Source: Owenia fusiformis
Taxonomy: Eukaryota; Annelida; Polychaeta; Sabellida; Oweniidae
Assembly (NCBI GenBank): GCA_903813345.2
Contig: CAIIXF020000005.1
Span: 21,083,375 to 21,147,374, forward strand
Length of the DNA: 64,000 nt
Reading direction: 5' to 3'
Position numbers and translations under genes: made by a program. Below, one piece after another: positions 1 to 64,000 of the stretch. Numbering within the stretch: the first letter of the stretch is position 1; each line of letters opens with the position of its first letter. The notes under the pieces were generated by a model. That model worked only from the letters and a program-made list of their open reading frames with translations. It had not been told where the DNA came from and did not search any database.

Positions 1-372
1 ATAGTTCTCATCCTAATGAACACTAAAATATTTTTGACAAACAATCAAAGGGTGAAAATATACTTTTGATTCATCAGTCATGCCCGTCCCTGAATGTGAT
101 ATATTGCTGAGGGACTGAATCAATATCCATTTACCCATTTAAAGAGACACTGCTTGTAATGTAGTTCTCAACCAAAGAGGCTAATGGGTCAATCTATTTT
201 TGATTCTTCATTCAATTGCCTACCCCTGAAGATGATATATTGCTGTGGAACTAAATCAATATCCATGTAGCTGTTTAAAGGGACACTGCTTGTAAGGTAG
301 TTCTCACGAAAAGAAACAAAAGGGTCAATCTATTTTTTATGCCCGTCCCGAAAGATGATATATTGTTGTGTT
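1..372. repeat. Tandem repeat, ~137-bp unit, about 2.7 copies
   Basis: The phrases GACACTGCTTGTAA, TAGTTCTCA, GATGATATATTG and ATCAATATCCAT recur with a spacing near 137 bp (for example at 147 and 283). Copies are diverged. 373-570 shows nothing recognisable. Confidence 0.75.
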
Positions 373-570
373 GTTGTGTTCTATTTTTGATAATGATGTT
401 TAATATGTCCTCTAAATTGAATATCCTAGGTACTGCATACCAACTGAGGTGATAATGGTACTTTTGCTGAGATTCAAGATTAAGATTCATAGATATAATG
501 CATTTTAGGGGTTATTTTATGATTTGTGTTTTCAATATGTTGCCCTCTGTGTCCTACCTTAATGGATCCT

Positions 571-797
571 TTGACTTTTTGACGTCAAAATCAGTAATTT
601 CTCGGAAACTGGGCGAAACTTGGGAAATGGAGATGATAGGTCAAATAGGCATTATGGATATGCATAAAATGAATGTGGATATGACTCAATCCAAATAGCA
701 GTTTTAATTTGTGCGGCCAATGTTGACGGACGGACGGACCAACGGACAGACGGACGCCTGGTCGATCCCATAGGATCACTGTGTGAGCCAAAAATGT
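571..797 (+). repeat. 3' end of a GACG/hairpin repeat element
   Basis: The block from GACGTCAAAATC through a GACGGACGG run to a short hairpin near TCACTGTGTGAGCC and an A-run is nearly the same as 34108-34336. It abuts and truncates the LINE endonuclease relic that follows. Confidence 0.75.
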
Positions 798-1294
798 AGT
801 CAATTCTCCTCACAATATTATCTGACTTATGTCTCCAGGTAAATTCTTTAACATCAACATGGGGGAGACGCCAGGTATCTAACAAATCACAATTATTAAT
901 CAATTTTTTAAAACAATCTGTCTCAAGTTTTGGATGTTTCGCACCTGATAAATTACCAGCCTGATAATCTAGGCAGCAATTGAAATCACCGCATATAATT
1001 AAATTACTATTATTTACATTATGTCATTGATTTTCTTCATTGTATTCCTAAAGAATTCAGTTTTTTCACCTGTTTTATTTGGTGCATAAATATTAAAGCA
1101 AGTATATTGCTCACCTTCATAATCAAATTTAACTACAATAGTTCTATCATATTTACTCACAATAATAATTTCACAGTCAAAAGACTTGTTTATTAACACT
1201 CATTCACCTTTACTATGAACTGTTCCAGAATCATGTATAACTGTACCACCCCATTCTCTTTTCCATGTTTCTATGACATCATCAGTTACATACG
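797..1294 (-). pseudogene. LINE endonuclease (EEP) domain, main part, L1/Tx1-like
   Basis: On the minus strand the fragments read VLINKSFDCEIIIV, CFNIYAPNKTGEK, LIICGDFNCCLD and DNIVRRIDYIFGS. These are the typical blocks of an apurinic-type LINE endonuclease (NIYAPN, GDFN, RIDYIF). The relic has at least one internal stop (after HSKGE) and frame changes, and ends at 797 in another repeat. Its N-terminal part lies at 2534-2636, across an inserted element. Confidence 0.8.
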
Positions 1295-2533
1295 CATACC
1301 TGCCAACCTCTCAGAGAAAAAAACAGGAGTTTTTTTTAAAAAAAACAGGAGAATCCAGGAGATATTTTGCAAAAAACAGGAGAAAAACAGGAGACTTTTA
1401 CTGAAAAAACAGGAGAAAACAGGAGACTTCTTTTAAAAAACAGGAGAAACAGAAGGTTTCTTTTAGAAAATAAGTTACCATCTAAAAAACAGGAGAAAAC
1501 AAGAGACTTTCAGTCTAAACAGGAGATTTTCCTTAAAAAACAGGAGAAAACAGGAGACTTCTTTTAAAAAACAGGAGAAAACAGGAGGTTTCTTTTAGAA
1601 AACAAGTTACCATCTAAAAAACAGGAGAAAACAGGAGATTTTCAGTCTAAACAGGAGAAAACAATTTATTTTAAAAGCATGAGAAAACATATTATCTTTA
1701 AAAACAGGAGAAAACAGGGTATTTTCTTTAAAAACAGGAGAAAACAGGAGTCTTCTTTATAAAACAGGAAGTTTCTCTTGGTAAAGATACCAAACGAAAA
1801 TGCAGTTTGAATTCCAATTTTGACAGTCACGACATAGGGAGTATCGGTATCGATGTTGCATCCTGGGAGCCAATCCTCCTTGGTCCAGGATGGAAAAACC
1901 AAAAAGCTTACCGTAAATGTGACTGATAAATCTCGATCTTTGACAAACTTCAATGGTAAAATCATTCAAACTTATTTAACATGATTTCTCTTAATGTATA
2001 TACATGTTTAATCTTGGTAGGCTTACGCAATCGTGCATAAATAGACACAATTATTCTTACCCCATTTCACGGACATACTTGCGCAGATTCTTATCGCCTC
2101 CACTCAGGAGATTATCTACATAATACGCATGCGCTAGGATCGTAATAAAGGATGGATTCGCTCTTACTGATTAAAATTGTTGCGCGTGCGCTAATTTCCT
2201 TGTTGTTGATTGGACATTTTTATTAGATGAACTTTGTTTTTCATGACTAGATGTCGCAGGAGTTAATTGACTTATATGTAAGATACTGGAGACGATCGAT
2301 GAGTACTCGGATTCAAGTTAAAAATCGGGAGATAGGAGGAAAAAACGGGAGGACACAGACAAAATCGGGGGATTTTTACCTAAAACATGCGAAGTTTTTT
2401 GTAGAAATCGGGAGAAAAAATCGGGAGATGATGAAAAATTACAAAATTAGAAAATCGGGAGATGGCAAAATTGCGCAGGAGATGGGTTAAAAAAACAGGA
2501 ATCTCCCGATTTAAATCAGAGTTGGCAACTGTG
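1295..2533. mobile_element. DNA transposon with 6-bp target duplication inserted in the LINE
   Basis: The element is flanked by CATACG at 1289-1294 and 2534-2539. Its ends are imperfect inverted repeats: CATACCTGCCAACCTCT on the left and the complement CACAGTTGCCAACTCT on the right. Both flanks carry degenerate arrays of an A-rich unit (ACAGGAGAAAAC at 1316-1780; the related TCGGGAGAAAA at 2318-2490). The 6-bp duplication would suit some hAT families, but no transposase was recognised. A minus-strand stretch at 1790-1965 is open in two frames and holds a GTAAGC donor-like site; no function assigned. Confidence 0.75.
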
Positions 2534-2636
2534 CATACGTTTCCTGTAAACAGGCAATATCTACATTTGTCTTCTTCAGAAAATCTGAAGAAAGACTGTC
2601 GCGTTCACGTACGTTTCCAGTGTAAATGTTTACCAT
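2534..2636 (-). pseudogene. LINE endonuclease N-terminus (same copy as 797-1294)
   Basis: The minus strand reads MVNIYTGNVRERDSL then FLKKTNVDIACLQETYA. The CLQET block is the first metal-binding motif of LINE EEP endonucleases, and the N-terminal TGNVRG-like start fits ORF2. The reading resumes at 1294 after the 1239-bp insertion. Confidence 0.78.
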
Positions 2637-2664
2637 GAAGTATTAGGAATATTGATAAAAAATA

Positions 2665-2925
2665 TTAGTCTTTGTCATCTCGTTCTCGTTTGTTGACACT
2701 GCTTGTTTCAGCATTATTATGGCTAACAGGTAGATCATCAATCTTTATATGGGATCCAAGTCTATGTTTTTTATCAATGTCATTCACAAGTGGGCTTCTC
2801 TCCTTTCTCTTGTGAGACAGGAGAGCTAGGTAGTTACTAGTTATATCATTTAGTAATGTTCTACTGTATTGTACTGTATACATACACTGTATAATTGTTG
2901 TTTTCATATGTATATTCATCTTCAT
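2665..2925 (-). pseudogene. Possible ORF1 tail of the same LINE
   Basis: An open frame ends (VNKRERDDKD, stop) 29 bp before the ORF2 start at 2636. It is hydrophilic and basic/acidic (LLSHKRKERSPL), as the C-terminal tails of LINE ORF1 proteins often are. No domain is recognisable, so this rests on position. Confidence 0.3.
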
Positions 2926-4228
2926 CTAAGAAGGGGTTTTCCCCAAAGGGACTTTTAAATTTGATTTTAATTAATTTAAAGTGTCTGTTCAAAATGGGGA
3001 ACCCAATGTTAAGTGCCAATCATGACATCACGATCAGAACAGGTTTTGAACATGTTGCTGGAGTTTATAATCTCCGAGCATGCTTATAAAGTGTCAGTGT
3101 AATTGATTGCCACTGCATTCAATGCAGTGCGGAAATGATTCAACTGACTACTTTGGAGCCACGATTTTTCTTCTGATGAGCGAAAAATATAATAATACCT
3201 CAATTAGAGCTCCCGACCCTGTGGTGCGTTTTCACAAAGCTAGTCATGCAGAATTACATTCTGGCCAGTCAGAATACAGTATAGAAACTATACACGTTGA
3301 GTTGATCCTGTTACATAACTCAATGCTGTTTAAAATCTTACAACCAAAAGGCATTGAACCATGAGGTGATTTTGAGAAGCGTTACTCCTTTCTGGCCAAT
3401 CAGAACACAGTATAACATGAACACTTTTGAATTTACATTCGAGTTGCATAACGCATTGCCGATTAAAATCCATAACCGGTTCTGATTGTGACGTCATGTT
3501 TTTTTCCGGGAAATCTTATTTTGGCACTGAAAGACAATCAGATGAAGATGTGAGTCTGTTGGTATACTGTTTCTACCAACCAATACCCATTGTATCTATT
3601 TGTGTAAAGAAAAATAAATGGAAATTTCCGAATTAGCACTTTAATACATCTTTCCTAGCCTAATTCCTGAGACTAATTTTCAAAATTACAGATATTTATC
3701 CAATATACCAATACGCGATAACGTTTAATTTCGGTCAGTTTAGCTACCTCCCGTATGAAGAGCTCTCATGTATGGTACAACTTTGTCTACATCCATAAAC
3801 TTTTATGTAGAGTTTCATTTGCACAGATGATAGGTATGTATGTAATTAAGATATATGACAAAGCTTTTTGAACTATAATCCCCAAATCCAAAGAAATCTG
3901 TAGTTGAAAATGCCGTCCAATTCCAGTGACGTCACTGATATCCCAGAAATTGCTCAGACGCCATCGAAGATCGAAAAAACATAAATAATGTTACTTTGAA
4001 TCTCCGATTATCTTCCTGATTATTGAATAGATTGGATTATATAACTATGCTTGAGGGCTGATTGAAGATCAGAAGCTGAGAAACGTTCAGAGTAATCGAC
4101 TCGTTCGGCGGGCCAATGAAAATTTGTCCCTTCCAAAGCGATGCATCATGGGAGATATTTATGTAAATTACCACCTGAACTCTTATCGCGAATAGGAGTA
4201 TTACCTTTGACACTTTTATGATTTATTA
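2926..4228. other. No gene seen; weak ~150-bp duplication
   Basis: Two diverged copies of a block with TTCTGGCCAGTCAGAATACAG / TTCTGGCCAATCAGAACACAG lie around 3260 and 3396. Otherwise AT-rich sequence without a convincing ORF or exon; no missing C2orf42 exon was found here. Confidence 0.4.
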
Positions 4229-5489
4229 TACAAGGGGTGATCAATAAGTAATGGACGCTTTTTTACACAGGTACTATCTATAGACCAATTCCTTTGATTT
4301 TCCTACCAGTGATACATCATTCAATTATCTATCAATTCTGAAGATTTGAAAACAAAACATATAATACATGTTGATATATCCTTATTTCCATGAAGGAGGT
4401 ACAGGTACCCCGGGACCGACATTTACGTCACATATTCAGTTTTTAGCTAGTTCGGCAAAGGATGAGTCTGGGAATGAGTCTGGATATCGACTTAGAAAAT
4501 ATTGAAAATTGTAATGTCTGAAAAACCAACTCAATCACACATATTATTTAACTTCAATATCTTATCCTTCTTCTGAGAGTACAAAAATATCAATTTGTAT
4601 CACAATTAATGAAGAATATTGGCATCAAAGAGAATGCATATGACTAGGCCACAACTGAAAATAAACTCAAGTGCAAATACTAAATGAATAATTTACAGAA
4701 AAAGTTTGAAACATATCCTCCAAAACATTGCTTACTTTCTTTGTATAGACATTGAATGGTATTTCTTGATAAGTGAATTGGTGTTTATCTGAGTAATCAA
4801 GGGATTATAGTCACTCAAAGTTACTGAGCATCCAGTTTTGACACTTCACTTGTGTTGGTGAAATTATACATATTTCAGTCAAATTCATGCTGAGCACAAC
4901 ATTTGGTTTCAATTTTATAATCTCTATACAAGACCCTGGTGATGAAGTCTCAGAATCATTCAAAAAACCCAAACTGGAAAACTGTGCTCATTGTGAAAAC
5001 TAAAAGTGAAACTACTTTTTTCTGATATTTCTTATACCAAATGGCAGCCATCTTGCTTTTCCCACTTCAAATTAAACTGGCGGGAAATTCAAAAATTTGA
5101 AAAAAACTAAATCCTAAAATATATTTAAAAAATATGATTTTTTAAAAAAATTCTTCATGGGTCTTTTAAGTTATTTCTATTTTACATATCATACATGTTA
5201 CAATTAGACTGTCACGTGTTTTTTCTATGATAATGATTATTTGTTTTCTGTGAGGATACTTACTTTGACTCTCAGCAGGGGGTTAATTATGCATCAAAAC
5301 TCATGAAAAAGTAAATATACTTAACACATATAACTAGGACAGTTATACAAATCATATTTCACATACATTTAACTGAGGGACCAAAAGGGCATATATCCAG
5401 ACTCATCCTTTCAGTTAGATTTGAACTTTTCATATGCAACAAGTGTTGTGTTGTTTGAAATATTTTGCTGACTGGTAACACATAAACAG

Positions 5490-5900
5490 AAAGTATTGTG
5501 ATATCAGAGTGTTGTATGGAAGGGGTTTGCAGGTCAATTTGAGAAAGCATTGTGGAAGAAAGAGGTGGTGAGAGAAGGGAACACCCTACTCCATATGGAC
5601 AATGCACCTGCCCACAGATCTCAAAATATTCAGAAAACAATATTCCTGGACCTCAAAATTGAGCTCTTGGCCAATTCACCATATTAGACTATATTGTCCG
5701 GATCTGGTCACATTTGACTTATTAATTTCTATACTACTTATTTCTATAGAGAAAGGATGCAGGTTTATTGACATTGATGGAATAAAACAACCCATGCAAC
5801 TGCATCTTGCTACCATGTCAGAGAATGCCGAGTTAAGAGGATGAGGAATTGTGTACATGTAGCACTTGATGGAACCTATGTAGAGGGCCCTGTAGAATGA
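5490..5900 (+). pseudogene. mariner transposase remnant, C-terminal half
   Basis: The frames give GFAGQFEKALWKKEVVREGN, LLHMDNAPAHRSQ, IELLANSPY, PDL, then RFIDIDGIKQPMQLHL and ALDGTYVEG. DNAPAH with a following PDL is the second and third catalytic aspartate region of mariner (DDD) transposases. The frame shifts and stops more than once, and the N-terminal half is unrecognisable. Inactive. Confidence 0.8.
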
Positions 5901-6226
5901 AAGTGGCATGATCAATACCACATAGTGATGATATAATATTCGAAATCAACTATGGCATAACAAAATGGGGTAATTCATGACCATAATGGTTTGTTTTGTT
6001 CAGTCTGCATTCAACTGCATTGCATGTTAAACAAGCTAAAATAGCTTCAGAATGTTTGACGTCATGTCAGTCCCTTCACAGAAATAAAGATATATAAAAA
6101 TTTATTGCATATTTTGTTTTCAAATCCTCAGAGTTGATAGATAATTGAATGATGTATCACTGGTAAGAAAATCTAAGAGATTGGTCTATAAAAAGCATTG
6201 GTGTAAAAAAGAGTCAATTACTTATT

Positions 6227-8346
6227 CACGGGATGTCATCGCCTGATTTGGTCAATGTTAGGGAGCAGGTCGTTTTTACAATAAATTTCAATATTTTCAC
6301 ACAAAATATTTTTTTACTGAAAAACTGCTCATTCGCAGAGAAAATGTACTAGCACATGCAATGACAATGTCAATCACGCTTCTGTACGAAATTCGGCGGA
6401 AGTCTTTTATAATCTAATACGAAGTTACTAAAAAAGGCGCGAACGCCCTACACTCAAAATGATCGTTTTTCCATTATAACTTTTTAACGTAATTTAACGA
6501 AGGCTTCTAATTATTATCCAAGATAGTCTAAATACCGATTAAAATATTTCTTACTTCAAACAGATACGCCGTCTTTTATTCAATTTTTTAAAAAATAATA
6601 AAAAATAACTCTTGTCAATGTTAGGGAGCAGTCAATGTTAGGGAGCAAAATGATTTTATCAGAATATTAAAAATGTAGCAAATGGCCATTTAAAATATGT
6701 ATGGCATTTATAAACTAAACAATATTGTTTGAATGATTATTTTAAACCCCTTGCCTTAACAAAATTTAACAAAATCGATAAAAAAAATTGTTTTGCATTT
6801 TTGTTATCTTCAGAAAATGGACTCTCAAAGATTTTTGACGAAGGAAAGTTAATTATTATCATGGATAATCTCAGTACATATTGAAATATTTCTTACTTCA
6901 AACAGGTACACCTTTCTTTAATTTTTTTTAAATAATAAAAAATAAGTATGATCAATGTGGCGGAGCAAACAATGCAGTGGGGCGAAATGGTTTTATCAGA
7001 ATATCAGAGTAATTGGCCTTTACAAACATGTATGTCATTTATAAACTAGACAAGATTGTATGATTGTTTTATACCCCTTGGTATAAACCTTACAAGCATA
7101 CAGTATTGCTCAGCACAATATACACAATTTAACCAGATACAATAATTACATGACATCTCCCTTTATTCATGATATTGTATTTAAATAAATGAGCTCATCT
7201 TTGTATATAAATTATTGTTTTGAAATAGACCGGTAACACTTAAAGAAAGTCTAAAACTTTGTCCAATCATATTTTAGAAATGTTAGAATAATAAAACTTG
7301 TCCCATTGGTGTATACCGGGCTTTAGAGTATCATTAGCAAGTGGTACACATATAACAGAGATCGGTTATATACTGCATTGTCTGAGTATTGACAAATTGA
7401 AGTATACGTGTAAAAATCTACTATCATACATGTAACTGCGCAATGAGCCCTTCATAGCGTTTGTGCCAGCTATCAGGTGATACCCGGTCGTAAAGATAAG
7501 TGCGAGACTAACTCTCTTACTTTAATACTAGGAAAATATCAAATCATAGAACTGAAGGATGTCGGAGATTTCTCAAGCCTATATATCAGTTCAGATAATT
7601 TATCATCCACAATTTAGGATTGTGAACTGATGACATCATCAAAAAGTGTATATAACGATACACCCGGTCCATTCATTTACAGTTAGAGGTCAACGAATAA
7701 AGAAGGAATGGTTCGCATCTAAATATTTCTAAAACGAACGTAAACAGGATTTAGCTGAAAATAAAAAATGCAAAATAACCTTTTCAATGATTTTCTTACA
7801 ATTTTAACGCTTTCCTCCCCAAAGGGTATCAAATAATCATACAAACAAAATTGTTCAGTTTATAAATGCCATTCATATTTTAAATGGCCATTTGCTACAT
7901 TTTTAATATTCTGATAAAATCATTTTGCTCCCTAACATTGACTGCTCCCTAACATTGACAAGAGTTATTTTTTATTATTTTTTAAAAAATTGAATAAAAG
8001 ACGGCGTATCTGTTTGAAGTAAGAAATATTTTAATCGGTATTTAGACTATCTTGGATAATAATTAGAAGCCTTCGTTAAATTACGTTAAAAAGTTATAAT
8101 GGAAAAACGATCATTTTGAGTGTAGGGCGTTCGCGCCTTTTTTAGTAACTTCGTATTAGATTATAAAAGACTTCCGCCGAATTTAGTACAGAAGCGTGAT
8201 TGACATTGTCATTGCATGTGCTAGTACATTTTCTCTGCGAATGAGCAGTTTTTCAGTAAAAAAATATTTTGTGTGAAAATATTGAAATTTATTGTAAAAA
8301 CGACCTGCTCCCTAACATTGACCAAATCAGGCGATGACATCCCGTG
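6227..8346. mobile_element. CACG-ended foldback element with 5-bp TTATT duplication (family member 1)
   Basis: The termini are CACGGGATGTCATCGCC and its complement, flanked by TTATT (6222-6226, 8347-8351). The arms (about 6227-6715 and 7860-8346) are near-identical inverted copies. A signature GTCAATGTTAGGGAGCA occurs once near each end and as a direct doublet at the inner part of each arm (6618-6651; complement at 7924-7960). A diverged tandem copy of the inner arm follows at 6800-7060. No ORF; non-autonomous. Confidence 0.85.
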
Positions 8347-8466
8347 TTATTGATCACCCCTCGTATTACCATGATTGTTGTATAAATTTAGAAATTTTGA
8401 TTTCTTATGTCTCCTTTCTAACTGCCTCCAGGTGAAGCTACTGGATTAATCCTTTAGCTGACATAC

Positions 8467-8604
8467 CTAAACTCTTTTTGGCTGGAGTTAACTGTGTTTT
8501 GTTGGTGCTCCCTGGTGTGGTAGGTTTGTGTTTCAGAGGGCTGTACTCCTTTGTTGGTGTGTTCAAACTGTCTTGTAAGGTCAAGAGGGCATTACTGGCT
8601 TGGA
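8467..8604 (-). CDS. C2orf42: C2orf42-like exon 5 (Ser/Thr/Pro-rich linker)
   Basis: The acceptor ATTTCAAG precedes 8604. The strong donor TTTAG/GTATGT at 8467 keeps phase 1, so the gene should continue. Without splicing the frame would stop at 8438 (SAKGLIQ then stop), which would give a protein lacking the conserved C-terminal half. The residues are low-complexity (SPLKHKPTTPGSTNKTQLTP). I prefer the spliced reading. Confidence 0.7.
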
Positions 8605-11600
8605 CTTGAAATATCAAAAATATTTTTATAACATACACCACTTTCAACTCAACATGAAATGTTTTATTTGTACTTTAATTCCTTAACCTCTCAAAAATAT
8701 GTTCAATTATTTTTGAAATGCTTCTTTGAAAAATAATTCCCAGTGTACACCTTACCTACGCTATCGTCTTTCTTGCGTTTTTTCGCAGGTTCAGGTGCAG
8801 GTGTGTCACTATTATCCTGATCTATGATGATTGCAACTTCCTCTCCTTCATCCCCAACATTAGTATTGTCCTGGCTGGCTGCTGTTGTGTAGATAGACAG
8901 CAAGCGTCTCTCTGGAGCTAAAGAGTGACCAATATATAACATATGACTAAGACCTAACATTTTACACATTAGACTGAATGTTTTTAACCCTAAATTAACA
9001 TTTACTGTAGCTTTGTTTGTCAATTGGAACATATTTTAATTGAGCTAATTTATCACCATAATTAACATGCAAAATGTAACTACCTGCCATGTATTACAGA
9101 TGCCAAACACCAATGGCCGACAACAAAAATGTTGGAGACTATAACAGCAAGCTGACAAGTCATCACTTATGGTGGTGACATAAAAACTAAACGAATGAAA
9201 TAAAACCCTCAAAATCTAATGCAAGGATGCTTTAGAAGATCTTCCTTTGCTTCAAAATGACAATAAATATGTAACAGTAATTGGTAATTTGTTTTGATCT
9301 TAGAGAATCATTCTAAACATACAGAGTAATAATTTTTAATTAAATCACCTGAGGAGTCTAAATTGATGTAAAACTCAAATTCTTGAGCCAATTTTTCCTC
9401 ACTAGCAAAAGCACAGATGCAGGCATAAAAATGTACACATCTCTTCTGACACTCTTCTTTTGTAACATCTGTTTTATAAACCTGAAAATTAAAACAGAAT
9501 TTGATACACTTGATAGCATAAATATTTTAAGTTAACGAATGTGAGGTAATAATATTTTTTTAAATGGGACCATATTTTCTAAATGATGCAATGAAAAGCA
9601 AATGAAAATCCTAACAAATGTTTCCTCATTAATATTAACAGTGCAACAATTAGTGATGAGGGTCCATTCAACGATCATGGACCAGTGTAAAAATATATTT
9701 AAGTTTGGATATTTCATCAAGACTAACGTAGTGGATCTTAAAAATCTATAAGTGGGACTCCCTTTATAGAAGCTTTGAACTGAATTTACACTTCTTAATA
9801 CTGGAATTGATAGTTTATCCATACATTTTAAGAAAATAGGTATGTCGAATAATTTTCTCTCTACAGGCCTTGTTGCCCCTTTAATTAGACAAATAACATG
9901 TAAAATATTGTACAATAATAAAAGCAGTGTCTAAAAATATTAAATGGAGTTTAAAAAAACTACAAAGGAGGAGGGAAATAGCGCAACGGATTTGGACTAT
10001 GTTGGATTTTGGCCATTTTCTGAGGATTTAAACAATTACGTAATATGTTAGGCCAATGCATTACCTCCAGGAAAATCACTTCTAGAGATGATAAAATAAT
10101 TTCGACTTTGAGACAGGGTAGATGCAAACAACCCACCCACATGTTTTTTCTGAAATTTTTCCCAGATTTTTGACCCCTTCCATCCCTGCTTTTTTAATTT
10201 TTCTTGCATCAATATGTAGCGTTTTGACACATAGTTAATCACTTTGAAGGAATAAGTGATTCCTTCAGGGGTTTTAAAGATACCCATTATGGATGACCAA
10301 ACTTAGCTGAAAGCAATATTTCCCAATAACATGGGAAATATTGTTTTCCACTTTATCTAAAAGGAATCACTTATTCCTTTTAAGGGATTAACTGTGTGTC
10401 AAAACGCAACATATTGATGCAATAAAAATTAAAAAAGCAGGGATGGAAGGGGTTGAAAATCAGGCAAACATTTCAGAAAAAACATGTGGGTGGAGGTAAT
10501 GCATTGGCCTAACATATGCACCTGTTTAAATCCCCAGGAAATGGCCAGAATCCAACATACATATGACTGTCAAAATCTGTTGCGCTAACTTCCCTCCTCC
10601 TTTTCCTTTACAAACTTATTAAAAGATACGAATATTCAAAAAATTGAAAATCTAACCTTGAACTGTCTACAGCTGCATTGAAATTTGTGTTCAGGAACAG
10701 ATCGCTGTCTACTAGTTTCGTAAAATGTGAAATGAAGGAATCCAAGTGGATGCTTCCCACTAGGTTTACACTTTACAACCATAACGTTCTTAGTGACTCT
10801 TTGAACTAATGGGCCAGTTGTCTCTGTGGCAAGAAGCCATATAGCCTGTTTTGTTTCATTTGAAACTTGTAATGAATTTAAAATAGAGTTTTTTAAGGTC
10901 AGTGGCTCAGCTTCTGTTATACAGTTAATGGCACTTTTTATATGTGTACATGGAGGATGTATCTCAACCTCAAGGTCAGTAGGCTCTTTCTGATTGTTTG
11001 GATTATTAGGGCAGGATTCTGCATAACATCTTGCTGCAGCAGATAAGACCTCAGGGTCTACTGATTCTGCAACATTCCCATCCATATCCTGTACAAGGGG
11101 TAGCTCAACAAAGCTCCTGTAGTCTGGCCCTCTATCTCTTATTCTGGCAGAGAAAACCTGTACTGTAGAACCTGAAAATGGAATTTAATTTTTATCACAC
11201 CATCGGTGGGATATAGTTGTCATGATGACAGCACGATCATTATTGTTATTATCACACCATCGGTGGGATTAGTCGCCATGATGACAGCGTTATCGTGATC
11301 GTCCCCCTTTTTTTGTCATCACAATTTCAGGAAAACTGCTCATCCAATTTTCGTCAAATTCGCACATATGATAAAAGATATCAAGTTCTAGAGCTGATTG
11401 ACTTTTGGGTGGGGGCCATCTTGTTTAATGGCGGCCATTTTGAAGATTTTTTAATAAATCTTGTCATTGCCATTTCAAGGTCAAGAATTGCATTCTTCAG
11501 GAAAACCGCTCATTAAATTTTCTCCAAATTCACACACATGATAGAGGACCAAGATTTAGAGCTGATTTACTTTTGGGCAGCCATCTTGTTTTCTAGTGGC

Positions 11601-12226
11601 CATTTTGAAGGTTTTTTCGATAAATCTTGTCATCACAATTTCAGGAAAACCACTCATCGGATTTTCTCCAAATTCGCACATGTGACAGAGGATATCAAGT
11701 TATAGAGCTGATTAATTTTTGGGCAGCCATCTTGTTTTCTTGTGGCCATTTTGAAGGTTTTACGATAAATCTTGTCATCACGATTTCAGGAAAACTACCC
11801 ATCGGATTTCCTCCAAATTCGCACACATGATGAAGGATATCAAGTTCTAGAGCTGATTTTGAAGGGTTTTTGATGGTGTGATCTTATTCACGTCAGATAA
11901 ATTTATTGAGCTTGAAGGGGTAGATCATAAGATGTTCAAAGGTGGCTATAACTTAGAGAAAATTTATAATTAGCCTGAGCACTGATGAAAAAACAATGAC
12001 TGATCAAAGTGATCATCTGCCCTTTACCTGTTATGACTTTCACAGCATCAATGTTGTTGTTCTTTCTTTTCCCAGATGATTTAAATACCATCCCACACTG
12101 TTTATTCTTGCATGTAACACCACGAGTACCATTGAAGATACCACAATTTGGACACTTGCGCACTCCTCTCATTGTCGGTTTTCCCAAGTCTTGGAAAAGA
12201 CTCTTCATTTTGTCTGGACTTGTCAT
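8467..12226 (-). CDS. C2orf42: C2orf42-like zinc-binding protein, five exons, 3' part outside the window
   Basis: The exons are 12226-12028, 11171-10657, 9481-9349, 8917-8756 and 8604-8467. All introns are GT/AG and the codon phases agree (1, 0, 1, 1), giving 382 codons plus one base. The match to vertebrate C2orf42 was recognised by eye: a KCPNCG start of a zinc ribbon (Cys25, 28, 39, 44), then AVKVITG, RDRGPDYRSFVEL, ETKQAIWLLATE, TGPLVQRVTKN, and CSC joined across an intron to CVHFYACICAFAS. The Cys232-x-Cys234...Cys253-x-His255 pattern looks like a SWIM-type zinc finger. A basic KKRKKDD stretch (exon 4) may be a nuclear signal. The human protein is about 570 residues; the conserved C-terminal half is not found here, so the gene probably runs off the left edge. 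The family's function is poorly known, and the zinc motifs only suggest nucleic-acid or protein binding. Introns 1 and 2 hold repeats; the mariner insertion at 4231-8363 would lie in a later intron. Confidence 0.9.
8756..8917 (-). CDS. C2orf42: C2orf42-like exon 4 (acidic/basic linker)
   Basis: The exon runs from acceptor CTCTTTAG to donor GTAAGG. It is 162 bp, phase 1 in and out. It encodes an acidic run (GDEGEEV, DQDNSD) followed by a proline-alanine stretch and the basic KKRKKDD. Sequence conservation is low, as expected for the linker of this family; splice sites and frame carry the call. Confidence 0.78.
9349..9481 (-). CDS. C2orf42: C2orf42-like exon 3 (second half of SWIM-like motif)
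   Basis: The 133-bp exon lies between acceptor TTTTCAG and donor GTGATT. It begins at codon phase 0 and translates to VYKTDVTKEECQKRCVHF, then YACICAFASEEKLAQEF and YINLDSSG. It supplies Cys253 and His255 of the zinc motif whose CxC lies at the end of exon 2. Confidence 0.88.
9960..10610. mobile_element. Foldback MITE in C2orf42 intron 2
   Basis: The two halves (9966-10290 and 10310-10605) are inverted copies. Outer motif GGAGGAGGGAAATAGCGCAAC pairs with the complement of GTTGCGCTAACTTCCCTCC; the centre contains AATATTTCCCAATAACATGGG. The ORFs here come from the repeat. Confidence 0.75.
10657..11171 (-). CDS. C2orf42: C2orf42-like exon 2 (largest, conserved core)
   Basis: The acceptor TTTTCAG precedes 11171 and the donor GTTAGA follows 10657. 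The 515 bp continue in frame from exon 1 (split glycine codon) and end on a whole lysine codon after CSCRQFK. Residues such as RDRGPDYRSFVEL, SAINCITEAEPLTLKNS and TKNVMVVKCKPSGKHPLGF are strongly family-like. The acidic/proline-rich stretch around SCPNNPNNQKEP is a variable insert. Confidence 0.9.
11191..11880. repeat. ~150-bp tandem repeat in C2orf42 intron 1
   Basis: Four units start at GTCATCACAATTTCAGG-like motifs (11318, 11463, 11626, 11776) and contain CAGCCATCTTG and GTGGCCATTTTGAA. Short ends ATCACACCATC (11194 and again at 11250) and GATGGTGTGAT (11871) are inverted, so this is probably one element with an internal array. Confidence 0.7.
12028..12226 (-). CDS. C2orf42: C2orf42-like exon 1 (start codon and zinc ribbon)
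   Basis: The start is the ATG at 12226. The exon gives 66 codons plus one base and ends ATAACAG with donor GTAAAG. It carries the four-cysteine ribbon (CPNC, then CKNKQC). The short upstream sequence ends TTTAAAG before GTTTACATCTGCC, which could be a splice acceptor of a non-coding 5' exon, but this is weak. No promoter could be identified. Confidence 0.88.
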
Positions 12227-12239
12227 GGCAGATGTAAAC

Positions 12240-12430
12240 CTTTAAATCAGAACTATGAGTTTACTGTATGCTGTAGGTTTCTCTGATGAGGGTCATCATC
12301 ACTGTTCCTCAACTAGTTACTTTGATGAACTTCCTCAATACAAGTTTTTTGTTTTCTCGATTTAAACCTACTTAGAAGTCAAGTTGCAGATTATCATTTA
12401 GCACAAAGTTAGACAATATAGCAGGCCTGT
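12240..12430 (-). repeat. Copy of a dispersed repeat just upstream of the C2orf42 start
   Basis: The minus strand matches 19015-19200 (plus) through CTTGACTT.TAAG.AGGTTTAAATCGAG, CTAGTTG and GAACAGTGAT. A more distant relative is at 62950-63050. So the sequence next to the start codon is repeat-derived. Confidence 0.6.
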
Positions 12431-12639
12431 CAACTTGGGAACAACTTGGGAGGAACGAAATATTTCGCGGAAAATGCGTGACATATACGGTATCCGCGTG
12501 AAAACTTCGAATGAAAGCGTTCGTTTTTTCAGCGTTCGGTTTTTTGCTATATCGGCAATCACTTTTTTAACTTTTCAACAGGAATATTTTTGCATGACAA
12601 TAATCAGTTCTAAACTTTTATAGGTAGAAACATCCCTGA

Positions 12640-13155
12640 AAATTTCAAATGAATCCCTCAAACCTGTAGACAAGCCTTCACAGACACGATTTTAGAGCGA
12701 AAAATCCAAAATGGCCACCTTAACATTTACCAAGAATGCCAAAAAACTAATTAGTTCTAAACTTTTATAGGTAGAAACATCCCTGAGAATTTGAAATGAA
12801 TCCCTCAAACGGTTTGGCTGGAAACCTGTAGACAAGCCTTCACAGGCACGATTTTAGGACGTAAAATCCAAAATGGCCGCCTTAACATTTACCAAGAATG
12901 CCATAAAACTAATTAGTTCTGAACTTTTATAGGTAGAAACATCCCTGAGAATTTCAAATGAATCCCTCAAACGGTTTGGCTGGAAACCTGTAGACAAGCC
13001 TTGACAGACAAGATTTTAGGACGGAAAATCGAAAATGGCCGTCTTAACATCTATCCAGAATGTCGAAAAACTAATCAGTTCTGAACTTTTATAGGTAGAA
13101 ACATCCCTGAGAATTTCAAATGAATCCCTCAAACGATTTGGCTGGAAACCTGTAG
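12640..13155. repeat. ~158-bp tandem array, first block
   Basis: Units contain TGTAGACAAGCC, GATTTTAGGACG, AAAATGGCCGCCTTAAC and GAAACATCCCTGAGAATTT. The array is split at 13156 by a DNA element and resumes at 15367. Confidence 0.8.
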
Positions 13156-15366
13156 CAGCGCTTGCATTAGGGTAGAAAATTTGTGAGTCCCAAGGACGCA
13201 ATTTTTTTTAAAAGTGTGTCCTTTGAAAAAAAAGTGTGTCCCTTATTTTTCAGTTTTTGATTTCTTGCCGCGAATTTAAAACGGAAGTAAACGTTAAGTA
13301 CGGACTGAATAAATGCATGTTCGTTCATTCGACAATGAATACATTTTATTTCATGAATAACCTAATATTTGTTTCTGAATAGGAAAAACTGTTGCGTGTC
13401 AGGGTTTCAAATCTAAAAATAAACAAAGTCGAAAAAATCCGAGAGAATCATATTTATTTGTAAATATTCAACATGTTGAGCCTTATTTACAATTCAAATA
13501 AAGGTGAGAGATCATAATTATTTGTTTTTGTTAGGTATCGTTGTAAACACATTGTAGTATTGACCGCAGGGGTTTCAATAAATATTTTTTCAACAGGCCT
13601 TTTGGCAATTTCAACAGGCTGAATTTTTTTCGACCATTCGACATGTGCTTTCTCACTGTGATGTTAAATGATAAAAAAATCAGTATATTCCTGTCACTTA
13701 ATGCACATTGTATATGAGCAATTGATCTCAATAAAGCAGATCAATACATAATTGATTGTTAATTCATTTTGACTTCTTAATTACTTTGTGTTTTTCAAGG
13801 TTGCCCCTTGTTCCTCCTCACTCTGATGTAAATAATAACTCAATATTCCTTTCGGACACATTATTAATTTCAATGAAATATAAAGATCAACATTCAATAG
13901 TTTGATATGCATTTTTGACTTGTAATATTTTATTTGTTTTCAAATGTTGCCCTTTGTGCTTCCTTACTATGATGTGAGATAATGCCAAGAGGATCAATTG
14001 TATTGATTATAGTGTTTGTTTTGGGGTCAACCCAGTTGTCCGAAACCAATTCTCCGAAACCCAGTTTTCCGAAATCCAGTTGTCCAAAACCCCGTTCTCC
14101 GAAAATTAGGGGATCTTATCTAAAAATACAATGTCTTAAAACGAATCTTGTCACACGAATCACGACAACTTAACATTGGAATCACGTTGACATCAATCAT
14201 TGCAAAATTGGGCTAAATATACTAAGTCAAGACGTTAATTATTTAATGTTCAACCTACGAAAGTTCATGGGTAACTTGAGAACTACAAAATACAACCAAA
14301 TACTTTTCGAACGTACGATAGCAATATTTCTCCCCTAACGTCTTCATAGTTTTAGAATCGTATTATTTAAACGCATGACAGCCAAATATATCAAGATATT
14401 ATATCTGCCTAAATGTAGTTATCTAGTATTTACAAAGTTTTGAAACATATTTTATCCAGATCCATCAGAAATCAACTTATCCAATAAATTACTTTACTAG
14501 TTCTAGTATCTTGCATGACTCGTTCATAAGAATTCTTTAACTAACTTCTACCTCATTCTCAATACCTCCTCAGACAGACAAGAAATTGAAGTCACACCCA
14601 TTTATACCTATACGTACTTTCTCTGATTATTGTCAAACAAATACGGAATGTTTTGTTCTTTTACGATTTGATAAGACAGAGACTAAGAAATTAAATGCGA
14701 CGAAATATTTTGACACTGTTTTATTCTTAAAGTTCTATGCGTTAACTTATTTTATCTGTTTCAATGTTTCATTTTATTTTGCATATATAAAAGAGATTTT
14801 TGTCCCCCCTTTCTTTGGTAAATGATGACTATATTTTATTTCGGAGAATTGGGTTTCGGACTGGGTTTCCGACAACTGGGTTTTGGACAACTGGGGTGTA
14901 CCCCTTTGTTTTATCCATTGAAAGTTGGCAGGACAGTGATAAAGGTTTTTTGCTACTGACCCATTAGTCTCAAAGCAATGATGTTTTGGTTTTGAGAGTA
15001 GGTCAATAAAAATGCATGGTGGCCAGATTATTGTAAGATAATTATCTCAGTGTTTCTGTAAAACACTGCTGATTATCTGCCTATTATACTTAGATTTTGC
15101 CTTCACAAGGTAGGCCAATTTATATTCTTTCATTTGATATGTCAAACTTAATTGATTTGTCTCATGTGTCAGCAAAATCTCTCATCATTTGGACCGGCAA
15201 TTTTTTTCTCAATTTTTTTTTCTCAATATTTGAACTGGCGTAACTGGGGTTTGAAGCGATTTTGACCTAAAAAAAAAATTGCGTCCAAAAAACTGAAATA
15301 TTTTTGCGTCCTCCAAATTATTTTTGAGTCCTTAACATGTACGGGACGCCGTTAATGCAAGCCCTG
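13156..15366. mobile_element. hAT-like element with 6-bp CTGTAG duplication, splitting the array
   Basis: Ends are CAGCGCTTGCATTA and the complement CAGGGCTTGCATTA. The duplication CTGTAG is at 13150-13155 and 15367-15372. Subterminal GTCC-rich stretches (GTGTGTCC, GCGTCC) are inverted. No transposase recognised. It carries the nested MITE at 14022-14904. Confidence 0.8.
14022..14904. mobile_element. hAT MITE, copy A, 8-bp duplication TTTGTTTT
   Basis: Perfect 8-bp TTTGTTTT flanks (14014-14021, 14905-14912). Both ends are inverted and built of a short tandem unit, CAGTTGTCCGAAACC with CAGTTTTCCGAAA variants. The interior resembles copy B (17319-18461). Confidence 0.88.
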
Positions 15367-15870
15367 CTGTAGACAAGCCAATTGACAGACAAGATTTTAG
15401 GACGGAAAATCCAAAATGGCCGCCTTAACATTTACCCAGAATGCCAAAAAACTAATCAGTTCTAAACTTTTATATGAAGAAACATCCCTGAGAATTTCAA
15501 ATGAATCCCTCAAATGGTTTGGCTGAAAACCTGTTGACAAGCCTTGACAGACAAGATTTTAGGACAGAAAATCCAAAATGGCCGCCTTAACATTTACCCA
15601 GAATGCCGAAAAACTGATCAGTTCTAAACTTTCATAGGTAGAAACATCCCTGAGAATTTCAAATGAATCCCTCAAACGGTTTGGCTGGAACTGTAGACAA
15701 GCCTTGACAGACAAGATTTTAGGACGGAAAATCCAAAATGGCCACCTTACCATTACCCAGAATGCCGAAAAACTAATCAGTTCTAAACTTTCAAAGGTAG
15801 AAACATCCCTGAGAATTTCAAACGGTTTGGCTGGAAACCTGTAGACAAGATTATTCTGGACGCCCGCCCA
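15367..15870. repeat. ~158-bp tandem array, second block
   Basis: Continuation of the 12640 array after the insertion: TGTAGACAAGCC, GATTTTAGGACG and AATGGCC recur near 15367, 15533 and 15690. Confidence 0.75.
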
Positions 15871-15997
15871 ACCGCCAGGCAAACTGATTACAATGTGCGA
15901 TAAAAACTGTCCTCAGATATTTCATCATCCTCATGATGTTTCATCAGTTGAAGGTAGGAGTTTTTAAACCTTCTTATGTTACTCTCTGCAATGTTAA

Positions 15998-16373
15998 ACT
16001 TACACACTGTTTGCGAATTACCAATGGGCATGTTTGGCTATGTTCATTTTTTCTTTTGAGGACCACTGGCGATATTCACCACGTTTGTACATTTTTGTAA
16101 GATCATCCTTTACATTTTGCACCTCGATCGATGCTGCTACTATACTGCACTTTTCCTTTCTAGTTTTCCCTGAGTATTAATGAGTGACTGACCAGTTCTG
16201 AGCCAATTTATGAGAGACATTTTGTCATATTTTTGGAAAAAACTAAACTGGAAGTGACCTAAATACACTGGACGAAATACCCTAGATAATTGGCGAAGAT
16301 ATATATTGGGGAATTTTTCAATTTCACCAAATTCGCCAAATTAAAGCGGGTGCTAAATTAACCCAATCTACAG
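15998..16373 (-). mobile_element. Truncated copy of the TGTAGATTGGG MITE
   Basis: Reads, in reverse, CTGTAGATTGGGTTAATTT and GGCGAATTTGG, the same as the left part of 22601-23082. The other terminus is missing (break near 15998). Confidence 0.65.
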
Positions 16374-16579
16374 CAGTCTAGCTTTAAGATATGCTCTCGG
16401 TTTGGAATTAGATTTTTAAATAAAGCTGTAATTCATGCATTTAGCTTTTGTTACATTGACATAAGTCATCAAAAGTAACATACATTGGTAATATAATGGA
16501 CTTTCATCAATGTAACACAAGAACACAAATGTGTACAATATGTCCTCACCAATGGGTGATCCCGTTAATGGTTATCCTG

Positions 16580-17250
16580 AAAATGAGTAGACAAGACTTT
16601 ACTGTTACAATTTTGGGACGGAAAATGCAAAATGGCCACCTTAAAATTTACCCAGAATGCCAAAAAATTAGTCAGCTGTAGATATTTATACTAAGAACCA
16701 TCCCTGAAAATTTGAAATTGATCTGTCAAACAGTAAACCAGAAAACGCGTAAACAAGACTTTACAGACAAGATTTTAGGACAGAAAAATCCAAAATGGCT
16801 GCCTTGACATTTGCCCAGAATGCCTAAAAACTAATCAGCTCTAGATTTTCAGACTAAGAATCATCCCTAAAAATTTGAAATTGATCTACCAAACAGTTCA
16901 CCTGAAAACACGTAGACAAGACTTTACAGATGGAAAATCCAAAATGGCTGCCTTGACATTTACCCAGAATGCCAAAAAACTAATCAGATCTAGATTTTCA
17001 TACCAAGAATCATCTCTAAAAATTTGAAATTGATTTACCAAACGGTTCACCTGAAAACGCGTAGACAAGACTTTACAGACAAAATGGCTGCCTTGACATT
17101 TACCCAGAATGCAAAAAAAACTAATCAGATCTAGATTTTCATACTAAGAATCATCCCTGAAAATTTGAAATTGATCTACCAAACAGTTCACCTGAAAACG
17201 CGTAGACAAGACTTTACAGACGATGGAAAAATCCAAAATGGCCGAAAATA
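16580..17250. repeat. ~155-bp tandem array with AAAATGGC units, third block
   Basis: GACAAGACTTTACAGA recurs near 16590, 16754, 16916, 17064 and 17207. Each unit holds AAAATGGC(T/C)GCCTTGACATTT and ATTTGAAATTGATCTACC. Related to, but distinct from, the 12640 array. Confidence 0.78.
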
Positions 17251-17318
17251 AAAAAGTGATTATGTGTTTTTGCTGATTTCTTTTTACAAAATTATCACAT
17301 ATAACTACTGTTAACAAT

Positions 17319-18461
17319 AGGGGTCAACCCAGTTGTCCGAAACCCAGTTGTCCGAAACCCAGTTTTCCGAAACCTAGTTTCCCGAAACCCAGGGAGATCT
17401 TACAATACAATTCATTTAAACGAATCTTGTCGCAACCTCTGCGAATTATAACATAACATTGGGATAACGTTGACATCATTGCAAAATTAGGCTAAATATG
17501 CTAAGTCAAAACGTTAATTGTTTAATGTTTAGCCTACGAAAGTTCATATACAGATGATATAGATGTTCAAACAAAGTTAAATTATGTTATTCTCATTTCA
17601 AAGTGGCGTTTACACAGCATACATAGGGATCTACAAATTTTTAAACCAATTTTCTTTATGGCCCATGGGCCTTTTTTGAGAGGGAACAACATTTTTCCAA
17701 TGGGTGACGGGCGTTCATAAAAGGAAAAATAGCTTTCCAAAGCCAATTGGCATTTATTTATGTGTACATTTTTTGAAACCAAAACTTACAAATGTATTCT
17801 TCACTTACGTACTCTATTCGAGAAATAGAGATTAAATTAAAAGGATGAAGTGAGTACAATATGGCGGAAATGAAACTTCTTGCGAATGGGAGAACATCCC
17901 TTTTGATACGAGGACAGCCTGCCTTCGTTTCCAATTGATTCCAAGATTAAGTTAAGAATGTTTTGTTGTTTTACGATTTGATAAAATACAGAGACAAGAA
18001 ATTAAATGCGACGAAATATTTTGACAACGTAATATCCATATTTTTATTCTTAAAGTTCTATATGCGTTAACTTATTTTATCTGTTTCAAAATGTTTCATT
18101 TTATTTTGCCTATATAAAAGAGATTGAAGAAGATAAGATAAACTGTTCCGTACTATATATTGTGTTATGATAACCTTTTTTAGAATCACAATTAATGTAA
18201 AGTAGATCCCCCGTTCCTGCCATTCTGGTAACGCCATGCAGTGGATGCAATTCCGAGTGAAAGAGAGAGATCTATGAACATCAGAATGCGTCCATGCCAT
18301 TAATTTGGCCAAATACATGGCATGAAACTGGCCTAAGCTTAAGTATGTCCCCCTTTCTCTGGTAAATTATGACTATATTTTTGGAGTAATGGGTTTCGGA
18401 CAAGTGAGTTTCGGAGAACTGGATTTCGGACAACTGGGTTTCGGACAACTGGGGTGTACCC
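17319..18461. mobile_element. hAT MITE, copy B, 8-bp duplication TTAACAAT
   Basis: TTAACAAT at 17311-17318 and 18462-18469. Same tandem CAGTTGTCCGAAACC ends as copy A and shared interior (TTAATTGTTTAATGTT, CGAAAGTTCAT). It is 1143 bp against 883 bp in copy A; extra sequence lies around 17590-17930 and 18120-18350. Confidence 0.88.
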
Positions 18462-18589
18462 TTAACAATAATATAGGCTTTTACAATAAAGTACAACTGC
18501 AATTATTTATAAAGCTACTAAATAGTTAAAGTATGAAAACTCAAAAACACCATTCAATATGATACAAAAGTATAATCGCGCACTAACTT

Positions 18590-18952
18590 TTCTTAAGACA
18601 TTCAAAATGGCTGCCATAACTGAGCTAACAGGTCCAAAACCTAATCACATGTAGAATGAAGTGAGCTGAACAAGATGTTAAAGTTTTAAAAGCAACTGTG
18701 AAGCCGTTTTTCTTAAAGCTTGCAGACAAGGATTTTAGCATTTGACCTCAAAATGGCTGACAGGAAGTACGTATCGAGTGAAAATTTTTTCGTTCACATC
18801 TGTATGCACTCATAAGTTATCCCTGAAAATTTGAAGGTGATATCTGTAGCGGATTTGGAGAAAAACTGCCGGATGTATGGATGGACGGACAGACGGACGC
18901 GCCTAGGGCGACAATATGGCCCCACACTATGTGGTGGGGACATAAAAAGCAA
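18590..18952 (+). repeat. 3' end of the ATGGC array element: GACG run and hairpin
   Basis: After CAAAATGGCTGCC and CAAAATGGCTGACAGG units the element ends with GGATGGACGGACAGACGG, then CCCCACACTATGTGGTGGGG (hairpin) and ACATAAAAA. Confidence 0.65.
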
Positions 18953-19014
18953 GGGAGTAAATATATGAATTACAACTTCATTTACAAAACAAATTCCAAA
19001 TTGAAGAAATTTAT

Positions 19015-19200
19015 CAAAGCTAGACTATATTTTCTAGCTTTGTGCCAAATTACAATCTGCAACTTGACTTATAAGCAGGTTTAAATCGAGAAAACAAGAA
19101 ACTTGTAATCAGAAAGTTCATTCATTTTGTTACACTGACGTTCCGTCAAAGTAACTAGTTGTGGAACAGTGATCATGAGATGATGAATAACAACAATTAC
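19015..19200 (+). repeat. Inverted relative of the repeat at 12240-12430
   Basis: Contains ATCTGCAACTTGACTTATAAG, TTTAAATCGAGAAAACAAG and CAAAGTAACTAGTTG, the reverse of the copy next to the C2orf42 start. The start of 62878-63416 (CTAGTTACACAGACG, GTCAGTGTA) is distantly similar. Confidence 0.6.
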
Positions 19201-19539
19201 TAGGATATAATATTTACATGGACAGTAATACATAATCATGATACATGCCTTTGATGTTTGTTTTATTGATTTCATTTTCACTCTTGGTGAATTCATGTCG
19301 TAATGTAGGGCAAAGGGGTGTAACGTCAACATGTGAGGTAATGTCGACCTGAGAAATAGAATTTCTGTTTTCTGTGATGTTTGATTAGGCCTAGGGAAAA
19401 AATTTAAATTTCACAAGATCTCGATCCATGCCAGAAAAAAAACATAGCTTCATAGATTGGAAATTAGGCCGAATAAACAACAAAATATGTCGCAGTTACC
19501 GCAATTTTAAAATGACGTTGACATTTTTTTACCCCTACC

Positions 19540-20220
19540 ATTCATGCCACAGTGGAGTAGCCACATCTTGATGAAATGCATTGACTTCTACTCTTCAACT
19601 CCACTTGCAAAGGAGAAAAGCCAAGGTGTTGATGAGAAGTATGAGTTGAAAATGGAACTAGTGAAGATTTATGATTAAATTAAGAACTCTAGTGTAAACA
19701 TAGAACACATGCAAATTAGGATGAAGGTGAACCCCCCAAACCCAATCCCTGAATTATGTCAAGACGCAGGAGACACTTGGTATTACAGAATCCCTTAAAG
19801 AACACAATGATCAACATTGACGTAAAAATAATGTTATATTATTCAACATTCCAGAGGACCAAAGGCAAAATGATGATGGAAAAAAAAGGAGACGGACTGA
19901 AACTAAAGAGATCAAAGACAGGAAATGACCTAACGATCCAAAAGGGAAAGATAGTGTTAAGTAACCCCAGGGCTAAGGAAGAAAATGACAATAACACAAG
20001 TGAAACCACAGAGGAACAAAAGTCTATAAAGGGAATCCCTTATATTATAAGTCGTACCAGTGTGATAAAGAGGACGCCGATTCTAGAGGTGTAATACTGT
20101 ATGTAAAGAACAAACTCGCAGGAAGTTGCTACATGATTTATATGACTGAAAATGAATCAGTAAAGGAACCTGTATGGATCCAAATTAAACACAACAATGG
20201 AAAAGCTAAAATTGAATGTA
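19540..20220 (+). pseudogene. CR1/L2-like LINE, ORF1 end and endonuclease start
   Basis: NNVIIFNIPEDQRQNDDGK resembles the conserved block of non-LTR ORF1 proteins. Further on, SRGVILYVKNKLAGS and EPVWIQIKHN are typical of the endonuclease of CR1/jockey-type LINEs. Frames shift and stop several times. The reading continues after 22376 and again after 23240, across two inserted elements. Confidence 0.68.
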
Positions 20221-20879
20221 CAGTAAACCTGAGTTAGTGAAAACATCTCTCTAATGAACACCTGTCAACAGTGAACTTTTTTTTTCGGCAAAACCTCTTT
20301 CACCCATTGACTCCCATGTTAAAGTACAATCCCATAGTTAACATCTACCTACTGTAGGTAGGTTACTGTACTGTAACAGTGAACGTAAAATCTTGGCAAA
20401 ATCAATAGAATTATCCTGTCTCTAGTGAACATTGGATCAGATATAAGATTTCTTGCAGATTTTCTGCAACTGCCTTATCAGAGTTAAGCAGTTAATGTTA
20501 ATATTACCTAACCAAAAATAATTAAAAGGTCAATTTGGGATGTTGACCTCTTCTTTTATCGAAACAGGTGTGACTAATTATAATTCTTAATAAGCTTTGT
20601 TTTTGTAGTACAGGAAGTGTCTAGCCTTGATCGCTTTAAAGATAATCTGGTTAACTATTATTACATCTATCTTTTTCTCATCCCATTCAATTTAAAAAAC
20701 AGATTCAAATAAGAAATATAATGATCATCCTTAATTGACTCACATCCTTTAAATGTGTCAAGAATTCAACTATTAAAAGGATGGTCTTGATGAGATAAAT
20801 AAAGAATTATAAAGACTAAAGAGATTATAATTTGACAAGAAAGGGATGATCCATCCAGATGACAGTCAGTCTAAAACCA

Positions 20880-22142
20880 GAACAACGGCAACGCCAAAGC
20901 GTAGAGAATCCCATCGAACAGAAATGGCTGGCATTTTTACAAACGAAATATCATGGGCTTTCAATTAGATTTGAAAGCCCATGGAAATATATAGCAAATA
21001 TCATAAAATAACACACGTAAGAAAGGCCACCATTTTCAAAATGGTTGCACACAAGCCAAGTTGTCATCAGAAGGAGTAATATGCTTTAAGTAGCCACATA
21101 TGAAATTTTTAAAAATCGCACACACAAACATGTAAATGGTGGCCATTTTTGAAAATGGCCGCCTACTACCCAAAATGTCATAACACAGTTTGCAATCCTT
21201 ACGAGTATTCACATATCAAATATGAACAAAATCACTCTATTACTTTTTGAGTTATAATAAAAATGTAAAATAACACATATAAAAATGGTGGCCATTTTTC
21301 AAAATGGCCGACTACTCCTCAAAGTTTTATTAGACAATGTGCCATGCTTAAGTTAAAGTATTCACATATTAAATATGAACAAATCGCTCCAATACTTTTG
21401 GAGTTATAGTAAAAAATGTAGAAATGACAGCCATTTTTTAAAATGGCCACCTACTATGCAAGTTACAATAAAAAATGTTAATTAACAAACGTAAAAATGG
21501 TGGCCATTTTTCAAAGTATCAAATTTTTCAAAGTATTCACATACCAAATATGAACAAAATTGCTCTACTACTTTTTGAGTTACAGTAAAAAATGTTAAAC
21601 AACATACGTAAAAATGGCGGCCATTTTTCAAAATGGCCACATACTACCTAAAATGTTATTAGACATTGTGCCATGCTTAAAGTATTCACATACCAAATAT
21701 GAACAAAATCGCTCCACTACTTTTCAAGTTACAGCAAAATTCGTAAAAATGACGTGCAAAGGCAGCCATTTTTCAAGATGGCTGCCATGTATTTCTTCTA
21801 TAATTACATTTCTAGCTTAATCAATGTCCTATTTAACTTTTTTACATTTAAAACATATTGCTATTACAGTTTTATATGCAGAACCTAGATTACTGTAAAA
21901 TCGGCACTAAAATGGCCGCCATTTTTAAATGAGCAGCCATTTTGAAAATCGGTTTTCGAGCAGAACTTCTACCCCATTGGGTATATGTGTACAAAATATG
22001 AAGAAAATCGGGACAACAGTATTTGAGTTATTGCCCGGACGGACAGACGGATGGACGGACGTACGTATGGATGTACGTACGAACGGACAGACGGATGGAC
22101 GGAGGCATTCTCTATATCCCTCTGAACTTCGTTCGATGGGAT
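20880..22142 (+). repeat. ATGGC tandem element with GACG tail
   Basis: Starts near GGCAACGCCAAAGCGTAG and ATCCCATCGAAC. About seven units of ~140-170 bp carry AAAATGG(T/C)GGCCATTTTTCAAAATGG and ACCAAATATGAACAAAAT. It ends with a GACG/GTACGTACG run and GTTCGATGGGAT, which is inverted against the start. Confidence 0.75.
20952..20983. repeat. Short palindrome, CATGGGCTTTCAA type
   Basis: CATGGGCTTTCAA and its complement are separated by TTAGAT. The same arms form a perfect 30-bp palindrome at 62679-62708. Confidence 0.6.
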
Positions 22143-22376
22143 AATAAGACAATTTATATAGCATTAACAAATAAAGACCTTGAAGTTAAAGCGTCATGGA
22201 TTATCATGGATAGAAAATACAAATTAAATTGATTATTCCTTCCTCTCTTTTAGCCTTGTTTAATAACTGGTCTCTATATAATACAACAATGCTGCGAAAT
22301 CAAATCCTTGCTGTAGTGAACACCAACCATGTTTTTTCTCGGCAAAGAATGTTCACTTTACACAGGTTTTACTGTA

Positions 22377-22440
22377 TATATCAGAGCCCAAATCAAACAG
22401 AAGAAAAATCATGAAAATAATATGGCAAATTATTGATATA
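22377..22440 (+). pseudogene. LINE endonuclease, middle fragment
   Basis: YQSPNQTEEKS follows the VWIQIK block in order, as in the YRPPN segment of CR1-type endonucleases. It is bounded on the left by the pogo-like element and on the right by a TA-flanked MITE. Confidence 0.6.
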
Positions 22441-23238
22441 CTGTAAATACACTTAATTTGGCTACCGTTTTAATTTGACGGATTTAAAAATCCGGCAATT
22501 TTCAGATCTATTTTGGAAAATCCCTTGAGAATTAATAATTTACAATTATTTCACTAGTGAAAGTATTCCTATTTGGATGTCAGTGCCATACCAAGACTTA
22601 CTGTAGATTGGGTTAATTTGGCGCCCGCTTTAATTTGGCGAATTTGGCGAAATTGAAAAATTCGCCAATATAAATCTTCGCCAAAATTTAGAATGAATCC
22701 CCGGGAATTATGTAGGGTATTTCGTCAAGTGTATTTAGATCACTTCCAGTTTAGTTTTTTCCAAAATATGAAAAAATGTCTCTCATAAATTGGCTCAGAA
22801 CTGGTCAGTCACTTATTAATACTCAGGGAAATACTAGAACGGAAAGACGTGGTATAGTAGCAGCATCTCAGTTGCAGCAGATCTCACAAAAATGTTCAAA
22901 CGTGGTGAATATCGCCAGTGGTCCTCAAAAGAAAAAATGAACATAGCCAAACATGCCCATTTACATGGTAATTCGCAAACAGCGCATAAGTTAATTAAAA
23001 AAATTTTTTTGCATATCCGCCAAATGAAATAGCCGCCAATATGCCAAAAATGGCATAATAGCCAAATTAACCCAATCTACAGTACTTAAAAGCAGAACAC
23101 ATAAATCTGAAAAGTTTATTTCCAGATCTATGCTAAAATTTCAGCTCAGTCCTAACTCCGCCAAATTAAATAGCCATCAATACTTGAAATTGAGCGAATC
23201 CGCCAAAATAAGTAGCGTCAAGTTAAGTGTATCTACAG
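22441..23238. mobile_element. TA-flanked mariner-like MITE, outer element
   Basis: Ends CTGTAAATACACTTAA and complement CTGTAGATACACTTAA, flanked by TA (22439-22440, 23239-23240). Holds the nested MITE at 22601-23082. Confidence 0.8.
22601..23082. mobile_element. TA-flanked MITE nested in the MITE above
   Basis: Ends CTGTAGATTGGGTTAATTTGG and complement, TA at 22599-22600 and 23083-23084. A truncated second copy is at 15998-16373. Confidence 0.85.
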
Positions 23239-23240
23239 TA

Positions 23241-23300
23241 TGTAATTGAAAGCCGAGCCACCTTTGCATTATGGGTGACTTCAACCTCCCACCAATTCTC
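23241..23300 (+). pseudogene. LINE endonuclease, GDFN fragment
   Basis: CIMGDFNLPPI is the GDFN motif expected next in the same endonuclease. Further homology fades by about 23300. Confidence 0.62.
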
Positions 23301-24180
23301 CTTTTCGCGGTTCGCTCTTTGAATCAGAACGTTCGCAAATATGCACTGAAAAAGCACTCAAAAAGGACAAAATTTGATTGGTCAATATTTTCCCACTATG
23401 CATTTCGCGTAGCTATTTGCGTGACACGAAAGTTCTAAATCAAACTAATTACTCAATTTTGTTTTACACCCGCATGCTAAATAAAACAATGACACCATCG
23501 TAAGTATTCTTCTTTGTCATTGCTTTAATAGTCAGTATGCCGAGTTTAATCAACAACAAAAGATTGTACAATGAACAACAAAATTCAGAAACGAGTACTA
23601 TAGATTTGCTTTCGGACCACTGAACAGATTGACCTAGATAATAGTGACGCGTCTTCTTTGGTCTACTGCTCAGTTGTTTGTGGGTTTTCAACGTAAGTCT
23701 ATAATGTAATTTGAGGATCAATACTTTTATTCAGTTGTTGCATCGATATCGCAGTTTGTAGTGCGGTAAGATTGGCATGAAAGTATTGAAAGTCGAATGG
23801 AATTGTTTTTTCCAATATGGCGACTAGTTTACTGATCACGTGACCTTCTCTTCCGGAATATTTTCAATGCTTTTCAATCATCGTTTTCACTACACTATGA
23901 ATTAATACAATGAAAAAAAATAGCTGTTATATTAAGATTAATGAGAGATCAATCGTTTCTAATAATTTTTTCTGTACTCTCGTACGGGAATATGAAGGAA
24001 TATATCGTTTGAAAAATAGGTGTGAAAATCCCAATGTTAAACCTATGAGGGAAAATAAGGAAGTTTAAATTTGTTCCTCCGCGAACTGCATCATGGGAAA
24101 TATTCTGCCGTATTCTTAAGTTTTTCCCCCATATTATTATTAGACTCCAGATGTATATGGTCAATTTAGGTCCAGTATCT
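23301..24180. other. No gene seen
   Basis: AT-rich sequence without a convincing exon or repeat end. The only ORFs are short, with no recognisable domain. Confidence 0.4.
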
Positions 24181-25080
24181 AGTTTCTCGGAAATTGGGTC
24201 AATTTTTTATCTAGGTCAAAGGTCAAGAACTCGGAAATTGGGTCAATTTTTTATCTAGGTCAAAGGTCAAGAACTAGGTCAAATCTTGTATTTTCATCAT
24301 TTTACCAATTTTCTCAGTCGTTCTCCAATATTTTTTCTCGTTTTTTTTTCATCATGTTCCTTGGAAACAAAGCTATTTCTGAAAGGCAAATCGTTTTTTG
24401 ATTACTCTTACCGATTTTGAAATATGGTGTCCGAAAAATAGGTCACACCAAAACATGCTCCAAATTCAATGAGTTATGAATTAGGGGTAGAATTTGGCAG
24501 GAATCTGAATCTGCAAACCAAATTTCAATCCGACTTCCGGTTCGGAAGTAAAGTCGTTTTAAAAGCTCAAAAATCACTAAATTTGGTGCCCATGTTAAGT
24601 CAATGGGAAAAAAGATTTTTTTGAAGTGAAAAATACGAAATATAGACTGAGTTCAGCTTAATTTAATGAAAGCTTTTAAAAGAAGGGGACCTCAAAAGCC
24701 ACCTAGCTTCAAAATTTGGACACCAAAATAAAATGCCTAGGTCAAAATCTAGGTCAAATTCAAAGGTTTTCCTTATTTTTGCGATTCTGACACTACACTT
24801 TAATAATATTCTTTGAAATTGTGTATACATGTAGCCAAGAGTGTGCTAATAGTGTTAGCCTTTTGCCGTCAGAAAGTATTTTGACCCACTCTTGAGATAT
24901 GGTGTCCGAAATGTAGGTCAAAATAAAAAGTTCTACAAATTTGACGTTTGAGTTATGAATTAAGTGAAGAATTTTCTCTGGAATCCGAATCTGCAAACCA
25001 AATTTAAATCTAATTTCCGGTTCGAAAGTTATTGCGTTTTGAAATTTCGAGAAAAATCGATCTGATGATATCCTGATAGA
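24181..25080. repeat. GGTCAAAGGTCAAG-rich repeat with internal duplications
   Basis: A ~46-bp unit (CTCGGAAATTGGGTCAATTTT...) is duplicated at 24183-24283. A longer block, GAGTTATGAATTA...AATCTGCAAACCAAATTT...TTCCGGTTCG, occurs at 24420-24570 and again at 24895-25050. Confidence 0.7.
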
Positions 25081-25104
25081 AAGTCAAGAGTAGCGAAGAA
25101 AATA

Positions 25105-25375
25105 TTGAAAAATCCATTCATCCCTACATCCATCCTCCCTATCCTATCTGATCCTATCCTATCCTTCCTATCTATCCTTCCTTCATATCTTTTCCTTCTT
25201 ATCCTTCCTATCCTATCATTTCTTCCTATTCTATCCTATCCTTCTTACCTATTCTTTCCTATTCTATCCTATCATTTTTCATATTCTATCCTATCCTTCT
25301 TTCCTATTCTATCATATCATTCCTTCCTATTCTATCCTATTCTTCCTTCCTATTTCATCCATCCATCCATCTTTT
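25105..25375. repeat. Microsatellite, TCCTATCCTA-type
   Basis: Pyrimidine-rich 5/10-bp pattern of TATCC, TTCC and TATTC. The open frame (LPILSYPS...) is repeat translation. A 20-bp unit (TTCTGGATGACTGGGCTTA) is doubled at 25374-25411. Confidence 0.85.
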
Positions 25376-25472
25376 TCTGGATGACTGGGCTTATTCTGGA
25401 TGACTGGGCTTAAAAAAGTCTAGATCTGGAGTCTGAAATTGAACTTGTTCAAAGTCTAGTTATTATATTATA

Positions 25473-28400
25473 TAGTACTACAGCCAAGGCCATTTGTGTC
25501 CAAAACACCTAGATTCAATTTGACTTTAGATTCTTGTAGGGGACCCCAAGGCATGTAAAAAAAGTTTGTGAACCCCTGCAAAGCAGGCTCAAAAGTGCTG
25601 AGTCAGCAAATTTTATCATTTTCGAGTCAGAGTTTGACCATATGCTTGAAACTATTTAATATCTCATTTGAGGATGTTGCAATTATAATGAAACATTGTT
25701 AATATATCAATAATGCATATATGAAGAATTCCTGAAAGTTTGGGTCTTATCCAACAAAATTTGGTAGAGATATGGGATAATTTGTCCCTAAAAGTACATA
25801 AATTCTCTTCAAAACTTCTTGATCAGTGGATAGTTAATCAGTCATTTAAAAACAGTAAGGGCCTATGGTGTATAAGACCTGATTAAAAACTTCACTGATG
25901 ATGTTAGCAAATATTTCTTGCTTAAGTTTCAATAAAAAGTACAAGCATCTATTTTTCTGATTTTTCTCTTTACCTTCCCCTAAAAATTCAAGAAAGGGGG
26001 TGTGGCACATTACACTTCAGTTGTTGAACTTGTTGCTAGGGTCAAACAGAAAATGTGTATCATTATAGCAAAGAGTGTTATTTTAAATAAATCTTAACAC
26101 TATATGTGACATCATAATATGCTAAACATATTCATTATCTACCATTTTATATTTTTTTACAGCTTATCATTGCCATACCCCATAAAACCGTTTTGGGTAT
26201 GTGTTGTCAGCAATAGGAAAAACATGTATGTGTACTAATAACATTTTTCAAAATTGTATTTCAGATGCCATTCTATCCTAATGTTGTTCATGTAGTTGTG
26301 GTATGTTAAGGATGATATATGATGATAATATTTTATATTACGCTCCCAATCATAAGTTTTGTTACTGGAAGTCCACCTTTGAATCACTTATCAAAGCTTG
26401 TCATGCTGTTTGGCAATTTTAAACAAGACATCAAGCTTTTGAAATAAAGGAATAAGGAACAAAATCAAGGTTCAAACATTGATAGACCTTGATATGTAAT
26501 CATATGAAAACTTGCAATTGCCAACCTTATGGAGGGGGTGTATATGCTTTGTATTATATGTGTCATAAATTGTTTAGTTGTAGAAACCTGAAGCCAAATG
26601 AAATAATAGTGCTTTACATTCTCTCGAAGTGATCAATTCCATGGCACTGGGTTTGTTGACATGACTTATATGATATGTGACATTACGCGAGTTTGGTCCT
26701 AAGGCCAACATAGTCCAATGGCGCAGAATCCCACTTACCCCATCAAGTCCCACCATGCCATATCGAGTCCCACAATATCCCATGAGACCTTGTTAACTTT
26801 GCCCCATGGAGTCTCATCGAGTCCCTCCATATCCCATCCAGTCCCACGGAAATGATGTAATTTAGTTTAGAGGTTTTGTCGAGGTCATTTTAGCTGACAC
26901 ATCCCATGATCAAAAGTCCAACGATGCCCAATGGAAAGAATGAACAGGTCCATTCTCAATGGGGCTTCGTGGGACTTTGCCAAATGATACCCCATCGAGT
27001 CTCATGGGACTCAATGGGGCTTCATGGGGCAAAGTCCCAAGGAATCCAAAGGAATTCCATCGGGCAAAGCTCAATGTAGTCCAAAGAATTTCCATGAGGT
27101 CCCACCCAATGTTAAATCAATGGAGGTCCCACCATGTCTTATTGGTGTATGTTAGGCTTTAGCGAAGCAACTTCCTTTGTTTACATTCATCAAAACGTTA
27201 AAAGGAAAAATAGTCACAACTTTGTAAGAGCGTGATTATTTGGACTGATTTCACTTGTTTTACATGAACTGAGCTGGCCAGTGCCATTCATAATATCTTA
27301 AAATAAACTTTTTCTCCTGCATTCAATTCATGACAGAGGCACAGATTCCCAAATTTATTTACAAGCCAAGATGCATTGTAATAGAAAATATTTGGAAGCC
27401 AGTAGAAAAGTTAGGGGCCAACACTTTGGCTTGTAACCTCATGTTACAAGCCAAGAAAAAAGCAATTAAATTCCTGTAAAAACTTTATTAAAGTAAACAT
27501 TCAGAACCACTGTTCACATATCTCTGGTTCAGAGGAATTGGGCACTAGACAACACCTTGCTGGTCTCCCTCCTTTCAATTTCTAAAATTGAGTAGTATAT
27601 ACAGATTGGGGGCAAAGTGAGAATGCTTACAGTGAAACAAACAGCATACAGTACATTATGTGTGCCAATAGAGGGCGGCATATGCACCATAGGCACAAAT
27701 ACTCGTAATTTGAAAACCAAACATTTTCTGCTTAACTAAAAATTATGTAATTATCAGCTATATAATAGGTGTGAACACCTTTGCTGCTTCAGTGTTGCCA
27801 TAACGTTCACTTAAGAGAGAGCCTTTTTACATCAAGAGTGTAGAGTGCATTGTATGATTCAATGGGCAAGTTCTTATATGCAATGACATGACAGTTCCTA
27901 AATAAAACAGACAGTCTCCCCATGGCCTCTTTATTTAAAGATTTGACAATACCCATTGTTATTACTTTTTCTATGCTTTAAAATCAACACAGCTTTTTTG
28001 CGAATCTGAGAAATTTCGTGTTGTTTCAATGCTTCTAATTTAAAATTAGTATACCCGCTAATAAAGCTGCTCTTGTTGATGTTAATACAACGGGAAAGAT
28101 TGTTTGCTTCAATACAAACGTTGCAGAACATTTTGTACTCCTTGTAGTTCAGCCATGGACGGCAAAACAGCCACGACTGCAAGAATTTTCTTTTTTTTCT
28201 CCGACATTTTTCCAACAATTGTATCCGATAATAGTCTAACGAAGAACATAGTTATCTGCATTATGATTGGCCAAATCATTCATATCGCCAAAAAGTAGAT
28301 CAATCAAAACGTGAGACACAAAATATTAAAAGTACAAAATGGGGAGAAGTTCCCAGAATACATTGCGCATCAATCGCCTATCAACGATCTCAATTACATT

Positions 28401-30852
28401 CTTACCACTAAATTGATGCTGGGAAAGCACACTTTCGAAAAAATTGTAAATATCGATCAGCTGATTTAGCAAAAGCAGCATTAAATTCATGTGAAATCTT
28501 TGTCTTTTCACCAATTTTCATGATTGAAATGATAGGATAACAGGTATATTATAGTGGGAACTCTTGTACGCCAGGAATACGTGTAAATTTGATTTGTTTG
28601 GCGCCCGGGGCCAAAGTTAGGCGAATCTGGCGTCCTGGCGTCCTGGCGTGTGGGAATCTGTGGCTCTGATTCATGACCACATGTTACTACAGAATCCATA
28701 GGATCCTCGGGGATGAGCCATTCTATGGTAACACTTGGCCTTGGATTGAATGTCTTTAAGTTGTGAATAGGTGTATTATGAAGGGGGTTCCGTGATAACA
28801 TATGGTCTTGGAAACACAGATTCCAGAAGTCAAAAGTCAATCGGAGTGACAAAACATAAGTAATGCTTAATAACTGAGTGTGGATTGGTTGATCCCAAGA
28901 TATTATCAGTCAGTAGCTTATTACGTACTTTAACAGTTAGCAAGGAACAAAAACTTATGACTTATGACATCAGAAAGAGCTTATCATAAATAAATGAAAC
29001 TGGACAGAAACTTAATGAATAGTTCAAGAATACTTGACTGGTTGACTTAACTGCTAAAAGGTAAAGTGAAAATGCTATAACTTTTTTAATTTTTGATGCA
29101 AAATCATAATTTGCATACCCAATGAAACTTGAGGATGCTATCTAGCCATGGATTATAAATTGTACATTTTTACTTGAATAAAATATGTCACCAGCGTCTC
29201 ACTTAAACATGTGGTGTGCCATGAGAAATTAACATAATTTGCAAAATGTTCCTGAACTGATCCGGCCTGATGACCACAAAGCTAATAGTCCTGATGCAAT
29301 CCTTAGCGAGTATAGGGTATGGGTAGGTCTCCAGGAGATGGTTTGAAGGCACCCAATCTAAAAAAAATTGCCCACCTAAAGCTGGCAATTAAGACAGGTT
29401 GAAAGAAACTTAGCCAACGTTTTTTTTGGCCCACCCTGTATACAACGGATGTTACTTCGCTGACGCTTCTTAACTCTTCTATCTACAGGGATACAATTGT
29501 TTCCTGTACAAAGTACAATCAATTCCCTTGACACTATGTAAAGTATCGGGTGCTAGACTAGCGGTGAAACATTATCTCCAAATCCATAGGGACAATAGGG
29601 GCGTAGCCAGCTTTCTTTCGTAACAAAACATTCACATCTTGTTATGTTCTACAGACTACAACTAAACAATTTATGACATATATACAATGCGAAGTGTCAA
29701 AACTGCAACCAGCCTCTGAGTAACTCTGGCTCTTAATCATTTGGTGTTACACTTTGTTATTATATAGCTAATTATTTGCAGCAACAATAGGAGTCTTGTT
29801 GCAGTTTACATGGACCCTTTACTAGAAAGCATGTACACCCCCTCTATAAGTTTGGCAACTGGAAGTTTAAACCTTGATTATTTTCCTTATTACCATATTT
29901 CAGATACTTCGATTTCATATGCCAAAAATAAAAAAACTTTAATAAGTGATTCAAAGGGGTTCGAGTTGCCAAACTTATGATGGGAAGTGTTATCATTCAT
30001 AAACATAAACCATAACTACATGAACAACATTAGGAAAGAATGACACCTATAATACAATTTTGAAAAATGTTATTAATACACATGCACCATACATGTATTT
30101 CCAATTGCTGACCACACATACCCCAAACGGTTTTATGGTGTATGGCAATGATAAGCTGTAAAAGTATAAAATGGTAGATACTAGTAATGAATATGTTTAG
30201 AATATTATGATGTCACATATAGTGTTTAGATTTATTTAGAATAACACATTTTGCTATCATGATACACATTTTCTATTTGACCCAAGCAACAAGTTCAACA
30301 ACTGAAGTGTAAGGTGCCACGCCCCCTTTCTTGATTTTTTAGGGGAAGGTAAAGAGAAAAATCAGAAAAATTAGAAAAATAGATGCATGCACTTTTTATT
30401 GAAACTTATGCAAGAAATATTTGCTAACATCATCAGTGAAGTTTTTAATCAGGTTTTATACACTATAGGCCCTTACTGTTTTTTAAATGACTGATTAACT
30501 ATCGACTGATTAAGAAATTTTGAAGAGAAATTATGTACTTTTAAGGACAAATTATCTCTACCAAATTTTGTTGGATAAGACCCAAATTTTCAGGAATTCT
30601 TCATATATGCCTAATTGATATATTAATAATGTTTCATTATAATTGCAACATCCTCAAATGAGATATTAAATAGTTTCAAGCATATGGTCAAACTCCGATT
30701 CGAAAATGATAAAATTTGCTGACTCAGCACTTTTGACCCTGCTTTGCAAGGGTTCACAAACTTTTTTTACATGCCTTGGGGTCCCTTACAAGAATCTAAA
30801 GTCAAATTGAATCTAGGTGTTTTGGACATAAATGGCCTTGGCCGTAGTACTA
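25473..30852. mobile_element. 5.4-kb element with ~1-kb terminal inverted repeats
   Basis: 25473-26555 and 29815-30852 are inverted copies, starting TAGTACTACAGCCAAGGCC and complement TAGTACTACGGCCAAGGCC. ATA flanks both ends (25470-25472, 30853-30855), but the AT-rich flanks make the true duplication unclear. The interior holds a palindromic CCCCAT/CATCGAGTCCC stretch (26720-27130) and a zinc-finger ORF (27931-28218). Confidence 0.78.
27931..28218 (-). CDS. TTF/BED-like zinc-finger ORF, probably hAT transposase N-terminus
   Basis: Residues RKFLQSWLFCRPWLNY, KMFCNVCIEA, FISGYTNFKLEALKQHE match the N-terminal zinc finger of hAT-derived proteins of the ZNF862/KIAA1586 type (SW....PWL, MFC..C, G..NF....L..HE..S). 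The frame stops after 95 residues with no catalytic or dimerisation domain, and the final zinc-binding His is not seen. An ATG in another frame just upstream (MSEKK) suggests a 1-base shift at the start. It lies centrally in the 5.4-kb element, so it may be a relic of its transposase. Confidence 0.5.
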   Translation of the reverse strand: MLEKCRRKKRKFLQSWLFCRPWLNYKEYKMFCNVCIEANNLSRCININKSSFISGYTNFKLEALKQHEISQIRKKAVLILKHRKSNNNGYCQIFK

Positions 30853-30857
30853 ATAAT

Positions 30858-31565
30858 AAAGGAGCACGTAGGTTAGCGCAAACAATTTCAGAAGGTAATA
30901 TCTTGGATTATGACTATTTTCTGACAATGAAGACAGGTTTATCTTTTAGATCAATTCATTATCTCAAAGAAAATTATATACAGTAATAATAAAGTCAAAC
31001 AAACTCGGAGATATTTATCTAGCAATCAACCCATCAACACACTTTTTCAAAGATGTCCCAATTTTCACCAAAAGTGCAATCATTTTTTACAATGTTTAAT
31101 GCATTACTATTCTCTATTTTGATGTATCAAATAGTTCTTGAAAGAAAAACTTAATTGCCATAAGATAAGTATTCCTCATGTTATTTCTCCATTGAAAAAT
31201 CTCATGCTATCCATTGGTTTCAGTTCATTTTGGTCATCCAAAGTCCCTGGAGCAATCAACTTTTCCTTTTAGGAAATCAAACACATTCAAAACACTCAAA
31301 ACACATTCTAATTATGCATTCAACAATATAATAAAAGGTTGCATTTTTGGTGAAAATTAGGTCAACATTTTTGAAAAAGTATGTTGATTGGTCCATTGCC
31401 CCTTCAATATCACTTAGGTCTGATTAACTAAATTATCAATATATATACTTTTCTTGAAGATAATGAATGCATCTAAAAGATACACACATATTCATGATCA
31501 GAAAATATTCATAATTCAAGTTAGAATTGTTTAAAATTGTTTGCAATAACCTACATGCTCCTTTG
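30858..31565. mobile_element. Foldback MITE abutting the 5.4-kb element
   Basis: AAAGGAGCACGTAGGTTA at the left and the complement of TAACCTACATGCTCCTTT at the right. Inverted homology runs through TCTTTTAGATCAATTCATTATC and the ACTTTTTCAAAGATG / TTTTCACCAAAA blocks. No ORF of note. Confidence 0.75.
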
Positions 31566-31689
31566 GCCAATGACTTATCTACACCTCCTATCTTTCGTCA
31601 GAGAGCTGAGTAGAATCATGTCCAATTATATTTTCTTCTTAATCCTCTGAATTTCAAAATGGTGAGTGGTTCAAACAAGACACAGGGTG

Positions 31690-32895
31690 AACTAGACAAC
31701 AGCAACGCCAAAGCGTAGCAAATCCCATCAAACAGCCATGGCTGGCATTTTTACAAACAAAGTATATAGCAAAAATGACAGCCATTTTTCAAAATGGACA
31801 CCTTCTATGTGTGCTTATAGTATTCACATACCAAATATGAACAAAATCGCTCTACTACTTTTCAAGTTATAGTAAAATATGTAAAAATGGCGTCCTTTTT
31901 TCAAAATGGCCACTTTCTGTACAAAAGGGTCATCAGACAGTGTGAAATGCTTATAGTATTCACATACCAAATATGAACAAAATCGCTCTATTATTTTTCG
32001 AGTTATAGTAAAATATGTTAAAATGGCAGCCATTTTTTAAAATGGCGCCCTTCTACCTAAAGTGTCATTAGACAGTGTGCCATACTTATAGTATTCACAT
32101 ACCAAATATGAACAAAATCGCTCCACTACTTTTCGAGTTACAGCAAAAATCGTAAAATAACGAGTAAAGGCCGCCATTTTTCAAGATGGCTGCCAGAATG
32201 CAAAGATGGCTGCCGAAAAGTTAATCAGCTCTAGAACTTCTTATGATGTAACATGAGTGAAAATTTCGAGTAAATCCGTTAAGTGGTTTTCCTGGAACAG
32301 CGATGACAAGATTTATCTAAAAACTTCCAAGATGGCCACCAGAATGCAAAATGGCAGCTGAAAAGTTATTTAGCTGTAGATCTTCATACCATGTAACATG
32401 TGTGAAAATTTGAAATAAATCCGTTAAGTGGTTTTCCTGGAATCATGATCACAAGATTTATCTCAAAACTTCAAAGATGGCTGCCAGAATGCAAGATGAC
32501 TGCCGAAAAGTAAATCAGCTCTAGAACTTCTTACTCTGTAACAGGTGAGAAAATTTGAAGTAAATCCGTTAAGTGGTTTTCCTGGAATTGCGATGACAAA
32601 CTTTATCTAAAAACTTCCAAGATGGCCACCAGAATGCAAGATGGCTGCCGAAAATTTAATCAGCGATAGAACTTCTTACCATGTCACATGTGTGAAAATT
32701 TGAAGTAAATCTGTTATGTCAAGATTTAACTAAAAACATCCAAGATGGCAGCCAGAATGCAAGATCATCGCCCAAAAGTTAATCAGCTCTAGAACTTCTT
32801 ACCATGTAACATGTGTGAAAATTTGAAGCAAATCAGTCAAGTGGTTTTCCTGGAATTGTGATGAAAAGAAAGTGAGACGCCGCCCACCCATCAAG
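31690..32895 (+). repeat. ATGGC tandem element, two unit types
   Basis: Starts AACAGCAACGCCAAAGCGTAG as at 20880. First part: ~135-bp units with AAATATGAACAAAATCGCTC. Second part (32180-32860): about five ~150-bp units with AAGATGGCTGCC, TTAATCAGCTCTAGAACTTC and AATCCGTTAAGTGGTTTTCC. Confidence 0.78.
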
Positions 32896-32966
32896 CTGAC
32901 GACAATATCATACCTTTTTTAGGAACAATAAAAAATCACATGACATGACAAGTCATTATATTTTAT

Positions 32967-33330
32967 AAACTTGACCATCATCACGGTGGGGATTGTCATC
33001 ACGTGACCTTCGTAATTGATGGTGTCTGAACAAGCTGTACGATTTTCTCGATTAAGCCAGATAAATGAATATTTTTCATATTTATATTTTGTTAACAGCG
33101 TCAGATTTCTCCCCACTTATGCTTACTATCTCAGTCTTTCAAATGAACCTAAATTGACAAGCAGAGGACGCATATTATTTGAGATATGACTGTTTTTCAT
33201 TTCGAAAAATGATGGTGTCTGAACAACTCTAAAATTCTGTATGATGGTGTCTGTACAATTTTTTTGAATACACGACATGGATACCAGTCTCCATGTTTTC
33301 ATGTGTAATTGTTTATAATATACTATGCAT
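32967..33330. repeat. Left arm of a far-apart inverted repeat
   Basis: GATTGTCATCACGTGACC, ATGGTGTCTGAACAA, TTACTATCTCAGTCTTTC and GAGGACGCATATT match 39470-39832 in inverse orientation, with roughly 85-90% identity by eye. Confidence 0.8.
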
Positions 33331-33419
33331 TCCTGTACTCTCGTATATCCAAGGCTTTGCATAATGAAGGACCCACGGTCCTATGCTCACACAGTTTGGA
33401 ACCTTCAGAGGAATTTATA

Positions 33420-34340
33420 TCCTGACTTTCAAACAAAGATATTGATTTGGATTTGTAGTCTCGAACTTTGAGAAACTTAGATAGCATAGTTGTGTGACCT
33501 AGTTTGATGACCTCTGACCTTGGAAATTTTACTTATTCAGAGCTCAGTAAGGTCTTTTGTGATTAAGCTGACCAAAATTTACATCCAAAAATCAACTTTT
33601 TTGACCTTTCGAAGGTCACTGAAGGTCAAGTAAAGGTCAAATCCTAAAACTAATGTCAGATTTGAACTCCTGGCAACTTGTAGATGATTTTCAAAAAAAA
33701 AATTGGGTCAAATTAAAACAAGTTGAAAAATAACTTTTTTTTACTGTTTTTTGACGTCAAATATCTCAAAAACGGTAAAAATTTGATGCTGACATATATT
33801 GAGAAATATGTAGGGAATGCTTAAATCTATTAATGATGTAATTTATTGCAGGAAATGATCAAGTATAAGGCAAACTTTAAGAATCTTGTCAATCACAAAA
33901 CCTGCCATTGACTTTATACATGAGAAAGTTTCCTGAAAATGACAAGTCCTACTTTTTTCCAAATTTTATAGGGTAAACACCAAAAAACGTAATTCCAAGA
34001 GCTTTGAAATCTTCAGAGGACATAAGTTGCATATACACCAACTACTAAAAGTTATTTGAAAGTTCTACTTCAACAAAGTATCTAGTATTTACAGAAAATT
34101 TGACTTTTTGACGTCAAAATCCGCAATTTCTCGGAAACCGGGCGAACTTGGGAAATGGCGATGATAGGTCAAATAGGCATTATTGATATGCATAAAATGA
34201 ATGTGGATATGACTCAATCCGAATAGCAGTTTTAATTTGTGCAGCCAATGTTGACGGACGGACGGACGGACGGACGGACCAACCAACGGACGGACGGACG
34301 CCTGGTCAATCCCATAGGCTCACTGTGTGAGCCAAAAACC
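33420..34340 (+). repeat. GGTCAAGG-rich repeat ending in GACG run and hairpin
   Basis: Contains GACCTTTCGAAGGTCACTGAAGG, ends GACGGACGGACGGACG, then the perfect hairpin GGCTCAC-TGT-GTGAGCC and AAAAAC. The last ~230 bp match 571-797. Confidence 0.75.
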
Positions 34341-36230
34341 TAGTACCTCGTACCCACGTCCCGACCCAAGTACGTGGGGCATGATACAGTCTTTGAAGGG
34401 ATCAATTTTTTAAATATAAGATCATTCAATCTTCGTCTATATTCTGAATTGTAAATGCATTAGTGCACGTCGAAAAAAGGCGAACGCATTCCGTTCGGAC
34501 TTTTCACGCGAGTTTAGTTTTTATGGTTCCTTTATTTAAACAGTCTTAATATACAGCATAAAAGTGCGAGCCCCCCTCCCCCCCTAGATATCTCCTAAAA
34601 TAATGTGGACCTACCTTTTATGCTTTCTTGAAGAATTTTCTGACATTTCGAGGTAGAAGGTAACATTTGGTGACATATGTACGGTGTATTTTGATGTGAT
34701 TGCCACTTTCTTTTTATAAAATTCTAAATTGACTAGAATAGCAAGTCAACTAAATGATTCGGAAATTAATCATATATATTTGATCCTTTAATCGCTCAGA
34801 AGGTGCCAAATAAGCCTAAATATTCAATTTTTATTTAAATACATAAATCATTTATTTTGATCCTCGAATTGCCCAGAACGCAATAAATCAGCCCAAAAAT
34901 CTTAACTTTTTTCAGGGGAGCATGCCCCTGATTTTTTAATAAATCATATGTTTTGATCCTAGAATCGCTCAGAATGTGTCAAATAAGCCTAAAATTTCGA
35001 TTTTTTAATACGTAAATCATATATTTTGATCCCTAGAACGATCAGAACGCATCTTTTATTATCAGATATGCACTGACTTGACCTTTACAAGGTCACTATG
35101 GGCTCAATAACACTTAGGATGCACTTGGACACTATGCCATAATTAACGCCTTACTAAATACCATATTATATGTCATAATGTTCATGAATGACCTGGGAGC
35201 AGTTTTATATACTTAGTATGACGGATCCTTTATCTATTAATGCTCGTTCACTAGAAGCAATATTCACTAAAATTGTCACATTTTTCATTTGCTGGGGACT
35301 TCCAGGAAGTCCTCTTTAGGTGTGACTATATTGTAGTGGTCGGACTCGCCTGAAAATCTCCACTCGAGTGGGCCATGAAAAACCACGATTATATTCGCGA
35401 TTTGACTTAGTTGAGTTACTTCCGGTTTCAGTTTCCCAAGTAGCGGCAGAATTCATCAATTTGATCAAGTCTTTCAAGTGCCTCTATACTTTTTATTGTC
35501 TAAATCGTATCTAAAATTCTCGGCTGTTGGATATTCCCAGAATGCATTAAACTGGAAATGAAACTTTTGCATAAAAATAACGAACGCAGAATAAAATCCA
35601 AGTATGTTTGTCTTCCGCACATGGCATTAAATAGAAAATAAGTTGTATTCTATACAGATTAAGCAGAACATAACAACTTTAAGCATGGAAATTGCGAATA
35701 GGAGAGACGAATCGCGAGTCAAGGTAAGGTGACAACGAGTGAAAAATATTTTTTGGCAAAATTTTCAAATCGTGAGTTCAAGTTTTCAACTCGATCAATT
35801 GATTTTTAGGACAAATGCGAGTAAAACTCGAGTACACGAGTCAGTCTTCCAACCACTACTATATTGCCACATTTAAGTTGCATTACAACCTTGTCTTTAT
35901 GGGTGTACTACTCTCCCCGTCATCCAATTCGGAATAACCATCCACAATTGAGCAAACAATTACACTTTCACGTGTTGGGATGAATTTACGATCCCCGAGA
36001 CTAAAATCATCGTTCCCCTTGCTGTGATTAACCAAAATGAAGCACATAATTCCATTTAGCAAATCCCCGACATATTAAAACCTAATTTAGCGTAGATTTT
36101 CTCTATTGGACGAGCTTTTGAATGGCGCTATCTTTAAAAAATTGATCGGATAATCCTTTAAAGCTTTTAAAATTGAACTCTTCAAAGACTGTATCACGAC
36201 TCACGTACGTGGGTACGTGGGCATAAGGTA
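34341..36230. mobile_element. TIR element, ~70-bp ends, interrupted by a hAT MITE
   Basis: Left TAGTACCTCGTACCCACGTC and the complement of the right end, TTGTACCTTATGCCCACG, followed by the shared TGATACAGTCTTTGAAG. It begins directly after the preceding repeat's A-run. No transposase seen. Confidence 0.7.
35334..35858. mobile_element. hAT MITE with 8-bp duplication CTATATTG
   Basis: Ends TAGTGGTCGGACTCG and complement TAGTGGTTGGAAGACTG, duplication CTATATTG at 35326-35333 and 35859-35866. 525 bp, no ORF. Confidence 0.88.
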
Positions 36231-36574
36231 CAAGTTTTTTTATACATAGCCTATATTTAATAAGCTATTATACAATGCAGAAGTCAGACCCTATTAATGT
36301 TACATAATTTTGCAGAGCAATTGACTTTAATCAGGACAATGAAATCACGAAGAAATCCTGTATTTTGATTGGTCAGATTTCTCTGAATAATCATCTTCGT
36401 TCACTCGGCTCCTGTCGGAACGCAGTGAAGACCGAGCATGCGAAGATGCCGAATAATACCATCCCTGGGCAGTCTAATCGATTGATGGATTCATTTTATA
36501 TTGTTTTATTCAAGTACATCAAGTAATCTTTTGTAATATTTGATAAATAACGTCTGATCAAATAACTTAATCGC

Positions 36575-36631
36575 CCAGTTTCTGGTGACAAAACACGATG
36601 TATCTAAATTCCTCTGATGGATGATTGTCCC
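36575..36631. repeat. ~76-bp minisatellite unit, left part
   Basis: CGCCCAGTTTCTGGTGACA...GATGGATGATTGTCCC recurs at 39272-39337 on the far side of the insertions, followed by ACACATGATT at both. These were once adjacent. Confidence 0.75.
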
Positions 36632-36822
36632 CAGGCCCGTAGCCAGAATTTTCCAAGGGGGGGTTCGTTTTTCTAAAAAATTCTAGGGGGGGGGTTCACT
36701 TTGGCAAATATGGCCAAAAATCACTCAAAAATTAGTCAGAATGGTGAAAAACTGCATGATTTTCAAAGAAATTTTGGCCAGGGGGGGGGGGTTCGCCCGA
36801 ACCCCCCCTGGCTACGGGCCTG
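36632..36822. mobile_element. CAGGCCCGTAGCC hAT MITE (5-bp GTCCC duplication)
   Basis: Ends CAGGCCCGTAGCCAG and its complement with G-runs inside. The left duplication GTCCC is at 36627-36631; the right one is at 39258-39262, displaced by the element inserted at the MITE's last base. Other copies: 54799-55008 and, decayed, 57433-57880. Confidence 0.88.
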
Positions 36823-39254
36823 AGGCCTAATTCATGAAAGCTCCGCAAGCTTGCGTGTCCGCAATGCATTTGCGGACCTATTGCGTGTCCGCAATTTATT
36901 GCGTTACGTCGTATTCACAAAGCTATCCGCAAATCCAGGACGTGTCCGCATGTTATCTCCGTGTCCGCAAGCCATGTCCTTGACCAGTGTCACTAATAAC
37001 CCAGATGCGAGTAGAAATAATCTTGATTTACGTCATTAAAAATTCAAAATTCAGTCAAAGTAATATCATATTTGAAATCTACATGTAAAACTACATCTAG
37101 AAATGTGGTTTTAAAAAGTGTTTATCAACTTTGAAAAATTAATTTTCTTTGAAAATGTGACTTCTAACTCGGGGAGATTCCCCATAGACCCCATGCTATA
37201 GAATCACAAAAAATGAAATATCTTTTCTTTTAGTGGACAGATAATATTTTGCTTTACTGGACATATTTTCATTAGTATAAGTATCAGACACATAAGGGTT
37301 ATATGAAAATTGAGCCACTTAAATTGATAATATTCAAGTTTAAGGGAACTTTCTTATATACCTGCCATGTTAATTGACCCGAATCAGCCACCTGGTGGTG
37401 AAACTGGTAACTACGTACTCGCATTTGGGTAATTAAGGACACCTATGTCAGTTTGACCCCTTATAGCGACCCTTGTTAATTTTGACCTCGGGTTGACATT
37501 CTGCTTCAAAAAATGGCTGACGAGGTCGGAAAACAACGCTCGGAGGCTTTCTCCAGTATTCAATTAGAAGTTATGATGGACATCATAGAAAAAAGTATGA
37601 TGTGTTGACGCATTCTCTAAGTGATCTGCTCACGCTTAAAAAAAGAATGAGGCATGGGATTGCATTGTGAGGGAGGTAAGCTTAGATCACCAGTATCGTC
37701 GTCTTGAACCCATAATTTTACGTCCCGTTAGATAATATATTTAGAATTTGTTGCTGTTATGGGTTAAATTGAGTAAAGTTGTAAATAAAATTATCTTATT
37801 GACCTACAGTCAATTTATCTAAACTGCAATTTCTTATAGTATCGGAATAAAATAACACATTGTATTCTATTGTACTGTTGTATTGTATATCTCAAACAAT
37901 ATTTGGACTAATTTAATTCCTCACATTGTCGATATCAAGCGAAGGTAACTGCCGTCACTTTTGCATTCAAGATGGTAAGAGATAAACCCACAACCACGGA
38001 GCCAGTATATACAGAGGCGATCCCAATGACCTCAATTGTTTCTACACAGTTATTCATAAGAACATTGGAAACAAAAATATCTGTAAAAATTCGAGCGACG
38101 CTTGCTTCATGTCTGGCTGTTCTTCGTCCTAGGATCTAGAATTATAAGTTCATCATTATTTACTCTAAATTGCGGTAAAAGAGACGCATTTTGTAATTCC
38201 CTGCATCCCCCAATAAATATCTATGATTCGATGCTTTCCACACCATACTACTAATATAATATCATTTCAAAACAGTTAATAATGATTGAAAGAAATATTC
38301 AAGAAAAATCTTCTGGTTTTCTTCGCACGTAAATCTCTGTTTCTTTTTAACATTTCTCCTTAATCTCACAACTTTAATACGAAAAATGGTGATCTATCAT
38401 TAAAGGAATATACTTTGTTTAGATCGATAACTAACAATTTCTAATGAAAATATTCGGGGAAACGAGTCCTTCGATTGGGGGGATCCTCTGGGGATTTTAC
38501 AGTGTTGTTTATATATTGGTTAATTTTAGCAATCTTTTAATACCGTAAACTCTTCTGAAATGGCTCTCAGGGAAATTTTCGGAAAGTTAGACCGGGGAAC
38601 CCTCGAACCCCCGGTGGCTACAGAGTTGTATATCATCTAGACAGGTGAATAATGATAAAAGTTATAACATAATCGAGAGCGAAATCTACTTCAAAATATA
38701 TTCCCGGGGTGATATTGAAATTAGCAGAATGATATGGATATAAGATATGATACACTCCCCTCCATAAGTTTGGCAACCGTTCTTGTGTTCATGGACTGAC
38801 GATTACAAATAGCTATCAGAGGGTACTTATTATTCATATTCAAAATGTACATAATTGAAGTTACGGTGTTCCGCAACATTGAAAACCTTAAAAACTACTC
38901 ATAACACATTGCTTTTACATCCATATTTGAACGTCTATATCACATTCTAATTTTTATTTTATTTATTTAGAAAATTGTCCTGATGAAAGGATGATATATG
39001 AAATACACATGTACGTATTTCCATCACTTAAAGCTAATGTTAAATGTGTTCTCAAGGGGATTGATTACGCTAAATTTTCAGAGAGTGACTTGCGGTAAGT
39101 ACAGAGGTACCGCACGATAATGACGTAATTCTCGCGGTACCGCAAGATATCTGCGGTGATGCTGATTTTGCGGCCCTTTTGTGAATTGGAAATAGCGGTA
39201 CCGCAGGGAGTTGCGGAATTCCGCAAGCTTGCGGAGCTTTCATGAATCGGGCCT
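36823..39254. mobile_element. 2.4-kb TIR element with 3-bp CTG duplication
   Basis: Ends AGGCCTAATTCATGAAAGC and complement AGGCCCGATTCATGAAAGC. CTG at 36820-36822 and 39255-39257. The ends and 3-bp duplication recall PIF/Harbinger-type elements, though CTG is not their usual TWA target. Subterminal GTCCGCAA (left) and GGTACCGCA (right) repeats. No transposase ORF. Confidence 0.78.
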
Positions 39255-39469
39255 CTGGTCCCACACATGATTCGCCCAGTTTCTGGTGACAATACACTAT
39301 GTATCTAAATTCCTCTGATGGATGATTGTCCCACACATGATTTGCAAATCGTTCAGTGAATGTTGGAAATTCACCAATTGATTCTAGTGATTGCCTCATT
39401 CACCAATGGATGGTAGTGAGGCAAACATCACAATTCTAGGTTGATTTCTGTTTAACACATTGGAAAGAA

Positions 39470-39832
39470 GCAGATGTATTTAAAAAAAAAACACGAAAAC
39501 ACGAGGACTACTTTCCAAGTAGTGCATTTTAAAATTTGTACAGACACCATCATGCAGAATGTAAGAGTTGTTCAGACAACATCATTTTTAGAAATAATAA
39601 ACAGTGATATCTCAAAAAATATGCGTCCTCTGCTTGTAAAAGGTTCATTTGAAAGACTGAGATAGTAAGCACAAGTGGGGCGGGATTTGAAGCATTTAAC
39701 AAAGTATAAATATGAAAATTATTCGTTTTTCTTGCTTAATCGAGAAAATCTTACGACTTGTTCAGACACCATCAGTTGCGAAGGTCACGTGATGACAATC
39801 CCTACCGTGATCATACTTGAGATTGTTAATTA
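39470..39832. repeat. Right arm of the inverted repeat
   Basis: Inverse of 32967-33330. The two arms may be the ends of one ~6.9-kb element now filled with insertions, or two independent insertions; no flanking duplication was found. Confidence 0.78.
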
Positions 39833-39849
39833 CATTTATTACAATATGT

Positions 39850-41360
39850 GAAATTAAATATGTTTAGAATAGTTTATAAACTGGATTATCACATTTGAAT
39901 CTGTTTATTTATTATTTTGGATATTTATCATCCCTTCAAAAATTTAACCATAGTTCATTCATGGAATTCTAGCAAATTCTTGGAATCTGAAGTCACTTGA
40001 ACAGAGGGTGAGAAAAAACTTTCTCAAGAAAATGACTGAGTATCTCACTGCATTTGGATCCAATTTCGAGAATCTGCCTACTGACTAGGCGAATAGGCAC
40101 ACATTTGACTGAAAATCTTTTTTTGTACTTTTCTGCACTTTGGGGGAGTTTGGGACATTAAATGTTAGAATTGAAGAAAATATGCGACTTATACGACTTA
40201 TCAATTAATTTTAATCAGCATTGTACCAGAAACATCAGAGCTAGAAATAAATCAACTAGAAAATGGCAACTCCACGGAGTAGCAAATCCCAATGAACACT
40301 ATATAAATCATGAATCTGTACAGTCACAATGTAATATTTATCTACGCTTCCCTTCAATAAATATTTGAGATCATTGTAGTATTATGCATTCATACTTTAA
40401 CGATCTCTTAAGTATTGGTGAATTCCTGCTCTAGGCAGCCATTTTGAATTTTCTGAGGCATAAATCAGAAGAAGTGAGTAGCTCTCATAATTCTTTCATA
40501 TTCTATCATATTGGGGATTCCCCATTATACGATCTCCAATCAAATTGCAGGATGTGGTCACGTGAACTGAATCATGAGCACGCGCTTTCTCAGTGCCGCG
40601 CATGCATGTGCAAAGTAAAATTTGAAATCGTTGAAATGTCGTTTGTTTCAGTTTAACATCAGTTCAACATCTTCATTTCAAAACTACGGTATTACTATTG
40701 AAGTTACTCGATCCAAACTTTCAGAGAATACTGATAAAACACAAGCGAACATTGAGAGATCCATTTCAATGGCAAATGAGGCCTGTTCATGAAATTGGTT
40801 ATCGAACGTGCCAATATGAAAGGTGATCTTTGGGAAATCTCCCCCCCCCCCCCCTGGGCACAAATCAGAACAAGAAAAATGCAGCAAACTCCTCGAGTCG
40901 AGGTCTCCAAGTCAAAAAAAAATCCTGACCCTATCATATATCTGTTGATTATCCTGTTTATAACTGATTCAGGAGCGTGGCGCTGAACGAACCTATATGT
41001 CTATTTGTTATTTGCAGTTGGGTAACATGTTTATGACGTCACAAATGATACGAAGAATATTTAAACCAATCAGTGAAGTCTATATTAATTGTTTGTTTAG
41101 TTGTTGATGTGGCAATACGTCACAGGTGATTGCATCATATTCCAGTCACGCCATTTTACGACATTGCATAATTTTAGCTGATTTTGGCTTCATTTCACTT
41201 TATTTGAAAGACTTTTAAAAATATAATTATGAGTCAGTATTTTTTCTTATAAATATTAATATTTGAATTTGAGGTCAAAGTCCGAAAATTTGATCAACTG
41301 ATTGAAATCACATTTTAAAGAGGTGAAGAAGTGAATAATTACAGGAGCAAACGTGATCAA
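39850..41360. other. No gene seen
   Basis: Unannotated AT-rich stretch. 40250-40300 carries a scrap of the CAACGCCAAAGCGTAG-type repeat start (CAACTCCACGGAGTAGCAAATCCC). ORFs here are short and unrelated to known domains. Confidence 0.4.
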
Positions 41361-41365
41361 TAGTT

Positions 41366-41498
41366 CGAGGTCTCCCGCAAAGTAGTCGCTACGCTCCTAC
41401 TTTACGCTGCCTTCGGCAGAGGAGACCTCGAAACGAGGTCTCCCGCAAAGTAGTCGCTACGCTCCTACTTTGCGCTGCCTTCGGCAGAGGAGACCTCA
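41366..41498. repeat. Tandem dimer of a 65-bp three-way-junction sequence
   Basis: Copies at 41366-41430 and 41434-41498, with an AAA spacer. Each folds as P1 CGAGGTCTCC / GGAGACCTCG, P2 CGCAAAGTAG / CTACTTTGCG with an 11-nt loop, and P3 CTGCC-TTC-GGCAG, leaving one unpaired A. The first copy has one P2 mismatch; the second lost the last P1 base. Confidence 0.8.
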
Positions 41499-42029
41499 AA
41501 AAAAACAATACCATATTCAGATCTACTCTAAAATTCCTTCAATTTGAGTATAATATTATGAGTGACAACTGTATTAGATTCTTTCTTTGGAAAAATCAAA
41601 TTTTTATTTTACCCCAAATTATAAAATCAAAATTGCTGAGACAATGTGATGTCATATATGCCAATATTTGAATACCATTATAACGTATATGTTACCTCGA
41701 CAACAGTTGAAAGAACACTGGAAATGGTTTCTTCTTTTAGCTAGATATCTTGGAAGAAAAACTACAAATATATCATAAACTTGGACAGCCCGCCATATTG
41801 GAATACAACGCGTTTTCTGATTGGTCCATTCCTAGCACGTGAGAAAAACGCAATTTGATTGGTTGATTTATACATAGAAATATCGAACGGTGAACTATAC
41901 TTGCTCGTTTATACATCAAAATTCTGAACGTATAAATATGTAGCATTTACGCCTCGTTGAAACAAATAAACAAATACAGTACGTTGATTCTGAAACCACT
42001 GGTGTCTAGTTTTTCAGCGTTTTGGAAAT

Positions 42030-43240
42030 ATGCAGATTTATACCCCCCTTGTATAATTTTAAGAGGGGTACTAGGAAAGCCATATATAATTCCTAGAATA
42101 TATAACCGATCATCTTGATATTTACAGGTAAGCATCTACTTATCATGTCCTACCATTATGACAAGTTTCATGAACGTTGATCAACTGGTTGCTATGGTAA
42201 GTAAGATCATATGTTAAAAAAGTACACATTTTCGTCAAAATGTAAGACACCCTGTGAGACAAAACACATATTATTTTCGTGAAATTGGGAGGAATCACCA
42301 TGAAAATATTTTAGAAAACTTATTCGGAGTATGTTTGATAATATTAAATCAACTGCAATTTTATCTTATCCACATAGTGGAATCTATTGCTGATGATTAT
42401 ATGGCAATGCAAATAAATTTAGAAAGGGGACGTGGCACTTTTTCAAAGAATTCTTTCAATTATGTCCACCTTTTTGAAGAAAATAAATAACCATTTGCTC
42501 TGAAATTAACAGGTATTATTCACATCATTATGTTTGACTATCTTGGAAAGTTTCATCATTGTTGGTTTACTGGTTACTATGGTATGCAGCTTTATACCCC
42601 ATGGGTATGATTTTGAGGGGGGTACAATGAAAGCCATCTATAATTCCTAGAATATACAGCCAATCATCTTGATATTTACAGGTAATCATCTACTTATCAT
42701 GTCCTACAACCATGACAATTTTCATCAATGTGTAACAATTGGTTGCTATGGAAATATAAATCGTTTTTTAAAAAGTCCACATTAATGGAGGTACTATGAA
42801 AGCCATATATAATTCCTAGAATATCTAACCAATCATCTTGTTATTGACAGATAATTATCTACTCACCATGTTCTTGCATTATGACAAATTTCATAAATGC
42901 GGGGCAACAGGTTGCTATGGTAACAGAAATCATTAGTTAAAAAAGTGCACATTAGGGCGTACTATGAAAGTCATTAATTCCTTAAATATGAAAACAATAA
43001 TTATGATATTTACAGACAATCTTCTACTTATCATGTCCTACCATTATGACAAGTTTCATGAATGTGGGTCAGATGTGGGTGAAAATCTATTTGTTAAAAA
43101 AGTACACATTTCAGAAAATTTTAAGACACACCCAAAGACATTGAAAATTTTCATCAAATTGGGAGGAATTAGCATGAAAACATTTTAGAAAACCTATTTT
43201 GAGTATATCTGATAATATTTAATCAATAGATGTTTCATCT
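42030..43240. repeat. Tandem repeat with ATTCCTAGAATAT / TATGACAAGTTTCAT units
   Basis: Units near 42050, 42595, 42785 and 42960 share GAAAGCCATATATAATTCC, ATCATCTTGATATTTACAG, TACTTATCATGTCCTAC and GGTTGCTATGG. A further inverted scrap lies at 43740-43853. Two longer units also carry AAATTGGGAGGAAT...TTTTAGAAAAC. Confidence 0.72.
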
Positions 43241-43852
43241 GGGCCATTTGATGCATTGTATTTGCTTATGATAATAAAACTATGCAGAATGCAGCTGTCA
43301 CATTATGCGTAGGGACATAGTAAATTATGAGCTGATCTTACTAGGTGTTATTTAGTCATCTTTAATATCATTTGCCTCAAAATCCTCATTAATAGATCTT
43401 TCAATGTCTACTTCTGTCAAAGCATCCATTGCAATATTTATGTGACTATATGTCTATGAGATCATCAGGTGGAATGGGTTGATCTGGCCAATTTCGCTCT
43501 ATTTTGCCATCAACAAGTTGCCATGTCACTTGTAATAAACAACTAGGAGATGTATACAACTATTACACCCAATTAAAATGCTTCTTAATAAATTCTCAAA
43601 ACAAAGAACAGTTGAAAAAACAACCAGCAGACATAAAAAAGTTAAGAACAGAAGCATGTATTACTCTAAGTGTATGTCCGTTGATGAGGAGTGATGGCAA
43701 TAAAACGTCCAATGTTGTGATTTATGAGATGTGATAAGTTTTATGAAATGTTTTCATCCTTATTTCTCCCAATATGATGAATATATTATGTGCTTAATGT
43801 CAAAGGTTGCATGAGTCTTAGATTTTTACGAAAATGTGTACTCTTTTAACAA

Positions 43853-44551
43853 ATGATTTCTGATTTTCAAAAAGCCTTCGACATAATTGAGATTAGCTAC
43901 ATACTCAAGTCGCTAAAATACTTTAATTTTGGTGAAAATATAATTAAGTGGGTAAAAAATTTCTATAACAACATCAGCAGCACAATACTCAATAACGGTT
44001 TTACTTCACCTTACTTTAACCCAACTAGAGGAGTAAGACAAGGCTGCCCATTATCCCCTTACCTTTTTATCATTGGAGCAGAACTACTAAGCGCAGCCAT
44101 AAGAAGAGCAACAAACATACAAGGAATTAAACTGAATGATGGCCTGGATACAGAAGTAAAGACAACACAGTTTGCTGATGACACTACACTACTTCTCCAA
44201 GATGAAACATCGATAAAGCCAGCTATAAAATTACTCGAGAAGTTTGGAGAGACATCAGGTCTATGCATCAACAAAGAAAAGACAGAAATAGCCATAATTG
44301 GTGAAAAAACAAATCAACGTGAAATAGAAACCCTGTGTGAATCGTTGAACTTAAAATTAGAAAAAAGAAAAATTAAACTCTTAGGTATAAACATTCCTAT
44401 GAATGGGGATAAAATAGAAGACATTAATTATCAAGGAGCTTTGGAAAAAATTGAAGCCCAAATCAAAATGTGGAAGCAAAGAATGATTACACCGATAGGG
44501 AAAATTCATGTAATCAAATCACTTATGATCTCTCAATTAACCTTTCTGCTA
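43853..44551 (+). pseudogene. L1-like LINE reverse transcriptase fragment
   Basis: About 230 uninterrupted residues: ISDFQKAFDII (motif A), TRGVRQGCPLSPYLFI (motif B), TTQFADDTTLLL (catalytic FADD), LCINKEKTEIAIIG, KIKLLGINIPM. The reading frame is intact across the RT core, but both ends are missing: 5' truncated at an inverted repeat scrap, 3' cut by a Penelope-like fragment at ~44552. It may belong to the same clade as the endonuclease relic at 797-2636. Confidence 0.85.
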
Positions 44552-45067
44552 GCTATGTCTTTTAAAAATGCGTCTCAGTTGGTTGGATATATTCGGAACA
44601 AAAGGAAGCACAACCGTTCCTTTTACCTCTGTAGATTGTGTAGGTTGTGTCCTTCTAGGTTTGTTTATTACCAATGATTCACCTTCTTTGATTAACCAAT
44701 CTGGATACCCACACTCCTTAAGCGATTGTTTAATTAATGCCTTTTCTTGTATGAGATCTTCAGGTTTGCTAACAATTAACAATGCCCGTCTATACAATGT
44801 TTTAACTACCCCTCTCTTTGTGTCGATGGAATGACTAGAATTATAATGTAAATATTGGTTTGTGTGTGTAGGTTTCCTATATACTTTAAATGTGATTGAT
44901 CCATCCTGCTCAATGTGTGTTAAACAGTCTAGAAATGGGAGGTCCCCATTCTTGCATACCTCTTTCGTGAATTTTATACTTTCATTTTGTCTGTTTAAAT
45001 GTTCAGTAAACGACTCCACAGCATCTTTAGCAATAACTGCATATGTGTCATCTACAAAACGGCACCA
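44552..45067 (-). pseudogene. Penelope-like element reverse transcriptase, C-terminal part
   Basis: Minus strand WCRFVDDTYAVI (catalytic VDD), then NGDLPFLDCL, FKVYRKPTHTNQYLHYNSS, VKTLYRRALLIVS and NQLRRIFKRH, the characteristic order of the Penelope RT palm end and thumb. The N-terminal RT and any GIY-YIG nuclease are absent. It meets the LINE tail to tail at ~44552. A 17-bp palindrome (CACCAGTAATTCTGGTG) lies just upstream. Confidence 0.82.
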
Positions 45068-45118
45068 GAATTACTGGTGAAACGTCGAAAATAAAACATA
45101 TTACTCTGAAGTAAATGA

Positions 45119-46143
45119 CACGCCCGGTGATCGTGAAAATGGGACGGAGGGGGGAGCAGGCAATTTCCGCTAGAAAATTCAACAAATCTGGTAAAATTAT
45201 TTTTTCAAGACAGAGTTTACGATTGAATTGCAAATTGAATAAGCGCATGGTATGATAAAATATGTTAGGTATTCTAGGATTATTTTTCAACCGATACTCT
45301 TTTAAGATATAAGATCTATTAAAAAAGGCGCAACGCAACCAACGTGCAAAAGTCAAAATTTTTGCTATAAATCAAGCAACAATGGACTACACGACCTGTA
45401 ATAAATACTTGTAAGTGATGTTATCATAACTAAATTAATGTCATTGCTGAATTTATAAAATAAGTTCCCATACGTAAAATAAAAAATAATCGAAAATAAT
45501 TAAAATGGGACGGAGGGGGGGGAGGGGACGGAGGGGGGGAGTAATAATTCTATAAAGTGAAACAACTTCACACGAATTCTTGTATTTGAAAAATGAACTC
45601 ATTAACTTAGTAAGAAACTGGATGATATACCCCTGGAGACTGAAAAATGGGGACATTTGGAGTAAAAGGACTTAAAGTCGCGAAACATCTCTAATCATGT
45701 CTTATATACATATTGCTCCCCCCCCCCTCCGTCCCCTCCCCCCCCTCCGTCCCAAATTCATTATTTTCGATTTTTTTTTTATTTCACATATGGAAACTTA
45801 TTTTATAAATTCAGCAATGACATTAATTTAGTTATGATAACATCACTTACAAGTATTTATTACAGGTCGCCCAGACCATTGTTGCTTGATTTATAGCAAA
45901 AACGTTGATTTGTGCCTGTTGATGGCTTTGCGCCTTTTTTAATAGATCTCATACCTTAGATGCGTATCGTTTCAGAAAAAATCCCAGAAAACCTAACAAA
46001 TTCTACCATACCGTGCGCCTATCCATTTAGCAATGCAATGGTAAACTTTTTCTTGAAAAAATAAATCTTCCAGATTTGTTGAATTTCCTAGCAGAAATTG
46101 CCTGCTCCCCCCCTCCGTCCCATATTCACGATCACCGGGCGTG
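45119..46143. mobile_element. CACG-ended foldback element with 5-bp AATGA duplication (member 2)
   Basis: Ends CACGCCCGGTGATCGTG and complement; AATGA at 45114-45118 and 46144-46148. Arms of ~420 bp (45119-45540 / 45720-46143). The motif GGGACGGAGGGGGG sits near each end and as a direct doublet at the inner arm ends (45506-45540, 45718-45753). No ORF. Confidence 0.88.
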
Positions 46144-46148
46144 AATGA

Positions 46149-48400
46149 ACTTAAGTTATTATTCTTCATTTATTGTTGTCTGAGTAAATAATATATAAAT
46201 ATAAACCAATTTAAATCTATTAAAATGTTATATATGAAATACTGAAGAAAAGATATGATTAAAACTATTTTCATGGAAAGGCACATAGGGCAATATTAAC
46301 AAAATGCAAATGCTATTTTGGTAGGTTCTGGGTTAGCAATGGGTACATTTCAACTGTGACTGTAATGGGTTACTATTGACTTTTATCAACATCACAGGGC
46401 AACATTTAAGCAACTTAAATACAAGGAAAATCAAAGATTTCCTCTCATTTCTAAAACGAGGAACAAAAGCATGAATTCAAGGAAAATAAATGATGGCCTC
46501 TGTCAAAATATAACACATGAGAAAGTTGCGGCACAGTAAAGGATATGTACAGGATATCATATGATTTCAAATGATTTTATCTCCGAGTTGATATCAATAT
46601 CTTGCCAAGTTAGCATAGCGAATTAGCGCAGATATTGATATCAATGAGTGGATTAACACGATATCACGAAAATTCATAACATGTTCCATTTATCTAACAG
46701 TTTACCTATAAAACTAAACAAAACATATCAAAACAACATCCATTCATTCATTCATCCCCGTGATGTCATGAAATCGCTATGTTACAAAACACATCATATT
46801 GGTGGTAGTTTTCAAATTCCTGGCAAAAGGTGATATCTGTGAAATATTTTCCATATTCCACAGATATCACTTTTTCCATGCATTTGCAAAATATCATAAA
46901 TATGTTTTCATGTTACCCAACTATGGGATAAAGAATAACAAATAGGTAAATAATTGAAATACCACTCCAAAAATATTAAATATGAGGGTTTAAAGAAAGA
47001 ATATTGAATATGAGATTCAAAAAGTAGCAACTTATGTCTCACATTACCCAAACCCCAGATCCTCATATACTGTATATCAATGTTATTTACAGGGAGGATT
47101 AAATATGGAGTGTATAGCAATGGTCAATACGATATTTCCAGAGGGAATATCTTCTTTCTCAAAAAGCGGAACCCAAACTCAGTCATGACATGGAAGCTAA
47201 CTTTTGCAATTAATAGAAATTTGTTTTTTATTTTATTTTTGTGTTCTATATTTGAGATGAAATAATATGAGATTCATTTCTACAAGAGGATGGAATGAAT
47301 ATGAACTTGTATATTGAACTATACTCCTTTTCTGAATAAATAGAACAACATTTCATCAAAGCCAATTAAGAAAACCAAGGCCAATGAGTGTAATTTATGC
47401 CCAGTTAAACTAACACAATGACAACTTTTTGTCTGGACCCACTTATTATGTAAGAATGAATTGTATTACTGTTTACTGCATTAAATGTCAAGTATACTAT
47501 CTGTATCTAATTTCAAATGCCTATCTCACTATCGAAGGTATGCAAGAAATGTTAATTTGAAACAAATTCAGCACAACCAAAACCATGTCCACATATATGA
47601 CAAATCCAAGATGGCTGCCACAATTTTAGACATATTGGATCCATGCACATGTGAAGAAGTTAGAAATACAAATGAATCACAAGTCCCATCCCAAATGAAA
47701 TCGGCAGTTTAAGATTCTCACACATATCAACTCTATTCCTTTATACTTTATATTTGTGGTAAGGCTTGTGATCTAGGTAAACTTAGCATGTTCATGTACC
47801 GCTATCCTCTGAAACTAAAAACAGAAATAGGGACTTCAATTGAGAAAAATGTATCTTTAATTATGGGCTCCATATACATTTTGAGTGGCTGTCCGGCTTA
47901 AGTTAGATACTACTGATAATCTGAGATTGAAAATTATGTCAAGTTTAGTCCCCAGCCTCTCATAACCGATAACTTTGAGGTAATTGTGTTGTTACTGCAA
48001 AAACCTCTATTTCTTCATCACGAATCTACCATCTTTTGCATCTGTCAAAACCCCTCCTTTCATGTTAATTTTCAGACTTTTGCTTGTGCCATCATTAAAT
48101 ATATATATTCAACTTGTTATTCAGAATATTTTAAAAACTTTTCATGGGGTTTTTTATTTTCACACTTTTGAAAAAATGACTAAGTCCGAGAATGGCCTCT
48201 TAATGGCATGTGCCCTTTCTTTCGTGTCAGACTCGATCCTTTTTTGGATTTCTGATTTCGCATCTCATAACAATCGCTATCAAACTTGTTTCTTCTGATG
48301 TTTTGTTTTTCTTAGAAACTCTTGAAGTTTTTATATTTTTAGTGATCTACCCTCGGTTTTATTTTTCAAAGAGGGAAAAATCATCTTGCTTTTGTTGCCT
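46149..48400. other. No gene seen
   Basis: AT-rich sequence. A short CATT run (46740-46753) and inverted TATCACTTTTTCC / GGTGATATCTGTGG blocks near 46830-46870 were seen. No supported ORF. Confidence 0.4.
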
Positions 48401-48409
48401 CCCCTTAGC

Positions 48410-49025
48410 AAAACCGCATGCATGCAAAGTCCATGCAAAGTCCATGCGATTTTTCCATGCAATACCCATGCAAAACACATGCAGCAGAATTTTAACTCAT
48501 TTAAAAAAACCATGCAACATCCATTCAAATCCATGCAAAGTCCATGCAACAACCATTCAAATCCATGCAAAGTCCATGCAACATCCATTCAAATCCATGC
48601 AAAGTCCATGCGACATCCATTCAAATCCATGCAAAGCACGTTAATCCACATACAAAGTCCATGCAGGCTGCGAGAAATATTGTTAATAAGTTCCATGCAA
48701 TGTCCATGCAAAATTGCATGCATCTGCATGGATTTATATGAAAACCATGCAATCCACATGCAATATTGCATGGACTCGCATGATCCATGCAACATCCATT
48801 CAAATCCATGCAAAGTCCATGCAACATCCATTCAAATCCATGCAAAGTCCATGCCAAATCCATTCAAATCCATGCAAAGTCCATGCGGCATCCATTCAAA
48901 TCCATGCAAAGCACGTTAATCCACATGCAAAATTGAATGCATCTGCATGGGTTTTAACGAAAACCATGCAATCCACATGCAATTTTGCATGGACTTGTAT
49001 GGTTTATGCTACATCCATGCATCTG
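48410..49025. repeat. Minisatellite, ~32-bp unit CCATGCAAAGTCCATGCAAC
   Basis: Alternating ATGCAAAGTCCATGC and ATCCATTCAAATCC units, with larger-scale duplication (a TCCACATGCAA...AAAACCATGCAAT block repeats near 48740 and 48960). Open frames on both strands are by-products. Confidence 0.88.
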
Positions 49026-49239
49026 CTGTTCTGCCCGTAATATACAATTCGTATACTATATATAGTATCAACCTTACTGACAATGTCAATCAATCAAGGA
49101 GCACCGGTTTTAGATTGTGAGAGTTAATAATAGTACTGCTTCCTCTGCTGCACATTAGGTCAAGGATGCCATGTGATCAGAAGTCTTCTAAATGCAACAT
49201 TAAATTTTATAATAAGGCATTTGAGCTGACAAATGTCAC

Positions 49240-49560
49240 CACCAATTTCATATGCAAATGAGCTAACTTACACTTTAATTTACACTCAGTTTACACCTTA
49301 GTATACACCCACTTTACACTTAAGTTTACATCTACTTTACATCCAGTTCGCACTTAGTTCCACTTAAGTTTACACTCAGTTTACACTTACTTTACACCCA
49401 GTAAATAGGTGACCAATTTCACATGCAAATGAGCTAATTTATACCTAAGGTTACACTCAGTTTACACTTTAGTATACATCCAATTTACATCAAGAGCACA
49501 TTCTGATTGGTCAGATTTTAAACTTAATTTACAGTTAGTTCACATAGTTCACCTAATCCT
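49240..49560. repeat. Degenerate ~11-bp repeat, AGTTTACACTT type
   Basis: TTTACACTCAG, TTTACACTTAG, TATACATCCA etc. recur. A larger duplication begins at CACATGCAAATGAGCTAA (49233 and 49416). Confidence 0.75.
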
Positions 49561-50390
49561 TAATTGGCGAAATGCTAACTGCTTATCGCAGGGGGAGAGA
49601 ATGCAAAGATATTCTGAATTTTGAAGCACTGTGATCAGAGAATAATATGATACAGGGGGTCCAAAGCATAACGAATTGCAAAAAATTACAAAAACAAAAA
49701 TCCCATGTTAAATCGCCATGGGGATCTTCCTGGAATTTTCTGTCTAAGCGCTTTAAAAAGTATTTGTAGGAGTTATGCTATAGTACAAATATCACAGAAT
49801 GATCAGCATTAAAGATCTATACAAGTAGTTCTGCTCAGATTTTTAAATTGAAGTTTTAAACAAAAAATGCTAAAATAACTCTGTCTTGTAAAAAGTTCAA
49901 ATCCGCCATCTTGAATTATGATGTCACAATGACACTCTTTTGCATATTCAAATTTTTCAAGAAAAAAACACATAAAATATGGGTCTATGAGCCTTGCTTC
50001 CTTCTCATAGTCTCCAAGGAGTTAATGAATGTATATGTCCTATGTAAAACCTATACAAATAAACTGACCCATATTGAACTACAGCCCAGGATATAATCAC
50101 GCGGTAGTATCTCTTCGGGACGTATCGAAACCTGACTCCGTCCCGAAAAACCGTTAATTTGAATTTAAAACCTACCCCAGTGTTTGAAAATCAAGGATTG
50201 TGAGTTTCACACTTCACCGTTTTTCTTCAAACTTGTTCCGTACAAAGCTTCACAGAAATACCTTTCAGTCGATACATTGTTTTTGTGTACAAAGTACCTC
50301 GTTTTAGCGGCGTTTTGGTCCCCAGCTGTGAGATAAAGCAAATTTTCATAACTTTCAACTGTAAGTCAAGTTATCTCGCCAGTCTTTTAC

Positions 50391-52094
50391 CCCCCAAGTG
50401 AAAAAAGTCAATGGGAAAATATTGACAATAAATAGGTAATACTCTATTAATTCTTAGCTAACAAATACCTAAAAAATTTATCATGCAAATTAGAGAGAAT
50501 TACGTTAATAATTAGGTGTTAATAATAAGGTATTGTTAACATTCAACGCTCATGTAGAATATTGACTGATTATCAAATGAAAATTACATTGTAACAATAA
50601 GGTAAAATTAGAAATCTAATAATCATGTATTGATTATCTTCCAATAATAAGCTATATGTTAACAGAGTATTACCTAAATATTGTACATATTTATTGTGGT
50701 AATATTCTCTAATTTGCATGATAAATTTTTTAGGTATTCGTTAGCTAAGAATTAACAGAGTATTACCTATTTATTAGCTATTTAAAACCTATTTGTTGCA
50801 TTACTCTTACCCAAGATGCATTATGGTCTTCGAAATTTATTTTCTACTATAAGAATTAACCCAAAACATTAAATAATATGTAAAATTAGGTGGGTAGGGA
50901 CACACAAATTCGAAGTAAATGTGTAACGTTATGTAATTCGCGTGAATATCCAAATCTGGCCATGCAAAGCGTATAAATTATTTCATGGCAAAGTCTAAAG
51001 TTTTTTAAAAATTCTCTTGCAAAAACTATACAGATTTTGTCAAAAATCTCCCACAAAAGTACCACTTTTTGCAGAATTTACCGCAAAAAACTATTGCTTT
51101 TATTAGAAAAAAACTGGAGATAATTCGTTTTATTTCAAATCTACCGTTAAAACTCCAGTTGTTTCAAAATTTACCTCAAAAACTCCTGATTTTTAAAAAT
51201 CTACGGCGAAAACTACCAATTTTTTTAAAAACTACCAGATTTTGGAAAAATCTCCCGTAAAAGTACCACAATTTTTGGAAATCTCACGCAAATTGTTCAT
51301 TTTAGGTTGGCCCTGGGTATGTAAGATGATATAAGCAATTATTATGGGACATCACTGGTAATTTTACCCCATTCAGAATTGTCCTGAAGGCCAGAAGGCT
51401 CACAGTTATTGAAGGACCCTCTAGGCCTCCAGCAGTATTTATATCTTCATAATCTTTATAAAATACCTTATATTTTTACTGCATGGTACAATTGGTCATA
51501 CACAACACATTTATGCTTGACCACTTTGACTGTATGAATAGAATTAAAATTTAGCCTTTATAAATTCACAAAGAAAAGAAGATTTCCCCATCTAAACTGG
51601 AATAACACAGCAATACTTACATTTTACCTCTCACAAAGTAGACATGCAGAATGTTCAAGTATGTCAGTAACTTCTGAATCTATATTTGATTGGTCATTTT
51701 CATACTATTGTTATAAAATCATAAAATTACCCAAATCTCTTACAGTTGAACATTCTTTGTCAGCCATTTTTCTTTTGGTTGAAAAAGAGCGGGAAAGTTA
51801 ATATTTTGCTAATACTCACTGCCACATTTCTTATAAGTCCAATCTTAACAATTAGCTAATTTTTATCACCTATGGTAGCAAGGATGACAAAAAGTTACCC
51901 AATTATTCAAAGAGCATTATAACATAGTTGTTAAAATAATAAATAGGTGTAATAAATAGCTATTTATTGGCATTCAACTTTCATTGATTTAATGCTCATT
52001 TAACAAATAGGTTAACTTTTATCAAAATGCATAATTATTAGACCAAAGTTAACCAATTATTACATGAGAATTGCCATTTCTTTTTACTTGGGGG
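50391..52094. mobile_element. Insertion with CCCCCAAGT ends inside the left arm
   Basis: Comparison with the intact opposite arm (complement of 55780-55830: TCTTTTACCCATTCTCGC) shows the exact empty site. Ends CCCCCAAGTGAAAAAAG and complement CCCCCAAGTAAAAAG. The C-run makes target duplication undecidable. Interior: an inverted pair (50415-50520 / 50690-50790, AACAAATACCTAAAAAATTT) and ~50-bp AAATCTCCCGCAAAA-type repeats at 51020-51300. Confidence 0.72.
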
Positions 52095-53268
52095 CCATTC
52101 TCGCCCATAATTTCAGAATGGACTCCCATTACGACCTTCCATCGCTACGTCTTGATTTTTGGTCATCAAACGCAGCAGTTTCTAAATCATCCACACATCT
52201 CTTCAAATTTGACCAATACGTCCCGTCATCTTCCACTACGCCCCGCCGAGTCTATCACTATACACGTAGAGTTGCATTCTAAAACAATTTGTCCATCGAT
52301 GTGTCCGTTTGTAGGTTGCCATTGTCGATTCTAAATACCAATCGGATTGTGTTTTAAGATTTACCCATTCTTGTCCATTTTCAATATACCTATAATAGGG
52401 TGGTCCAAAATCTCCCTAAAATTTAGATTTCCCGATATTGCAATATAAAGATTTAATTACTGAACAATTGAAAATATTTTTAAAAAACGTTTAAAGTGCC
52501 CTATCCTTGAAAAAATGTTAAAATGCGAAAGGATGGGTGACACCGTCACATCACCGTGATGTCAATTATATTATTTTCAGCATAACGTTAGAAACATGTA
52601 TCATTTTATATGGTACACGTTTCATAATGTAATCCAATGGAATCATACAGAAGAAAGGTTGACACACAACAGTTAAAATCTTTATATTACATTATCAGAC
52701 CAAGTCAGTAGATGTTGTTTATATACCAATTAGTGTTGTATGATGATGCATTCTTTATATGAATCTAGAAACGTTTTTGTGCCAATATTGCTCAATTTTG
52801 ATAACATCTCCGTTATTTTGAAATTAAGCGTGGCAAAGTTTCCCGATGGATTTAGCTAAAAAAAAGTGGTGCCTGTAGGGTTATTGAAAATCTTACATGA
52901 TGAAGAAAAAATACATATTCCTGAAATAAAACAGTTTAATTTTGAGTTATAAACCATTTATGAAAACGGCATATTTGTCAAAATTACCAAAACTTCAATT
53001 GAGACGCGTGGCAAAATTTCCCAGGGGTCTAGAGTGGAAATATTTGTACCAAGAGTCAATTTGTAACTAGAATCTATCAGATGACAGATTTTTGGAAAAT
53101 TTTGCAGATTTGGACAACCCTAACCTATAACTTTGTTGAACCTGAAGAAACGTATCAACTTTTTGTTAAATAAACACACACACACACCGGCTTTGTTAGT
53201 ACTTTGCCTTGGATGTCATACAGTACATTTACACTGTGGCATGATGATGAACTTAAAAAATATGTATA

Positions 53269-54746
53269 CACGCCTAACCATCGCGTAAGCAGGCGTCACC
53301 GTACAGCGTCAAAAAATACAGTAGTACAGTTTTCTGTATGGTGACGAAAATTAACTGAGTTGAAGCAAAAACTATAATGAGGGTTTTAAAAATATTAATT
53401 AGATGAAAATAAATACGATTTCGGGTGTAATGAAAACAGCATTCTCTTAGGAATGGTTTTAACTTTCTAATTATGATAAAAGTTTTTCGAGCACTGCTCG
53501 GATTTTTTCTGACTGGATCGGCCCACATAATCGACTCGAGAGAAAAATGGTGTTTTTTTCACTTTTCGTTTGGTTATTATTTTCCCTGTCGTCTGAGAGT
53601 ATGGATTATTTTTATGAGAATATGTATTTGTTATCTACACATTTTAGAACAGATGAATATTCGGCAAATAATCATTCAGTGTATTTATTTAAAAAACTGT
53701 ACAGTGACGCATCAGCTGTACGGTGACGCTTCTTTAGATTTTATGAAGTGCTCTAAGCTTACTGTTCGAACAAGAGGTAAAGAAGCATCAGATCTACATG
53801 TACATTATCACTGGTAAGTATCAAGCGAAGGTTACAGCCGTCACCTTCGCATTTAAGATGGCGGGCAGGAAGTATTAATTTCGATATTTTTAGTTTTCAA
53901 GGAATTAACTATTTGAAAGTTGACGTAATGCTTTGGTATCATTTGAACTAAACCAGGCTTTTCTCATATGACTAACAAAGATAGCCTACACAGCCATCTT
54001 TACCCCATGCAAGATATTGCATCTTTCATCCTAAAAAGTCACACGTGCAAGATGAGATTTACTTGTGACATCCCTTGTTTTAAAACATCAATAACATAGC
54101 AACAAGAGAGTTTTTGGTTTCATGATCTTTACCGTATCATACATTTCCAGTAACCTTCCATTAAGCTGTGGAAGATATCGTTGAACTGTAGCGCCCATGC
54201 ACTATATATGAACAAATGATCATACTCCAGAGTTTCCATTTCATACAATCATAGTCTCATTCAGTTCATCAAAGCATAGCGTCACCGTACAGCTGGTGCG
54301 TCATCGTACAAATTTGATCTTTTTTAAATATACATAATGAATGGTTGTTTGCTGAATCTTCGCCCGTTCTAAAATGTGTAAGTAACAAATACATATTCTC
54401 ATAAAAATAATCCATACTCTCAGACGGTAGGGAAAATAATAACCAAACAAAATGTGAAAAAACAACCTTTTTTCACTCTGGTCGATTATGTGGGCCGATT
54501 CACTCAGAAAAAATCCGAACAGTGCTCGTAAAACGTTTATCATAATCAGAAAGTTAAAACCATTTCTAAGAGAATGCTGTTTTTATTTCACATGAAATCG
54601 CATTAGTTTTCATCAAATTAATTTTTTTAAACCCTTGTCATAGTTTTTGCTTCAAAGCAGTTAATTTGCGTTACCGTACAGAAAACTGTACTCCGCTATT
54701 TTTTGACGCTGTACGGTGACGCCTGCTTACGGGATGGTAAGGCGTG
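53269..54746. mobile_element. CACG-ended foldback element with 5-bp GTATA duplication (member 3)
   Basis: Ends CACGCCTAACCATCGCGTAAG and complement CACGCCTTACCATCCCGTAAG; GTATA at 53264-53268 and 54747-54751. Arms ~450 bp. The motif GCGTCACCGTACAG occurs near each end and as a doublet at inner arm ends (53699-53730, 54279-54310). The arm ORF (LRVWIIFMRICICYLHILE) is in both arms and has no known domain. Confidence 0.88.
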
Positions 54747-54798
54747 GTATAGTCATGAAAAAATGTTCTTTGTGATATAATATTGTATAGTATCATTC

Positions 54799-55008
54799 CA
54801 GGCCCGTAGCCAGAATTTTCCAAGGGGGGGGGGGTCGTTTTTCTAAAAAATTCTAGGGGGGGTTCACTTTGGCAAATATGGCCAAAAATCACTCAAAAAT
54901 TAGTCAAAATGGTGAAAAACTGCATGATTTTGAAAGAAATTTTGGCCAGGGGGGGGGGGGGGGGGTTCGCCCGAACCCCCCGAACCCCCCCCCCTGGCTA
55001 CGGGCCTG
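54799..55008. mobile_element. CAGGCCCGTAGCC hAT MITE, second copy
   Basis: Same ends and interior as 36632-36822, with longer G-runs. Flanks CATTC / TATTC: a 5-bp duplication with one change. Confidence 0.82.
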
Positions 55009-56051
55009 TATTCTGATACGTATTACATGTTTATGTTTAGTGCATAAAATTCATAGCCAGATCAATAATTCGGAGAGAATACGCTGGACGATAGAATATT
55101 AAAAACTATAAAAACATTCTTCATAGAATTAAGCAAATAGTGTTATTATCATTTAAGTAGTAACTGCATATATGTTTAAAACCACTCTGTTTAAATACAG
55201 GTAAATAAATAAATATGATGCAATGAAAATTGAAGCTTTCTGTCGAGAGCAATAGTCATCAGAATAGTATAGCGTTTTTTCTTTTACATGTTACTTTTTG
55301 TACATCATTGATTGATCCGCTCTAATCTGCCCTCGGCCGATAAATTATAAATTATTTATGTTGAACATTAGCAAAACAAGATTCCAGATTTTATTGTGTT
55401 TCAAACCAGACACTTGGTTTCCTCACAAAATCAAATACAGGACAATTGCATATAATTAAAGTTAAAAAGCAACATCTTCACAAACATTTAAATTATCAAT
55501 TTCATGCAATCAGTTTTAGTTATACTCCGTATGTATGCTAAACTTAAGACTGGTGTTAAATAAGAATCGACCAAGGCAAACCTATGTGAAATTACACAAC
55601 GATGAACAAAATGTTTTAGAATACAACTCCACGTTTGTAGTCATAGACTCGGCGGGGCGTAGTGGAAGGTGACGGGACGTATTAGTCAAATTTTAAGACT
55701 GTGTGGATGATTTAGAAACTGCTGCGTTTGATGTCCAAAAATCAAAACGTAGCGATGGAAGGTTGTAATGGGGGTCCATTCTGAAATTATGAGCGAGAAT
55801 GGGTAAAAGACTGGCGAGATAACTTGACTTACAGTTGAAAGTTATGAAAATTTGCTTTATCTCACAGCTGGGGACCAAAACGCCGCTAAAACGAGGTACT
55901 TTGTACACGAAAACAATGTATCGACTGAAAGGTATTTCTGTGAAGCTTTGTACGGAACAAGTTTGAAGAAAAACGGTGAAGTGTGAGACTCACAATCCTT
56001 GATTTTCAAACACTGGGGTAGGTTTTAAATTCAAATTAACGGTTTTTCGGA

Positions 56052-56808
56052 GAAAGAGTCGAAGGCATGCGAGGCGAATCCTGGAAACCCGGGTTTGGGA
56101 AAGCAGGGTTCACTGTTTGTTTCCGTTGACAAGTGTGCGAAACTACATTCATAATTCATACGACAGTGAACAGGAGGTTTACAGTCAGACCCGGGTGCGC
56201 CAATCCCTTATTTAAATGTTTGTTTCGCGGACCAGGGTTTAAGGCCATTCCAAACGAAATAAGTATTTAATGAGGCCACGAAATATAAAAGTTCGTTTTA
56301 TTAGAATTTTATACGTGTTATTTTGCATCTACCAAGACGTTAAACATATTGGAAATAGTTACGTATTATGATTGGTCTAAAATGTGCAAAGCTAGAAGAC
56401 CCCTTATACTCGTTCGTTCTCTATTTTGACTAAGATAATATATCAGTACAACGGCTATACTAAAACAAGGAAATGTGGCCAGTAGAGATGAGGAACTTGA
56501 AACAAATTTATTTTTATTCATACATATGAATAATATTTGATTTAAATACAATTCCACGCTATTACCATCTTCCAGTGTTGCAATTTCTATTGTGTCTGTC
56601 TGGGATAAAATCTTATATATTACAATTGATAACGAGGAACCCTTCTAGTAAAAACAATTAAATCCAGGTTTGAAAACTCGCGAAAATAACACGAACGAGT
56701 CTAATTATGAACCGTTCACATTTTTACAAAGGCGGATTTGGATGACGGCAAACCCGGGTTTTGAGGGTGCGACTTATGGCAACGAGTGCTTCTGGTTTTC
56801 GGGACGGA
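56052..56808. mobile_element. Insertion inside the right arm of the left CACG element
   Basis: Deduced from the opposite arm, which reads straight through GTCCCGAAAAACCG. The ends share only a rough inverted similarity around AAACCCGGGTTTG (56088; 56750). A longer plus-strand ORF at 56670-56948 crosses its boundary and is not credible as a gene. Confidence 0.5.
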
Positions 56809-57432
56809 GTGGTTTCGATACGTCCCCAAGTACGGAAAGCGAAAGGGGATATACCGCAGAATTTAAAATTCAATGGAGTTTTAACGTGGGAGTGATATCA
56901 CACACCGCGGCCCAGTCAGATATATTTCTGCGCACTTTATTTATTTAATTCACTTTGCACAACGCGCCCCCTGTAATTCATTCAGTGCGCAATTTAAAAT
57001 TGTTTATGAGTGATATCGCACACCGCGGCCCAGTAAGATCGATTTCTGCGCACTTTATTTATTAACACACTCAAAATATCGCGCTGAAGCTTGTATATGC
57101 TGGCGCGATGTAATTATAGTTTTCTGTTAATAAATGCCCAACAAGAAAGGGTAGCACAACGAATTCAACTTTTTTCGAAAGACTGCAGACTTGACCTGCG
57201 AAATTGTAATTTTGGATCACAGTGATGCCTCTAGAGAGGATATCTATGAGAATTACAGATTATAGTGCGCAGAATTATAAAGTCAAACTGACCTCAAAAT
57301 GGTAGTACACAGTGTACACTGCCATCTTTCAATAAAGTAACTACAGACCTTCGTATACAAAATACCAGAATGATTGATGTAATACCTGTATACCATTTCT
57401 TCTGGGAGAAGGAAAGTTCCTATATGTATTCC

Positions 57433-57880
57433 ATGGCCGTAGCCAGGGGGCCTCACCCCCCTCCCCCTTGCCAAATATTCGTTCAAAATCATGCAGTTTT
57501 TCACCATTCTTAGCACTTTTCGCATGATTTTTTTGCCATAACTGTCAAAAAGCTCCCCCCTACTGGCGGATTAGGGCCCGCCCCACCCCCTTGGGTGGGC
57601 CCAGAAAAAAGGCTTTAAGGCCCCAAAAAGTCGGGCTTTTCGGTCATTACTGGGCCTTTTAAGGCCTTATTTTTTAAATTCAGGCCAAATTTTGAAGACA
57701 ATGGGCCTCAAAATTTCAAAATTTGGGCCCACTTTGCGTTTTAGGGGCCCAATTTTTTCTCTGACCTGAAATTTGGGCCCCCCTCCTTGTTGGTTCCCAG
57801 ATCCGCCCCTGCCCCCTCTTGGCATAATCTCCCCCTTGGTAAAACCACTCCCCCAGGTTAATCCAGGATACGGGTCTGTA
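57433..57880. mobile_element. Decayed CAGGCCCGTAGCC MITE holding a CAGGGGCGGATC MITE
   Basis: GGCCGTAGCCAGGGGG at the left and CAGGATACGGGTCTG at the right frame the outer copy. The inner 57561-57811 ends in TACTGGCGGATTAGGGCC and complement CAGGGGCGGATCTGGG, with GGGCCC-rich interior. Confidence 0.68.
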
Positions 57881-58078
57881 TTCTTAGACGAGATTGTTCA
57901 AGAACATAAGGTAGACATAAGTGCCACCTGTTAAAAGCTAGGAGATCTTTTCTAAGTTATTAAGTCATCAATCAGCAGACTGGTAATTGTATCCCCCACC
58001 CACTTCAAACTCCATACACTAACATACTATTACAATTTTATCTGTGTTTATTTGACTGTAGAAGGTGTACATTCATAG

Positions 58079-60062
58079 CATTGAATTGCATTTCATTGCA
58101 TTGTATTGTATTGTATAGCACATCATTGTATTGTATTGTACTGCATTTTATTGTATTGCACTGCATTGTATTGTATTGCACTGCATTGTATTATATTGCA
58201 TTATATTGTACTGTATTGCACTGTATTATATTATACTGCACTGCATTGTACTTTATTGCACTGCATTGTATTGTACTGCAGTGTACTACATTGTATTGCA
58301 CTGCATTGTATTGTATTGCACTGCATTATATATGTTCTATTGCATTATATTGTACTGTATTGCACTGTATTATATTGCACTGCATTGTACTTTATTGCAC
58401 TGCATTGTATTGTACTGCAGTGTATTACATTGTATTGCGCTGCATTGTATTGTATTGCACTGCATTATAATGTATTGCACTGTACCACATTGTGTTGCAC
58501 TGCATTGTATTACACTGCATTGTTTTGAATTGCACTGCAATATATTGCACTGCAATATATTGCACTGCAATATATTGTATTGCATTGCATTGCACTGCAT
58601 TGTATTATATTGCACTGTATTGTATTGCACAGTATTGTATTGCATTGTATTGAATTACACTGCATTTTATTACACTGCATTGTATTTTATTACACTGCAT
58701 TGTATTCTATTGCATTATATTGTACTGTATTGCACTGTATTATATTATATTGCACTGCATTGTACTTTATTGCACTGCATTGTATTGTACTGCAGTGTAC
58801 TACATTGTATTGCGCTGCATTGTATTGTATTGCACTGTATTATAATGTATTGCATTGTACCACATTGTGTTGCACTGCATTGTATTACACTGCATTGTTT
58901 TGAATTGCACTGCAATATATTGCACTGCACCATATTGTATTGCATTGCATTGCAGTGCACTGCATTGTATTATATTGCACTGTATTGTATTGCACAGTAT
59001 TGTATTGCATTGTCTTGAATTACACTGCATTTTATTACACTGCATTGTATTTTATTGCACTGCATTGTATTGTACTGCAGTGTACTGTATTCTATTGCAC
59101 AGCATTGTATTGAATTGCACTGTATTGTATTTTATTGCACTGCATTGCACTACATTGTATTGCACTGTATTGAACTGCGATGTATTGTATTGCACTGTAT
59201 TGTATTGCACTGCACTGAACTGCGATGTATTGTATTGCACTGTATTGTATTGCACTGCACTGTATTGAACTGCGATGTATTGTATTGTACTGCATTGTAT
59301 TGCACTGTACCACATTGTATTGCACTGCATTGTATTGAAATGAACTACATTGTATTGAAATGAACTACATTGTAACTGTATTGCATTTTATTGCACTGCA
59401 TTGGACTACATTGTATTGCACTGTATTGAACTGCGATGTATTGTATTGCACTGCATTGTATTGCACTGTACCACATTGTGTTGCACTGTATTGTATTACA
59501 CTGCATTGTTTTGTATTGCACAGCAATATATTGCACTGCACAATATTGTATTGCACTGCATTGCAATGCACTGCATTGTATTATATTGCACTGTATTGTA
59601 TTGCACTGCATTGTATTGCACTGTACCACATTGTATTGAACTGCATTGTATTGAAATGAACTACATTGTATTGCACTGCACGGCATTGTTTTGCATTGTA
59701 TTGCACTGCACGGCATTGTTTTGCATTGTATTGCATTGCACTGCATTGTATTGCATTATATTGCACTGTATTGTATTACATCGTATTGCACTGCATTTTA
59801 TTGTATTATATTGCACTACATTGTATTGTATCATATTGCACTGCATTTTTTGCATCATATAACACTGCTTTGTATTGCATCATATTACACTACATTGTAT
59901 TGCATCATATTGCACTGCATTGTATTGCATCATATTGCTCTGCATTGTATTGCATCATATTGCACCGCATTGTATTACATCATATTGCACCACATTGTAT
60001 TGCATCATATTGCACTGCATTGTATAACATCATATTGCACTGCATTGTATTGCATCATATTC
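58079..60062. repeat. 2-kb pentanucleotide array (TTGYA-type)
   Basis: Almost pure 5-bp periodic ATTGT/ATTGC/ACTGC with higher-order copies: the 58580-58960 block repeats 58220-58560. From about 59770 the unit becomes TTGCATCATA. Many frames on both strands stay open for long stretches because stops are scarce in the unit; none is a gene. Confidence 0.95.
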
Positions 60063-60714
60063 CGTATTGACCATTTCGTTACAGTTTTATTACATAAAAT
60101 GTTATTTATAAGATTATAATTTTCAAACATTGAAAATATTTTATACAATATCAATTAAAAGATATGAAATGGCCCAAAATAATATATTTTCAATGGAACC
60201 CTTTGCAAGGGTCACTTCAACATAACGCAACGTGTAATCTGTATGCATACGCCCTCTTTTAATGAACATTATCTTTGAAACCATATTAGAACTCGAATCT
60301 GATAAAAGTGCGCATCATGGTCCTGGTTGTGCTGCGCGCTAGAATCAGGAAATCTCAAAGTTCTCCTCGTTAGAGCCATCAATATTATCCAAAATTGTCA
60401 TTTCGCTGGTTCACTGCGCAGTCTTTCGAAAAAAATCAAATTCGTGGTGCTACGAATTTTTATTCGTTATTTATTCACAGATAATCATTTTTTCATCGCG
60501 CACTGAATGCCGAAATTTCTGCGCACTTTATTTTAATTAACTTTGCAAAACGCGGCCCCTGTAATTCATTCAGTGCGCGATGAAATCTATCTGACTGGGC
60601 CGCGGTGTGTGATATCACTCCCATGTTAAAACTCCATTCGATTTTGAATTATGCGCATATCCCCTATAGCTTTCCGTACCCAAGAGATACTACCGCGTGA
60701 CAGAGGTTTTTTAA

Positions 60715-60846
60715 AACGTGCCACTATTGTTGACGGACGGACGGACAGACGGACGGACGGACGGACGGACAGACGGACGGACGGACGGACGGACAGACAG
60801 ACGGACAAGTGAGTGTTTGCAAAAGCTCACCATGTGAGCTAAAAAG
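60715..60846 (+). repeat. GACG run, hairpin and A-run module
   Basis: TTGTTGACGGACGG, ~70 bp of GACG/CAGACG units, then AGCTCAC-CA-TGTGAGCT and AAAAAG. The same module ends the elements near 797, 18952 and 34340. It directly follows the right end of the CACG composite. Confidence 0.75.
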
Positions 60847-60964
60847 TATTCAAAAAATTAAAACAAAATCCCCCCCAAAATAGATAAAATCAAGATAAAC
60901 CTTTTATTTCATTATCAAGATACTTTTTTAAAATCAACCAAAATTTCCTTTGTACAATAACAAT

Positions 60965-61426
60965 CAGGCCTCGCGCTTAACTTTTTTTTATCAGGTAGTT
61001 GTTTCACTACTTAGTGACTTTTCCAGGTAGCTATTTCAGAGAAGCAGGTATAGTGATGATTTTGATGAAAGTTGTCTTTATTCTTATGACTTAGCAGCAC
61101 AATAATAACATATTGCATTGTAAATAAATGTATACTTACCCAGATATTGCTGTTTTAAGGCAATTTGCATACACATTTCATTGACCGTTAAAGAATGAAG
61201 TTGACTATCATTGGTCTGCTTTCGCGCAATTGTAAAAGTTATGATTCAGCTCGAACAAGAATTAACAACGATCAGCTGATCGGCAAATCAATCGAAAATC
61301 TGTATATTTTCACATGGAGAGGTACTAGTGAAGTTAGCTAGGCTAGTTGGAGGAATTGACAAGTAATGTTTTTGGAAAAACAGGTAGCAAATCACTACCT
61401 TTTAGCAATGCTAATTTCGAGGCCTG
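60965..61426. mobile_element. hAT-like MITE with 5-bp ACAAT duplication
   Basis: Ends CAGGCCTCGCGCTTAAC and complement CAGGCCTCGAAATTAGC; ACAAT at 60960-60964 and 61427-61431. 462 bp, no ORF. Confidence 0.82.
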
Positions 61427-61577
61427 ACAATATTGAGAGACCTAAACATGTTGTGTTTATGTCGTTTTGTTCCAATTAGGTTCGGAAAGATGTTTCATTT
61501 CACTCTGGAAACATGATACCAAGAACAAAAAAACAAGTGTTTGATGTGTTTTCTAAAACAATATAGATGAAAGTATA

Positions 61578-62477
61578 CGAGGGTTGATCATAAAGGTCTC
61601 ATAATATCTCTCTAATTTCTTTATTTTTCAATATATTCTAATGAAATTTTCACAGAATATGCAGCATAGAATGTCTTATTAATTCAGCAAAAAAATATTT
61701 AGTTTAACAGAAATATTAAATAAGAAATTGTTGCCATAGTAACGGGAAATCAAGGCACCCGGGGCAGATAAAAATAATTGAGAGAATGAGCTTAATTAAC
61801 CATGTTTACATACATAATAAACTCTCATGAATTACCAAACACGTTAAAATGTTAACTTGAATATGTTGTAAAGTGCTGCAGAGATCTTCAGAAAAATAAG
61901 ATTCATACTGATAAAATGTTATGTTAAGTTTGTAAGATCCTCTGGTTAGACTAAACATGATCTAAAACAAATATATTGCTAAGATATCAACAAAATTACC
62001 AGATTACACCCTGTGTATGGTCTGTACATATTAAAAATGAACTAAAGGGGCAAAATCAATTTTCCTCGGGATATCTGACAGAACAGTCACGGGGTCTAAC
62101 AGTCACTTCTAATGAAGCATAACCATCATCCATTATGAGATCATACAATTCACATGACCATTATAATAGTTCACAACAGTCAAGAGCCCATATTGTTTGA
62201 CAATTTAATGTGTTTGATAGCTCATTTGACAACTCATTATGTATTTAAACATGGTTAATGGGGGCTATTCTAGCTAGTTTTTTTTATTTGCCCCGGGTGC
62301 CTTGATTTCAAGTTACTATGACAACCATTTCTTATTTAATATTTCTGTTATTCTGAATATTGTTTGTTGGATTAATAAAACATTCCATGCTGCACATTCT
62401 GTGAAAATTTTATAGGAAAATATTGAAAAAATAAAGAAATTAGAGAGATATTATGAGAACTTTATGATCAACCCTCG
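61578..62477. mobile_element. mariner-related MITE with long inverted arms
   Basis: Ends CGAGGGTTGATCATAAAG and complement, flanked by TA (61576-61577, 62478-62479). Arms reach ~240 bp (through GCACCCGGGGCA / TGCCCCGGGTGC). Termini resemble those of the mariner at 4231-8363. Confidence 0.85.
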
Positions 62478-62678
62478 TATACTAGTATATATTTTTAAAT
62501 TATATTGTTACCATTGAAAAGATGACCATTCAATTGTCGATGTGTTAAATTTTTAGATTTTTTTATGACTGGTTTAAGAGAAACGTGTGTTCAAAAAGTT
62601 CTCCATATCGATACCACTCCTTTTGAAGGTATTAAAGCATTACTTTGGGCCTAAGTGATTGATTTTATTGTGTTTACA

Positions 62679-62708
62679 CATGGGCTTTCAACTAGTTGAA
62701 AGCCCATG
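62679..62708. repeat. Perfect 30-bp palindrome
   Basis: CATGGGCTTTCAACT followed directly by its complement. Same arms as 20952-20983. Confidence 0.8.
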
Positions 62709-62877
62709 GTTTACACTATTATCACTCACCAAAATGAAACAATTTTCTATCGTTGTCTGAATGGAATAGAGTGTAAAATGCATGGTGATTACGTTTTAAT
62801 CGCCGAATTGACTTCAATTTTTCATACACCTGGCTTATTTTTCGTTCGAATGAAGACTGTTAAACTGATTCACCTAT

Positions 62878-63416
62878 CACTGCTACCCACCTAGTTACAC
62901 AGACGTATCGTCAGTGTATCATGGCGGAACTACTTCCGGGACTAGGTTTCGGTAAGATTTTTTTATTTCCCGATTTACACCTACTTATAAGTCACATTGT
63001 GGATAATAATTTGGCTCGAAGTTAAGGAAGATAGTCTAGTTTGAGAATGTGTCGATGGTTTTAGGTTTTATATGTTAACGAAGACACAATTCACGTATTT
63101 AGTCCCTCGCTTTTGTTACACTGACAAACGACCAATATCAGTGTAATATTGGCAATATTAATGCCGATCGTCAGTGTAACAAAAGCGAGGGACTAAATAT
63201 GTGAAATGCGTCTTTGTCAACATACCAAACCTAAAACCATCGACACATTCTCAAACTAGACTATCTCCCATAACTTCGAGCCAAATTATAATCCACATCG
63301 TTACTTATAAGTAGATGTGAATCGAGAAATAAAAATATCTTACCAAATTCAAATCCCGGAAGTAGTTCAGCCATGATACACTGACGATACGTCTGAGTAA
63401 CTAGGTGGGTAGCAGT
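62878..63416. mobile_element. CAC-ended foldback element with 5-bp CCTAT duplication
   Basis: Ends CACTGCTACCCACCTAG and complement; CCTAT at 62873-62877 and 63417-63421. The arms (62878-63125, 63170-63416) are near-perfect inverted copies. Each arm holds ATGGC(G/T)GAACTACTTCCGG followed by a GGTAAGAT donor-like site. Inner ends carry TTGTTACACTGAC and its complement. Confidence 0.85.
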
Positions 63417-63790
63417 GCCTATGGAATTCACCAATTTCACAGGTTGATATAAAAGAGGTTGATACGCAGCTTGCCGATGACAAAGATCCTAGTAATTGAA
63501 AATCTCATCTAAATATGACATCAGGTAAGTGCAATTACTGTACATCTAACTTAGTTTACATAGCTCATGAATTCCGAGAATAATGAATTTTAAACTTGTT
63601 ATTTTTATCATGTTTATCGCATAGAATTCCTTTAATTTATTGAAAATGTTGTATCTATGTGCCTTTCTAAAAACCATTTGACACACTACACCTGATCTTT
63701 TAGGTGCCTTTAAAACCTTATGGATATACATGTATCTTGGCAAAGACCAGACTTTACTAAAAAGTTCATCTGTTCATATACTTTCATATT

Positions 63791-64000
63791 TTACTCCTTA
63801 TTTGTAGATGTGCAAACATTTACAATAGCATTCTTAAAAATTTCATTGTCATGAACATCTTGAATTCCTGCCAATAATTTGACAATGTTTTCACCAGTTG
63901 AATAGTTCAACAGAATTAACACATCCTGAGCCTCTTGCATCAACATTTGTTTAACTGTTAAACTTGTTAAAGAATCATCTGTAGATATATCATCCATAAA
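63791..64000 (-). CDS. Unidentified protein, C-terminal exon cut by the window edge
   Basis: A minus-strand frame is open from the window edge and ends at the stop at 63791 after STNKE. About 69 residues are visible. They look like real protein: an acidic start (MDDISTDDSLTSL), then amphipathic helical stretches (KQMLMQEAQDVLILLNY, ENIVKLLAGIQDV). I do not recognise the family. AATAAA-type sequence on the minus strand near 63638 could serve as a polyadenylation signal. It could also be part of an unrecognised mobile-element ORF. Confidence 0.4.
   Translation of the reverse strand, partial: FMDDISTDDSLTSLTVKQMLMQEAQDVLILLNYSTGENIVKLLAGIQDVHDNEIFKNAIVNVCTSTNKE

Follow-up and report, generated by a model that had tools for sequence, protein, structure and literature searches.

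CAC-ended elements of Owenia fusiformis as probable non-autonomous DNA transposons, with a candidate source protein carrying a YqaJ-type nuclease

Four elements with long inverted repeats lie in a 64,000-nucleotide stretch of the Owenia fusiformis genome (hereafter the window; C5:21083375-21147374 of the 498-Mb assembly), each representing one family. In our judgment, it is probable that all four are non-autonomous cut-and-paste transposons, and that family 1 was derived by internal deletion from a two-gene autonomous parent encoding a large transposase-like protein. The elements are ordinary as non-autonomous copies; the unusual part is their likely source, in which a YqaJ domain and a probable DDE core would be combined in one protein.

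Ends, Duplications, and Arms of the Window Elements

CAC...GTG termini and exact 5-bp target duplications were confirmed at all four window sites, as had been claimed from the sequence alone. The features are located as follows:

6222..6226, unstranded, left target duplication TTATT of family 1
6227..8346, plus strand, family 1 element of 2120 bp, internal-deletion derivative, arms 6227-6753 and 7820-8346
8347..8351, unstranded, right target duplication TTATT of family 1
45114..45118, unstranded, left target duplication AATGA of family 2
45119..46143, unstranded, family 2 element of 1025 bp, arms 45119-45539 and 45721-46143
46144..46148, unstranded, right target duplication AATGA of family 2
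53264..53268, unstranded, left target duplication GTATA of family 3
53269..54746, unstranded, family 3 element of 1478 bp, arms 53269-53739 and 54268-54746
54747..54751, unstranded, right target duplication GTATA of family 3
62873..62877, unstranded, left target duplication CCTAT of family 4
62878..63417, unstranded, family 4 element of 540 bp, foldback almost throughout, arms 62878-63130 and 63165-63417
63418..63422, unstranded, right target duplication CCTAT of family 4

The boundaries proposed in the sequence-only reading hold for elements 1-3, whereas element 4 ends at 63417 and had been drawn one base short, at 63416. The arms measure 527 bp in family 1 (98% identity), 421-423 bp in family 2 (88%), 471-483 bp in family 3 (86%), and 253 bp in family 4 (90%); the earlier estimate of approximately 250-490 bp suits elements 2-4 and understates element 1. 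No coding frame was present in the four elements, the longest stop-to-stop frames being 56, 84, 127, and 51 aa for families 1-4, respectively, in agreement with the earlier statement that they have no ORF. An inverted-repeat scan of the window returned 48 pairs, of which 25 were listed, and 11 pairs outside the four elements were examined at up to three best boundaries per pair; CAC ends with a 5-bp duplication occurred in 0/11.

Genome-Wide Copies and Target Sites

A genome-wide search at up to one mismatch finds 108 family 1 ends, 54 in each orientation, against 0 for the reversed control pattern. The 100 of these 108 places that were listed resolve into 45 two-ended pairs and 10 single ends. 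Extraction of these copies confirmed the duplication for family 1, in that an exact 5-bp duplication flanks 45/45 two-ended copies (window copy included, among the matches listed), with 32 different duplication sequences among the 45 pairs. Three of the 10 single listed ends proved to be two-ended, two of them with a 5-bp duplication; the third, L060, has no matching duplication, and the last base of its right end is altered. Chance as the source of the 5-bp duplications was rejected on the basis of the 45/45 family 1 pairs and the 0/11 other inverted-repeat pairs.

The joined flanks of the 45 pairs form an A+T-rich and near-palindromic target. Within the duplication, the middle base is A or T in 44/45 and base 5 is T in 31/45, while A or G stands just outside it in 40/45; the G+C content is 18% in the duplications versus 29% in the flanks.

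The ends of the other three families are likewise repeated in the genome at up to three mismatches, with 837 ends in family 2 (425 + 412), 295 in family 3 (146 + 149), and 443 in family 4 (226 + 217), each against 0 for the reversed control; the duplication of each of these families was read in one copy, that of the window. Among their listed copies, the longest lie at C3:31641459-31643892 (family 2), C2:15143000-15146645 (family 3), and C6:23115592-23119060 (family 4).

Family 1 as Internal-Deletion Derivatives

The 45 family 1 copies are 583-4674 bp long. Placed in one orientation and aligned to the longest two, they represent one parent with differing internal gaps; an origin of family 1 as independent foldbacks was rejected on this alignment. 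The left breakpoint is known in 34/45 copies and corresponds to 30 distinct junctions, with an overlap of 1-12 bp at the breakpoint in 24/34 copies (20/30 junctions); the four largest filler values (L011, L022, L026, and L035) belong to copies with a second break or an insertion. In the window copy, the junction is at element position 1069-1071 (window 7295-7297), in common with three other copies. The left-end identity has a median of 99.8% and a minimum of 98.1% in 42/45 copies, with L030, L031, and L048 excluded beforehand as broken or rearranged. The window family 1 element is a recent internal-deletion derivative that keeps long terminal inverted repeats, instead of a foldback of undefined make as first described. 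In P elements, such deletion derivatives are known to result from interrupted gap repair. Every copy examined lacks the middle of the family 1 parent, and the assembly yielded no family 1 parent with its transposase. Activity could be tested on the young, near-identical copies, and the many deletion junctions constitute a record of excision-gap repair.

Relatedness among the Four Families

The sequence-only reading held that the four sequences differ apart from their first bases; this does not apply to families 1 and 2, the arms of which have 61% identity across 227 bp (E=2e-5 and 2e-4) and which are, as judged from this similarity, related. CACG-N7-ATCG recurs at the left ends of families 1-3; in a shuffle test of the sequence behind CACG, 61/200,000 shuffles gave any 4-mer at one shared place within the first 33 bases of the three families. 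For family 3, a common origin may be indicated by this end motif; for family 4, it may be indicated by CAC and the 5-bp duplication. In family 4, ATCG is absent at position 12 and the pairwise search gave no similarity to families 1-3. Such features of family 4 would agree with unrelated sources for the four families, in which CAC and 5 bp coincide by accident, at least in family 4; given the arm sequence common to families 1 and 2, the motif common to families 1-3, and an end triplet and duplication length common to all four, we regard such a coincidence as unlikely. The earlier view of non-autonomous DNA transposons of one type, marked by CAC ends and 5-bp duplications, is supported.

Longer Relatives and Their Genes

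A C2H2 zinc-finger exon is present in the long copies of family 1, and a DNA search with this region returned 12 places, of which 10 at ≥95% identity all fall within family 1 loci, and two at 68% are designated element A and element B. Element A spans 10,192 bp with repeats of approximately 615 bp, CACGGGGTGCCATCG ends, and the duplication ATTGA; element B is a deletion derivative of A's kind with the duplication TATAA. The terminal repeats of A and family 1 are 62-63% identical and their C2H2 proteins 53% identical, with a dN of 0.35 and a dS that was not computable and was taken as saturated. In addition to the C2H2 gene, A carries two minus-strand exons that are also present in the family 1 copy L023. 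A Pfam search of the first 9.1 kb of A in all six frames gave zinc fingers and two matches below the cut-off only, an Rfam search of L063 gave no match, and comparison of A with the proteins E and F, described below, revealed no YqaJ or core part in A.

Two further observations were made at this locus (L063/L064). Frames that precede the C-terminal exon on the minus strand of A (~1700-3230), one of which starts MGRTRRKSR, show no similarity to E or F that could be detected, nor any match in Pfam, and one additional stretch among them is conserved in the family 1 copy L023. Separately, L064:3703-4015, 2.6 kb beyond A, holds an isolated end that belongs to a relative of family 2 (81% over 250 bp).

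With A's minus-strand gene as the query, element E was found on C7. It measures 11,066 bp, with the duplication ATTAA, a 68-bp inner repeat at 98.5%, outer bases CAAGGTGGGCAT / CACCGTGGTCTG, and the right end CACCGTGG; its left end is CAA, not CAC. Because this boundary was picked by seeking CAC and a flanking duplication next to the repeat, it carries less independent weight than the counts for family 1. Element E contains a large multi-exon gene and, near one end, a C2H2 gene, in a gene order that differs from that in A. The exons of the large gene are open, with GT/AG splice sites assigned by eye, except for the stretch between the third and fourth large exons.

The E protein has seven strong further loci in the genome and one weak locus (C4, E=6e-4), and three of the seven strong relatives have frames of 1221-1467 aa. 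Besides F, the strong relatives lie at C11:10097066, C11:19850425, C5:40982362, C1:5492258, C6:5365874, and C3:22033980. F (C5:4848167) is an intact frame of 1467 aa with no stop, and matches the viral-recombinase-type nuclease domain YqaJ (PF09588) with 26.5 bits against a cut-off of 22, the domain occupying F 426-571. Among the 46 matches of a genome-wide YqaJ search, three of the seven strong E relatives exceed the cut-off (C11:10097078, F, and C6:5366335); the profile detects YqaJ neither in E nor in the other four of the seven, and since it does not detect YqaJ in E, the domain there is assigned through alignment to F, which proceeds through the YqaJ region at 31% identity over 424 aa (E=5e-55). 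The 7.5 kb around F showed no CAC ends accompanied by a 5-bp duplication.

A C-terminal exon starting RDH-x-FD is common to E, F, A, and the family 1 copy L023. In searches of small sets, this exon of E matches that of F at 37% identity (E=2e-10), that of A at E=5e-8, and that of L023 at E=2e-5; through it, the window's family 1 is physically connected to the large protein. Families 3 and 4 are not linked by sequence to A, E, or F, and the E, F, A-gene, and finger queries gave no match in the window, where the lowest E was 0.15. Longer relatives with a candidate transposase (A, E, and F) were found elsewhere in the genome, in support of the earlier suggestion of a source outside the window.

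The Candidate Catalytic Core

The E and F proteins are 32% identical. Their invariant positions, which are many, include D213, in the context S-x-D-x-K-K followed by G-x-IDL; D800, in the context FDGQ; D1250xxH1253; and E1422. The D, D, DxxH, and E may be the catalytic residues, for which invariance between two sequences is weak evidence, and YqaJ would then sit between the first and second D of the large protein. Of the features of DDE cut-and-paste elements, terminal inverted repeats and a duplication of fixed length were found, and a triad is proposed from two sequences only.

The assignment of the large protein to an RNase H-like fold is weak. PF21787 matches the second-D region of E with 18.7-21.7 bits, below the cut-off of 24.6, and matches none of the seven strong E relatives, F included. 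When the proposed first-Asp segment was joined to the RNase H segment of E, the score was 20.9 bits, as compared with 20.8 and 20.9 for two control segments and 21.7 with no segment; the equivalent joined segments of F gave no match to PF21787. Searches of the PDB by sequence with E4, F, and an E+F profile gave no match, and the E+F profile gave 236 pattern matches in viral contigs, none of which was confirmed. THAP had no match in F, seven E frames, part of E's first large exon, or A's first 9.1 kb, coverage of the E and F N-terminal exons being partial.

Frames of 2362-2378 aa at C3:16789085-16791562, C331:11949-14417, and C486:31968-34436 match both PF21787 and YqaJ, and constitute another pairing of YqaJ with a P-like part; there, YqaJ follows the RNase H part, the reverse of the order in E.

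Comparison with Known Superfamilies

V(D)J recombination arose from Transib and RAG-like (RAGL) elements, which are jointly marked by CAC ends and 5-bp duplications. These features are described for protostome RAGL elements (PMC7204232) and could place the elements here among the non-autonomous members of Transib or RAGL. However, the protostome RAGL end consensus given there, CACTWMCAAACKTYKBB with AAA at positions 8-10, is unmatched beyond CAC by all four families and by A and E, in line with the earlier remark that the ends depart from the Transib heptamer; family 4 is the nearest (CACT) and departs at positions 5, 7, 9, and 10. The targets are A+T-rich here (18% G+C in duplications, 29% in flanks), the genes inside the related elements are not RAG-like by Pfam, and the Pfam RAG1 profile (PF12940) has 0 matches in the genome, which is no proof given that 14 controls are equally silent. 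Membership in Transib or RAGL is, in our judgment, very improbable. If unrelated enzymes do make such ends, then assignment from ends alone would be unsafe.

Membership in the P superfamily in the narrow sense has several points in its favor: deletion derivatives resemble those of P elements, E has its weak PF21787 match, and DxxH stands between the second D and the last E in E and F, an arrangement of D, D, DxxH, E that resembles P/hAT/Kolobok-type transposases. The target duplication of the P superfamily is 8 bp, whereas it is 5 bp here (45/45). Galileo, a P-superfamily element with long foldback-like repeats in the relevant section of PMC3573991, has 7-bp duplications, which again differ from the 5 bp of the present elements. 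Further differences are the YqaJ domain in the large protein and the C2H2 partner gene, and P-like genes at five other places in the genome reach 72-81 bits with PF21787 versus 19.7 for E, with F not among the matches. A Galileo-like or THAP9-like member of the P superfamily is distinctly improbable on this evidence.

The large protein could alternatively be an accessory nuclease, with the true transposase encoded by another gene, as in ISL2EU, in which YqaJ occupies a second ORF, next to that of the DDE transposase (PMC4482050). ISL2EU and the present elements are alike in encoding a YqaJ domain, but F has YqaJ and the D, D, E residues in one ORF of 1467 aa, and the duplications of PHIS elements, as far as their excerpted description goes, are none or 1-4 bp and not 5 bp. 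In E, moreover, all frames over 190 aa belong to the large gene, the next being a 185-aa antisense frame and a 182-aa zinc-finger frame, and it is the large protein that has the conserved D, D, DxxH, and E; an accessory role is improbable in our estimation, and the large protein itself would be the transposase.

Kolobok duplications are TTAA. KolobokP and KolobokD, in the partial descriptions used for comparison, are animal transposons with an added nuclease and a C/DxxH-type motif, and differ in that their added nucleases are His-Me or DEDDh. None of RAGL, ISL2EU, and Galileo fits all features, and the unnamed superfamily or branch considered at the outset is retained as a possibility, with families 3 and 4 connected to it by ends and duplications only. 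It is tentatively conceivable, though we would not yet expect it, that a separate animal superfamily of cut-and-paste transposons exists, resembling Transib/RAG by convergence in its CAC...GTG ends and 5-bp duplications, and having an RNase H-like DDE enzyme with YqaJ (PD-(D/E)XK) inserted between the first and second catalytic Asp and a C2H2 end-binding partner. A pairing of YqaJ with a P-like transposase was not found described among the listed open-licence papers, compared by title, opening of the abstract, and term counts, a scope that excludes Repbase and is no proof of novelty.

Proposed Origin and Mechanism

Two genes would have been present in the autonomous parent. One, with multiple exons, would encode a large protein consisting of an N-terminal region, a YqaJ-type nuclease, a putative RNase H-like DDE core of a P/hAT/Kolobok-like kind, and the part from the conserved C-terminal exon with RDH-x-FD; the other would be a C2H2 zinc-finger gene. 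In family 1, the YqaJ and core parts would have been located in the lost middle of the parent. The large protein, perhaps aided by the zinc-finger protein, would bind the long ends and then excise the element, which would be joined to an A+T-rich, near-palindromic target through a 5-bp staggered cut; the roles given here to the nuclease and the finger protein are putative. Interrupted repair of the excision gap would leave deleted copies that move in trans.

One enzyme class may mobilize all four families. A protein of the E/F kind likely moved family 1, plausibly moved family 2, and may or may not have moved families 3 and 4. If a second nuclease is indeed part of the transposase, the manner in which strands are cut or processed would become a testable question.

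Other Structures Nearby

At L059 (C8:37953952-37962952), 128 bp of a family 1 end, identical to the family, runs into unrelated sequence, and a 671-aa frame beyond this end resembles, by eye, a Helitron-type helicase. In the window, two large inverted-repeat structures are without CAC ends, one of approximately 5.4 kb at 25473-30852 (outer arms 96%) and one of approximately 5.9 kb at 50143-56050 (outer arms 99%). Window positions 58000-60000 hold a long array of short tandem units with a spacing of 10 or 15 bases and a strong AT skew of -0.26.
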